This document shows, in pieces, positions 1 to 64,000 of a DNA stretch of 64,000 bases. The number at the start of each line of letters is the position of its first letter. Position 1 is the stretch's first letter. The notes under the pieces were generated by a model, which worked only from the letters and a program-made list of their open reading frames with translations, was not told where the DNA came from and did no database searches. The translations under genes and the position numbers were made by a program. The DNA lies in assembly GCA_021292105.1 (NCBI GenBank), contig CM037867.1:13902928-13966927 (forward strand), given 5' to 3'. The DNA is from Anadara kagoshimensis (Eukaryota > Mollusca > Bivalvia > Arcoida > Arcidae).

Positions 1-140
1 TCAATGTGAGTTTAGGTGCTCCGGAAGTTAAGCACTTCCTGTTTACCTAGCTACATCCGTCATGTCACGGTGACGTAAAAACTTGAGAATAAGAGGAACA
101 CGGAACTATAGGATGTCAAATACATGTATATCAAAGATAA
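1..140 (-). repeat. Family A dispersed repeat, truncated by window edge
   Basis: Family A is an unclassified repeat of about 330 bp with no coding frame. Its forward form starts with a hairpin (GCCTTGG/CCAAGGC) and passes TTTTATGGCCGTCATCACAG. Next comes the core GTAGCTAGCTAAACAGGAGG, then a second hairpin GGTGCT/AGCACC. It ends GGATTAGTATGTTTG. This copy lies in gene 1 intron 1 and stops 20-odd bases from that exon. Confidence 0.8.
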
Positions 141-162
141 TTTTATATGGGTATTTCAATAC

Positions 163-469
163 CTTTCTTGTCTACTAAATATAGAACGGGAAACGTTGAG
201 AAGGCAAATACAATATTTCCCAAGTTTGGTAACATGCCAATGGTTCCATCACTCCATCCAAAATATGCTTCCGCCGATTGTGTAATTGGACCCCATGTAT
301 TCCAAACAAGTCCCTGAGTGATACATGAACAACAGTATATAAACAGTATCCACCATCGCCTGATATAGACATCCGTATCAACGATACCCTTATTCTGTAT
401 CCTTGTATCGTCCAACAGAGGGTTCTTCTCTTCCGCACTTCCCGTGGAGTCGTGGTATTCGTATTCCAT
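163..469 (-). CDS. SLC49A4: SLC49A4 (DIRC2)-like transporter, gene 1, first exon only
   Basis: This is the first coding exon of a major-facilitator transporter; the rest lies left of base 1. It reads from ATG at 469 to the donor GT at 162-161, 307 nt, ending in phase 1 exactly like exon 1 of the two paralogues to the right. It encodes an acidic cytosolic tail of about 35 residues with a dileucine signal (E14-K-N-P-L18-L19), then RRWW, TM1, the family signature NTWGPITQSAEAYFGW, TM2 and the DKKG loop. Human SLC49A4 has NTWGPI at the same place and a dileucine lysosomal signal at L14/L15. FLVCR and SLC49A3 lack this signature, so the subfamily call is firm. The gene is divergent from gene 2. 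The sense of the substrate (lysosomal pyridoxine export is reported for the mammalian protein) is inference only. Confidence 0.88.
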
Positions 470-1710
470 TTCCGGAAATAAACACCACTTTTCTCTTTCT
501 GGTTACACTATCCTGTCTATTGTTTTATTCGCCCATTATGTACCGTTATTTATATAAGATCAACATAATTGTAGAAAGTTATGTACCCTTTTCTCGATTT
601 AAGAGTACATTATAGGTATACATATCGCTCGAATCACTCGAATTACTCGGTTTTATTTTGTTATCATTTTAAAGGTGTATATATCAGATAAAATAGTCAG
701 ATATAGGTCGTACGATAACTTGATAACACTATTTATACATGGTGACCTGCTTTCTTAGTGTCATAAAGTATGACTGAGGTAAGTACAATATTTATAAATA
801 CATACATGTAGTATGTAACATACCCTCACTGTAAATTTGAAAGGCTACCACTATATAAGGGTTACCTGCTTGTGGATGTCACCTCTATGTAAAGACCACC
901 TGTATATTAATACCACCTCTATATAAGGGTCACCTGCTTATAAAGGCCAGTAGAATTGTATTTCATTTGTTCTTTATTCATATTATTTGAACTTGTCCAT
1001 AAATGTCATCCTTACTGGTTCCCTTTTGGTGGTCTTTATAGACCGGTTTGACTGTAGAAGGAGTTTTTTTTATAACATATGGTCTTTTTTCTATTTTAGG
1101 ATCAAAGATCAAGGAAGTGTATTTGTCTTTGCTAAATATTGTAGGATTGCAGAAACTGATCTGAAAATACTTAACGCTTGTTTGTATGAATCACCAACAT
1201 GTTAGTGTACTAGTATTTTAAGTTCTAATTTTTTTAATATAAATGGGAAATAAATTAAGCAGATATGATGCGGTAAAATTACTTAGTTTACATCCATCAT
1301 TGTACCGAGACAACAATAGCTCGTGTAAATAATCCGAAGACATCGGTATATAGAAGTATGTGCTATGATGATAATTTTTATCTCATAAATGAGGAATCTC
1401 ACTTTGTCCTATCTGAAATATTTTACGGGGTTTAATAGTTTTCTTGGAACAATCGAATTGACCAATGAAAGTAGAGAACTAATAAATTAATTATTAACGA
1501 AATAAATAAGGATAATAAAGGATGCGTTGTGAGCATAAGGTATGAAAACCACAAACGTATATAAAGTTATTAATGAACAATAATAATAACAAAAATGCAA
1601 GAACGTTAGATATGAACACCACTAACGTATATGACGTTAATGAACGTTATTCCTGAATAAAAAACCAAAACAGCAAACAAGAAACGGACATAAAGTTAAA
1701 TGTATGAAAA
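470..1710. promoter_or_regulatory. Shared upstream region of divergent genes 1 and 2
   Basis: The start codons of genes 1 and 2 face away from each other across 1241 bp, so both promoters should lie here. A mini-element (about 830-1056) sits in the middle. Just before gene 2 is an imperfect direct repeat: 1540-1600 and 1609-1655 share the pattern ATGAAnACCACnAACGTATAT followed by GTTAATGAAC. No clear TATA box or initiator could be assigned. Confidence 0.45.
830..1056 (+). mobile_element. TIR mini-element, family B, copy 1
   Basis: Family B is a non-coding element of about 175-190 bp whose ends read TACAGTCnAACCTGCC and the inverse, GGnnnnnTTTGACTGTA, with TA at both edges as in Tc1/mariner-type MITEs. 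This copy is worn at its left end and has a duplicated CACCTCTATATAAGGG segment. It lies in the divergent promoter region. Confidence 0.65.
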
Positions 1711-1714
1711 ATGA
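1700..1714 (+). promoter_or_regulatory. Four-codon upstream ORF overlapping gene 2 start
   Basis: ATG TAT GAA AAA TGA; its TGA (1712-1714) overlaps the main ATG (1711-1713). A second upstream ATG at 1704 is out of frame. If the transcript begins upstream, these would tend to reduce or re-route initiation. Confidence 0.4.
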
Positions 1715-3838
1715 AAATGGAGAATCTTGACAGCGAAAAGGAAAGTCTAATAAACACAACAGAGACCGAGTCTGACGATATAAAGACGGGAGTTTATACT
1801 AGAAGATGGTGGATTTTGTTTGTTTACTGTGGGTGTGTCATGTCGGAAGGCCTCACATTCAACACGTGGGGACCTATTACACAGTCTGCAGAGGCATATT
1901 TTGGATGGGGTGATTGGATGATAGGATTACTAGCCAATTGGTCCGCTATTGCTATCATACTGACCATGTTTCCTATGAGTTATCTACTGGATGAAAAAGG
2001 TATTACATAATAAAAAACAGACATACTGATCTATGTCCGAATCACAATTAAGAAGCAAAGTATAAACTTTACCACTGACAAGTTAGGTTAAACAAGTGAA
2101 CCTCCACCAGGGAAGTGAGGCCGGATGCTCCGGAAGGGTAAGCACCTCCTGTTTAGCTAGCTATACCCACCACATGTGACACAGTGTAATCAAAATTGAG
2201 TGAAAGGAACATGGAACTATGGGACGTCAAATATATCCAGGGTAATTTTAGAAATTCACTAAATTTATATACATGTAGCTTCTAGATTTGTTTATTTTTC
2301 ATTTTTTGTTACACTGTTCAACATTTCTTACTTTTTAGCTTGTTAATTTAGCATGTTTTGTTTGGTTTTTTTTATGACTTCGCCTGTACGACAAATCTTT
2401 CATTATGGTTCTAATAATTTCTGGATAGCTTTTTACCACAATTCTTTCATAAAAACTGGATCTTTTTTCATGTTTGTTCTTTAGTTTATCTACTTAATAT
2501 TTTTTTATGTTTGTTCCCTTCTTTGTTTTTATTACTTTTTATATTTTTTTATTTATTTATTTTTCGACATTGTTTTTTTACATTACGTTGAACGACAATT
2601 CTTTCCTTTCTATATCTAACTTGTTAATATTTTATGTCTGTTGTTATTTCAGGATTACGCTTTACAACAATTCTCTGTATGATACTGACATTTGTAGGAT
2701 CAGGACTCAGATGTATAACAAAAGATCCAGATATATCTACCTGGTACAAAATATGTACAGTCCAACCTGCCTTAAAAGCCACCTCTATATAAGGGGCACC
2801 TGCTTATAAAGGCCAGTAGAACTGTATCCCAGTTGTTCTTTATTCATATCATTTGAACCTTTCCACCTGTCCATAAAGGACACTCTTATTGGTTACCTCG
2901 GGTGGCCTTAATAGGCAGCTTTGACTGTATACATTAAGACATATGTATTTCACCGAAACTGTTCATTTTACTCGAATCATTGCACAATCAAATACTTTCA
3001 TAAAACAAAATATTTTTCTAAAAAAACAATGTTCATGTTGTTTTTGTCATGTAATACTTTTTAATTTGATAAAATATTGCATTCAAAAGTAGAAAATGAC
3101 AATTGTCATACTATTTTTAGAATGTATTGAATTATAGAATTAAAAAAAATAGTATATGACATATTGTCCTATTAGGATATATTTATTTTTATTCATGATT
3201 AAAAAAAATTATATCAATAACAGAATTATTTATTCTCTCTTTCCATTTTAAATTTCTTCTTAGGTTCATAAATGTTGGCCAAGCCTTAAATGGAATATCC
3301 GGAGCGGCCCTTATTGCCGGGCCAGCACTGCTTGCAGCCACGTGGTTCCCGCCAAATGAACGAGCTACTGCGACTGCTGTATCAATCATGGCGATGGGTG
3401 TGGGTATGGCAGGGGCTTTTGTATTAGGTATGGCACTATGTTACTATGCACCAACTATTTGAAATGTTTGAGGTGCTGCCGAATTTTCTAAATTCAAATG
3501 TGTTTTAGAAATAAAGAAAAATTACTTTTTGTAGTAGTTGCATTTCAAAGTAAAGAGGGAAAAATCATAACCTCTTTCCTCTTCCTCCTCCTCCTTCTTC
3601 TTCTTCTTCTTCTTCTTCTTCTTCTTCTTCTTCTTCTTCTTCTCTCTATATATGATTAATCTATGATCAATTTCTTGTATGCATGTGAAATGCGAGTGTG
3701 TTGTATGGTCTGCCTTGTACTAGGTCAACGGCAAGGAAAATTCACTTTCCAACATGTGGTCTGAGCGGGACTTGAACTCGAAGCGGTGAGAGATCCTGGA
3801 GTTATAGACTGACGTCTTATCCATTTATTGTTTTCTTC

Positions 3839-3895
<57 letters not shown>

Positions 3896-6800
3896 ACTAT
3901 TATTATCATTAGTAGTAGTATCAAAATAAATGACTGTTTAAAAGTAAATGACACTTATATTAGACATACTAGTGAACCAATATGTTGTTTGAATATGCAT
4001 CACCCATTATTAGAGTTAACAAGATCACAACGTGAATTTAGTAACAGCTGTCTTTATAACCTCTATTTCGTTTCGTCTATTTGAAATCAGCAGAATATAT
4101 AATCATGATTGCTTGTTTGTTTTTATTCTGTTCAGGTAACAGTGCCACTACTGTAGCTTAATTGGTAGAATGCTCACTTCGTATGTGGTAGGCCGTGAGA
4201 TTGAACCTCGAACGGGTCTGACTAAGACTTCAAAATAGGTAGTGACTGTTCTTTTGCACAGTACTCAGCATTTTGAAATGACAGTCAAGGGGTTCTTCGG
4301 AAGTGACATGAAAACCGATGTTCCGTGTCATTGCAATAGTGGCACGTTAAAGAACACACTTCACATTGGCTTGAGCGCACTGTAAATGTCAAATCTCTGC
4401 CTAAAGCTAGTGACGTCTCGATATAAGTGAAATATTATTGACTAGGACGTCAAACCCCATTCAATCATTTAAATGTTCAGGCTATTTTGTCACGTTATGA
4501 CCATGTAACAATCTATTTTCCTTGTAGGACCCCAGTTTGTGCAAACGCCAGTATATGATACTCTTTATAACGCCAGTTTTAAATCAAATGGAAGGTGGGT
4601 ATGTTGTTGAGTGGAGTTACGCTGATCTACGCTCTAGTAAAGATTTTTTCACTTATATTAAGACAGTCAGTTCTAGAAAGGAGAAGTAAAGCGGAGTACG
4701 CGGAAATAATCACCAAGCTTCAGACTGAGAAACATTCTTAGAATCATACGAGGATAGATCAGTGTGGAATGTCAATCAACACTAGCCTTTGACATTGTGA
4801 GCCAGAGCTTCCCGTTAGAGTACACAGGAAATGTTTTGATCAGCATCTGAATCCCACTTCGGGAACTTCATACACGAATCAAGCTGCTTACAAATAAATT
4901 GATGATCCGGGGATTTTGCAAGCCGAGGCCTATCAGGACCCTCCAATATTTTTATGGCCGTCATGTTGATAAGTTTGATGTCTCTGTGTCCAGGATTGTC
5001 CTGAATATATTTGATGTCGAATAGATTCTTTCACTCAATTTTGATTACACACACAGCGGGTTTTGCTAGCTAAACAGGAGGTACTTAACCTTCCGGAGTA
5101 CCCGGTGTCACTTACCTGGTGGAAGTTCGCGTGTTTCTAAGTTTTCACTTTGCTTCTGAATTGTGATTCGGACACGGAATAGTATGATTGTTGTTATGTT
5201 TTGCTACTTTTCCGGAAGCGATCGACGACATCATTTATGTTCTTAATTAAGATTTATTTCTGGCATACCTTTTGGTGAAGGTAATGAATTGAAAATACGA
5301 TTGTTTTTCTCTTACAAATGATATAACTTTTCAGTTATATTGCACAATAAACCTTATTCATTCACTCATTCCTATAAGGAGTTGAAAATATATGAAATAA
5401 TTGCGTTTGTCTGGTTCTATTATTTACCTGAGTTGCATTTTTGGTCGCGTTGAATGTTGCAAGTACAAGTTTTCAGATACTAGTATATACTAGTATATAT
5501 TTTTTCTTCTACACAATTGGTCACGTTCACATTTAGTTAAGAAATGATGGATATCCTATTGTTCTATTTGGTGTAAAATAATTACTTCAATTTATTTTCA
5601 GCAATGTTACTGTTTCATCAAGGATTAACCACACGGGTAAGATTACTAACACATATATACATTTCTATATCCAAACTACAATCCCGAAGGTCAAACACAA
5701 ACATAACGGTTCATGTTCAAAATACCGCAAAACTGAAACACAAACATATCGGTCCATGTCGAAATCACAGTCCCAAAAGTCTAACACAAGCATACTGGCA
5801 CGATTTTTTAAGCAAAGTAAAACATTTAAAACTAGAATAACTCCGAGCCACAAGCTCACAAAAATACCCCCCCCCCCCACCGCTCCCCACATAAAAAATC
5901 CATCGGATCAAATTTTTAAATAGGAGGTGCACATCTACATTATATCACAAAGATTGTGTGAAAGTGTCATGAAAATCCATTGAAGGGTTTAGGAGGAGTT
6001 GCGGATAAGAGATGGGTACCCTAAGGTGTAACAGAAGGGCGGAAGGACGGACGGACACACGGACGGACACCCCTATCACTATATACTCCCCACTTTTTAA
6101 GCGGGGGTATAACTAGCCAATTAAGTGAAATACATGGACATCGACTTGACATTCGAGGTCGGGTGCTCCGGAGGTTAAACACTTCATGATTAACTAACCA
6201 ACCTCGACACGTGTGACCTCAAAATTGAATATGGAAGTAACAGGAAACGAAGGGGCTCCGAATATGGTGTATAACAACTAATGCAATACAAAGTTTGTCA
6301 AAGTTTGAAAACCAGTGATGTATAAGACGCGTCTTACAAAATAGCCCAATGTGTCGAATAATGTACCTGGGTCTTATACACTGATAGGGATGTTATCGAT
6401 TAAATCGCAATGGGCATTCAAAACATAAACACCAATATCTAAAAGCGTTAAAATTATCCGGAAGGAAGGATTAAGCTTAAAAATCATACATCCTGTGAAT
6501 GAATTGGCTATTCGGTTGAAAAGAAAAATAGACTTCGTTAATACTGTGACCGAGTTGTCAAAAGCGTCGACCATGTCACTTACCACCCAGGTTCGAATCC
6601 CAGTCTTGCCACTAATGACCATAAAACAAATAAGTGACAGTATCGTGACTACAGAGATACAGTCCAACTTACATTAAAATCGCCTTTATATAAGGTCCAA
6701 CTGCTTATAACATGTTTATGAAGGCAATCTGTCGATAAAGGCCTTTATATACAGGTTTGTCTGTACACTCTTCTCCACTCCAATGATTAGGGTAAGAAGA

Positions 6801-7602
6801 CAGTTTTATCTTTTTTAACCCGGTTTCTCTTTTCATTTTACATTATCTTATGTGTATCGACATATGCTATTTATCCCAACTTTTATTTTTACTCTCACAA
6901 CTTTCCATCATATTATCTTGACTTGTCGTGATATTAAGCAGGTCGAGATAATTTTGGGTCGATTGAAAGTATTTGGATGTCAAAAAAAGCCATTATAGTT
7001 TTTAGAAAGTAGTTGTAATGCAAAATGCAACTTAAAGATAAAAATGCATTGTATCCATAAAAAAGTATTGATAATGTTATTGACAGTAGCTCGCTGTTTT
7101 GTTTTATTTCAGTTTTGGTCAATTTAGAAGATATTGGAAATGATATTATAAACTTAATGTATCTCGGTAAGTTCATGCTATTTTCATTTGAACGAAAATA
7201 ATTTCGTAAAACTAGTAGTTACTGCATATGCAAACAACATTGACCTGCCCGTTTGACCTTTAACTAGGAATATTCATATAGAAAGATCTACCCAATACTT
7301 GGGTAGCATTAGGATCCATATACATATTGCGCATGGTTCACATCATATGAACAAAAATATACACGCGTGGTCCTTTTTTACTTAAATTTGCTCGTCCATA
7401 ATAAATTTTAAATCAAAGGTCAAGCGGACAGGTCAATGTTTTTTGACAATATGCACACCAAACCATAACAGGGACAATGAAGACAAGAGCAATATACGTA
7501 TATATATGAAGCGTGCACTTTTATACATACACTCGGAGAGACTAACGGGCGAACACATTTTTATATGCCCCACTCAAAATTAGTATGTCCAGGTATAATG
7601 GC

Positions 7603-7635
<33 letters not shown>

Positions 7636-10600
7636 TGTGTGTATGTGTGTGTGTATGTGTCACTGTGTGCGTGTTCAACAACTGAATTGTTATTTGAATA
7701 ATTGTTTTAATTCAAAAGATTATCATAGAAAAGTACTTATTTTCAGAGTGTGGTATAGCGGCATGTTTTCTTATTCTGACCCTCCTTTATTTTCCAAGAA
7801 AACCACCAAAGCCACCAAGTAAGTCAGCATCAGTAGAACGAGTTGACTTTAAGGAAGCATTTCAAGGTATCCTGAGGTAATGTAAAATAAAACCAATAAC
7901 TATATAGCAAATTTCAAACTGTCTTTTTAATCGTTGATGACTCAAGCAATGACGCCTGTGTAATCAAAACCAACTACGACAGGGCATTGCTACAAGCATC
8001 ATTTCTAGATTTTTGAATAGTTAATTTTACGTTTGCATATTAGTCTAGACACTGCATTAAATTTATAGGCACAACACTGTATTCAAACTGGTCTGGCAAC
8101 AAGTGGTTCCTTGGTAAAATCTGTAAATCAAAAACAGATACATGTATACTAATCAATGTCCGAGTCACAATAAAAAAAACAAAGTAAAATCATTGAAACT
8201 GACAAGTAAGTATAAACACGTGAACGTCCACCATGGAAGTTAAGCCGGGTGCTCCGGAAAGGTAAGCACCTCCTGTTTAGCTAGCTACACCCGTCACGTG
8301 TGTAATCAAAATTGAGTAAAAAGAACATTGACGTATGGGACGTCAAATATAAAAAGGGCAATCCTGGAGACAGAGACATCAAACTTATCAAAAATACTGT
8401 GATGACGGCGATAAAATTATTTAATTAATTTAACTACAAAACAACAACACAGCATCTCAAACTATAAAAGAATTTAACAAGTGGGTTGTAGAGAACTCTG
8501 GAGAAGCATTGATTGAAGTGTCTAAACAAAACAAAAACGACATAACACAAATAGGTTTTGTTGCGAGAGATTCCACAACAAACTGTGTATAAACATTTAA
8601 ATCAAAGAATTGAGTTGAGTAATGGTGTTAACGTTCCAGTCAAGAATATTTCACTTTTTGAGACCGTTAAAGGCGAAGGTGAAGAAGTTTTGCCTGTGTA
8701 ATGCGCTGATGGCATTGTACAGCAATGTTCTTTATTGTGCCACGCCTAACGTGACACGAGACCTCGTTTATTTTAAGTTCCCATCCAAAAGAACCGTGAG
8801 TTTTATTTCGTAATGTCACGACCTCCCACTTACGGAGCGAGCACTCTACCAACTTAGCTACCGTAGTGGCATTTAAATTAAAGATGAAATAAAAATAAAT
8901 ACATTCCATAATTAATAAATCTTATGAAAAGTAAGTCCTATAGAACTTTCTTCTTTTTTATTTTTCATTTCTGTAGGAATAAATCCTTATGGTTACTTGT
9001 CTTTGGTTATACGATCCCTAATGGTATATTTTTCAATTGGGGAGCGGTTATTACTGTGATATTAACTCCAGTTGGAGTAGATCAGGTATGGATGATATTA
9101 TTATTATTATTATTATTAATTTTGCAAATTTCAACATTTTGTTAAAAAAAATACAAAATACAAAATAACAGTAGTTTCGATCAAACAAAAACATAATGGG
9201 CCGTGTTTAAAATGCAATGTCAAAGGCAAAAAACTTTGAAAATTGACAAATCCAGTTTAGCGAAAATTTTTACCAGGGAAGTGAGGCTGGGTGCTCTTAA
9301 GGGTAAGCACTTTCTTTTTTGGGATATTGTAAGGGTAGATTTAGCAAGGTCTTTAAAATCTGTATTGCCGTCATGACAATATTGTTGACAAGTCTCTGTA
9401 GCCAAGATTACTCTGGCTATATTTACGTCCTGTAAGCCAATTTTCCTTTCATTTCAAATCTGATTACACATAAGACGTATGTAGCTAGTTACACAGGCGG
9501 CGTTTTACCCTTCAAGAGAACCCCGTTTTCTTGTTCTGGTAGAAAGAAATGGGTTTAACGTTATTTGCCAGTTTTCAAAATTTTATCTTTGCTCGGGGAT
9601 TGTGAGTTAGGCATGGATTGGTATATTTGTTTTTGACTATTTGTGTCGAACATGATTTTAGTACATCATATACATATAATCATTTGTAAAGTATTGATTA
9701 GATATATACACGGATAATGTTTGTCTGACTTTAGCAAGGAGTTCGAGTATAGTACCCTTGACAACAATATACTATTGGTTTTTTCATGATTGGTACTATA
9801 CTCTGTGCACATGTATCTTTTGTTACAACAGTAAAGATTCACGATGCAACATCATTTTTATCAAATGTTTAGTTTATAATCACCATGATGTTGAGGAGTG
9901 ACATAAAATTAAAATAGCAAATGGTTAAATATTTTAAACTGGTATAATATGTAATTTAAACCCCTGCTGGTGGCTGGTGCCCCGAGGATATCACAAACTC
10001 AGTTGGCAATAATTTCGTATTATTGTCAGAAATATACTATAATTGTCTAAGTTTCCTGCAAGTTAAAATTTGAAATTTCTAAAAAAAACTAAGGTATACT
10101 ACCTCATGCAAAGTATTTCCTTAGCTTAATTTGGTAAAATATATTTTGGTCCTTTGGGTAGCTTTTCAACATCTTCAAAATAATTTTGGTCCAAGCACTG
10201 CTGGTGGGGAATTGTGTTCCGAAACGGCTGTCTAGTGCTGTAAATATTAAACTGGTATAATAACATTAAATCTACAGTGTCGTGTGATGTACTAAATGTA
10301 ATACTGTAAACGTATTTAATTTTGCGTGTATTTTTTAGAGGTATATGAAATTTAAACATAAGAGAGGTAGTTAGTTGTTTACTGTTACTCTGATTTCCCT
10401 CACCAATTTCAAAACTGACCACCTCGATATAAGTGAAAAAATTGACAGTAACGTCAACCATACGTCCAAATGCGATTTAACTAATGCCTACTTAGTACTG
10501 CAATGTTCGTTATATTTCTTATATCATTTAGGGAGAAGTGGGGATCATTGCAGCAGTTTCAACGGTTTTAGGTATAGTGTCAGCCATAGTAATAGCAAGG

Positions 10601-13034
10601 TATATAATTACTGTTATTTTAATGAAGATGAAAAAACAACATTGACCTGTTTGCCTCAACCTATTATAAGAATATCCATATACATTCGTCAAGCCAATAT
10701 ATGGGTAGGGTTAAATTTGCGCAGTTATAGCATTACCAATGCGTATTTCCAATGATACAGTCGAAATAAACACTGTACATTATTGTACTGGTCAATTATA
10801 AAAATTTAAGAAGGAATTAACGAATGAATTAATTGAATTTATAGTCTACTAATGGCATAATTTATTCATATCAAAGAGGTCAGTTATTGGATAAAGGAGG
10901 AAACTGTAGTGAAAGTAAAAGCACCAAACTTCGACAAGAGAACTGACAAAATTTTTCACACGGGGATCTGTCAAGAGAGGCATTCTTACCTAGGCGGTAA
11001 GAGGCCATGTAATCCGGAAGCGCGCATTGGATAACTCTGCCATCTAGGACCGTAGTAGGATTCGACCCTAGATAGTAAGAGGCGTTGTGCACTTTATACC
11101 ACTCGGCTTCAGAGGACCCAGGAATTGAGAGACTACTGACTTTAATGAATTTGTATTATGACAACAATCTATTGATAAACATTATTACTGGTATATGTAT
11201 ATTGTTTTTTAGATTTTCGGATATATTTATGAAACATATGAAGATTACACTGGTGTCACTGTACATTATTGGCTTAGGAGGCACTGTGTGGTTTATAATT
11301 ATTGTTAATAAAGTTATAGATTTTCAAATTGGTACGTATAATACAAAACATGACAATTCTTCTGAATGTTACTGTAGTGACGCAATAGTCTACTATTTTT
11401 TAGAAAATCAGTTTCAATCATTCTCGGCGATTTGGTGCCGAAGGGTGTGCGTTCGACCCTTATAGTTGCGAAAAATATTGACTTTAATTCTCCTAAATTC
11501 AGATATAATTCTTTCTAATTTCACTATTTTTATCTGATTGAATTGTGATGAAAATTGGTCGACAATAGCCATTTCGTCCTTCTTATAGTTTGTTTCGGTT
11601 AAAGGACACTACAATAACCAAACATCGTAAAGTGTTCGGGGGGGGGGGGGGGGGGGGTGTCTAGTCACTTGTGATGAAGGACACTTTCTACTTTGCCATA
11701 TTGAAGACTTCAATATGACTGACTAGATGAACAACTCCGAATAAATTGAAAATGACAAGTGATTTCCTCGACATTTTTGTCCTTTCATTTTTCAAAACCA
11801 TTACTGTTGTTTTCTTTGGCTCCGACAACTGCTTGCTATATAAACAAAATTCTTATTGCATTCCAAATATTTATAATCTAACCCACACCATTGGTCGATA
11901 TGTTTTGTTTACAGTACAGACCTGACGAAAGTTTAACACTCATGAGTTAACGAAAAGGAGTCGAAGCTTGGCTGCTAGAGATAACCAGTTGTCCAAAAAG
12001 CTCCCGGATGATAGATAACAAGTATCGAAAACTTGTCGAGAATAAGCTGAAGAGGGGTCGAGATTAGTCGCCAAATCGGCACTGATGGGTTAGCTTAGTG
12101 TTTAACTTTCGACAGGTCTGTATTGATGTTACTGAAAACTAAAAATGTCAGTAATCACACACAATTTGTAACAAATTTAGCTTTTCAACATCTTCAAAAT
12201 AATTTTGGTTTCATAATTGTGGCCCAAGCACTACTGATAAGGAATTGTATTCCGAAACGGCCGTCTAGTGCTGTAAAATTAAAACTGGTATAATATGTAA
12301 ATTATATATATTTAAATATATATATATCACTATTAATTTTTAAGATGTTTTTATTTTTTCAATAAATCAAATATCAAAAAATGTATTGTAGGTTATCTCT
12401 GGGCTGCTTCAATCATTCTAACAATGGCAATAAACGGATCAAATCCGTTGTTTTTCGAACTAGCATGTGAAACAGCATATCCAATTGCAGAGGGTATAAC
12501 GGGAGGATTGATGACATGGGTAAACAACATAGTTGGCGGGATATTTCTACTAATGTTGCTGATTCCAAATATTGGTAAGACGTTAGCGTTTATCATACAT
12601 CCACAGAAACATTTTTGAGTGAGGCTTAATGTTTCAGTTTTCTTTGTTGTTCCAATTAGAGGTGATCTATAATACTGGAATTATGATGTTTACAAAACTC
12701 GAAAACAGAAACTTGTGTATTAATCACATGTCCTGCCAACATTTTATTTGTGTGTGTTGGTATTATTAATAACAGCATCAGAGAAAAAGGGGCAAACCGA
12801 AGATCTTGTACTCACCAACCACTATCTTATTTGGAACAAAATTCTCAAACTTTTGACTTTTTTGTTTTAGGTACAGCCTGGATGAATTACTGTCTAGCTG
12901 GAGGAGTTGGTGTAGGGCTTCTAATTTTATTCATGTTCAAAGAAAGTTATTCCAGAATAAATATGGATATAATAGTAGAACCACCAGAATCGGTGGAGAA
13001 TCCAGTGGGTATAAAAGCAACCGAAGAGGAATAA
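1711..13034 (+). CDS. SLC49A4: SLC49A4 (DIRC2)-like lysosomal MFS transporter, gene 2, complete, 12 exons
   Basis: Exons: 1711-1999, 2653-2743, 3264-3427, 4528-4594, 5602-5636, 7113-7166, 7747-7876, 8977-9085, 10532-10599, 11213-11331, 12392-12574, 12871-13034. All introns are GT-AG and phases join to 1473 nt (490 aa plus stop); human SLC49A4 has 478 aa. An in-frame TGA at 1705-1707 fixes the start. Order: acidic tail with E9-K-E-S-L13-I14 (lysosomal dileucine type), RRWW at 31-34, NTWGPI signature, ATWFPPNERATATA after TM4, a luminal loop with four N-glycosylation sequons (exons 4-5), a cytosolic loop with PRKPPKPPSK, then TM7-12 including GYTIPNGIFFNW, FFELACETAYPIAEGITGG and the FKESYSRINMD tail. 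The family is a lysosomal multi-span carrier; mammalian SLC49A4 is reported as an H+-coupled pyridoxine exporter. That substrate is family knowledge and is not shown here. No broken residues seen. Confidence 0.93.
2012..2250 (-). repeat. Family A copy, gene 2 intron 1
   Basis: Reverse copy containing the core and both flanks; it begins only about a dozen bases after the exon 1 donor of gene 2. Confidence 0.85.
2756..2929 (+). mobile_element. TIR mini-element, family B, copy 2
   Basis: Nearly whole copy with both inverted ends. It begins 13 bases after the last base of gene 2 exon 2, so it landed right beside the splice donor (GT at 2744-2745). Confidence 0.75.
3580..3645 (+). repeat. CTT/TTC microsatellite
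   Basis: About 20 CTT units after CCTCCTCC, gene 2 intron 3. Confidence 0.95.
3841..3895 (+). repeat. ATT microsatellite
   Basis: About 18 ATT units in gene 2 intron 3. Confidence 0.95.
4143..4470 (+). mobile_element. tRNA-headed SINE, copy 1
   Basis: Head carries an A-box-like TAGCTTAATTGGTAGAATGC and a B-box-like GAGATTGAACC. The body has CTCGATATAAGTGAAAT and the tail is GACGTCAAACCCCATTCAATC. This head and tail layout is typical of mollusc SINEs. No T-run terminator or intact tRNA fold, so it is not a tRNA gene. Confidence 0.82.
4905..5195 (+). repeat. Family A copy, near full length, gene 2 intron 4
   Basis: Starts TTGCAAGCCGAGGCC, a worn form of the first hairpin, and runs through the core to the TAGTATG end. 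Confidence 0.85.
5858..6115. mobile_element. Mini-element with ATACCCCC/GGGGGTAT ends
   Basis: Begins AATACCCCC and ends GCGGGGGTATAAC, with GGAC-rich tandem bases (GGACGGACGGACACACGGAC) near the right end. Ends of this kind are common in mollusc repeats. Gene 2 intron 5. Confidence 0.6.
6148..6245 (-). repeat. Family A fragment, gene 2 intron 5
   Basis: Core with the GGTGCTCCGGAGG part only; strongly diverged. Confidence 0.65.
6658..6765 (+). mobile_element. TIR mini-element, family B, copy 3
   Basis: Shortened internally; both ends (TACAGTCCAACTT and GGTTTGTCTGTA) remain. In gene 2 intron 5. Confidence 0.65.
7225..7453. mobile_element. TIR mini-element, family D, whole copy
   Basis: Inverted ends of about 37 bp, CATATnnnAAACAACATTGACC on the left and GGTCAATGTTTTTTGACAATAT on the right. 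Gene 2 intron 6. Fragments lie at about 10633-10735. Confidence 0.75.
7603..7660 (+). repeat. GA then GT microsatellite
   Basis: GAGA tract followed by GTGTATGTGT tract, just 87 bases before gene 2 exon 7. Confidence 0.95.
8131..8412 (-). repeat. Family A copy, gene 2 intron 7
   Basis: Good reverse copy reaching the CCATAAA-type end (here CGATAAAATTATTT). Confidence 0.85.
8617..8872 (-). mobile_element. tRNA-headed SINE, copy 2
   Basis: Reverse copy; the head (complement of GAGCACTCTACCAACTTAGC) is close to a tRNA A box. In gene 2 intron 7, 105 bases before exon 8. Confidence 0.82.
9262..9325 (-). repeat. Family A fragment facing the next copy
   Basis: Short reverse piece (ACCAGGGAAGTGAGGCTGGG and GGTAAGCAC) lying head to head with the diverged forward copy that follows. 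Confidence 0.6.
9335..9650 (+). repeat. Family A copy, old and diverged, gene 2 intron 8
   Basis: All segments are in order but with many differences, including TAGCTAGTTACACAGGCGGC for the core. It is among the oldest copies here. Confidence 0.7.
9933..10262 (+). repeat. Hammerhead-ribozyme repeat, unit 1 (retrozyme-like)
   Basis: Family H: unit of about 318 bp containing a 44-nt type I hammerhead fold. The family pattern is stem I GCACTA/TAGTGC, core CTGATGA and GAAA, stem II GGAA/TTCC around TTGTA, a minimal stem III and cleavage after TC. Here the fold is at 10195-10238. A full unit body precedes it, so the copy starts just after one cleavage point and ends past the next. The core is mutated. 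Gene 2 intron 8. Confidence 0.75.
11015..11125 (-). mobile_element. Possible SINE head, serine/leucine-tRNA-like
   Basis: The reverse strand reads GAAGCCGAGTGGTATAAAGT (A box) and GGGTCGAATCC (B box), with spacing typical of a tRNA head. Body not matched elsewhere in the window. Gene 2 intron 9. Confidence 0.45.
11638..11658 (+). repeat. Poly-G tract
   Basis: A run of about 20 G, gene 2 intron 10. Confidence 0.95.
11915..12122. mobile_element. TIR mini-element, family F
   Basis: 26-bp near-perfect inverted ends, TACAGACCTGACGAAAGTTT and its counterpart AACTTTCGACAGGTCTGTA, with TA edges. Gene 2 intron 10. Confidence 0.78.
12180..12300 (+). repeat. Hammerhead repeat, copy 2
   Basis: Fold at 12228-12271: stems I and II and the TC cleavage site are intact. 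One core base differs (CTGATAA). Gene 2 intron 10, 92 bases before the next exon. Confidence 0.75.
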
Positions 13035-13426
13035 AAAATTAATGAATGTTAAACTCTACCTACCTAGACTTAATCGATCAAGTAAACATTTAATGAAAAT
13101 GACGAACATTCTTGAAGCACAGTCTTCGGTCCGAAATTTCTGGTTGAATGCATTCAAACAAATCAACCGTTTTTATACACATGTTTGATGGATCGTGGGT
13201 TAACTCCTTGTTAATTAATGTGTGTTTGGTAAAATCCAAATAATCTACCTCAAGTATTATAACAATTTGGAATGTGTGTTTCTCAGATCAAGGAAAACGA
13301 TTCTTCTACATTAGTACAGATGATTACAGTATAGTTTATGGGAAGTTTTATAATTAGACACAATGTGAGCTATACGGGTAAGATTGGTTGTAATAGTTCG
13401 TAGTAATTGTACTTATTACACAGTGC

Positions 13427-13432
13427 AATAAA
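13427..13432 (+). terminator. Poly(A) signal of gene 2
   Basis: First AATAAA in a run of overlapping AATAAA motifs, 392 nt after the gene 2 stop, a usual 3' UTR length. Cleavage site not determined. Confidence 0.5.
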
Positions 13433-13479
13433 ATAAAATAAAAATGAAAATATATGTTTCTTTCCTTGATCAATAAGTC

Positions 13480-13590
13480 CTTTTGTGCTTACCTTTCTGG
13501 AGCCTCCGAACCTACTTACCATGTGGAAGTTTATGTGTTACCTTTTTTCACTTTTGATTTGAACGTGGACCGGACTGTTTGGTTTTGATT
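13480..13590 (+). repeat. Family A fragment, 3' flank of gene 2
   Basis: Second half of the repeat only (GTGCTTACCTTTCTGGAGCC onward). Confidence 0.6.
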
Positions 13591-13786
13591 TTTCAAAAAA
13601 ATGCATTTGTAGGTTTCATTATTCTTTATGGTTAAATTGATCATCACATTTTTACACCGTTAAACATAATACTACGTCTTTGAAGCTGCTTGAGAATCCA
13701 AAATAACTTTTTTATAGGCCGATGTTACTACCATGTATTTTTAATACTCGTGAAACCGGTAGTTACCTCTACATACATTGATTGAA

Positions 13787-13930
13787 TAGGAGGTGCTTAC
13801 CCTTCCGTAGCACCCGGCCTCACTTCCCTGGTGGAAGTTCACGTGTATAACCTAACTTGTCAGTTCCAAAGGTTTTACTTTGCTTCTGGATTGTGATTCG
13901 GATATGGATTAGTATGTTTGTTTTTGATTA
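13787..13930 (+). repeat. Family A fragment, genes 2-3 intergenic
   Basis: Second half, well conserved from AGGAGGTGCTTACCCTTCCG to TAGTATGTTTG. Confidence 0.8.
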
Positions 13931-14239
13931 AATAGTCAAACTTAGAACTAAATCCAAATTTTGTTGATATTCTCCCAGAGTTGATGTATAAATGATGGTT
14001 GATCGACCTTGGGTAGCGTTGAACTGCAATAACAATCCGACCGTATGGTGAAAACAAAATGACGGATCTAAAACCGTATTTACGTTTTTGATCAAAATGA
14101 TGTATTATGTGAGGAGAATATGACAAATTCTTTTTATTTATACTTTATTATCACTAAACTGATGTTTTTATAGCCATTTATAAAGTTATATAGCCCATAT
14201 TATATTAAAAATACGTGGCAATAACACATTTCTTATTGA

Positions 14240-14415
14240 CACGTACGTTTCTTTACCCAATTTTGCTTACAAACTTTGTGAGTGTAGTTAGATAAACAAG
14301 AGGTGCATACCTTTCCAGAGTACCAATCTAACTCAACGTGATGGAAATTCACCTGTAAAAATTTTACTTGGCGCTGTGATTTGGACATGAACCGGTGTGT
14401 ATATTTTTTATTTCT
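14240..14415 (+). repeat. Family A fragment, diverged
   Basis: Weak copy: ATAAACAAGAGGTGCATACC, then TTTTACTTGGCGCTGTGATT and the GTATAT end. Confidence 0.55.
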
Positions 14416-14525
14416 TTATTGGTTTACGAAATAGAAATACAACTTTAACATCTTTACAAATATATATATAATGATAATATAGCAATATATGCTTCGCATA
14501 GAAAGTATACGATAAACCCCGAAGT

Positions 14526-14562
14526 GTTAGCGTGCAATAAATATCGATATTTGCACGCTAAC
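14526..14562. repeat. Perfect 12-bp-arm palindrome
   Basis: GTTAGCGTGCAA, a 13-base spacer, then TTGCACGCTAAC. Probably a mini-element core; no role shown. Confidence 0.6.
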
Positions 14563-14959
14563 TTTGTTCCAGTCCAAGGTTTCCCGAATCAATATTTTCA
14601 TACTGCACGCTTTGTTACATGACGCTGTAGTTTATGACATCATACAATTGTTGTCGACGCCATCGCTGTGTTGTTGTCATATTGAATTAGTTCTTGTATC
14701 CATTTACAAAAACTAGTGTAATATTTATGTTTTGTACGGCAAAATGGTATTTTAGATGAAATACTTCACTTCACAGTAAACGGAATTTATTTTGCTGTAT
14801 AAAAGGAAATATATCCCCAGTTGACTCGATATTGACTCGCAAGCTCGTACAAATTTCGAGTCAACGAGTGACAATATTTCACAATATCAGTTCGATAACC
14901 GTATAATATTGACACACATTGACCTAATTGATAAAGGCCAATCACAGGTATAGTCAAAC

Positions 14960-15176
14960 GACACTCAACTGGCCGCTTGACATCTTATTAGGAATATTTT
15001 ATCATGGAGCAGTTCAATTCAGTATAGAGGTCATAGGTCTTTATTTGGCTATATTATTGATAAACATTAATTGTTTTCATTTAAATGTGAATCTCAACAT
15101 CATCTATTGGGTGGATCATCATATATGAATATTCCTAATGAAGGTTCAAGCGGACAGGTCAATATTGTTTGCCTAC
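14960..15176. mobile_element. TIR mini-element, family D, copy 2
   Basis: Inverted pair AGGAATATT and AATATTCCT, with the right end AGCGGACAGGTCAATATTG. Confidence 0.65.
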
Positions 15177-15359
15177 AATACATAAAACGACACATATATT
15201 TTTGTTCACCTTTACGAAAGGTTATTACGCTTGATATATTCTGCAGGTACAAGATTTTGCATTTCTTTACATTAGGATTCTAACATCCTACATTTTATGA
15301 GGATCGTATTTTCAGACGTACGTATGATTTAATTTCTTCCTGATTCCTGGTGTTTTTGC

Positions 15360-15473
15360 AACCTCTTTATAAAAAATGGTTTCATAATTTTTGTCCAAGC
15401 ACTACCGATGAAAAATTGTATCCCGATACGGCCGTTCAGTGCTGTATAATTAACACTGGTATAATATGTAATC
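15360..15473 (+). repeat. Hammerhead repeat, copy 3
   Basis: Fold at 15399-15442, with several core and stem changes; intergenic between genes 2 and 3. Confidence 0.68.
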
Positions 15474-15647
15474 TGAAATGAGGTTTGCAATCTTTAATTA
15501 TGGAATGTAATCATAATAATTCATGCCGTGCATATTCGTGTATGTAAATATACAGCATTTGCCTAGGATCAGTAGGTCGTGGGTTCGATCTCTGTCCGGG
15601 TCATACAATTTGACATGCTGATTCTTCGCCTGACTCTCGGAAATCCA

Positions 15648-15763
15648 TGGAAACCAGTAAAAGTTGCCATTATGGGCAGGTGGCCTTTACACACAGGTTC
15701 AAATAATATGAATAAATAGCAATTTGAATACAATTCTACTTGCCTGGAGGTTGGACTATATGT
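15648..15763 (-). mobile_element. TIR mini-element, family B, copy 4
   Basis: Reverse copy lacking one end; body AGGTTCAAATAATATGAATAA is recognisable. Between genes 2 and 3. Confidence 0.6.
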
Positions 15764-16077
15764 ATTTATATATACTTGTTGTTCTATTAAATATCATTTT
15801 ATTTGTTTATTTAATAAATTGTATTATATATTAAAATGTAACCAAAAGCAGATACAGTTACACATTGTTGTGATATTTATAATGCGGTTCGATGGACATA
15901 CAGTTTGCGGGTTAAAAGCTATACTTCGTAAACTTTATACTAAAGTATGTCAAAGATACCAATAAATAAGTGGCTAGTGAAAAAACAATAACCATAATTA
16001 ATATCTTGGAGCAGATTATGCGATACATTTTTGCCAAGAGCAAAACTTCCATTAACTTATCTGTAGTAATATGTTTC

Positions 16078-16228
16078 ACAAGTGGCGAATGCAGCTAGCT
16101 AAACAGGAGGTGCCTACCCTTCCGGAGCACCCGGGCTCATTTTTCTGGTGGAAGCTCACGTCAGTTCCAAAGTTTTTTCTTTGCTTCTTGATTGTGATTT
16201 GGACATGGATCAGTATGTTTGTTTTTGA
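16078..16228 (+). repeat. Family A fragment just upstream of gene 3
   Basis: Second half including GCAGCTAGCTAAACAGGAGG; ends 266 bases before the gene 3 start codon, so it may be part of its promoter. Confidence 0.8.
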
Positions 16229-16493
16229 AAACCCCCATGACCGACAGAGACCATACCTCCACTGGTTCGTGGTTTTGATTTCATTTCAATGATATCAAAT
16301 AATCTTTTTTTCAGGAATAAAATTAATTGAACCTGATGAAAACAGCTAGATGTAAACTGTTGGAACTGTTTGTAATAAATTAGAAGGATAGTCCAAAACA
16401 TTTACTCGTGTTTTTCAATGTCTTGAGAAAACAGATTTGAAAATCATTACTTAATATAAGTAAAGAGAAACATCTGAAAAATTCTTTTCTTAA

Positions 16494-19400
16494 ATGTGTG
16501 GAAAAGAAAACCAAACTAACATAACCAATGATGCAGAAAGCACTCTCTTGTCACAACCAGCTTCCAAGGCATATAAAAGAAGATGGTGGGTAATTTTTAT
16601 TTATTGTTTCTGTGTTGGAGCACAAGGAATTTTTTATAATTCTTTTGGCCCCATTACCGAGTCGGCAGAGGCATATTTTGGATGGACAGATGGGCTTATT
16701 GGTTTATTGGCGAACTGGAGTTCTATTACGGTCTTATGTGGAATGTTCCCTCTGAGTTATTTGATACATAAGAAAGGTAATATATACAATACTAATATTT
16801 AACAGATCAGGTCCCAGCTTTATAATTATTTTTTACTAAGATTCCCCTTAACACAAATCTGGCAAATTTTCATCAGAAATAATTTTGCTGTTGTTAAGTT
16901 ATCTAAAAACATCTAGTGTCATATCACTTTATCCATGCGATCGCGGACAACCTTTTTTTTACCAATATAAGTTATATAAATCTCGTCCTTATTTACAAAC
17001 ATTCATACGCCATGAACAACCTTTAGTACATAACATGTTGATTTGTTGAATAATCATTGGATAACTACATGGATACTTTTTATATAGAAATCATCTGTCG
17101 TTGTCAACGCATAGCCAGTCATCTATCTACATCTGCCGTTGTAAACACATAGCGAGTCATCTACCTACCTATCTATCTATCTATCTATTACACTTGGAAA
17201 TTAATGATGTTGAATAGAATTACATTTTGTAATAGTTAATTTGAAAATTATTTAAACAAAGGCATGTGATATGTTTAATCCATTATGAGTCTCTCACTCG
17301 GGGCCAGTTCTCCTATAGTGTTATATGGAGTGGTATAGTAACCTCGCCTATCGGATCAAGACTATACCTCCCTAGACAACACTATAGTAGAACAGTTCCC
17401 TGTGGAGAGGTCCATAAGAGCGTAATAGTACGTTTATTTGGTAGTTATATGCGTTAAGTGCTTAATTAAATTAAAATCAGAAATAAGAAATATATACAGT
17501 CTCTAATGAATGATAGATAACTTCACTACAAATAAAGTATAATTATTATAATGCATGTTGCTTGAGTAGGTTACAAAACAATCCCAATGTAGACCTGTTT
17601 GTAAATGAATACATAACTGCCATTTCCGTAAATACATTTATTGGAATGGTAATTTGAATAATTACATGTGTATTTATATGCGTGAAGGGTTTGAATCAGA
17701 AATACACATGTTTAAACAATTTCGTATAAATTTACTGCAGGTTCAGTATAATTATTAATGATACATGTTACAAGAGTAAGGTTCACAATGGTCATGTCCA
17801 TGTTAAACAATGTAGACCTGTTTGTAAATGAATATATCTGTTCTGTAAATAGATTTATTGAAATTGTAATTAATATCATTACATGTGTAGTTATATGCGT
17901 GGAAAGTTTTAATCAGAAATATTAGCAATTTCTAATGAAGGGTTGATAAATTTTCCGCAGGTTCAGTATATTCCTTAATGAAACATGTTACAGGAAAAGG
18001 TCCAAAATGGTCATGTCCATGGTAAGCAATGTAGACCTGTTTGTAAAAGGATGCATAACTGTTCTGTAAATAGATTTATTGAAATGGTAATTGGTAAAAT
18101 TAAATGTGATTGAAAATTTAAATCAGTGGTATTGACTTAAAGTATTTTTATTATAGATTTAACATTACTAGATTCATCAATGATATATTTGCTGCTAGGT
18201 AAAATCTTAAAATCCTCAAAAACTCCCTGATGCAAAACATTTCTTAAGTTCAATTTAGTTTATATATTTTGGTCCTTTAGATATTTTTCAACTCCTTGAA
18301 AATAAAATGGTTTCATGATTATTGTCCAAGCACAAGTGATGAGGAATTGTATTCCGAAACGACAGTAAAGTGCTGTAAAATTAACGCTGGCTATATAATG
18401 TGTTGTAGGTATAAGATTCACTATGGTCATGTCCATGGCGTTATCACTTTTCGGAGCAGGTCTGCGATGTATACCAAGCACAATCTATATTGCTACGTGG
18501 TATGTATAAAGTATATGTGAACTTTGTGAACTGCATCACTAAATCTTACCTCATCAAATACAAACACTCAATCGATGTTCAAATGCCAATCTTAAAAGCT
18601 AAATAAGAACATTGAAAACTGGAAAATGAAGTTGCACACGTAGAGCTTACCTGAGCAGCGAAACTGCGACCTCGCACGCTGATTAATAGGTCCTTACGCA
18701 AATCTGGTAAATGTAAAAAAAAAGATTGGTCTATAATGTTCTTTAAAGATAAGACCACTACGACAGCAGAGTCGATAGAATGCGCGCTCCGTATGTGAGA
18801 GATTGTTAGCTTGAACACCGGCCGCGGTCTTACAAAGACTTGAAAATAGGTAGTGACTGTTTTTTTGCCAAACACTCAGTCTCATTTAGAAATGAAAGTA
18901 ACGGGAATTGACCTTAAAAAACGAAGTCCCGTGTCACGGCTGGCGTGAACCGTCAAAACACTCCCTGTACATTGCCATGTGCTTTCTACAACTTCACCTA
19001 TAGCTGATTTCATCTCGATATCAATGTACTATTCTTGACTAAGACGTTAAACCCCACTCACTCAAATTAATCAATCTTACAAAGATAGCATTTGTTGTTA
19101 AATCAATCAAAACGTTCTGGAACTAGCGTAAATGACAAGTAGGTGAAGTAAATGTTTAAACTTAAATAGCTTCATTGAAGCTTATGTATAGAAAGAAATT
19201 TATTAAAATATCGAATCATAAGATCCGATAAGGAATACAGTGACACATATAGACACTCATGCAAAGAAAAGTTGTTTCAATATAAAATTACAATTATGTT
19301 AATTGGGATTCAAAACATTATTTCCAACTCCACATATTGTAACTTTGGACCTGCGATGACAAAACACTGACAAAAAGTTAAAACATACACCATCACCTTT

Positions 19401-22400
19401 ACCTTTAAACCTGGTCCAATCTTAAGTTCAATCTATGCATATTATAAGGATTGTGGATCTATTTTATGCTTAGTGTCATTTTGGTGATTTTTTTTTTGAA
19501 TTGTGAGCACGGTGTAGTTTATATCTCAAGGCAAGTTTTTCTTATTATTGTCATTTAGGTTAATAAATCTTGGACATATCTTAAATGGGATAGGTATGGC
19601 GGCATCTAGTGCCTTTCCAGCACTGTTAGCTGTTACCTGGTTTCCACCACGACAAAGAACTACAGCCACTGCAATGTCAATGATGAGTCTTTCCATTGGA
19701 ATTTCAGTGTCATTTGTTCTCGGTATGTGAAGGGTAATAAAAAAATATTTCTGTGTGTTTTTTTTTTTTTTGTTTTTTTTTTTTTTTTTTTTTTTTGCGA
19801 AAGTACATTGGATACTGCGGGAAAATATCGATGAAACTACAGTGGGAGCATTTACAGATAATATGAGGATTTATCTTTAACCACAGCACTGGATTATATT
19901 TGGAGCAATTGAAAGTTTTAACTACATTGATTTCAATTTAATTATGTTTGTTGATGTTACAGACTGTATTTTGTGTTCTTGGTGTCCTAGCTACTGCAAA
20001 ATATGGTCAAGCAGCATTTGCCTGTCCACTGAACCATTCGGAAGGTGTATTCATATATGAGCAATGAGCATCCAATATATGGATAATATAGTGATTCAAG
20101 TCATACATACCTAGTGCGGATGTGTACTCTATCAATTTAGTGTTCCCCTTGATATAGACGGAATTAACATTTGTTTACCCAATAAATTAACGTATTGTTG
20201 TGATAAATACTGTAAAACACTTTATTTTCGCAGCATGATATTTTCGCGATATTTGTATCAAAGTTATTTCGCGGCATGCAATTTTCGCGATATCCCGTTG
20301 TGAGCCCGATCACATTGTGAGCCCGATCACATTGTGAGCCCCTCATGTAAAAGTTCATTCATATTTATTCGATCAAATTTATTTTCGCGCATATTATTTT
20401 CGAGATTATTAATGAACTCGCGAATTACGCGAAAATAACATGCACGCGAAAATTTCATGTTTTACAGTACGTAAATAAAAGGCCAAACATACAGGTTAAT
20501 GTCGTTTGCCTATACACATGCTACTAATTAATTACTTCGTTATTTTTACAAAGGAAGTACGTTTGACTTTCTCTGACTTACTAGCTTCGCCCGTTTTGTT
20601 TTATATGTTTATGAATTGTAGTTGGAAATGCACGATACCATTAAGTCTGTTCATAATTGATGTATTATCTTTTTGTATAATATAGCGGTTATAACAAATA
20701 ACAGTGAATGGCATGATTTTAAAAAAGGACTAAAAAGGAATCAATTTCGTTTGTTAGTAATTAATAAATTATGAGTAATGTATGTATGTCATAATGGTCA
20801 TTATATATACCATTTAGAATCGTAAATTAATTGCCAAATTAAAGCAATTATTGTTTCTTAATTTTAGGACCCCAAATTGTTCAAACTCCTAGATATGAAT
20901 CAATAATTAACTTCATAAATATATCAACTGGAAGGTAAGTGTTCATTTCTCTTTTGTTATTCGTTTGGCGCGTATTGCAAGATATTAAAACATTAATGCA
21001 ACTGCTTTCAAATAAATTGTTTACACAGGGACATTCCAAACCTTGGGTTATCAAGACCCTCAAAAAATTAATGACAGTTATCACACTATTTTTGTTAAGT
21101 ATGATGTCGCTGTATCAAAAGCTACCCTGGATATATTTGCCGTTTCATAGTTCCAAGTTCCTTTCATTCTCAATTTTGATAACAAACGTGGTGAATGTAG
21201 CTAGCTAACCCTTCCTTAGCACCCAAACGTATCCCCCTGGTGGACGTTTACGAGTGTTACTTCATTTTAAGCCGGTGTCATAGCTTTTACATTGCTTTGG
21301 GATAGTGATTTGCAAATGGACTGTTGTGTTTTTTTTTATTAAGATACGGGCAATAACATTGGACGTGGTTCATACAATGATATTATACATATAACATAAT
21401 TCTAGCCCTCTGTATCTTTCAGTTATTGTATATATTATTTATTATAACTGGTAATTGAAAAAATTATATTTCATTATTATTAACAACAAGGTTTTGAATT
21501 AATATTGCAAAAATGACACAAACATGAGGGAAATTTTGCCAAAGGCAAGTTCAATTAAATTATGTTAGACTATGTAAAATGATATAAAATTTTATCATGC
21601 TACAATAATATGTTATAGAATACCAGTATCTTGGTCCATATCATATTTTATTTACCGTTTTGTATTTATTTAAATGGCAATATTCAATGATACTGTTAAA
21701 AACACCAGGGACATTTTGCCGAAGGCAAGTTCAATAACTTTTTGTTATTTTATAATATAAGTATTTTGTATGTCTCATTAAACTTTGTTAGACTATGTAA
21801 GATGATATAAAACATTATCATGTCACAATAATATGTTATGGAATACTAGTACCTTGATTCATTTAACTTGTTTATTTACCGTTTTTATGTAAATAAATGA
21901 CATGATTTAATTAAACTCTTGAACTATTGTAATTTTATTAACACTGTAGTAGATATATTTGTGCATTTTCTCCAAAACATACCAAAGTGCAGTGTTATTG
22001 TAATGTAGAGTAACATGTTTTTTCTGAGATGTTCAATCTTGATTGCATGTTAAACTCTTACAGACATAAAAAACAAATATCTTTAATGCATGCATATTAT
22101 GTTATCTGAAAAGGAATGTTTTCTTCCCAATTCGTTCATTTCAGCAACGGTTCGGCAGAATTTACAAACGCAACGTCACTGAATCAAACAAGTAAGGTAT
22201 AGTGATTAATATATAAGTAAAAAAGACTAAATATTAAGTTACAAAATATTTATGAATTGGTCAAGGCCCTTTGCTTTTGAATAGTGGTTTGGACATGAAT
22301 TAGTATGTTTGGTTTGTTTAATCAGGGGAAACGCCAAGAGCAAATTGTGTTTCGGTTTTGTTTTTTTAAACCTTCCGCGGTCGAAAAAACGGGATTATTT

Positions 22401-24403
22401 TTTGTCAAGTGTCCGACACCGGAAAACAATCGGTCACATTCAGTTTCGTATTTTAACGGTAAAATTTGCATGTATGGGTGAAAACGCAATATAAGCACAT
22501 GTATCATAAACTTAAAATTTCGTATGTATTATAAAATTTTAGATGACATATCATACTTATAAAAAATTCGCGATTTTCTGACGGCACCCGATTTCTCTTG
22601 AAAATCAGCACGAAATTCAACTCGATTTTTAAAACTTGTACGTTTTTTGTACCATGAATATTTCTCTTTGAAATTTTGACATAACATTACAATACTATTG
22701 TTATTTATTTCCTTAAAATATTATACCTGGTGCATAAAGTGTAGATATCTGAAAAAAGCAAAAAACCAAGAGCCTCCATTCGTCGTCAATGAAAACAAAA
22801 ATGGCCGCGAGCTTCAGTGTACAGTAAATTCAGTGTCGTGTTTGAACGGTAAAGTTTGCATTTATGGGTGTGAACGCATTATAAGCAGATTTGTCATGAA
22901 CTTAGAATTTCGCAGTATGAAAAAATCCGAGATGACATGCATACTTACAAAAAATTCGCGATTTTCTGACGGCACCTGGTTTCTCTTGAAAATCACTGTT
23001 AATCAGCATGACTCAATTTTTAAAACTTGTACGTTTTTTGTATCATGAATATTTCTCTTTGAAATTTTGACATAACATTACAATACTATTGTTATTTATT
23101 TTCGCAAAATATTATACCTGGTGCATACGGTGTGGATATCTGAAAAAAGCAAAAAACCAAGATCCTTCATTCGTCGTCAATGAAAACAAATATGGCCGCG
23201 AGCTTCAGTGTACACTAAATTCAGTGTCGTATTTTAACGGTAAAATTTGCATTTATGGGTGTAAACGCATTATCAGCAGATTTGTTATGAACTTAAAATT
23301 ACGCATGTATGAAAAAATTCTGGATGACACGCATACTTGCAAAAAAACCTCTATTTTCTGACGGCACCTGATTTCTCTTAAAAATCACTGTAGCCTAATC
23401 AGCATGAAACTCGACTCGATTTTTAAAACTTGTACGTTTTTTGTACCATGGTCTTTTCTCTTTGAAATTTTGACATAGTATTACAATATTATTGTAATTT
23501 ATTTTAACAAAGTATTATACCTGGTGCATGCGGTGTCAATATCTGAAAAAAGCAAAAAACCAAGAGCCTTCATTTGTCGTCAATGAAAACAAATATGGCC
23601 GTGACCTTCAATGTACTCATACATTGTACATACATCTGACGTAGTGACGTCAATATCGTGTTTCGCTTCATCACACAGTCGAGTCATGACTGTTGCATGC
23701 ATTATCGATTTTTCTACCTACATGCACTGTCAGCTGCCCAGCATGTTTACATATTGCGCTGACTTCTAATCGTTACATGTTGCAGGGATCCTACCATTTT
23801 GAGGTCCAAAATATAGGAAAAATAGGAATGTGGCATCAAAATTATAGGAGTTTTATAGAAAATTATAGGAGTTTCCACTAAAATTATAGGAAATTTTTAA
23901 ATAATTTGCACAAAAATATACATCCATGGCCTCTCCTACAGCCATTTCTGTTCCCCCTTTTACTAACAAACATAAAATATTGGCAACTGCAATGTATACT
24001 TACTGGTTTAAAAATACATAAACGTGAATGTTGTTTCATATATGTACTAAATGCAAGAAAATGTCCCCATTCTGAATTCCAGTAACAAAAATCATGATAG
24101 GAAAATATAAGAAAAGGGTAAAAAAATTATAGGAAATACAGCCCAACCTGCCCTCAAGGCCACATCTATATAATGGTCACCTGCCTATAAAGGCCAGTAT
24201 AATTGTATCCTAATTGTTCTTTATTCATATTATTTGAACCTGTATACAAAGGTCACCTGTCCATTAAGGCCACTTTTACTGGTTCCTTTGGGTGGCCTTG
24301 ATAGACAGGTTTAACTGTGTAGGAAAACATAGAAATGGTAGGATCTCTGATGTTGACCTCCACTCAAAGCAATATGTCTTGCTGGTCCAAATAATCAGCA
24401 TTA

Positions 24404-24481
<78 letters not shown>

Positions 24482-27400
24482 ATATGTGTGATGGGAGGGT
24501 AGGATTTGAGGAATTTTAAAACTGCATGATTATGTACAACATATTTACCCATTACAAGCCATATGTGTTATATACATGTACATGAGTAGTCTACTACAAT
24601 ATTTGACTTATTTCAAACCAACACCAGAATATGCAGGTGTGCAATAAAGTATTTATGAAATGCATACATTAAATAATTAGAATGCTGCATCAAAACTAAC
24701 CAAAGATAAATCTCATTTTTTTTTAAATTTTAAAATTAATTGTACATGTGAAGTAGTCATGGACTTGACATTTTAATGAGGGAAAAAGCATAAACTATAT
24801 TATGTTGAGGCAGTGTTTGTGAAAACAATATTCATTAACTTGGGTTTGAGCTTAGCTGTGGATTAACATCTTTAGACATTGCTTCAATATTTCATATCAC
24901 AAAATTTCATATACATACATGTATATATATACACATGTATTTTAGTCGTTTAATGTGTAATTTTAGTGTTCAATCATGAATTTTATTCTTTCCTGATCAT
25001 TTTCAGCTTATGAGGGTTAATTTGAGGTTGAATGTTACACAAATGAAAGTGTAAATAAGATTTACATCAAATACTTATTATAATTCTACATCAATTTAGT
25101 TTATTTTATATAGTTTTAATTTTAATACTAATTTTACCAGTCTAAAAAATGGGTTTTATCATAATTATAAATGAAAAAATGCACAAATCATGAGTTATCA
25201 GTGAAAACCTGTTAAATCCATGGACTGAAACAAAGTCAGCAAGGAATAATATAACTACCAGATGTGAAATAAGGTGTTTGTTGCTGAATAAGAGAAAGTT
25301 TACAAGTGCCTTACATTGCATGTCCAAATTTCACAAAAAGTGAAATCATTTTTCATATTGAAATAATCAGTATGGGGGTCTTTCTCTGGTTCCATACTTG
25401 TTCATCATCTGAATTAAATGACAACTTATGATGGGCCATGTTAGCTTAAATTTGAATTACTCTGGCTTTTAAGTCAACATCAGATGATGGACACATGTAT
25501 TGTTGTAGGTATGGTATGTCTATGTGTTTGTAACTCACATCTAAACACATCTGTCAAACTAAATTAAGCAAAGTGACTTTAATGACTTGGCTCAGTTGTG
25601 GGTGTTGAATCAAGATTATAATGGACAATTTGCAATGTTTTAGACCTATCTGTTTATGGTTTAAGTTAAATTATAATTTCATTTCATTATTTAGCAATTT
25701 CAATTATTACATTAGCAAAAAGATGCTGTCTCCTCTAAAGTTTTAGAGCAAAAACAGTAGAGCTGTCATGTGCTACTGAAATAATATAATTCAAATGTTC
25801 TGACTTTGAATGCATTATTTTAATAAAAATTCAAAATCACTTTAATCAGCACATGACAATTTCATAAAAATTCAATAGTAGCATATGCCAGAGCTAATTA
25901 CAATAAAAATAACTTAGTAGCTTAGATCATAGATGTATACACACTGTATGATAGTCCAGTTTTTATGCAAATTTTCAATTTGTATAGGATTTCAAATGAA
26001 TTTTTTTCTGTTAAAATTTGATTAAACAATTAAATGGGACTGTATAATAAACCATGAGTTCATGCTTTGTACCAAAGTAAGGAAGGCGGGGTTTTTATTA
26101 CATTAGAATTTGAAAAAATATATAATTAAGACCAGTGCCAATCTTGTGATGAAATTCAAAATGTACATATTTATGAATTGAGAGCTAAATCTAAGTTGAA
26201 AGATGTTCCTCATCTAAGGAATATTTTATGTAGAAATCCACACTCCTGGTCAAATATTAATGGTAAATATTTTGAGTAAACCCATTCCCCATGTATTTAA
26301 AATAAAATAAATAAAATAAGACAGTTGAATGTTATTTAGCAGCCAAATAAATTGAAGGCCTACAAAGCATACAGGCCAATGTGTCCTGAGTACATGCAGG
26401 CCAGTGTATTGGTATCCATGCAAACTTCATATATTCAGTGGTACCACAAATCAATCCTGCATGTTATATGGTGTAAAAACCATGACTACCATGTACAAAA
26501 TACAAAAGGATCATTCGGGAATGCAAAAAATAACTTTGAGGCGGTGACGGCACTTTTCTAAGATGGCTGCCTGAAAGTAGACCCAAATTTCCGGCAAAAT
26601 CGGCTTGAAGTGTGAAGAAAATTACTATTTAAATGGTAAAACTTACTTTATTTCAGCAAATAAATCCAAACAGCGTCTCTGGACTATCAAATTTACAGAC
26701 GGTGTACCATGAGGAAGCTGCCGTTGCATTATTTATGGGTCAAATGAGCCGGAAAAGGGACCGACCCATGATCACATATCCGACATTTTCATCGATTTTT
26801 TCGACTTTAAAACTTGTACGTTTTTTGTACCAGAAAATTTAACTGTCGAATTATACATCAAAATAAACACGGGAAAAAGTTCTTTCCATTCATATTAAAA
26901 CATCTTTGGTGCATAAGCAAATGATTGAAATAGATCACATTTTTAAAAAAAATAATTTTCGATTTTAGGCAAGTGTCCCGCATTCAATCGGTATTTAAAT
27001 GGTAAAATTGCCACCAAGTTAGAGCAAATCTGCCTTTAATCAATTACAATTATTCAGAAATTTTAATAAAATGCCATGTGTTTCAGTAATAACAGTCGGT
27101 AAGACAAATATTTCATTATTTCCACGCCTCGAGTGTATGCCGTTTTTGGCCATTTTTTTTCACCCCTTCTGCGCGTGCAAACTTGTTTAATGAATTATTG
27201 CGTAGGCCGGGTTGGCGTTTCCCCTGTAATTCATCACCTGTACATTGATAATTATACAAACCACTGATTTTGTAAATTAAAAACAAACTGACTTTTTCGA
27301 TTTATATTATTATTGGTTTTTATGAAAAAACAGCGGTGAAACTGAAAAAAATCCAATTGAACAGCAGCAATTGCAGTTGGAAACAGTGGAAAATCCAGTA

Positions 27401-30400
27401 CTTGGAATCGGTGAATTTAAATTAATTCTATAATAAGAACTTTATGAATCGATGTTAGTTTTGTGTTAATTGGTGCCACTAATCAATCTTCTAGTGTCGC
27501 CAAATTTATAATAATTATAATCACACTTGAAAAATCATATGTGAGGATTCGTTAGTCAGTTTTCGTATATATGTAGATGATATGATAATTTTTTAATGTT
27601 TTATATTGTCAAATATTTTATTACTGATAGTAATGGTAAACAGAGATGAAATCGGAACGGATATCATGTACCTGATGTATATAGGTAAGATTAACACATG
27701 GGTTCCATGGCATGTACGATATTTTAGCGGTTTAGTCTTGCACGACTGTTTAATATCGGCTCTGAGTGGTTTAGTGGTCTAAAACGCGCTGACAGATCAC
27801 AGTGATTCAAAAAGTCTTAGTACCAATCCTCACCGTACAAATATTTGTGTGATAAAGTTTATAAGTTCACGTTCCAAATGTCTGTGATTTTCATTTTCCT
27901 CCTCCCACCATGAACTGAACAACATAAGTTAAATAAAAAACAAACATGCTAATCCATGTCCGAATCACAATCCAGAGGCAAAGTAAAAAATTTGGAACGG
28001 ACAAGTTGGGTTAGACACGTGAACTTCCACCGGGGAAGTGAGGCCGGGTGATCCGGAAGGGTAAACACCCCCTGTTTAGCTAGCTACACCCGCCACGTGT
28101 GTAATCAAAATTATGTGAAAGGGACATTGAACTATGAGACGTCAAATATATCCAGGGCAATCTAGGACACAGACATTAAACTTATCAACAATGCTGTGAT
28201 GACGGCCATAAAACTTTTTGACTTGTGGGCACTACATTTGTGCTCAACTCTCCACTATCTAATTATCCATTCGGTTCTAATTGTTTTGTGTACTGGTTTG
28301 CAATTAATGTTTTCTGCAAAGTACACATTTTAAGGTTCAAATTGCATTCTTTATTACCTAATATACCTTCTTTGTCCATTTACCTTCATCCATTCCAATT
28401 CATAATGCTTCAAGCTCAACTTTTTTTATGATCTTTATGATCTATGTACATACAAATACGATTTCGTTTGACAAGTTTTGCAACTCAGTTAATTACTTCC
28501 AGAGTTTTTCGTGTTTAATGTATGAAACTGTCCGAATTGTCTTAGTTACAACTAAACTTAACAAATTGCTTAAACCCAAACTTTTGATGCTTTGATATCA
28601 ATTCATGTTCTTAATCCTGATAGTCATCTAAGATTAATTTGTCTAAGTTCAATTCCAACCCGGTCAAATTAAAAAAAAACTAAATTAAGCCAATTTGATG
28701 TTATGGTTTACGTCATTCATTATGTATCTTCTTAAAATTTTTAAAATACATGTTGGTGCTTCTATGTTTCTCATTTCAACATCTTAAATATTTGTATTTC
28801 CACAATTTTTAGTCCGAGAACTCAACATTTTATTCCAATACGGTCGTCTGGTGATACAAAATTAAAACATTATAGCAATAGTAACGTTTTTCGTTATTTT
28901 TTGAACATTATTTTTTTTTTAAACGTAGTACATTTATTTTGTATTTGATTCTTTTATTAATTTAAATAATATTTAATTAATATTTATTTGCATAATTTGA
29001 TTATTTTTTTAGTATGTGGATTAATTGCTGTGCTCTTTCTGGCTATTGTGATATATTTTCCTACCAAACCACCAACAACTCCGAGTAAAACGGCATCATT
29101 AGAAAGAGAAGATTTTGGAAAGGCGCTAAAATCTATGCGTGGGTAAGCGTTAGTTTTATATTTGTCTGCCATAAATATATGTTTTTGATTCTATGAATAA
29201 TTAATACAGAGAGTGTTTGATATTGATAAAACAAATTTATTTTGTTGTTTTAATGTGTTTATACAAGAACAAGTGACAAGCTGTTTAAAATGTATATGGT
29301 TCGATATGAGGCACTTTAAAGAACCATACGACAGCGCTCGACATTATTGGTCCTTTTGGGTATCTTTTCAACATCTTAAAAAGATGTTGGTTTCACAATT
29401 TTGGTCTAAGCTCTAATGATGAGGAATTTTTTACGATACGACTGTCTAGCGTTGTAAAATTAAATTTGGTATACTAAATAATTTGACGTAAAATTCAGTG
29501 AGCGTGTAAAGTGTGAAGTTTCTATATGTAGTAAGTGATCACAATTCAATTTGTCTTGTCTTTTTTAATTTTACCATTTTTAAAATCTATATATATATAT
29601 ATATATATAGTTACAAAAACATCATACTTATCAAAGACACGTGGTGACGTCGATAATCTTGCTTTTGCGGAAAACAGTATTCGTCTACGTCATCTAATAC
29701 CCTACGTCATCTAATATCCTAATATTTACATTTATTACAACCTTTTTATATTGTTACTATATAGATGATCTTCATCATAACTCTACGTATCGATTGAATA
29801 AAAAGTTCTACTTATGATTTAAAAAGCAACTTTAGAAAAAATATTTTCAGCAATATACAGCTATGGTTGATAATATTTTGCTGTACATTACCTAGTGGTA
29901 TCTATGCTAACTGGTCATCGGTTATAAATGTAGTTTTAATACCCGTGGGCGTCAGTCAGGTATGGACAGTTTAATTTGTTTCAAAACATGCCTTTATTTC
30001 ATGTAACATTTTTTTACTTCTAATAATTGAATATTATCGGTTTTTATGTTTTATATTAATTGAAAAAACAATTCAATGCCACGACAGGCGAGAAATTGTG
30101 AAACCCTATATACTATGAATATATTCTATCTACTGATGTCTAATATAGGAGATATCCTGGATAAAGTTTAATAGGCGTTTACCAATGCAATATATTAGCT
30201 AAAATAAATTGTATAACCATTTAGTCAGAATACTATTATAGACTTCAAGTACTATACATATGAATTAAATGCAAAGGTCGAAATTATTTAAACATTATCT
30301 ATACTTGGTGACATCTCGATATAAGTGTAATGTTCTTCACGTGGTCGTACAACTGCATACAAGCAATCAATATGCCTATATTTAGAATATGGTGAAATTT

Positions 30401-33400
30401 TCTTGTTCTGTCTGAATATTCTTATATTTTAGGAAAGAAAATTATTCCTAAGGCCTAATCTAAAGAGTAATAGCTATATCACATAGGTGTTAACTTTCAT
30501 TTTCAAAGTCACGGAAAGGAGGCTGCGCATTTTCAATCTTTACAGTACACCCCTAATAATCAAGTAAAATAAAACTTTCAACACGTAAACGTATCATGTA
30601 TCTTGAATTACAGACAAATATCGGAAATATCGGAGCTGCTTCTTCCGTTGTGGGGGCTATAGCGTCTGTGATTATAGCAAGGTATGCATACTATTTCAAT
30701 AATCCTTTTCTGGACGAGAAAAAGATAGATTATATAAACAGTCTGGCTTCAAATTGCAAATTAATGAAAACATTTTTCAGTACAAAAGTACTTAGCACAT
30801 TAACTGGGATGATAGAGACAGAAAACAAGCCTCGAGACTCGTTTCTTATTCTTTCTACTTTGACTGCACACTAACAGAATTGAGCAATATTGTGGTTTTC
30901 AACTATATAATAATTATTACTAACATTCCGTTTTGAAGAGACTACAGCCACATTTTGTACAGAGTTTTGTCAAGTAAATCGTGATGTAACAACTATCAAT
31001 AATTCGTTTTCAGGAAAAAAAGTTCAGTTGTTGGACAAACAATTTTTCATTTTGAAGTGAAATTAAAAAATTGCAAACAGTGTGCAGACTTTTTGAAATA
31101 AGTTGTTGTGCAGAGACTGATATTGTACATTTAGTCACTTTCTTATAAAATCATACCACCAGAAAAAATATTTTTGTAAAATGTAGCCACGATCTCTGAA
31201 AAGGAAGTTTTGGTAATAATGGATAAGGTTTAGTTCACTGTTTGATTACTTAACCATGTCATTTGAACGTTCGAAAATATGTCATATATACGGCAAGGGT
31301 AAGTCTTATAAAAGGGTTTGATAAGGTGACAATCTTGATTGCTTTCACAAAATTAAGTCATCCATTTGGGAAAAAGTTGAAAATCGAGTAATGTCATGAC
31401 GCTGATGGCATTATACAGCAGAGATCTTTAACGTGAAATACCCAATTTACGCGGTACCTCGTTTGTTTTAAGTTCCCATCCGAAAGAACCGTGACTTTCA
31501 TTGTGCAATGCCGAGTGTTTGGCGAAAGAAAGTCACTACCTACTCTCAAGTCTTGGATCAGACCCGGTCGCGGTTCGAACCCATGATTCCCAATTTACGG
31601 AGCTTGCACTCTACAAGCTGAGCTACCGCAGTGGTCCATTTGCGAAAGAGGAGGAATACATGGTTCTTGTTCTCCTACCTAAACATCTAATATAAATCAT
31701 ATTTCTGCTATCTGGAGTAATAGTATAAATAACGATAATGAACAAAGTACAAAATAATCATCAAGGCAATAAAACAAATTTTTAGTCAATGCATATTTTA
31801 TTTTAAATCATTTAATAACACAATTTTGATTATACACGTAGCGGGTATATCTAGCTAAACAGGAGGAGCTTACCCTTCCGGAGCACAACAGGATGTGCCC
31901 ATCCTTCCGGAGCACCCGGCCTCACTTCCCTGGTGGTAGTTCACGTGTCTTACCTAACTTGTCAGTTCCAAAGATTCACTTTGCTTCTGGATTGTGATTC
32001 GGACATGGAATAGTATGTTTATTATTGATTGTAAACATTCGGGTTCATTTTTTAAAAGACGGTTATAACAAAGACATTTTTGTAAGGAAATATAAGCAGA
32101 TATTGATTGCCCAGAAACATAAGTGATTATATTGAACAAAAAGTTTACTATTTCGGTCTATTTTTTTGTATACATGTATGTTACATTAGCTTTCAATCTT
32201 ATGACACCAAATGATATGTCAAAATGATAACACTTAAAGTTATCGTTTTTTGTTTTGTTGAAACGTTAATTGATGGTTTTTCACAATGCAATATAACTAT
32301 GGTATTTTTAAAAAAAGGTCACGACACACATTTTTAAATGATACATTCAGAATTAGTTTTAGGCAATGTGATAAACACTGTCTTCATTTATTTTATATGC
32401 TTTTCATTTCTTTTTATCTTTGTAGATTTTCTGATTTTTTTATGAGACATATGAAGATGATACTTATATTATTATACATTATTGCAATTGGATCTTTTAT
32501 ATGGTTCATCCTACTAGCAAAAAAGGTCATTGAATATCAGTTAGGTATATAATTTGTAAAAAAATAAATGGAAATTTCATCAAATCCAATGTCATTTTAA
32601 ATGTTTTAAAGATTTATTTGATTGATTGAATGTGATTAATCTTCCCGCGCAAAAATAATTCTTGTGTATTAAGCCGTTATCAATATTTGAAGTGACAGGA
32701 AGAAACACCTTGGTGGTACATTCAGTGCAATGTGCAGGTGCAATTAGTTAACAGGGGTCATGTGGTTTTAAGATCTATCTCAAAGGACCCTTAAGTGTTG
32801 TATTCAAATGCCTCATATCAGACAAAAAAAAAACAACACAAATTAATCAGACCCGGTCTGGGACAATTAAGATAAAATTAAGGTAAACTAAATAAATGGG
32901 TACCACATTTTTCAGGACCTTGCAAATTCGAAATAATCAGCATTGCTATATATTTAATTCCTTTCTTGTCTTTTCTAAAATATTTCTTCGTTCATTTTGT
33001 TACATTCTGTCTGAATGTTAAACTTAATACCAAAGTAAAAAATCCTCAAGGCAATACAGATTTTTATTAACCACTTGAAAATTCTCTTTTATAATCGATT
33101 GTAGTCATTTGATTGTTTCAAAACCAGGGGTTCCTTAAAATACTTTTATATAAGGAATATTTGAAAATGAATGACATAAGTTATTATTTTGAACGAAATG
33201 TTCACTAGTCAAACCTGTCTATAAATGCCACCCAAGGGAACCAGAAAAAGTGGCCTTTATGGGCAGGTTGCTTTTATATACAGGTTCAAATAATATGTTA
33301 AAAAACAATTGGATACAATTCTACTGGGCCTTTTAAGCAGGTGGCCCATTATATAAATATACCTTTAAGGCAGGTTAAACTGTATATTAGGTCTAGTTTA

Positions 33401-34557
33401 TCTATCATACTAGTAATGTTCATGTTTCATAAGTATTCAAGTTTATTACACAAAAACTGCATACTTCTATATTATACTTCCAACAGTTATCAGTTTTCTA
33501 GCTTTGTTTAAAAGTTCATTTATAATTTGTGAACTAGCTTGGTACCACATACGCATTATGTGACTTCAGACACATCCCAAATATTTTTTGATAAAAACAC
33601 CATACTTATCTGTTCTTCAGTAGCAACTGATATCTATGTTTAATTTAACAGAGTGCATCTAGATACTTCTCTACTAGGATCTGTATCATTACCTGCCACC
33701 AGCCCCTTGTTTTGTGGACTACCTTGGTACCACACAATAATTATGGGACTTCAAACATATTCTAAATGATTTAGAATAAAACGACATGAGACTTATCTGT
33801 TTTTCAATTGATTATATCTATGTTACATTTTACAGAGTACCTCTGGATAGCTACTCTACTAGGTTCTGTATCATTAGCCGCGACCAACCCCTTGTTTTGT
33901 GAACTAGCTTGTGAGAGTGCGTATCCTGTCTCAGAAGGAGCGATTGGATCACTGTTCATTATGTTTTATAATATAAGTGGAGGGATATTCTTACTTGTTC
34001 TTATGATTCCTGACATTGGTGAGTATGCATAAAACTCAAAATATATCCTAACAAATTGAACATAACGATTATGACAGATACTGGAGGAAAGAATGTCAAT
34101 GCAACAAAAACCACATTTTGAACTCTTAAATTGTTTTGTTTAGCTCTTAATTAACCATTATTGACATTTTAACCAACCTGGTTAGAACATTTAAGTAATT
34201 AATATTGTTTATTGCTTCCACATACATTGTTGACCCAGAAATATTGCAAGCCTTGGCTTACCAAGGCCCTCAAAACGTTTTATGGCCGCCATCACAGTAT
34301 TGTTGATAAGTTTGATGGCTCTGTGTCCGGGATATCCCTGGATATAGTTGACGTGCTATAGTTCCATGTTCCTTTCACACATTCTGATTACACACATCAC
34401 GGGCGTAACTAGCTAAACAGGGGTTGCTTACTCTTCCGGAGCACCCGGTCTTACTTCCCTGGAAGAGCTCGCGTATCTAACCTAACTTGTCAGTTTCAAA
34501 GTTTTTACTTTGCTTCTGAATTGTGATTCGGACATGGATTAGTATTTTGTTTTTGAT

Positions 34558-34592
<35 letters not shown>

Positions 34593-35423
34593 ATTAATAA
34601 TAATAAGACAGAATAAACATGTTTAATAATTATATTGAAAGTTAAAATATAACAAAATAGCGCACCATTTCCGATGTTATTTCTGACGTTCATCTAGTTG
34701 GTCGATATGAAATGTTCAATACACATGTATGCAGCCAATAGCAACTAACCGATTACACGCCCCTAGCCATGTAGTAAATATGATTACACTATAATTTCTT
34801 AAAATCAAACGTGAAAATATTTTACTTGACTTTTTGATTTATAATGTCAAAGATGAATGTTAAATGGAAAAAATAATAATTTCTAGATCTTCTGCGATTA
34901 CTATTCCTATCGTAACGTTTTGGATATCGAGACGAAAGATGTATTAAAGACATAATGTGATGGGAATTAAAACACCCTTCTTGTTTGCCATATAATATTA
35001 TTGGCATAACTAATTGACGGTAGAAAAGTTGTTGACAATAAATTTATAACCATACATTGATTATTATTATTATTATTATTACAGTTGTAGCTAGCTAAAC
35101 AGGGGGTGTTCTCACTTCCACAGCACCCGGCCTCACAAACCTGTTTCAACTTAATTATGTCAGTTTCAAAGTTATTACTTTGCATAGTGATTGCGATTTT
35201 GACATGGAATTTTATATTTATTTTTCATCTAACTATAAACAAGTAATTGTACATTTTCGTTTTAGGTACGGACTGGATGAACTATAGTTTAGTCGGTGGT
35301 TTGGTACTAGGCTTGTTAATATTATTTATGCTAAAAGAGCAATATTCAAGAACAAATATAGATATCGGCCAGACAACTATAGATGTAAAGAATGAAAACG
35401 AAAATCCCAACATCAATGCATAA
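16494..35423 (+). CDS. SLC49A4: SLC49A4 (DIRC2)-like lysosomal MFS transporter, gene 3, complete, 13 exons
   Basis: Exons: 16494-16776, 18409-18499, 19559-19722, 20868-20934, 22145-22191 or 27334-27410, 27631-27684, 29013-29142, 29851-29959, 30614-30681, 32426-32544, 33836-34018, 35266-35423. With 22145-22191 the CDS is 1473 nt (490 aa); with 27334-27410 it is 1503 nt (500 aa). A TAA directly precedes the ATG. Exons of 91, 164, 67, 54, 130, 109, 68, 119 and 183 nt match gene 2 exactly in length and phase, proving duplication. Landmarks are RRWW, GPITESAEAYFGW, ATWFPP-type loop (VTWFPPRQRTTATA), ANWSSVINVVLIPVGVSQ, FCELACESAYPVSEGAIG and LKEQYSRTNID. The N-terminus has DAESTLL, only a near-match to the acidic dileucine signal. 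First-signature NTWGPI is changed to NSFGPI, so substrate or sorting may have diverged. Introns are longer than in gene 2 because of inserted repeats. Confidence 0.93.
17286..17417. repeat. Long imperfect hairpin in gene 3 intron 1
   Basis: Arms CTATAGTGTT at 17313 and AACACTATAG at 17388 extend inward through GGTATAGT and ACTATACC and outward with mismatches. Looks like a self-folding MITE. Confidence 0.55.
17440..18055 (+). repeat. Tandem array, ~220-bp unit, carrying a piece of exon 2
   Basis: GTAGACCTGTTTGTAAA recurs at 17589, 17812 and 18031. Two units contain ATGGTCATGTCCATG preceded by GGTTCACA- or GGTCCAAA-like bases. This matches the start of gene 3 exon 2 (18409 onward) and its acceptor region. 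Confidence 0.75.
18180..18407 (+). repeat. Hammerhead repeat, copy 4, abutting gene 3 exon 2
   Basis: Fold at 18330-18373; core and cleavage site changed. The repeat's downstream part runs straight into the TTGTAG acceptor of exon 2 (starts 18409). Confidence 0.7.
18752..19072 (+). mobile_element. tRNA-headed SINE, copy 3
   Basis: Head is worn, body and tail (GACGTTAAACCCCACTCACTC) are clear. Gene 3 intron 2. Confidence 0.8.
19758..19796 (+). repeat. Poly-T tract
   Basis: Nearly pure T run starting 36 bases after a gene 3 exon donor; length may be unreliable. Confidence 0.9.
20003..20514. mobile_element. TIR mini-element, family D, split by another element
   Basis: Left end TTTGCCTGTCCACTGAACC and right end ACAGGTTAATGTCGTTTGCC flank an inserted family E element (20208-20469). 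Confidence 0.6.
20208..20469. mobile_element. TIR mini-element, family E, whole copy
   Basis: Ends TACTGTAAAACA and TGTTTTACAGTA with TA edges, rich in TTTTCGCG. It contains a 17-19-bp tandem repeat (TTGTGAGCCCGATCACA) two and a half times. Mariner-type MITE by its ends. Confidence 0.78.
21027..21335 (+). repeat. Family A copy, gene 3 intron 4
   Basis: Near full length with a small deletion in the core (GTAGCTAGCTAACCCTTCC). Confidence 0.75.
22145..22191 (+). CDS. SLC49A4: Gene 3 alternative exon 5a, glycosylated-loop version
   Basis: Exon of 47 nt with acceptor TTTCAG and donor GTAAGG, entering in phase 2 (completing AGC Ser) and leaving in phase 1. It encodes NGSAEFTNATSLNQT, carrying three N-X-S/T sequons. 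It is the positional match of gene 2 exon 5 (5602-5636, NVTVSSRINHT). In human SLC49A4 the luminal glycosylation site lies in this loop. It splices cleanly to 27631. Confidence 0.8.
22430..23600 (+). repeat. Tandem array, about 390-bp unit, 3-4 copies
   Basis: The marker CTGAAAAAAGCAAAAAACC recurs at 22749, 23140 and 23542 (spacing 391 and 402). ACGGTAAAnTTTGCAT recurs near 22455, 22847 and 23237. Open frames of 116 and 90 aa in two units translate to related peptides, but the other units are broken, so coding is unlikely. Confidence 0.8.
24137..24319 (+). mobile_element. TIR mini-element, family B, copy 5
   Basis: Whole copy nested inside the 4.9-kb TIR element in gene 3 intron 5; both inverted ends present. 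Confidence 0.75.
24403..24480 (+). repeat. TG/AG compound microsatellite
   Basis: TG tract, TATG, then AG tract, inside the 4.9-kb element. Confidence 0.95.
27334..27410 (+). CDS. SLC49A4: Gene 3 candidate alternative exon 5b
   Basis: Exon-like segment of 77 nt with acceptor AAACAG and donor GTGAAT. It enters in phase 2 and leaves in phase 1, the same as exon 5a, and encodes an open charged peptide beginning GETEKNPIEQQQLQ. Joining 5a to 5b shifts frame and gives a stop in the next exon, so only one could be used. It has no sequons. No counterpart was found in gene 2. It could be a chance open segment; only the splice phases and clean reading frame support it. Confidence 0.5.
27940..28222 (-). 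repeat. Family A copy, gene 3 intron 6
   Basis: Well conserved reverse copy from ATGCTAATCCATGTCCG to ACGGCCATAAAACTTTTT; one of the youngest-looking. Confidence 0.88.
28771..28880 (+). repeat. Hammerhead repeat, copy 5, strongly worn
   Basis: Recognised by TTTCAACATCTTAAA, TATTCCAATACGGTCGTCTG and AAAATTAAAAC in order; the CTGATGA core is gone. Confidence 0.5.
29346..29480 (+). repeat. Hammerhead repeat, copy 6
   Basis: Fold region 29410-29453 with TGATGAGGAATT retained; other strand of the core changed. Gene 3 intron 7. Confidence 0.65.
31388..31637 (-). mobile_element. tRNA-headed SINE, copy 4
   Basis: Best-kept head: reverse complement gives AGCTCAGCTTGTAGAGTGC and a B box GGTTCGAACC-like element. 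Tail missing. Confidence 0.83.
31828..32030 (+). repeat. Family A copy with internal duplication
   Basis: The second hairpin segment (CTTACCCTTCCGGAGCAC) occurs twice in a row in this copy, 31869 onward and again near 31897. Confidence 0.82.
33206..33384 (-). mobile_element. TIR mini-element, family B, copy 6
   Basis: Whole reverse copy with ends TAGTCAAACCTGTC and CAGGTTAAACTGTA. In the gene 3 intron upstream of the 33836 exon. Confidence 0.72.
33520..33835 (+). pseudogene. Broken partial duplicates of the 33836 exon of gene 3
   Basis: A unit of about 185 bp, holding the last part of the intron and the first part of the exon, is repeated upstream of the real exon. One copy (pseudo-exon 33652-33726) keeps the AACAG acceptor and a match to LLGSVSL-TNPLFC but has an in-frame TAG. 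A further fragment, TTTGTGAACTAGCTTGGTACC, lies at 33526. These would compete as cryptic acceptors but cannot encode the loop. Confidence 0.8.
34243..34556 (+). repeat. Family A reference copy, full length
   Basis: Best full-length example. The perfect 7-bp hairpin GCCTTGG-CTTA-CCAAGGC is at its start, and an AATAAT microsatellite directly follows its end. Confidence 0.88.
35083..35225 (+). repeat. Family A fragment, last intron of gene 3
   Basis: Second half; ends 40 bases before the last exon of gene 3. Confidence 0.78.
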
Positions 35424-35541
35424 TATGTAACAGGAGCTTATTGATATAGTTAATATGTTTTGAGATCCATTCCCGTCTTTTAATAAATGTAAGAATGATG
35501 TTTAATAGGTTTAGATTTCGATACAGTCTGTATATTGGAAC

Positions 35542-35547
35542 AATAAA
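35542..35547 (+). terminator. Poly(A) signal of gene 3
   Basis: AATAAA 119 nt after the stop of gene 3. Another AATAAA lies earlier, near 35481. Confidence 0.5.
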
Positions 35548-35849
35548 TTTTCCGAAGGACGAATGAATCATTGTTTTATGACGGATTGGTATATTTTAAC
35601 TTTTCATGACAAGGAATAAAAATTAAAATATTTTTATTATCTTTATCTCGATTCCTTAACTGAAAGAATTCGTATAATTACGCATAGACAATGATTAAAA
35701 CCATAATAAACAGAGCTTTCACATTTGTACGAACTTGTTTTAAGACTAAGTGGTAGTAAACATTATCACAATAAATGAGAAGAGGTATTTACATAAGAAG
35801 AAAATAAACAATATAACAATATTATAACTTTCCTGGCCAAACATAACGT

Positions 35850-35935
35850 GTTTAGCCAGCTTCAAAAGTTTTACTTTGCTTTGGGATTATGGTTTAGACA
35901 TGGATTTGCATATTTGTTTTTGATTGGTTACTGAA
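35850..35935 (+). repeat. Family A end fragment
   Basis: Only the final part (TTTTACTTTGCTTTGGGATT to TTTGTTTTTGATTGG). Confidence 0.65.
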
Positions 35936-36599
35936 ATTTTCGTTTCGCAACTTCCGCAGTTTTAAAAAAAAAAACAATCAGGTCTAATCAAACTTTATAT
36001 TATCTGACTTATATTTTTTATTTTTTATTATAAAATAACAAAAAATGATAATCAAGATTTTATGCTTTCTTGCTTGGACAACATATATTTCAAGGTTCAT
36101 TGTTGTGTACATAAAAATAGGTTAAACAATTAGTAAGAAGAATTATAACCACATCATTAGGCATTTCTTCTAGTCCACGTCAAAAGTAGGCTATTTTATA
36201 ACTGTTTCAAGTATCTGTTTTTTGTGTGTTGTATTGTTAATCTGTTTCATGTTCTGCTCTTGGTTACGTTTTTGGCAAATGCATGTTTACCAGTCTTCTG
36301 TGATTTCGCGGATCAAGTATTCATTGGAGTAGAACAGATACAACCTAGCACAAAAGTAAATCACTATAGACGATACACAACACCACAATATTTCCTTTAA
36401 CAGTTTTCCTTTTCCTTTGTCCGCAGCGACTCTAATCTGTTTCGAGTTAAATCACAACCGTGATCATTCTTGTCTGAGGTAATGTTTCAGTTCACTTGTC
36501 AATAGTTAGTAGTATCTTCTGGGTATTCAGTTCATTTCGTGCACTAAACCAGAACCGACGAGCTCGATATACGTGCAAACATTTGTCTGGACAATAAAA

Positions 36600-36765
36600 C
36601 ACCATTGCTACATTCCACTCGCTGGCTAAACCGGGAGAGAATCTTGCCCTTCCGAAGCGACTGGCCTCACTTACCTGGTACATGATTACATATAATACTT
36701 AATTCCCTAGTTTTGAAGTCTTGAATGCTCTTTGTGATTGTGTTTGGAGATAGTATGTTTATTTT
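36600..36765 (+). repeat. Family A fragment, diverged
   Basis: Second half, worn: CTTGCCCTTCCGAAGCGACT and CCTCACTTACCTGGT. A still weaker copy follows at about 36948-37090. Confidence 0.6.
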
Positions 36766-37605
36766 CATAGATAAATAATAAAATACAAATGAATAGAAGA
36801 CAAGACTGAATATAAACTCAAATAATCTGAATTTGAATTTTATGGAAAAAAACTAGTGGGGTGGTTATAGTATTATTAGAGGGGGGAATCGAGCAAAACT
36901 AGCAAAATTTCCACTTCAGATATCGTTAATTTAATTCCCAATTCAATCCACAGGGTGAGGCAGGGTAATTATCCCTATGCAGCACTCGGCCTCAATTCCA
37001 TGGTTACAGAACACTGCTTGATGAATTTGTCAGTTTTTAAAGTTTTTGGATTGCAATTTGCACTTAGATGGGTAATTTTGTTTTTAGCATATCCTTAGAA
37101 AAGGGTAGCTATGTTAGGAGAGTCGGTGCAATAAAGTGAAAAAAAATAAATTCGTAAAATGGACGAGGAATAGGATCGTATAATAAATGTTGTAATATAA
37201 CCAAGCTATGTTATTGAATATTGATTCAAACAAAATGATATATGTTTTATTTTTTTTGTATTTTCATATCGTGAATTGGTATGAGCATGTTATAAGTGAA
37301 TAATGATACATTGAAAAGTAATACTTATGGAAATGTGAAATTTTATATACGAGAGAATCATGATTTTTTTAATTTCAAATAACATATTTCAATAAGTTCT
37401 AATTTCAATTTAATTTGTTTGGTGAAAAAAGCATTATATTTTAACGATTCTATATTTGTACAATGATATGAATATTCTGATTAAGTAGGATTGTTTTTAC
37501 CCCCTCCCCCCATTGCACTATATCCACGTCACTGGTATTTTATTATACGCCAAAAGTTTTGAAATTTATATTCGGTGGACAATCTGTAAGCCTCTAGATA
37601 AAATT

Positions 37606-37890
37606 TTAGTTTCACCGTTTTGGTTTAAGCACTAATGATGAGGAATTATATTCCGAAACGGTCGTCAAATGCTATGACTGTTGTAAAAATCAACACTGGT
37701 ATAATATGTTTTTTTCAACAACTGAACCGGTATTTTTGCTGGTGGATGTTTCACCGTGGATATCATAAACTCAGTAGGCAATACTTTTATTGTCAGAAAT
37801 ATACTATTGTCTACATTTGCTGGTATTTGAGATCCTCAAAACTAAGGTATACTCCCTCATGCAAAATATCCCTGAGTCAACAATTTATTT
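37606..37890 (+). repeat. Hammerhead repeat, copy 7, ribozyme first then body
   Basis: Fold at 37629-37672, followed by about 200 bases of unit body (GATATCATAAACTCAGTAGG, TGTCAGAAATATACTATTG). Confidence 0.7.
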
Positions 37891-38045
37891 GCAAGCAGTC
37901 TGGTACGTTGTACAAAGTCCGCGTGGTGAGAACAACTCTACCATAGCGTATTAAATGCTATCAAAAATACACCATAAGCAGGAGAAGCAGGTATATTGCT
38001 GCATAGAAATAGTTTCAAATGTAGCCGTTCATGGACATTATAATT

Positions 38046-38990
38046 CAGGTTTAGGTCTTAATATAGAGCAAAATTTGAGGCATCAGTCGTATCTTTTATT
38101 TCAAGCTCACTAGGATAGATAATATCAGGAGGAGCAGATATATTGATGCATAAAAAAGGAAAGTTGACAATAGAAAAAATGAAGTCATCACGTATGTCAT
38201 AAAGTTTCAAATGTAGCCTTACGTGTGCGTCATAATTCAAGTATAAGTCTAAATATAAAGCAGAACTTGGGGAATCAGTCGTGTCTTTTATTTCAAGCTC
38301 ACTAGGATAGATAGTATTCACATAGTCTCCAAATCTAGGATTGTTAATAGACAGTACGTCATCTATATATTTGTATGTGGAGTTGAATGATTTGACGACA
38401 GTATTCTCTCTAGATTTAAATAGGTTCTGTATAATTTCTGCATCATAAACATAAAGAAATCAAAATCTCCAACATTTTGTTGATGATATCTTCAGTATAT
38501 TTTTGTTTGGAATCCGTATGATACTTGACAAAATAACCAGAATCCTTGGTCATCACTAGATATTTGTATCTAATAACTTTACATATAATATGTAATCTTT
38601 ACCACCTAGCCGGTATATCTGCATAAGTTCTGCTTCATAAGAATAAAGAAACAAATCAGCAAGCAATGGGGTACAATTTGTACCCATTGGTTTACTGATT
38701 GATTGCTGAAAAACTATATTACCAAACACAACAAATGTGTTATCTATCAAAAACTCCAACATTTTGTAGATGGTATCTTCAGTATGTTTTTGTTTGGATT
38801 CAGTATGATGTATGGCAAAGTAACCAGAATCCCTGTTCAGCACCAGATGTTTGTATCTTGGCTTACCGTTTTTGTAAAAGAATGAAAAGTGAATACTTTC
38901 TTTAAGACGTTATTTCAATTTAGAATGAGGAATAGTGGTGTAAAGTGTAGAAAAATCGAGTGTTTTTATACTTTTTACACGATATAAAGT
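38046..38990 (-). mobile_element. Penelope-like retroelement, decayed reverse transcriptase
   Basis: Reverse-strand frames give, in order from the high end, DFSTLYTTIPH, FLIDNTFVVFGNIVFQQS, PMGTNCTPLLADLFLYSYEAE, then KYIDDVLSINN and YPSELEIKDTTD. These are the finger and catalytic motifs of Penelope-like RTs, including the YIDD active site. The frame is broken several times. Two parts occur twice: LFLYSYEAE-like blocks near 38440 and 38640, and the YPSELEIKDTT block near 38100 and 38290. The copy was therefore scrambled by local duplication. No GIY-YIG endonuclease seen. Not functional. Confidence 0.85.
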
Positions 38991-39231
38991 ATAACTTTTT
39001 TTTTAATATTTGACCTTGTTGGATTTTTGTTTTTTACTTCTATTAGGTTGTGTCAGTAGTTGCCTTGGGTTATGCAAAATTAAATGAAAATGCAATATAT
39101 CTTTTTTCCTGCTAGTGGTGTATTTGTTTCACAATTAATGCGCTTTTGGCATACCTTGTTCCCACTATTGAAACTTTTAACAACAAAATAAGCTGCTTAC
39201 TAATATATTGTTAAAAAAAGTATACTAGTAT

Positions 39232-39445
39232 TGCAAGCCTACTTTATTATGGCCCTCAAGAATTGTATGGCAGTCAACACAGTATTGTTGATAAGTATGA
39301 TGTCTTTGTGTAAATGCTTGTCCAGGATGTAATTGACATATCATAATTCAATGCTTCTTTAACTCTCAATTTGATTAAGGTGTTTATCTTAATTAATCAG
39401 TTTTTACTTCGTTTTTTCATTTTGATTTGGGCATAGATATATTTG
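39232..39445 (+). repeat. Family A copy lacking its core
   Basis: First half present from TTGCAAGCC, then a jump over the core to TTTTTACTTCG. Confidence 0.65.
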
Positions 39446-39671
39446 AAGTCACAGAGTTCTTGTTATTTCAAATGTTAAATTTTAAACGTCTCGAGGGGTG
39501 TTACTAGGATAAAGAAGGTGCTAACAATTTTGGTGCACCTGCACCTGTCTTTATTTACCAGTATGAAATTAGGAGTTTTCCTAAATTTGATATTTTGTTT
39601 GTTTAACATGGATGAATATTAATCATGTTTCAATGACACACATGGTAGTTTCTCAAATATAAGTTAAGTTC

Positions 39672-39992
39672 AATTGAGTAATGGTGTTGTACGTCCTTGT
39701 AAAGAATATTTCACTTATATCAAGACGTCGCCAACTATACACGGAGATGCAGAAATTTTGCCTGTGTGTTGCGCTGATGGAATAAATCGGAAGGTTTTTT
39801 ATCCTGCCAAGCCTAACACGACATTAGACGTAATTTATTTTATGTTTCCATCCAAAAGAATCGTACCATTAATTTGTTATGCCGTGTGCTTTGCAAAAGG
39901 ACAGTCGCCACCAGCTTTTAAGTCTTTGGTCAGGCCCGGTGGGAATCTGAACCCACGATCTCCCACTAACAAAGCGAGCATTTTATCTTCAC
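39672..39992 (-). mobile_element. tRNA-headed SINE, copy 5
   Basis: Tail and body complete; head partly lost. Confidence 0.78.
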
Positions 39993-39999
39993 AAATATA

Positions 40000-41084
40000 G
40001 GGAAGTGAAAAAACTCTTTAAGTTCAAGAATAAAACATGTTGAGTCTTAATTAGTTGAAAAATAGTGAGAAACGGTGTTTTATGACACTGACAATAACTG
40101 GAATTCTAACTAACAAAATTTAACAATCTGTTCTACTTCCGATTCTCTTTGTAACTTACTTTACACTTCCATCAGTTGGTACAGTACGAGAAGGGTAAAT
40201 GGTTCCGAGTTTTAAATTGTTGATTTTATTATTCAACTTACGGTTTTTGTTTCGATGTTTAATCCTATGACTTATCCTAAAATTCCATTTTTTCTTTCTG
40301 TATTCAGTCACATAGGTAAAATGTAATAAACACACTAAACTTTATTACAGGAATGTCAATATCATGACATAATTTTTCAATTTTAATGCTTTTTAAATAG
40401 CTTTTCATAAAAGTTCGTGTAAGTACTCTTTGGCTACATATTTGGCCGTTTATGAAGATATTTCAATGTGGATGTAACAAATTAACATTTTGAAGCCGGA
40501 GGTTCGACTTATTTTAATAGCAAATTCCATATTTTCAGGTGTTTGATCTGATCGTGAGATAAGGCTTCCTACTACTACATGCCCTTTCCCTATCAATTTA
40601 GTGTAATTTATGGCGCAATAGGATACAGTATCTTACCTTATTTGATATTTGATACTCCCAGATCGTATTTTCCCTTTCTATATATTAATATATTTTCATA
40701 TCAAGGTGATACATTTGTATAAAAATATGGGCGTGATGGATTTAATAAATATATACATCGTTTAGAAACAATATAAATGCTGCGACACGAAAATATACTT
40801 TCCTTCATCAAATCTATAAGCTGACAAAAAATATTTCCGACATTCAACGAAAGCAGAAGCTTAAATTTCGGAATCATATTCCAAAGAGTTTAAAAATTAC
40901 AAAAAAGGTAAGAGACCATTTTCTTTATCCGGATTAAGATTTATATTTTAAAATATTGTCATTGCAAATTTATTCATTACATTTTAAATTTTAAAATTCC
41001 TCGAAAACAAAGGTTTGCTTAATCGTTTGAAGTGTTGCCCAAGGTGGATTCGGTTCTACAATTTTTCACATTTCCAAATTTTAA
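40000..41084. other. Gene-free intergenic stretch
   Basis: AT-rich with no recognised repeat, RNA or coding signal. Confidence 0.6.
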
Positions 41085-41160
41085 AAATATTTTGCTTTTC
41101 ATAATTGTGGTCTGAGTACTAACTGATGGCCGTATAGTGCTGTAAAATAAAACAGATCTA
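41085..41160 (+). repeat. Hammerhead repeat, copy 8, stem II lost
   Basis: CTGATGGCCGTATAGTGCTG shows a deletion that joins the core directly to the stem III region. Confidence 0.6.
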
Positions 41161-41469
41161 GTAAGCGATGTTTAGCAAACGCGGAGGCCAAACATGCAGA
41201 AAATTTCCAGTGCAAAATGCTGGCTTGCTGCGTAGATAAATTTGTAAGGAAAATATGATCGACTACATTTAGAAGAAGACCGTGTTGAAATCAAACTCGG
41301 TGCGTTATAAACTGAAACAGCGCTTAAATGGTTACGAAAACATAACATTCAGACGTAAAATAATTGTTGCCGCTGATAAGTAAAATAGTTAGTAAGGTAA
41401 ATAGATTCCGTGTACCAAACTCGGTCCTCCTTTATGTCAAATGTATATGTTTCATACAAGTTTGAACAC

Positions 41470-41890
41470 AGTTATGGTTTCATAAGTTTGGCCCAAGCAC
41501 TAGTGATGCAGAATTGTAATTCGAAACGGCCGTCTAGTGCTGTAAAATTAAAACTGGTAAAATATGTAATTTAAACCCTTAAGCCGATATATCTTCAGCT
41601 GGTGGCTGGTGCATCGAGGATATCACAAACTCAGCAGGCAATAATTGTCAGAAATATACTATTGTCTATATTTGCTGCTTGATAAAATATGAAATTCCTA
41701 AAAAACTCTCTCATGCAATGTATTTCCTTAGCTAAATTTCGTAAATTACATTTTGGTCCTTTGGGTATCTTTTCAACATTTTGAAAACAATTTTGGTTTT
41801 ATAATTTTACCCAACCACTACTGATGTGAAATTGTATTTAAAAACGACCGTCTAGTGATGTTAAATTAATATTGGTATAATATGTAATTG
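41470..41890 (+). repeat. Tandem hammerhead dimer, copies 9 and 10
   Basis: Two folds, 41497-41540 and 41815-41858, in the same orientation exactly 318 bases apart, with one full unit body between them. This is the head-to-tail arrangement that rolling-circle or circular-RNA templated retrozymes leave. Both cores carry changes; the first keeps CGAAACGGCCGTC and stem I, the second keeps CTGATG and the cleavage site. Confidence 0.78.
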
Positions 41891-43625
41891 TAATTGTTAA
41901 TACGATGGTGCATTATATGTCCCCGTTATGAAGCCGAAATAATAATAATGCTGCTTTGATACAAATATTTTCACTCATTGTTTCGTATTTTTGTTTTTTA
42001 TACATATTTATATATAAAATGAGGACAATCATTTTTTTCGATATGTACAACCGAAAAATTACTTTTGAGCACCAAAATGTCTGCCAATTATTAGATACAA
42101 CATTGTCAATACAAGATCGAATATCCTAGTCGATACACTTTGCCTATTCAAAACTGTTGTTATGGGGTCTCCAAGGTAATTGCCCATGCCTGCTTAATGC
42201 TATTTAATTACTATGTAAAAATCCTGTTTGTCCATCCGAAACAAAAAAAAAATATATATATATAGTACTTCAAACAACCATATGAAATATTGGATGCAAG
42301 TTCAGTATAAGGTCCCGTGCCGCAAATACCGATTTCAAATCTGCCAGACATCTGCTACTTACCGACTAATTACTTTTTTGACATTTACACTCAATAATTG
42401 TTAAAGTACAAAATCGGTGTTATACTTGGTTAGCAGTATCTCACAGCGTTCTTGTAAATTTGTCTAGCTATAACTTAGATTATCTCAAAGGATATAAAAT
42501 GTTTCTCTGTACAAAATAATTATAAGTAATATATCCTATTCAATCCGTACTCAGGATGGTTTAGCGTCCTTGGATGATCCCGATTTTCTGCTAAACTCCC
42601 TGTCAGTAAATCAGCCACTAGTAATTGGTTCAGTTTCATATATTATTTGACATATTATTCGCATGAAATATAATGTCAGTAGTTAGGCTAAAAGTTTTAT
42701 ATAACCATGATGAAAATATTTTATCAACTTTTTTTGTTTACAGCTGAATGGTAAAATATACCAATAAAAGTTATCATTTTGTAATCATCTACCAATCAGA
42801 CTGCAATATGCTAATAAGGATAAAAAATTGAGACAGCGTATTTCAACGTGTGTGTTGTATTTGTTTGAGTTGCAGCGAAAGTGTACTCAACTATTAAATT
42901 TGATGATGCGGACGGGCGGGATTTAGTTTACTTTCTTTTTTCCAAATACCAGAACTAATCTTAAGTTTGCAATTCTCCGATCTGAGTTTCGTTCTGGTTC
43001 ATTTGTTTTTATGAAAGTAATGGCTGTGTTTTCCCAATATTTTTTTTCTAAACGCTAGGAGATACTGATACTCAAAACTTTATCTGTTACTCAAATCAAA
43101 TATTAGCTCCGTATCTATATGCATTTAGAAAAATATCCGGAAAACTAATTAACGCCCTCCAAATTTTTGTATTACATTATATAGAATATGAAATTGCAAT
43201 TGGATTAGTAGACCCTGGTGCCTATTAATTTTATGCAACTTTTGGTATTTCAGTTGCCAATGATGGCGATGTTCATATCTGGTTTAGAATTTTTGTTTTG
43301 TAACCGACATCTTTTACTTGCACGACACAGTGCTTTTAAAAGCATTTGCGGAGGGAGTGTAACACTGTTGACAGTTACAAATGTTCATTTTATCATTCTG
43401 CTTTAGCAATAAATTTGTCTGTTTAAACCTATTGTGTTTTCAAGAATTAATTCTTTGTTATGCTTTATTTCTTTATTCAGTTTTTTAATAGGGTCTTAAA
43501 TAATAGATATACTAACAAATATTCGTCAAAATTAAATCAATATTGCAGAAGAAAAAGAAATTTAAAACTGGCGTATTTTTAGGCACATTTTGGATTTTTA
43601 TAGTACAATGTTAAAATATATCTAT
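41891..43625. other. Gene-free intergenic stretch
   Basis: AT-rich. One 62-aa open frame at 43218 shows no domain and is likely chance. Confidence 0.6.
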
Positions 43626-43860
43626 CGAAAACAAACATCCCAATCCATGTCAAATTCATGATATCAAGGCAAATTAAAATATTTGAAAACCAGCAGATTA
43701 AGTTAAAGTGAACTTCCACCATGAAAGTAAGACCAGATACTTCAGAAAGGAAAGCACCTCTTATTTAGCTAGCTACAGCCGTTAAGTGAGTGATTAAAAC
43801 TGAGAAGGAAAGACACTTGGAACTAAGAAACGTTAAATATTTCCAGGGTAATTGGATGTC
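43626..43860 (-). repeat. Family A copy, intergenic
   Basis: Reverse copy with CTTCCACCATGAAAGTAAGA and TAGCTAGCTACAGCC. Confidence 0.75.
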
Positions 43861-43939
43861 TAAATGAAATGAATTCATTTTAAAATAGGTTTTGTATAAA
43901 TGTTGAATTCTAGGTAAGATTAATGACACAAACATAAAG

Positions 43940-43971
<32 letters not shown>

Positions 43972-44057
43972 TTCTTCATCATTGATTTAATCAAGAAAAA
44001 TAACAAAATTTGTTTAAGCTTTCTATTTTTAACGAGAGCGTATAATTATTTTGAAGT

Positions 44058-44261
44058 TTCTGTAAACATATTTATTTTCACGGTGTACTAATTTTCGCTT
44101 ATTTCGCCGTCGTTTGTTTTGCGCGATAATTAATTCCAACATTATATTATGCTTCTTGTGTTATATTGCATATTTCAAAAACGCAAAAAAAATAAGTACA
44201 GAGAAATGTCTAAACTGCCTATACCGCGAAAATACACGCGAAATTAAATACGTTTACAGTA
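44058..44261. mobile_element. TIR mini-element, family E, copy 2
   Basis: Ends TCTGTAAACATA and CGTTTACAGTA with the same TTTTCGC-type interior. A left-end fragment also occurs at 10301-10345. Confidence 0.68.
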
Positions 44262-44992
44262 TATGTATTCAGTCTCAAGAATTATCAAAAATGGTAAACA
44301 ACCGAGAAATGGTCAAAAAGGGAAAATATTATAGATTTGTCGTTCTAATATTGTCTGAAAAGTATCACAAACATTTCATTAATTTAGTAAAATTGGCTAT
44401 ACAAAATTGTAAAATATAAGTGATATTTTTTTTTAAAGGAAAGAGAAAATTCAAGCATTAAGCAATCAAATAAAGAATTATCACCTTTGTCATTTCCAAA
44501 ACAGAGTGAAATCGTTTTGTTTTCACAAAGAATGTTGTTGTTGTTTTTTTTTTTTTTTTTTTTTTTTTTGAAAATTAATTGCCCAACTTTGGAGAACGGA
44601 GATTGGATTCGAATCTCGCCAGTCGACCCTTAATACCAGAGAACGTACTGAACGTTAAGTACCGTTATATGTTTTCAAACAAAACAACAAAAAGCAGTGA
44701 AGATTGCTCAGCGCTTAAGCTTTTTAAAAATATCAATTTTTTATAACGAAACGGATATGCTGGTTGTTTTGATTCCCTTTTGTTGTTATTGAATTTTTTT
44801 TTTTATTTATTTTTTTTTTTTTATTTATTTTTTTTTTTTGATTATTTTCATTTGAGTTATCTCTCTTGTGTTGAGAAGGCAGAAGAATGAAATTACAGAT
44901 GCCTAGTAGACAGAATAGGAGTGACACTATGGAAACATGATCGATTGTCATATTTAAAATATTTCAATAAGGAATATTTTACTATAGGTAAA

Positions 44993-45205
44993 TAAAAGCA
45001 TACTAATCGATATCTTAATCCCAACTCCAAAAGCAAAATAAAAGCTTTAAAACTGGCAAAAATGTAACAATTCTAAACCTCCAACAAGTAACTAAGGCGG
45101 ATGCTCTAGAAGGGTTATCGTAGCTAGGTAAACCGGCTAATTATTGCATCAAAATTGAAAATGAAAGTATCATCAAGGTATGGGATGCAAAAAAATTGAG
45201 GGTAA
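44993..45205 (-). repeat. Family A copy, diverged
   Basis: Reverse copy; CATACTAATCGATATC to GGTAATTAAATC, with a short core deletion. Confidence 0.65.
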
Positions 45206-46514
45206 TTAAATCAAATAATAAAGTGAGAAATTAACCACAATAATCAGTTTTGATAAATCTATTGGTAACACATTTTTTTGCGTTTATTTTTTATTTTAGA
45301 TATTCAACTTTATTGATTACTGATTGTATACTAAAATTGATAAGTGCCCTTCAATATTGATATAAAAACACGCCGCCACTTTTGCCATTACTGACCATCA
45401 AAAGTGCGCAATTATAAAATCAGTTACTTCAATATGTTTCTCCTTCATTTGTCTCATTTCCTTGTGTTTTTTCTGTTCTTTGTGACGCTAACAGGAACGT
45501 TTTTTGTTGCAAATGTCCCTCTTATTCTAAAAAAGAACCATTTCATTGTTCAAGCTATTTGCATTTTTCATCTATTTTTTGCGGTAGTTTCTTAAGACAG
45601 AAAACCCAAGAAGACTGAAGTTATAAAATAATATATTTGATGTTATACATTATCTGAACAGAATCTATCAGTAACAGTTTTTTTAAATTATTAAGTCAGT
45701 ATAATATGCAAATATATGTTCCATAACACATCGCGTACATTAACTCAGTTACGAAAAAAGAAACAAATACAGAGAAATTCATTACATTTGTAACATCAGT
45801 ATATCAATTAATTGTCATACAACGTAAGATATGACAATATATCAGTTTCATTAAGCATAACGTACGCCCGTATCTCAATGAGACCAAAAGCAGTTATATA
45901 AAATGACTTAGAACAGTGGAGCAGCGTAATGTTGATGTAAGCGCTAGCAAATATATTTGTTCAATGGGGACTAGGTCAGTTCTGAAACAGCGTATCCAAA
46001 GAACGAACTTACAGTAACTTACCACACAACGTAAGGATATATCCGTGATAGTTCATAATTAGCCTGAGCAAGTTGCATGCTGCAATTGGCAAGTGCGAGC
46101 ATTTAACCTCTATGGATCACAAGAAAATCTTGCTTATAAAATTTTCGAATTAATATAGGAATAAAATTAATTTCTCTTTTAGTTGTGGAAGTATGAAAGA
46201 ATTGGATATTTTGCACACTAAATATTTCGCGTAGCGTACGTGTGAAAATTGCTCAATTCTTTCATACTTCCATGACAAAATGAAAAAATAATTTTATATC
46301 TTTTAAGTCAAATTTTAGAAAATTTTCAACAACAAATAAATAATTTAAACAACAATATTGCCGTAGCAAGTAAAAAATAACAACGCGTAGGCGTATGAAT
46401 TTGAATGTATCTGTACGTCATTAATAATGAGATGGCGTCACTCAGAACCAATCGATTTATGCAATCGTAACAGAAAAATCTGACCAATCAAATTGATTTT
46501 AACAAATTAGAAGT
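45206..46514. other. Gene-free intergenic stretch
   Basis: AT-rich. The hydrophobic 63-aa frame at 45404-45595 follows from T-rich composition and has no splice or family support. Confidence 0.6.
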
Positions 46515-46615
46515 TGTTGGAAGTTCACGTGTCTAACCTAACTTGTCAGTTCCAAAGTTTTTACTTTGTTTCTGGATTGTGGTTCAGACATGGATTAGTA
46601 TGTTTGTTTTTAATT
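46515..46615 (+). repeat. Family A end fragment
   Basis: Starts at GGAAGTTCACGTGTCTAACC and keeps the last third in good shape. Confidence 0.78.
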
Positions 46616-47261
46616 CAATTGTTAAATAAGATAGGTTAATTTAGTTATTTATTTATGTTCCATGATATGGGTATGACGATTACATATGTCAGATGTTTAT
46701 CCTGCATACCAATATTACCAATTTTTAAAAAAAATAATAATCATGTTTTAAGAATTTTTTAAGACTTTTTTTTAAAAATCAATTCAAATGAATTGATTGG
46801 ATCTATTTTGGACAAATTGAATTCAAAATGAATGTTATCACAACAAAACACTTCTTTGTCCAACAAAAAGTATATATACTGTATAGTTGATTTGTAAACT
46901 TTTTTGACACAGATTGGTGTCTATCTACAATGTAAATAGAAAAGATTAAGATGAATTGTCTCATAAACAAGTCATAGATATATCACTGGCGATATATAAA
47001 AACAATAATATTCAAAAAAGTTATTTTCCAAAATATAACAACTAACGAAATATTAGTAATGGTAAACAATCAGTGTTTTATTAGGTTTTGTTAATATGCA
47101 TAATAATAATTCCAATGTTATTGCATTTCAAATTATGTTTTTACGACTCTTATTTTTATCATATCCAGAATAAATATTCAAATTATGATAATTTGACACT
47201 ACATTATAATCCACGCGTTTAGGCGGAGTTAATTTCCCCTTTATCCAGATATAACGTAACA

Positions 47262-47398
47262 TCTATCCTGCTATGCTCGCCGCTATATAGCGTTTTATTC
47301 ATATGTTTTTACTGGGTTTTTTTTGTGCAATCTATCCTGCTATGCTCGCCGCTATATAGCGTTTTATTTATATGTTTTTACTGGTTTTTTTTGTGCAG
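47262..47398 (+). repeat. Two-copy ~67-bp tandem repeat
   Basis: CTATCCTGCTATGCTCGCCG with GCTATATAGC occurs twice in direct repeat, nearly identical. Confidence 0.9.
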
Positions 47399-47811
47399 GC
47401 TACACCATCATCCGTCAGGTTATATAATCAAAAACAAACATACTAATCCATGTAATCTAATAAATTGCACAATGAAAGGATAAAATATCTTGCTTACCCT
47501 CACTAAATTTATGTCATCAGCGTAACAATGAGTTTTAAGTATTTATTTATTAGTGTTTTGTCATCTCCTTTATAATCACATATTAATCTGTATCCCAATG
47601 ATATCATTGTTGATGCCACTGGTTTAAGTTTGTAGGACATATCCAATAAACCGTGTGATTATCTATTGATATTATGCGATGTAAATGGATTTATAATCAA
47701 ATAAATGAAGTGTGAATTCCTTGATCACTGGTAGTAGACACCTTATTCACTGGTGTGCAAAAATTAAATTGAAGTTGTAGAAAAAAAAGTTATAAAGCTA
47801 TATATCATTTA

Positions 47812-48038
47812 ATTGTCCTGGATATATTTGACGTCCTATAGTTCAATGTTCCTTTCACACAATTTTAAATACACACGTGGCGGGTGTAGCTACATGTAGC
47901 TAAACAGAAGGTGCTTACCCTTCCGGAGCACCCGGTCTCACTTTCCTGGTTGACGTCTACTAGTCTAGCCTAACTTGTGAGTTCCTTTGCTTCTGGATTG
48001 TGATTCGAACATGGATTAGTATGTTTGTTTTTTATTAG
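47812..48038 (+). repeat. Family A copy, 5' truncated
   Basis: Core has a small duplication, GTAGCTACATGTAGCTAAAC. Confidence 0.82.
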
Positions 48039-48227
48039 GTTAACCGTTAACTACCAAACGATATTGTACAATAATTAAAATACTGAGAAATACTACTTTT
48101 TAATTATTAAGTTGAATGTTGTGTGCCAGGCAACTTAATAATATTTATCTAAAATATAATTGAATGTGAAAACATGCCACATTATCCCTGAGTGTGCAAA
48201 AACAAAATTGAAGCTGTAAAACAGTTA

Positions 48228-48320
48228 TAAGGCAGTTCACTTGTTTTACTTGTCAGTTTCAACTTTTTTAGTTTCCTTTTGGATTGTTAATCGGACATGG
48301 ATTGGTATGATTTTTGTTAT
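48228..48320 (+). repeat. Family A end fragment
   Basis: Final third only, diverged (GGATTGTTAATCGGACATGG). Confidence 0.6.
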
Positions 48321-49344
48321 TTAAAAATATCTAATCCAATGTTTTAATGAGGCGGTGTGTCGTTCATTAGTAATACAACTTTTCACTTTTTCGATTACTA
48401 TAAAGTAAACCAATAACAATAACAATGCGTCATTGTAAGTACAATCTCGATATACGATTTAAGTTAACAATTCACTATCAAACGCCTTTCTACAATAATT
48501 AAAATTCTGAGACAATACTGTTCTTAATTTATTAAAATGTTTTGTAACTTGCAACTTAATAATGATTAACTAAATATTTTTGATATGAAAACATGCCACC
48601 ACCTTGATATTTATCATAATTCAGACTACCACCACCTTTTACTAAAACAATAACGCAACAAGTTTAATTCTTGTTTGCCAAAATCGTCATAAACTTCTAG
48701 ATTTCTGAAAATTCTTTCCAAAAGTACAACATATTTAGGTAAATGTTAGAAATACAACATTTCAGGTCAGAAATTACTAATAACTTAAAATTCTTGAAAT
48801 CAATAGACATTAATAATTTCGAAACATAATCACTATCCGTCTTCTTTGTGAATGGTGGCTGGTAATATGGAAAACATCCGTGGGTACATTGACTTATGTA
48901 TCATGTGTAGCATTTTATTGACGTATTTATACATTAATTAGATTATATTTCACTCAATATTATTGTTTTATCGACGATTTATTGAAAATGTTTCTCATTA
49001 TTAATAAGAAATAGTTTCGGTTCGACATCAGAATCGCTGATGGCAATTCACTGTTGCAATCCAAAATGTACCTTAATGTGTACACTATAATGATGTTTAA
49101 AAACTAAAACGTAACATTTTTAATATTTTAGACAATTTTCAGTTGTTTTAATAATCAGTTTTAATATATTATGACATCTTTTAGAAATATACTGAACAAA
49201 AAAGTTAAGGAACACATCAACAACATTATCTATTTTTATAGAACGTAAAGCCTTAAGTAATGACAGGCCATTAAAAATAATTTGGTGATCATTTATTTTA
49301 AAAGAACTATGTCAATTGTTATGTACCCCTTTCTTCGTCGATTT

Positions 49345-49520
49345 CGATTTCATACGTAGCGTGTATATTTAGCTAAACAGGAGGCGCATGTCCTTCCGGA
49401 GCACTCGACCTTCACTTTTCTGGTGTTTCACTTTTTAAATTCATTTGCCAATATCAAGCTTTTTAAATTGCATTGGGATTGTTTTCTGGAGATTGATAGT
49501 ATAATAGTTTTTGATTATCA
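49345..49520 (+). repeat. Family A copy spanning the start of the 3.25-kb duplication
   Basis: The duplicated block begins inside this repeat, at CTTCCGGAGCAC (about 49393). The second copy starts at the same point, 52643, so a family A repeat marks the breakpoint. Confidence 0.75.
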
Positions 49521-51439
49521 AATACATATCTGAATATCTCTTGCTTCTATGATACTGTAGTTAAGAAAAACAATCATTTCTGAATTTCAAAATAATTGAT
49601 GTTCAGAACCTTTTAACAAGTCACAAGTTTCAAACAAATTTAATTTTATAATTGAAACGAAATCCAATTTAAAAAATAATCATCCGCTGTTAAAAATGAT
49701 TAATTATCAAATTACATATAATACCAGTTTTAATTTTAGAGAGCGAAACTAAAATTTAATTATAATATAGAAATTAACATAATTAATATATCTTTCTATA
49801 ATATTAATTTTGATTCTTTAAATTAACTAGAAACAAATCTAATTTGTAAAGATCGTGATTTATAGAATTTGTCAGTACTGTATTATATTGCATTTAGTTC
49901 AGTCATTTTTATCTGTCATACTTAACTATGTAAGACCCATGGATTTAAGAAACACAATTTAAATAGATACATTGCAATAGCCAATGTAACCAAGGGATAT
50001 AAAACAAGGGAATGATAAAAACATCTAAACATAAAAAGAACATAACCGAGTACAATAATTATAAAAACGTATGGTTGGATTAATGAGACTTTATCCTAAA
50101 TGGACCGTTTTGGATTTTCAAAAATACATGTCTAAATATTCTTGCTCGTAAATAAAAAGTTATAGTGTAATAACGAAAAATGAGTATGTTTTCTGGTTTT
50201 TGATATTTATATTAAATTGTTCTCCGAGATCGACCTTTGACGTTATTATTTCTGAAAATGTTTTCAATACACAATCTTTACAAGTCTTAAAAAATGTTCC
50301 TCTCGAGATTAAATTTCGTATTTTCTGTTCGGGGAAATTAAAACTGACTGCTTCACATATAACTTATGCTATATTTCAACATTAAATAGACTCACTGCTA
50401 TGTGTAGCTCCGTGCGTAGCCGAAACGCTTTTAGCTGTACTGCATGGATTCAAATCCCAACCGGATATATTTTATTTATTATGTTATTGATTTTAAATTT
50501 TATCTATCTTAAATACATCGACTCATCTAATATTTCTTTAAGACGTTATGATTTAGTGAAATGCTAGAGCCCGGATTATATGCCTTGACAATAGTCTGTT
50601 GTTTTTGATATGGCTGACAGATACTTCAAGACAATGAAAAACATATCTATATTAATGTTGATTTATTGTTTGGTAAAACAAGGTTTATTTCCATTAGAGA
50701 TTCAACTATTTGCGCAGTTGATTGTAAATAAATTCGGTGGGTTTGGTACCTCTAATAGTTTACTAATGATACTATAATGACATCACAATCCTTGGCATTA
50801 ATCTCCTTGTTTACATTTTTGTATTGTTTGATGTTCTCGAATGAAATGTTTGTTGCAATTAATTTGTTTTTCAATATTTTAATTTCCTTTTTGGAAAGAC
50901 CTAATGCACGGATATATCAATATTCAATTATATTTAAAAAATGTTTAAAAACTCAAAACTCCCACATGCTTTATTAACACATCTAACATAACAAAATCCG
51001 TTTTACTCGTTCACTCCGTCGACAAATGACTAAAATGCATTATGTAGTAATCAATGTGCGCTTGTAACTCAACTCTATAAAAATGGATGCAAGGGAAGTT
51101 ATATTTTGAACAAGCAGGAGTGGCTTTTTTTATTTTCATGCTGTATTTTATTGTAGTGATTTTGACAGTGAAAGACAAACTTTATAGCGTATTGTTTTAG
51201 TTGTATTATTCGTGCCGGATGTTTTAAACATAAACAGTTCACCCTATTGTCAATGTTAACGGTTTAACTTCAGCTCGTATAAGTTCGTTTGAATACAACG
51301 CCGAACTGAAAAAAATGATTGAAACTAACATATGGATAAGTATGTTTGTTTTTAATACATAAACAGCAGCGAGAAAATATAAAAGATAGAGCGAGGTGAA
51401 ATAACTGTATTTGTCAGTTTCAAAGTATATCCTTAGCTA

Positions 51440-51590
51440 ATTTTGGTAACATATTTTTGGTCCTTTGGTTATTTTTTTTAATATCTTCACAAAAATAATT
51501 TTGGTGCAAGCACTACTGAAAAGGTTTTGTATTCCGAAACGACCGTCTAGGACTGTAAAATTAAAACTGGTATAATATGTAATTTCAAAG
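51440..51590 (+). repeat. Hammerhead repeat, copy 11
   Basis: Fold at 51510-51553. It lies in copy 1 of the 3.25-kb duplication and has lost about 17 bases (a TTTCATAATTTTGG segment) that its twin keeps. Confidence 0.7.
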
Positions 51591-52338
51591 TTTTTACATG
51601 GCGTTGGGATTTGGACACGGTAAAGTATGTTTGTTTTTGATTTATAAAAACGTAGCGTATGTAAATAACACATGTGTGCTTAGTTTCTTTTTAGCATTTA
51701 GCAATATTCTTAAATTGCTTATTACTTTTTCCATGTAATGTACAAATCATTGAGCACGTTTTAGTTTAAAGTATAAGGTATATACAGATATTAACTGTTT
51801 CATGAACTTTCAGGCTTTCTCGTGTACATACGTGTTGTTATTCATTGTTTCTCAATATTTTGCAATATCTTTTGAAGTTTACAATGTCATATAAAATATC
51901 AGCGAGCACGTTTTGGTTTAAAACATAAAGATATTAAAGTATATAAAATAATAAAATGGTAATTAAATGACATTTGAAATTCTATTACCAAATATATATT
52001 TTGGTATCTCTTTGTAATTGATATACAATTTGACTATTTAGTAATTTTGAGAGGTTTATTTGTAGCAATTGTCAGACAGACATTCTATCCTTTCATATAT
52101 ATCATCTATATAGGCCATGTATAGTTGATGAGAAAAATAAAATCCAAAATGAATCTGAAGAAGGTGGAGTCGATAAAATTCATCGTGTATCTCTACGCTC
52201 TTCCAAACTTAAAATTTAATACAAACATGTTAATATGTATCAATACAAATTTAATTTACCGCACGATGATTTAAAATATACATATTACCAACTCAACCTA
52301 CCCACACATTCCTTAAGATCTAAGCGCAATTAATAGAG

Positions 52339-52339
<1 letters not shown>

Positions 52340-52372
<33 letters not shown>
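52340..52372 (+). repeat. AT dinucleotide tract, copy 1
   Basis: TA repeat shared with 63499-63521 in copy 2, where it is shorter. Confidence 0.9.
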
Positions 52373-52374
<2 letters not shown>

Positions 52375-52642
52375 AGATGTAAACTTTTCTTAACCGAGTG
52401 TCACTGCCTGGTATTCTGGCCGTATCTGCATTTTGATTTCTAGGAAAAACCTGATAGTGCTGCTAGTATTTGCAGGTCTCCTTAAACAGTTTATACATGG
52501 ACATCAATCAGTCTCTTAAAAATAAAATAAAAATGACATGTTTTGCAAATTGAATTATGCTTTAAACTTTTACCTCGCATTATATATGACAAACAAGTCA
52601 ATCTTTCATAAGCAATACCTTGGCGTACACCAATTGGAGACG

Positions 52643-55625
52643 CTTCCGGAACACTCTACCTTAACCTTTCTGGTGTTTAACGTGTTTAAATTCATTTGCC
52701 AATATCAAGCTTTTTAAATTGTATTGGGATTGTTTTCTGGAGATTGATTAGTATAATAGTTTTTGATTACCAAATACCAAATATTACCAAATTACCAAAT
52801 ACATATCTGAATGTCTCTTGCTTCTATGATACTGTAGTTAAGAAATACAATTATTCTGAATAATTGATGTTCATAACCTTTTAACAAGTCACAAGCTTCA
52901 AACAAATTTAATTTTATAATTGAAACGAAATCCAATTTAAAAAATAATCATCCGCTGTTAAAAATGATTAATTATCAAATTACATATAATACCAGTTTTA
53001 ATTTTAGAGAGCAAAACTAAAATTCAATTATAATATAGAAATTAACATAATTAATATATCTTTCTATAATATTAATTTTGATTCTTTAAATTAACTAGAA
53101 ACAAATCTAATTTGTAAAGATCGTGATTTATAGAATTTGTCAGTACTGTATTATATTGCATTTAGTTCAGCCATTTTTATCTGTCATACTTAACTATGTA
53201 AGACCCATGGATTTAAGAAATACAATTGAAAATGGATATATTGCAATAGCCAATGTAACCAAGGGATATAAAACAAGGGAATGATGAAAACATCTAAACA
53301 TAAAAAGAACATAACCGAGGACAATAATTATAAAAACGTATGGTGGGATTAATGGGACTTTATCCTAAATAGACCGTTTTGGATTTTCGAAAATACATGT
53401 CTAAATATTCTTGCTCGTAAATAAAAAGTAATAGTATTATAACGAAAAATGAGTATGTTTTCTTGTTTTTGATATTTATATTAAATTGTTCTTCGAGATC
53501 GACCTTTGACGTTATTATTTCTGAAAATGTTGTTAATACACAATCTTTACAAGTCTTAAAAAATGTTCCTCTCGAGATTAAATTTCGTATTTTCTGTTCG
53601 GGGAAATTAAAACTGACTGCTTCACATATAACTTATGCTATATTTCAACATCAAATAGACTCACTGCTATGTGTAGCTCCGTGCGTAGCCGAAACGCTTT
53701 TTAGCTGTACTGCATGGATTCAAATCCCAACCGGATATATTTTATTTATTATGTTATTGATTTTAAATTTTATCTATTTTAAATACATGGAATCATCTAA
53801 TATTTCTTTAAGACGTTATGCTTTAGTGAAATGCTAGAGCCCGGATTATATGCCTTGACAATAGTCTGTTGTTTTTGATATTGCTGACAGATACTTCAAG
53901 ACAATGAAAAACATATATATATTAATGTTGATTTATTGTTTGGTAAAACAAGGTTTATTTCCATTAGAGATTCAACTATTTGCGCAGTTGGTTGTAAATA
54001 AATTCGGTTGGTTTGGTACCTCTAATAGTTTACTAATGATACTATAGTGACATCACAATCCTTGGCATTAATCTCCTTGTTTACATTTTTGTATTGTTTG
54101 ATGTTCTCGAATGAAATGTTTGTTGCAATAAATTTGTTTTTCAATATTTTAATTTCCTTTTTGGAAAGACCTAATGCACGGATATATCAAGATTCAATTA
54201 TATTTAAAAAATATTTAAAAAGTCAAAACTCCCACATGCTTTATTAACACATCTAACATGACAAAATCTGTTTTACTCATTTTTTCGTCAACAAATGACT
54301 AAAATGCATTATGTAGTAATCAATGTGTGCTTGTAACTCAACTCTATTAAAATGGATGCAAGGGAAGTTATATTTTGAACAAGCAGGAGTGGCTTTTTTG
54401 ATATTCATGCTGTATTTTATTGTAGTGATTTTGACAGTGAAAGACAAACTTTATAGCGTATTGTTTTAGTTGTATTATTCATGCCGGATGTTTAAACATA
54501 AAGAGTTCACCCTATTGTCAATGTTAACGGTTTAACTTCAGCTCGTATAAGTTCGTTCGAATACAACGCCGAACTGAAAAAAAATGATTGAAACTAACAT
54601 ATGGATAAGTATGTTTGTTTTTAATACATAAAGAGCAGCGAGAAAATATAAAAGATAGAGCGAGGTGAAATAACTGTGTTTGTCAGTTTCAAAGTATATC
54701 CTTAGCTAATTTTGGTAACATATTTTTGGTCCTTTGGTTATTTTTTTTAATATCTTCACAAAAATAATTTTGGTTTCATAATTTTGGTGCAAGCACTACT
54801 GAAAAGGTTTTCTATTCCGAAACGACCGTCTAGGACTGTAAAATTAAAACTGGTATAATATGTAATTTCAAAGTTTTTACATGGCGTTGGGATTTGGACA
54901 TGGTAAAGTATGTTTGTTTTGGATTTATAAAAACGTAGCGTATGTAAAGAACACATGTGTGCTTAGTTGAATACTGTTTCTTTTCAGCATTTAGCAATAT
55001 TCTTAAATTGCTTATTACTTTTTTCATGTAATGTACAAATCATTGAGCACGTTTTAGTTTAAAGTATAAGGTATATACAGATATTAACTGTTTCATGAAC
55101 TTTCAGGCTTTCTCGTGTACATACGTGTTGTTATTCAGCGTTTCTCAATATTTAGCAATATCTTTTAAAGTTTACAATGTCATATAAGATATCAGCGAGC
55201 ACGTTTTGGTTTAAACATAAAGATATTAAACTATATAAAATAATAAAATGGTAATTAACTGACATTTGAAATTCTATTACCAAATATATATTTTGGTATC
55301 TCTTTGTAATTGATATACAATTTGACTATTTAGTAATTTTGAGAGGTTTATTTGTAGCAATTGTCAGACAGACATTCTATCCTTTCATATATATCATCTA
55401 TATAGGTCATGTATAGTTGATGAGAAAATAAAATCCAAAATGAATCTGAAGAAGGTGGAGTCGATAAAATTCATCGTGTATCTCTATGCTCTTCCAAACT
55501 TAAAATTTAATACAAACATGTTAATATGTATCAATACAAAATTTAATTTACCGCACGATGATTTAAAATATACATATTACCAACTCAACCGACCCACACA
55601 TTCCTTAAGATCTAAGCCCAATTAA
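52643..55625. repeat. Segmental tandem duplication, copy 2, left part
   Basis: Second unit, about 3250 bases downstream of the first. A short insertion of ACCAAAT repeats near 52770 and a few indels distinguish it. Interrupted at 55625 by the 7.9-kb TIR element. Confidence 0.9.
54690..54870 (+). repeat. Hammerhead repeat, copy 12
   Basis: Fold at 54793-54836; twin of copy 11 through the segmental duplication. Confidence 0.7.
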
Positions 55626-56371
55626 TAGTCAGGGGGCAGATCCCAAAAATGTGACACCCCCTAAACTTTTTTGTTAAAAGCAAGAAACATGGTGGATCTT
55701 ATTGCCCTATATGTACTTAGTTAGGCTAGGTATGTTTCCAACTTGACTTTTTCCGTTTAATGAAAATGTGGCTGCCAATCCAAGATGGCCGCCATAAAAG
55801 ATCATTTAAGTATAAAAATTCAATATCAAATCAACCACTAAATCTTTTAAGTTGAAATTTGGTATTTGATCAATTAAATATTTATACTAATTTTCTATGA
55901 ACAAATATTGGTTGTAAAATTGAATATGGCCGCCATTTTCAAGATTGCTGATATAAAATCATCGCGCTGCATTTTAAATCAAATACAACAAAGGATGTCA
56001 TTATTTTATGACATAAAACCAATGTATTGTATTTAATATATATGTACTTAGTTAAGCTAGGTATGTTTCCACCTTGACTTTTTTCGGTTTAATGAAAATA
56101 TGGCTGCAAAATCCAAGATGGCCGGCCTCCAAAAAAAGATAATTTTAAAATTGAAATTCAATAACAAATCAATCGCTTAACCTTTTTAGTTGAAATTTCA
56201 TATTTGATATATAACATATTTACACTTATTTTTTATGAACAAACTGTGGTTGTAAAATTCAATTTGGCTGCCATTTCTTAAGATGCCCGACTTATAATCG
56301 TCGCACTGCATTTGAAATCAAATACAACAAAGGATGTCATTATTTTATGACATAAAACCAATGTGTGTGTG
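55626..56371 (+). repeat. Left long TIR made of two ~333-bp subrepeats
   Basis: GTACTTAGTTAnGCTAGGTATG occurs at 55711 and 56044. Each subrepeat carries AAGATGGCC and ATGGCnGCCATTT motifs. Confidence 0.82.
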
Positions 56372-59300
56372 TTACATATTATGTGAAAATATTATTAGTA
56401 CTGCTCTTTAAAATAATTTTATGTAATTTAAATAATTTAACTAACGAAGCCAAAACATTTTTTATGTTTTCAATAAATATCATTTGAATTAATTTAATAG
56501 CTATGACTTTTGACCTCTACAATAAAAAAATATAGTCCTCTCGCTCATTCAAACATTTAAAGAGGTCCAACAGCAACATGATTAACATCCATAAGCACCT
56601 TGAAGCAATGTATTCTATACGTATATCACTTATATTTATTATATAAGTATGATCAGAATATAACATATTTCCCCGGTTCAACAATTCACCAGGTATCAAT
56701 ATAGATTGAATAACAGTTTGTTGTTTCAAAAAGATTACATGTAATTGTAAAACAAAAACCAAGACCATAACAAAAACATCTGACTCGCTACAAAGGATAG
56801 GCGTCTGACCATTATCTGTTTCTTTGGCACAAAGAACAATTCTTATGTCTGCCTCTTTATGATTTGCTCAAAGACCTGATTTACCTCACCCTGTACTCGA
56901 GAATGTAGTATTCGCATCCTAAAAACCATAACCGAACCATCAATTGCTTGCACACACCCTTTTTGTTTATCTCATTTGATATAAAACTAAAAAAATAGAT
57001 TCTTTCTTTATTCTCGTCCATATGTATATTGAATTGTTCCAATTTTCAACATTTCATCTCTATTCTGCAGTACATGTATTATTCTTTAAATCGAATTATT
57101 CTTACCAGTTCGTACTTGTTTACATGCTCTATGATTGCGATTTGTGGATAGATAGTTGTGTGTTTGATTTATTTTTTTATCAGACTTTATAGAATGCTCA
57201 AAATATCAATCAAACAAAACATCACAAACCATCTACTCTATCACTATACCTGAAATGACACTTTGTGCTATCTGAAAATCTACAAAGTTGTCAAAGGTTT
57301 GTGCATTGGTGCTTTCCGAATGCTGTTAACCAATGTCATACTCTCTATCATGGTACAAATCTTTATACCTTTTTCTGAACATTTCTGAATGGCATCATCA
57401 GCCTGTGGCTACATCAGATGTTTGTTTATTGGTCGTAAACTACCTGATGATGTTACTTAGACTACAGTTACGTCTTTTTGTCTAGTATATCACTATCACC
57501 ATTACCTCCTCCTACGTTCACTTGTACAATGATATGTGACTGCGAACGGGGAAATGGGTCCAGTTGCGCTCTGACGTCAAACTGAGAAAATTGGACAGAA
57601 AGTTTGACGTCACCAAATTGTGCACCTTGCATTGAAATTTATGATGGAGTTCATGCAAACACAAATTTATCAAGCAACCAAACGAGTGCATTTATTGAAC
57701 TGGTGCTTCGCGTGTATCTGTATTAACCTGTACATTTTTAAAATTATAACCAATCTACATTAATTTATAGAATAAAACAGTGAATATGCGCTCAGATTTA
57801 ATTTAAAATGTTAAATTGACCTGACCTATTAACAAACTCGATTTGCCGTTTTTAGACGGTCTTCAAGTAATGTTTGATAATTAAATACAAATATTCTGAT
57901 TAAGCAGTACTAGCATCATTGGTATTGTTAGATGGCACGATTCAAATAGATACACAGGAGCTGAATTTCCCCTAGATCGAGTGGTGAACACGATATATTA
58001 CTAGCAGCTTCGATCTTCAATAAAATGTCTTCTATTACGTCCGTACTACGCCGGTCAAAAATTAGACCTCTGATTGTAGGTCATGTTCATGAAAGTGATG
58101 CTGGTTAAAGCGATGGTTTCCACATTGTCGACATAATGAATTATCAAAGCCATACAATATTTATTTATTTATTTATAAACAATACGGATAGCTGAAGTCT
58201 GTGTGGTATTGTTGTCAAATTGATTTACCTATTTAAAGCTCTGAAAATCCTATTTTCCCTCGTTCAATGATTAATTTTTAATCTAGGCAGTGAATAAAAT
58301 AAATTCGTAACTTTCTATGGATCCTGTCATAGTTTTCTGTAAATCACTCCGTATTATACAATTTTCAGTCAAGATATAAATAAATCATGCCTGACCTACT
58401 CTACAAGCTTGAAAGGCACGTCGGTTCTAGCTTCTTATTGAACGAAATAATGTAAATATGTCTCTGTGTTGATAGTTTAATTTACTTTTTCATTTTTAAA
58501 ATAAATAATACTTTACAGTATTAAATCACGGTAAGGTTTATTCAAAGCTAGTAACAACAATACCTTCTTATAGTTTTAAAAAGAACAGAAAGAAAAGATT
58601 TTTAACCACATAAAAATGTTACTTTTCATGGCCTGGTGTTTTCAAATCACAGCCATTGCTGTTTTTTTAATTAAAAAAAATATCACTTTAAATAAGTATC
58701 ATATTGAAAATCAGAATAATATTAAATAAGATTGAGTTTTATATTAGCCCAGTTTCCTCTGGATGAGTTTGCGCTTCTAAGCATCTTGATATGATTTAGT
58801 CTCTGACAAGAGCGGCTTGATATGATAACTTTCTAAAAAATATAGAGATCTTGTGCAAGAAAGCCCCGAGTGGCGAAAGCACATGACTGACAATATCATT
58901 GTATTGCGCAGTCAGGGTAAGTGGAGAAATGGAGTTTACGCCAAGGCGTTAAATTATATTTTTACTTATATTGAGGCCAAAAGTTGGGTGGTGGATAAAT
59001 CCGGAGGGCCCGGATAACCCCTTACCTTCAGTAATCGAACAGACAAACCTCACAGTTGGATCTGTCCCAAGTAAGATTCGAAGTAGGAGGCGCTGTGATC
59101 CTTATTTGTGCTCTAGACTGCACGGTCACCGAGACCCCGGGTGAGTTATAGGGGTGCTGATGATGTTGTTAGTGTCAAATGAAGTTTCCATCTACGGTTA
59201 CTTATTCTGGCGTACAAAAGATTGTGACACTTGTTTCTCAACTTGCTATCATTTGATATTTTGTCTACCTTACTATTTTATATCATCGTATGTTAACATA

Positions 59301-60087
59301 TTATTTCCGTGCATTGTGGTTTAGCAGATGAAGAATGTGACGGTTCCTTACCATAAAGGATACATTTAATTAGTTAACATTCTTATACAGTACATGTTTC
59401 GCTTTTTTTAAACGATTGAATTGATTCATGCACATGCCGCTAAATACATTCTTTACTAGAACTGTCTCTTGAAAGCCAACTACCCCTGCACCAAACAGTT
59501 AACGTTTTCCCAGTTCCCACCACCTTTTCCGTTCCGATATGACCTTGGTTCAAAGTCTAGACTAACCTTTGGACCATGAAGATTATTCATGTGGAGTATT
59601 ATGACAGTTGTCCCAATCAATTAGGAATTATGGCCCGGACACAATTTTACAGGGACAAACAGATATAATGGATAATTTTATGCGGGTAAATGTGTCCGGG
59701 AGGATATAATTTCATAATAAAATCTAATCAGTGGAATAAATATCATGTCTTATTCTGTAAAATATTATCCATGGACAATATTTATATATAAAATATTGTT
59801 ATCCTTATATAACCCCTCAAACTAGTTTGGGGGGGGGGGATCTGCGTATTTGTTAAATAATTCTGATTGCTGAGGGTATTTCAACTTCACTACAAACACT
59901 GGGATTTTACTTCCGAACTCATCCATCAGTAATCCCAGTATGTTTGTCTTTCCTGGGCGTATTTTGTATGGCTGTATATATTAGTTTTATTGCTTGGTTC
60001 CAGCGGCTGTGTTGTACATATTTTTTAATTCTGGTTTTATACATTTTAGGTTATGTCACGCTTTTTATAGACATAAACATTTAAATG
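56372..60087. other. Interior of the 7.9-kb element, left half
   Basis: No transposase, polymerase or other domain found; short frames only, and the possible SINE at 58860. Confidence 0.6.
58860..59170. mobile_element. Possible second SINE type inside the 7.9-kb element
   Basis: GC-richer block with GATTCGAAGTAGG (B-box-like on one strand), GAGGCCAAAAG and a GGCGTTAAATTATATTTTTA tail-like part. Orientation uncertain. Confidence 0.35.
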
Positions 60088-60357
60088 CATATCCGACCGG
60101 GTCTGACCCAAGACTTGAAAGTGGGTAGTGATTGTTCTCTCGCCAAGCACTCGGCACATTACAAAATGAAAGACACGGTTCTTTCGGATGGGAACTTAAA
60201 TAAACGAGGTCCCCTGTCACGGTAGGTGTGGCACTATAAAGAACCTTGCTGTGTAATGCTATCAGCGTAACGCACAGGCAAAATGATTGCTATAGATAGC
60301 GACGTCTCGATATAAGTGAAATGTTCTTGAATGGGACGGTAAACGCCATCAAATAAG
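60088..60357 (+). mobile_element. SINE copy 6, head truncated, inside the 7.9-kb element
   Basis: Begins at the GACCGGGTCTGACCCAAGAC segment after the head and reaches the tail (GGGACGGTAAACGCCAT). Confidence 0.8.
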
Positions 60358-60889
60358 TGTGTTTCAATTCTAATTACTAGAATTAATCATACTATGTACA
60401 TTTATTCTGTATATATCTTTCTTTTTAGAATATATGGACGAAAATTGTTTAGAAATCGTGTACAAAATTAATCAAGTATACTTTTATTCTCTGATGACCT
60501 TTAACCCCTAATCACGTGACTTATCGATACACATAAATTGATTTCATTGGATATTTTCAAAACTCCGCCTTGATCTTTCATACGATTTATTAGAAATAAA
60601 AAATAAATAAAACGGATTTATCTCTAATATATTATTGGTGGCACTGAGAAAGTCGCCATTTTTCATTCAAAGGGCACTGCAGGTTATCGAACATAAATTC
60701 ATACTCAGCTAATTCCTTGAGTATTTTTTGTACAATCTACGTTTACGGAAAAATTAATGGTACCTCCCTCCCTACATAAGGTATCGAACCTATTTTGTAA
60801 TCTATCTAATTCAAAATATTTGGCAATATTTGTGTAAAAATTTCAAAATTTAGTTTTTCCCCCTCCTTTTCTTGTTAACAAAGTGGAGT

Positions 60890-60955
60890 GACATATTAGT
60901 ATTTATGGCACTTTCATATTAGTATTTATGGCACTTTCATGTTAGCGTTACCATG
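60890..60955 (+). repeat. 23-bp tandem repeat, 2.5 units
   Basis: ATTAGTATTTATGGCACTTT is repeated in the interior of the 7.9-kb element. Confidence 0.85.
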
Positions 60956-61552
60956 GTAACGGATAAACATTTAAAACATACAAAACAAAACAAATTTCAT
61001 TTTTAAAAAACATAAGATATTGACTTAAGGTTAGCATTCAAATTTATGTTGTAAATACATGAGAAAATACTTTGAAAAAATATCCAGATCTTGTAAAATT
61101 GAAGAAAAAAATGTAAATGTTGTAATTTAAAAGATTTAATCGAGTTAAAGACTTTTTCTGTAAAAAACGCAGAATAGTAAATCCGTCATAACTTTAAGAA
61201 TAATTGAAATTTTTATCTCAAATTTTCAGGTTATGTAAGTAAGTCTTGGGGCTTTCGAAAAATGCAAAAATCTGAAAATGCGATTTTTGCGCATCTGGAC
61301 CCATTTTCCCAGTCACCGTCACATATTATTTAGCTATTATTGCTTTGATTTTTGAAACTCCATAATGCTATCGAAAATAAAAAGACCTGTACGATAATAT
61401 ATGGTACGACATCGGTTAACAGCATTGAAAAACCATAATATGCACTTTGAAGATTGTCTCGCAGCAACCCCAAAGTATCGTTTTAGTGTTAGAGTAGATT
61501 GTTTGCTTTTATAAAGGCTTGAATCAGACAAAAAGAATAAATTCAAAACAAA

Positions 61553-61812
61553 CATATCAATCCATGTCAAAATCACAATTATGAAGCAAAACAAAAATCT
61601 TAAAACTTTCAAATGAAGTTTAACACAGGAACATCCACCAGGGAAGCGAGAACAAGTGACCTGGAAGGATACTTGAGCACCCCACCCTTTTTATAATGAA
61701 AGGAACATGGACCTTTGGGACGCCACATATCCATGGTATTTTCGGATACAGAGTCACCATACTATATTGTAATGACAGCCATAAAACTTTATAAGGGCCT
61801 TGATAAGCCAAG
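61553..61812 (-). repeat. Family A copy inside the 7.9-kb element
   Basis: Reverse copy that keeps the terminal hairpin (GGGCCTTGATAAGCCAAGGC). It is nested in the large TIR element. Confidence 0.75.
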
Positions 61813-61980
61813 GCTTGCACTATCCCTGCATCGACAATTCATTTGTTAGCAGTTTCCACCGTTGTATAAACAGATTTAAAGAATGCAGAAGAGAGATGGA
61901 ATTCCATGTTGCCTGAGAATTTGAACAATTTTATAAATATGGCAGAGAATAAGGCCTAACTGACTAGTTTTATATCAAAT

Positions 61981-62560
61981 GTGTTGAGCAAGGAAGTACT
62001 AGGCAAGGAGTCAGTGGTTAGTGGAGGGTTGAGGATCCAAATACTACATTCTTCAGTACATGGCGAGATACACCAAGCCTTTGTGCAAACCATAAATAGG
62101 CAAACTCAAGATTTGTTCCTTATGCCGAGTGAGATGGATAGAATAACGGATAATGATCAGATGTTTGTATTCTCTTGATTTTGTTTCACAACTAAACAGT
62201 AAGGTTTAAGTGAGTCCTAGAGCAAGTAAGAAACCAGGAGTCAATAAGAAATATCAGATAAAAACATTTAGATCTGTTGGTATTTGATCAACAGACAGTG
62301 ATTGAGCTTCCAGCGTGGGAAGTGTTCAAACAAATAACAGAGCTTAAAAACTCTAAACTGAAAGCTTATGAATATACGATAAAGTCAGCAATGCTGTCAT
62401 CAAGTGTAGATTCCTTTGTTTGTAATCTATTTCAAACTACCAACCCTCAACAAAAACCTTCATGAACTTCACTGGCATATGTTCCCTCATTGCCACGTTA
62501 CAAGATACGTTCCGGTCAAGCACATAAAACACATTAATTATCAGGAAATGGTTTGCAATA
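61981..62560 (+). pseudogene. Decayed coding-like segment of unknown origin
   Basis: Two open stretches (61981-62178 and 62277-62465) with balanced, non-repetitive amino-acid content lie inside the 7.9-kb element. The second continues in frame past one stop into SLAYVPSLPRYKIRSG. It may be what is left of the element's own gene or a captured host exon. I do not recognise the family. Confidence 0.25.
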
Positions 62561-62767
62561 TGTGTTTATGTCCTCAGTAAAAACTACCATTAACTCTTGT
62601 AAGCAGTTGGGAAATTTATGAACGTGGAATTGTTGAATCTTTGTGATGTTTGTGCAAATTAATTATTGTAAAAAACACATTCTACTGCACAGTTGTTTGT
62701 GGATGTGAATCATGCTGGTGTAAAAAGCTTTTGAAAGAGTCAGTAAACTAGTATATATATTAACAAA

Positions 62768-63491
62768 TTCAATATATTGGTTTATTGTATAAAAACAATG
62801 CAGCGCGGTGATTATTAGTCGGCCATCTTAAGAAATGGCGACCATATTGAATTTTACAACCACAGTTTCTTCATGAAAAATTGGTATCAATATTTCATTG
62901 ATCAAATATCAAATTTCAACTCAAAAGGTTAAGCGGTTGATTTGTTATTGAATTTTAATTTTAAAATTATCTTTTTTTGGTGGCCGGCCATCTTGGATTT
63001 TGCAGCCATATTTTCTTAAACGGAAAAAAGTCAAGGTGAAAACATACCTAGCTTAACTAAGTACACATATATTAAATACAATACATTGGTTTTATGTCAT
63101 AAAATAATGACACCCTTTGTTGTATTTGATTTAAAATGCAGCACATAGATTATACGTCGGCCATCTTGAAAATTGCGGCCATATTCAATTTTACAATCAA
63201 TAATTATTCACAGAAAATTAGTATAAATATTTAACTGATTAAATACCAAATTTCAACTTAAAAGGTTTAGTGGTTGATTTGATATTGAATTTTTATACTT
63301 AAATTATCTTTTTTGGTGGCCATCTTGGATTGGCAGCCATATTTTCATTAAACGGAAAAAGTCAAGGTGGAAACATACCTAGCCTAACTAAGTACATATA
63401 GGGCAATAAAATACACAATGTTTCCTGCTTTTAACAAATAAGTTTAGGGGGTCAATAAAGAGGCGACTTTTTGAGATCTGCCCCCTGACTA
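62768..63491 (-). repeat. Right long TIR made of two ~331-bp subrepeats
   Basis: Inverse of the left TIR, again with two direct subunits (AACATACCTAGCnTAACTAA near 63040 and 63370). Confidence 0.82.
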
Positions 63492-63779
63492 TAATAGAGT
63501 TAATATATATATATATATATCGAAGATGTAAACTTTTCTTAACCGAGTGTCACTGCCTGGTATTCTGGCCGTATCTGCATTTTAATTTCTAGGAAAAACC
63601 TGATAGTGCTGCTAGTATTTGCAGGTCTCCTTAAACAGTTTATACATGGACATCAATCAGTCTCTTAAAAATAAAATGACATGTTTTGCAAATTGAATTA
63701 TGCTTTAAACTTTTACCTCGCATTATATATGACAAACACGTCAATCTTTCATAAGCAATATCTTGGAGTACACCAATTG
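63492..63779. repeat. Segmental tandem duplication, copy 2, right part
   Basis: Resumes with TAATAGAGTTAATATATA and ends at CACCAATTG, the same end point as copy 1 (52636). Confidence 0.9.
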
Positions 63780-64000
63780 CTTTGCTTAAAACTATCTATC
63801 TTTAAACAATTTAGATACCAAAGAAAGTTTTTTTCAGCCACTGAGAACATATTAAAGGCTCTGAAATAGACCGGGTTTTTTGTTAAATGCTTCCATGAGA
63901 CAACTCCTGAAGTAGAATTTCGCCGTTGCTTTAATTATAATTTTTATATTTAATATTCAATAAAGCATTTTATTTTATAAAAGGATACTTAGTTCTTACA

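Follow-up and report, generated by a model that had tools for sequence, protein, structure and literature searches.

Twelve dispersed repeats found in the window, that is, the whole stretch of 64,000 nucleotides of Anadara kagoshimensis DNA analysed here, are very probably dead copies of a non-autonomous animal non-LTR retrozyme that moved by the cycle proposed below. The family joins the animal retrozymes as a new member, and what is new in it is that most of the copies examined share a 3' end, located about 38 nt beyond the point where the ribozyme is expected to cut, while the 5' ends are scattered. These observations address the open question of which reverse transcriptase (RT) moves animal retrozymes, and from which form of RNA. 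The repeats of animal retrozymes are described, in the part of a 2020 review devoted to them, as having no conserved motif from which an autonomous partner could be deduced (PMC7761336).

Hammerhead repeats in the window

All twelve repeats claimed in the initial annotation are present, and they are copies of one repeat, every one of them on the + strand. The covariance model built from the twelve recovers all of them at E <= 3e-6, with the next match not below E 0.97; given that it was trained on the same copies, this says only that no others are near. The common orientation was rejected as a property of the family, as 88 collapsed genomic places show no clustering by strand (48 of 87 neighbours alike, p 0.19). 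The 44-nt segment that the copies were said to share is indeed present as a family pattern, but the repeat goes well beyond these 44 nt, reaching upstream of the segment by up to one whole unit. The copies, together with two possible fragments, are the following:

9897..10262, + strand: copy 1, a whole unit (body 9932-10194) with a degraded hammerhead at 10195-10238 and the tail
12178..12304, + strand: copy 2, 5'-truncated; hammerhead 12228-12271, the best of the window, 43/44 to the family pattern with one core change
15349..15476, + strand: copy 3, 5'-truncated; hammerhead 15399-15442, 7 of 9 core positions kept
18184..18403, + strand: copy 4, 220 nt, 5'-truncated; hammerhead 18330-18373 with stems I and III broken
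28731..28867, + strand: copy 5, heavily degraded; hammerhead relic 28807-28859
29341..29486, + strand: copy 6, 5'-truncated; hammerhead 29410-29452 with a 1-nt deletion
37591..37938, + strand: copy 7, without its 3' end; about 270 nt of unit body come after hammerhead 37629-37672
40984..41162, + strand: copy 8, heavily degraded; hammerhead 41105-41145 without stem II
41461..41892, + strand: copies 9 and 10, arranged head to tail, with hammerheads 41497-41540 and 41815-41858 at a distance of 318 bp
51419..51588, + strand: copy 11, hammerhead 51510-51553
54688..54871, + strand: copy 12, the insertion of copy 11 carried by a 3-kb segmental duplication; hammerhead 54793-54836
52974..53009, - strand: possible tail-only fragment (nhmmer E 1.5e-4)
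49706-49740: second possible tail-only fragment, the segmental duplicate of 52974..53009

The copies at 51510 and 54793 are a single insertion that was duplicated with about 3 kb of flanking sequence (49393-52336 and 52643-55628, 95%), and the pair at 41497 and 41815 is probably a single insertion as well, so that the twelve copies correspond to 10 or 11 events. The head-to-tail arrangement of this pair was correctly recognized from the beginning, with the sequence repeating at 318 bp over 102 nt that are 77% alike. The copies at 28811 and 41105 are heavily damaged, and copy 11 has a candidate 9-nt target duplication (TTTCAAAGT) that is weak and overlaps element sequence.

Fold of the ribozyme

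The majority sequence of the twelve copies is a perfect minimal type I hammerhead, made up of a stem I of 7 bp (AGCACTA/TAGTGCT), the core CUGAUGA...GAAA, a stem II of 5 bp with a 3-nt loop where only 4 bp had been annotated, and a helix III that is the 8-nt palindrome ACGGCCGU. Judging from this sequence, cleavage is expected after GUC. Type I hammerheads have the core CUGANGA...GAAA, an NUH cleavage site and three stems of which stem I is open, in agreement with the RF00163 model, and these features are found in the majority sequence and in 2,081 exact genomic copies, and in none of the twelve window copies alone. The fold is thus visible in the family pattern and not in a single copy, as had been proposed: no window copy holds an intact hammerhead, and even the best of them (12228-12271) still has one core change.

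The majority sequence satisfies a strict hammerhead descriptor, for which 150 dinucleotide shuffles of the window, searched on both strands, gave no match; the real window gives none either, which is expected if every copy is broken. The absence of matches in the shuffles, together with the 2,081 exact genomic 44-mers, rules out a fold due to chance. No compensatory changes were found among the window copies, the covariation observed being no higher than in shuffles. For the intact ribozyme, the dimer is predicted to form a double hammerhead at -34.5 kcal/mol versus -12.3 for the monomer, whose best predicted fold is not a hammerhead, and the predictions for the copy at 12228 are alike. The predicted circles of two window units were not stabler than shuffles (z 0.85 and 0.14), giving no sign of a rod-like circle.

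Rfam, whose hammerhead models the initial annotation suggested for a search of the window, gave no match there at its curated cut-off, nor any hammerhead over the whole window at E <= 10, but when copies were searched as short stretches RF00163 matched two of the five tried. The match to 12228-12271 is full length (21.0 bits, E 0.0043 for 131 nt) and that to 37629-37672 is weak (12.7 bits, E 2.5), while the short stretches of 10195 and of 41497/41815 gave none. Two intact units of a genomic array align to RF00163 (Hammerhead_1) from end to end, loop-free helix III included (positions 1-45 of 45, 28.1 bits, E 7e-5 each). This score is under the gathering cut-off of 34, and therefore a scan at the curated cut-off misses the family; at that cut-off, four genomic loci gave no match.

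The family in the genome

Throughout the 1.115 Gb of genome searched, the exact 44-nt ribozyme occurs in 2,081 places, the intact core CTACTGATGA-N13-GAAACGGCCGTC in 4,308 and a 21-mer in 5,065, each with a control count of 0 (reversed patterns for the first two). Genomic copies with an intact core, which the initial annotation had proposed to look for, therefore exist in large number, and the outcome that it held to speak against the family, namely no covariance hit and a consensus without the core, is contradicted by these cores and by the RF00163 match at E 7e-5. The full palindrome is present in 52 of 55 intact ribozymes, a biased proportion since the palindrome was part of the search word; the fairer figures are those of the word with GGCC, found in 5,065 places, versus 881 for that with GACC.

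The unit is about 339 nt long, compared with 318 in the window pair, and units are found singly or head to tail. The spacing of the ribozymes in multi-unit copies ranges from 168 to 378 nt, with 11 of the 20 spacings examined at 337-339 nt, so the 318-nt unit assumed from the window is not the norm. One five-unit array that was examined consists of 339-nt units with 98% matches, and the presence of genomic head-to-tail arrays with intact ribozymes justifies the label "retrozyme-like" given initially. Two exact words of the repeat had 0 matches each in IMG/VR, and six short words had no occurrence in the literature searched.

The family shares with animal non-LTR retrozymes a type I hammerhead in multicopy, tandem units of the range of about 150-450 bp, with no protein-coding region, the unit being too short for an RT. 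As a class, these retrozymes are further characterized by having no LTR, primer-binding site or polypurine tract, and by their expression as circular RNA. Those of Mytilus galloprovincialis, Acropora and axolotl are likewise reported to have a type I hammerhead, non-coding head-to-tail units of about 170-400 nt and thousands of copies (PMC7229834), with about 5,000 motifs and units of 350-390 bp in the mussel (PMC7229834). Here, the unit is about 339 nt and helix III is a loop-free palindrome, nearer to that of Penelope-type or amphibian ribozymes. The LTR retrozymes of plants are also non-autonomous retroelements bearing hammerheads (PMC4918200), but theirs are of type III, and the elements have LTRs and units of about 700 bp (according to PMC7229834 and PMC7761336).

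Ends of the copies

The ends were mapped in 87 independent copies, obtained by merging 119 scored rows by their shared flanks. These copies are the first listed places on one contig (the last one left out), picked by exact ribozyme words; the mapping excluded nine loci repeating the array of five units, as well as any group lying 60 nt or less from the end of its locus. On the 3' side, 66 of the 87 end 34-44 nt beyond the cleavage site (median 38, IQR 36-40), with the remaining 21 ending outside this range, and the alignment reference extends beyond this common end. The 5' ends fall all along the unit (IQR 111-264 nt upstream of the cut), a picture left unchanged by an alternative gap scoring. 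Twelve of the copies contain two to five units, and the other 75 are single and dispersed. Within the window, six of the twelve copies (five events) end at +36..41, and on the 5' side the copies begin anywhere from roughly 10 to 267 nt before the ribozyme. The tail has the sequence ACTGGTATAATATGTAATTT.

Three of the 87 copies (L072, L025 and L051) begin 4 nt or less from the previous cut, too few for 5' ends at the cleavage site to be considered a signal; the 5' part of window copy 1 starts near the cleavage site of the previous unit (AGTGACATAAAATTAAAA at 9897). In animal non-LTR retrozymes, target duplications, if there are any, exceed 4 bp. Here they are clear in only one of 68 copies tested (L009), where a perfect flanking duplication of about 28 nt is found; those of at least 8 nt are present in three of the 68 versus 0.78 expected, with permutations reaching up to 4.

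Given that the 3' ends lie past the cut, that the 5' ends are scattered and that multi-unit copies exist, the template would have been an uncut multimer or a circle, and not a finished linear monomer. From the position of the ends, it was apparently copied from a fixed internal start. The fixed end at +38 with 5' truncation is not described for animal retrozymes in the passages of PMC7229834 and PMC7761336 that deal with them.

Search for an autonomous partner

The genome contains 50 GIY-YIG matches, as well as an ORF that combines RT and GIY-YIG domains, and among these no autonomous partner was identified. Scanning ten GIY-YIG loci for the hammerhead revealed a copy in one (L123), apparently in opposite orientation, which chance can explain, and a 901-nt stretch close to the 5' end of a long GIY-YIG ORF contains no hammerhead. 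Regarding the features of Penelope-like elements, an RT (+ GIY-YIG) ORF between pseudo-LTRs is absent from the copies examined, and the short tail set by an internal RT start may have a counterpart in the comparable fixed 3' end seen in 66 of 87 copies.

The Penelope RT relic annotated at 38046-38990 stands in part. One of the two pieces compared matches the RT + GIY-YIG ORF of the genome by BLASTP at E 1e-5 and, by this similarity, resembles a Penelope-type RT, but the other reaches only E 0.48 against the Penelope-type ORF. Three pieces have no RT match in Pfam at E <= 1, and one has no useful match in the PDB. The suggested link between the relic and the hammerheads was not upheld, given that the relic is on the strand opposite to the ribozymes and that the window has no ribozyme belonging to it. 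The relic's own family is huge, with 150 matches scored of 21,505 first-look candidates. At two places it shares its strand with a ribozyme or tail about 0.9-1.4 kb away, in what resembled a shared 3' end; one (L130) is actually an ordinary retrozyme copy with the ribozyme partly deleted, and at the other (L123) the copy is truncated on its 5' side, with unrelated sequence upstream.

Proposed mechanism and alternatives

In the proposed cycle, head-to-tail units would be transcribed into a multimeric RNA, where neighbouring hammerheads would pair via the palindrome and cleave as a double hammerhead. The minimal-helix-III hammerheads of Penelope-like elements and Terminons are thought to act as dimers (PMC7761336). 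Part of the RNA would remain uncut or be ligated into circles, and an RT acting in trans would start at a fixed site about 38 nt beyond the ribozyme, read back over it and halt randomly, so that the inserted DNA would retain the ribozyme and tail and lose 5' sequence. By analogy, the likeliest supplier of this RT would be a Penelope-like element, because internal initiation downstream of the hammerhead is known there: it was shown for one such element, where it yields a "tail" of 30-40 bp (PMC11167929), and rotifer Penelopes have a 31-bp tail (PMC3846280). The hammerheads of Penelope-like pseudo-LTRs and Terminons likewise have a minimal helix III, in copies ending in a short tail (with an internal RT start in PMC11167929). 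Unlike these elements, the copies examined here have no attached RT/endonuclease ORF, and they end 38 nt after the cut, whereas in the anole element about 85-92 nt separate the cut from the RT start (our own arithmetic from PMC11167929). Insertion of the anole element did not require cutting by the ribozyme (PMC11167929). It could well be that animal retrozymes are copied in this Penelope style, by an RT with a fixed internal start on an uncut or circular template, keeping the ribozyme and a tail of about 38 nt at any length of copy, with the balance leaning slightly against it.

The closest alternative is that the template was a self-cleaved monomer ligated into a circle, and not an uncut multimer, or that the partner RT came from a LINE and not from a Penelope-like element; this is a real possibility, with the balance somewhat more clearly against it. 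Truncation at the 5' end is equally typical of LINEs, which counts for a LINE partner. Circles are the accepted intermediate of animal retrozymes (PMC7229834), and three mapped copies and window copy 1 start near the previous cut, but such starts are few and were judged after the fact. Moreover, a linear monomer stops at the cut and alone cannot yield copies that reach 38 nt beyond it, and the present data fit a circle and an uncut multimer alike.

Another alternative sees in the repeats the leftover pseudo-LTRs of an autonomous Penelope-like element, with an ORF after the tail that was later deleted, leaving short units. In its favour, minimal helices III like this one have been reported from Penelope-like elements (PMC7761336), the genome has both GIY-YIG matches and an ORF combining RT with GIY-YIG, the ORF of the anole element begins within the ribozyme (PMC11167929) and rotifers have solo pseudo-LTRs (PMC3846280). 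Nonetheless, such an origin is unlikely. After the tail, 92 copies (81 independent) share only the repeat body, whole-locus duplicates aside, and the longest open frames in the 450 nt past the tail are the same as before the copy (median 56 aa in both; 73 of 87 tested). In addition, the ribozyme spacing of 168-378 nt is too tight for an RT ORF, and nine of the ten GIY-YIG loci are without such a ribozyme within about 1.5 kb.

That recombination spread an ordinary satellite DNA whose resemblance to a hammerhead is due to chance is scarcely credible. Arrays are present and the window copies score below the Rfam cut-off, but this reading is already contradicted by the 75 of 87 independent copies that stand alone at dispersed places, their 5' ends scattered and their 3' ends mostly at one common point, by the intact core in thousands of genomic places and by a strict descriptor that never fits shuffled sequence.

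Significance

With more than 2,000 perfect hammerheads just under the Rfam cut-off, the family can escape routine annotation. Its thousands of core-intact copies and sharp 3' end turn the movement of retrozymes into a mapping question, that of one start site and one tail. If animal retrozymes are copied in the Penelope style, the signal for recognition and start, sought in vain by earlier work, would be this tail, and Penelope-like enzymes would be named as the retrozyme partner.

Hammerhead family in the window and in the genome

Twelve repeats of a 44-nt segment had been reported in the initial annotation, and all twelve are confirmed, on the plus strand between 9.9 and 54.9 kb. The family fold proposed for them is upheld in their majority sequence, which contains a hammerhead with a 7-bp stem I, an 8-nt palindrome as helix III and a GUC cut site, except that stem II has 5 bp and a 3-nt loop, and not 4 bp. 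A strict hammerhead descriptor fits this majority sequence and never fitted 150 shuffles of the window. With Rfam, nothing in the window matched at the curated cut-off; the best window copy reached 21.0 bits with RF00163 (Hammerhead_1, cut-off 34), and two intact genomic units reached 28.1 bits, below the same cut-off, with a match that spans the whole model, loop-free helix III included. Rfam by itself would not have been sufficient to settle the hammerhead identity.

The 44-nt segments are parts of a larger repeat, the copies of which are numbered along the window.

Copies of the repeat in the window
9897-10262, plus strand: copy 1, with two ribozyme positions enclosing a whole unit
41461-41892, plus strand: head-to-tail pair (copies 9 and 10), its two ribozyme positions likewise enclosing a whole unit
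Copy 7, plus strand: most of one unit downstream of its ribozyme
Remaining copies, plus strand: shorter pieces of the unit

Copies 11 and 12 are a single insertion within a 3-kb segmental duplication. As had been noted from the sequence, every copy departs from the fold and none in the window holds an intact hammerhead, the core being changed at one or two of its nine positions in 10 of 10 aligned copies (the two worst copies excluded). Divergence from the majority sequence is equal in the ribozyme (62/440) and in the tail (46/330), and is higher in the 40 nt upstream (105/400, gaps included), the pattern to be expected of dead copies that have decayed since they were inserted. No compensatory changes were found among the window copies.

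The 1.115-Gb assembly (36 contigs, containing the window) holds 2,081 occurrences of the exact 44-nt ribozyme, 4,308 of the intact core and 5,065 of a 21-nt word spanning the cut, with 0 for each reversed pattern; these counts include recent duplicates and tandem arrays. An array of five 339-nt units, 98% matching, lies at C1:310270-311966, with the exact 44-mer in four of the five. This array (L004:532-2228) starts and ends at nearly the same point of the unit and so contains about a whole number of units, seen for this array only, which would fit copying round a circle. On the minus strand of a second contig (G000:C2:54496756-54508457), five ribozyme words with GACC in place of GGCC are regularly spaced at ~2.92 kb, which may represent a larger tandem array containing a retrozyme copy.

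Anatomy of the insertions

The sample consists of copies at listed matches to two exact ribozyme patterns, and all of it comes from contig C1. The 119 rows, in which some places had been fetched twice, gave 87 independent copies when merged by shared adjoining flanks, and each copy was extended against an array unit continuing beyond the ribozyme. In 66 of the 87 copies the 3' limit of similarity falls 34-44 nt beyond the cleavage site, all 66 at +36 to +43, and the median for all 87 is 38 (IQR 36-40); a first sampling round had given the same 3' end in 62 of 81. Seventeen copies stop earlier, at 8-33 nt (the 21-mer search word itself reaches +8), one each ends at 48 and at 71, and another two reach the body of the next unit, at 325 and 377 nt. 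Six window copies end like the genomic ones, at +36 to +41. Four others, more decayed, trail off at +18 to +30, and two (copy 7 and the leading copy of the pair) continue past the tail into the unit body.

The 5' ends are scattered: within the unit's first 272 nt each 34-nt bin has 8-12 of them, and the bins beyond have 5 and 2. Single units make up 75 of the 87 copies, and the other 12 have two to five. In three of the 87 (L072, L025, L051) and in the window copy at 9897, the 5' end is no more than 4 nt from the ribozyme cut of the previous unit, possibly a run-off at a cut 5' end.

A perfect duplication of ~28 nt flanks one copy (L009). Other flanking duplications hardly exceed a permuted control (mean shared word 3.69 vs 3.14, sd 0.26, largest permuted mean 4.00; 68 of 81 copies). 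AT content is slightly higher in the flanks (0.71) than in the loci (0.68). Directly after the tail, no common sequence other than the unit body was found except in whole-locus duplicates, and open frames there are not longer than those 5' of the copies.

Mechanism of insertion and partner enzyme

The inserted copies contain an uncut ribozyme plus ~38 nt of the next unit, which means that a finished linear monomer, ending at the cut, was not their template; by this anatomy the template was either a multimer left uncut or a closed circle. The fixed 3' end together with the scattered 5' ends is the pattern left by a reverse transcriptase (RT) that starts at one site and then falls off; the enzyme would start at a single fixed site and drop off at varied points. 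For the ribozyme monomer the best predicted fold is not a hammerhead (-12.3 kcal/mol each), while two copies are predicted to pair through the palindrome into a double hammerhead (-34.5 kcal/mol), and a double hammerhead is likewise predicted for the dimer of the window copy at 12228. We infer that the ribozyme may work as a dimer, in a double hammerhead joined through the palindromic helix III.

For Poseidon of the anole, internal initiation by the enzyme downstream of the hammerhead is described, leaving a short tail in genomic copies, with insertion independent of ribozyme cutting; its RT start is, however, farther from the cut than the 3' end of the present family, according to the accessible text (PMC11167929). 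The genome has 50 GIY-YIG matches, and one locus (L125) carries an ORF in which RT and GIY-YIG domains occur together; among the small number of loci read, none of these was found joined to the present ribozyme or tail. A broken RT gene in the window (38058-38909, minus strand) belongs to a very large family: of 21,505 first-look candidates in the genome 150 matches were scored, and among these many share the same score and some have open frames of up to 1,067 aa. It resembles Penelope-type RT in one of the two pieces compared, and its element looks to have been very active recently.

Other features of the window

The window has 32% GC by base counts. Its further features are as follows.

143-502, minus strand: possible Major Facilitator transporter exon (Pfam MFS_1, E 0.0003, 20.3 bits, below the cut-off of 33.4)
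About 12.4-12.55 kb, plus strand: further transporter-like exon, seen by eye only
17585-18092: tandem array, 217 bp x 2.3, ending ~90 bp before retrozyme copy 4
22438-23616: tandem array, 391 bp x 3.0
49393-52336 and 52643-55628: tandem segmental duplication of ~3 kb, 95% identical
52354-52636: 280-bp piece, repeated at 63503-63779
55621-56312 and 62797-63495: inverted pair
8124-8416, 27930-28213, 34270-34558, 47812-48036, 13785-13929, 31887-32030, 2008-2235 and 46515-46626, both strands: second dispersed repeat, up to ~290 bp, 81-91% alike

The whole-window Rfam scan at the curated cut-off gave no match in the 391-bp and 217-bp arrays.

Relation to known retrozymes

PMC7229834 describes animal non-LTR retrozymes as carrying type I hammerheads in non-coding tandem units of 170-400 nt and as made as circular RNA, with ~5,000 motifs and units of 350-390 bp in the mussel. 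In the open-access literature searched, as far as its text was accessible, no description of a fixed 3' end in animal retrozymes was found, and a review, in its accessible part, gives them no conserved motif that would help to deduce a partner (PMC7761336). The present ribozyme, its helix III being a loop-free palindrome, is closer to the ribozymes of Penelope-like elements and amphibians, as these are presented there (PMC7761336). Animal non-LTR retrozymes are the best fit for the repeat, and the family is assigned to the retrozymes as a new member.
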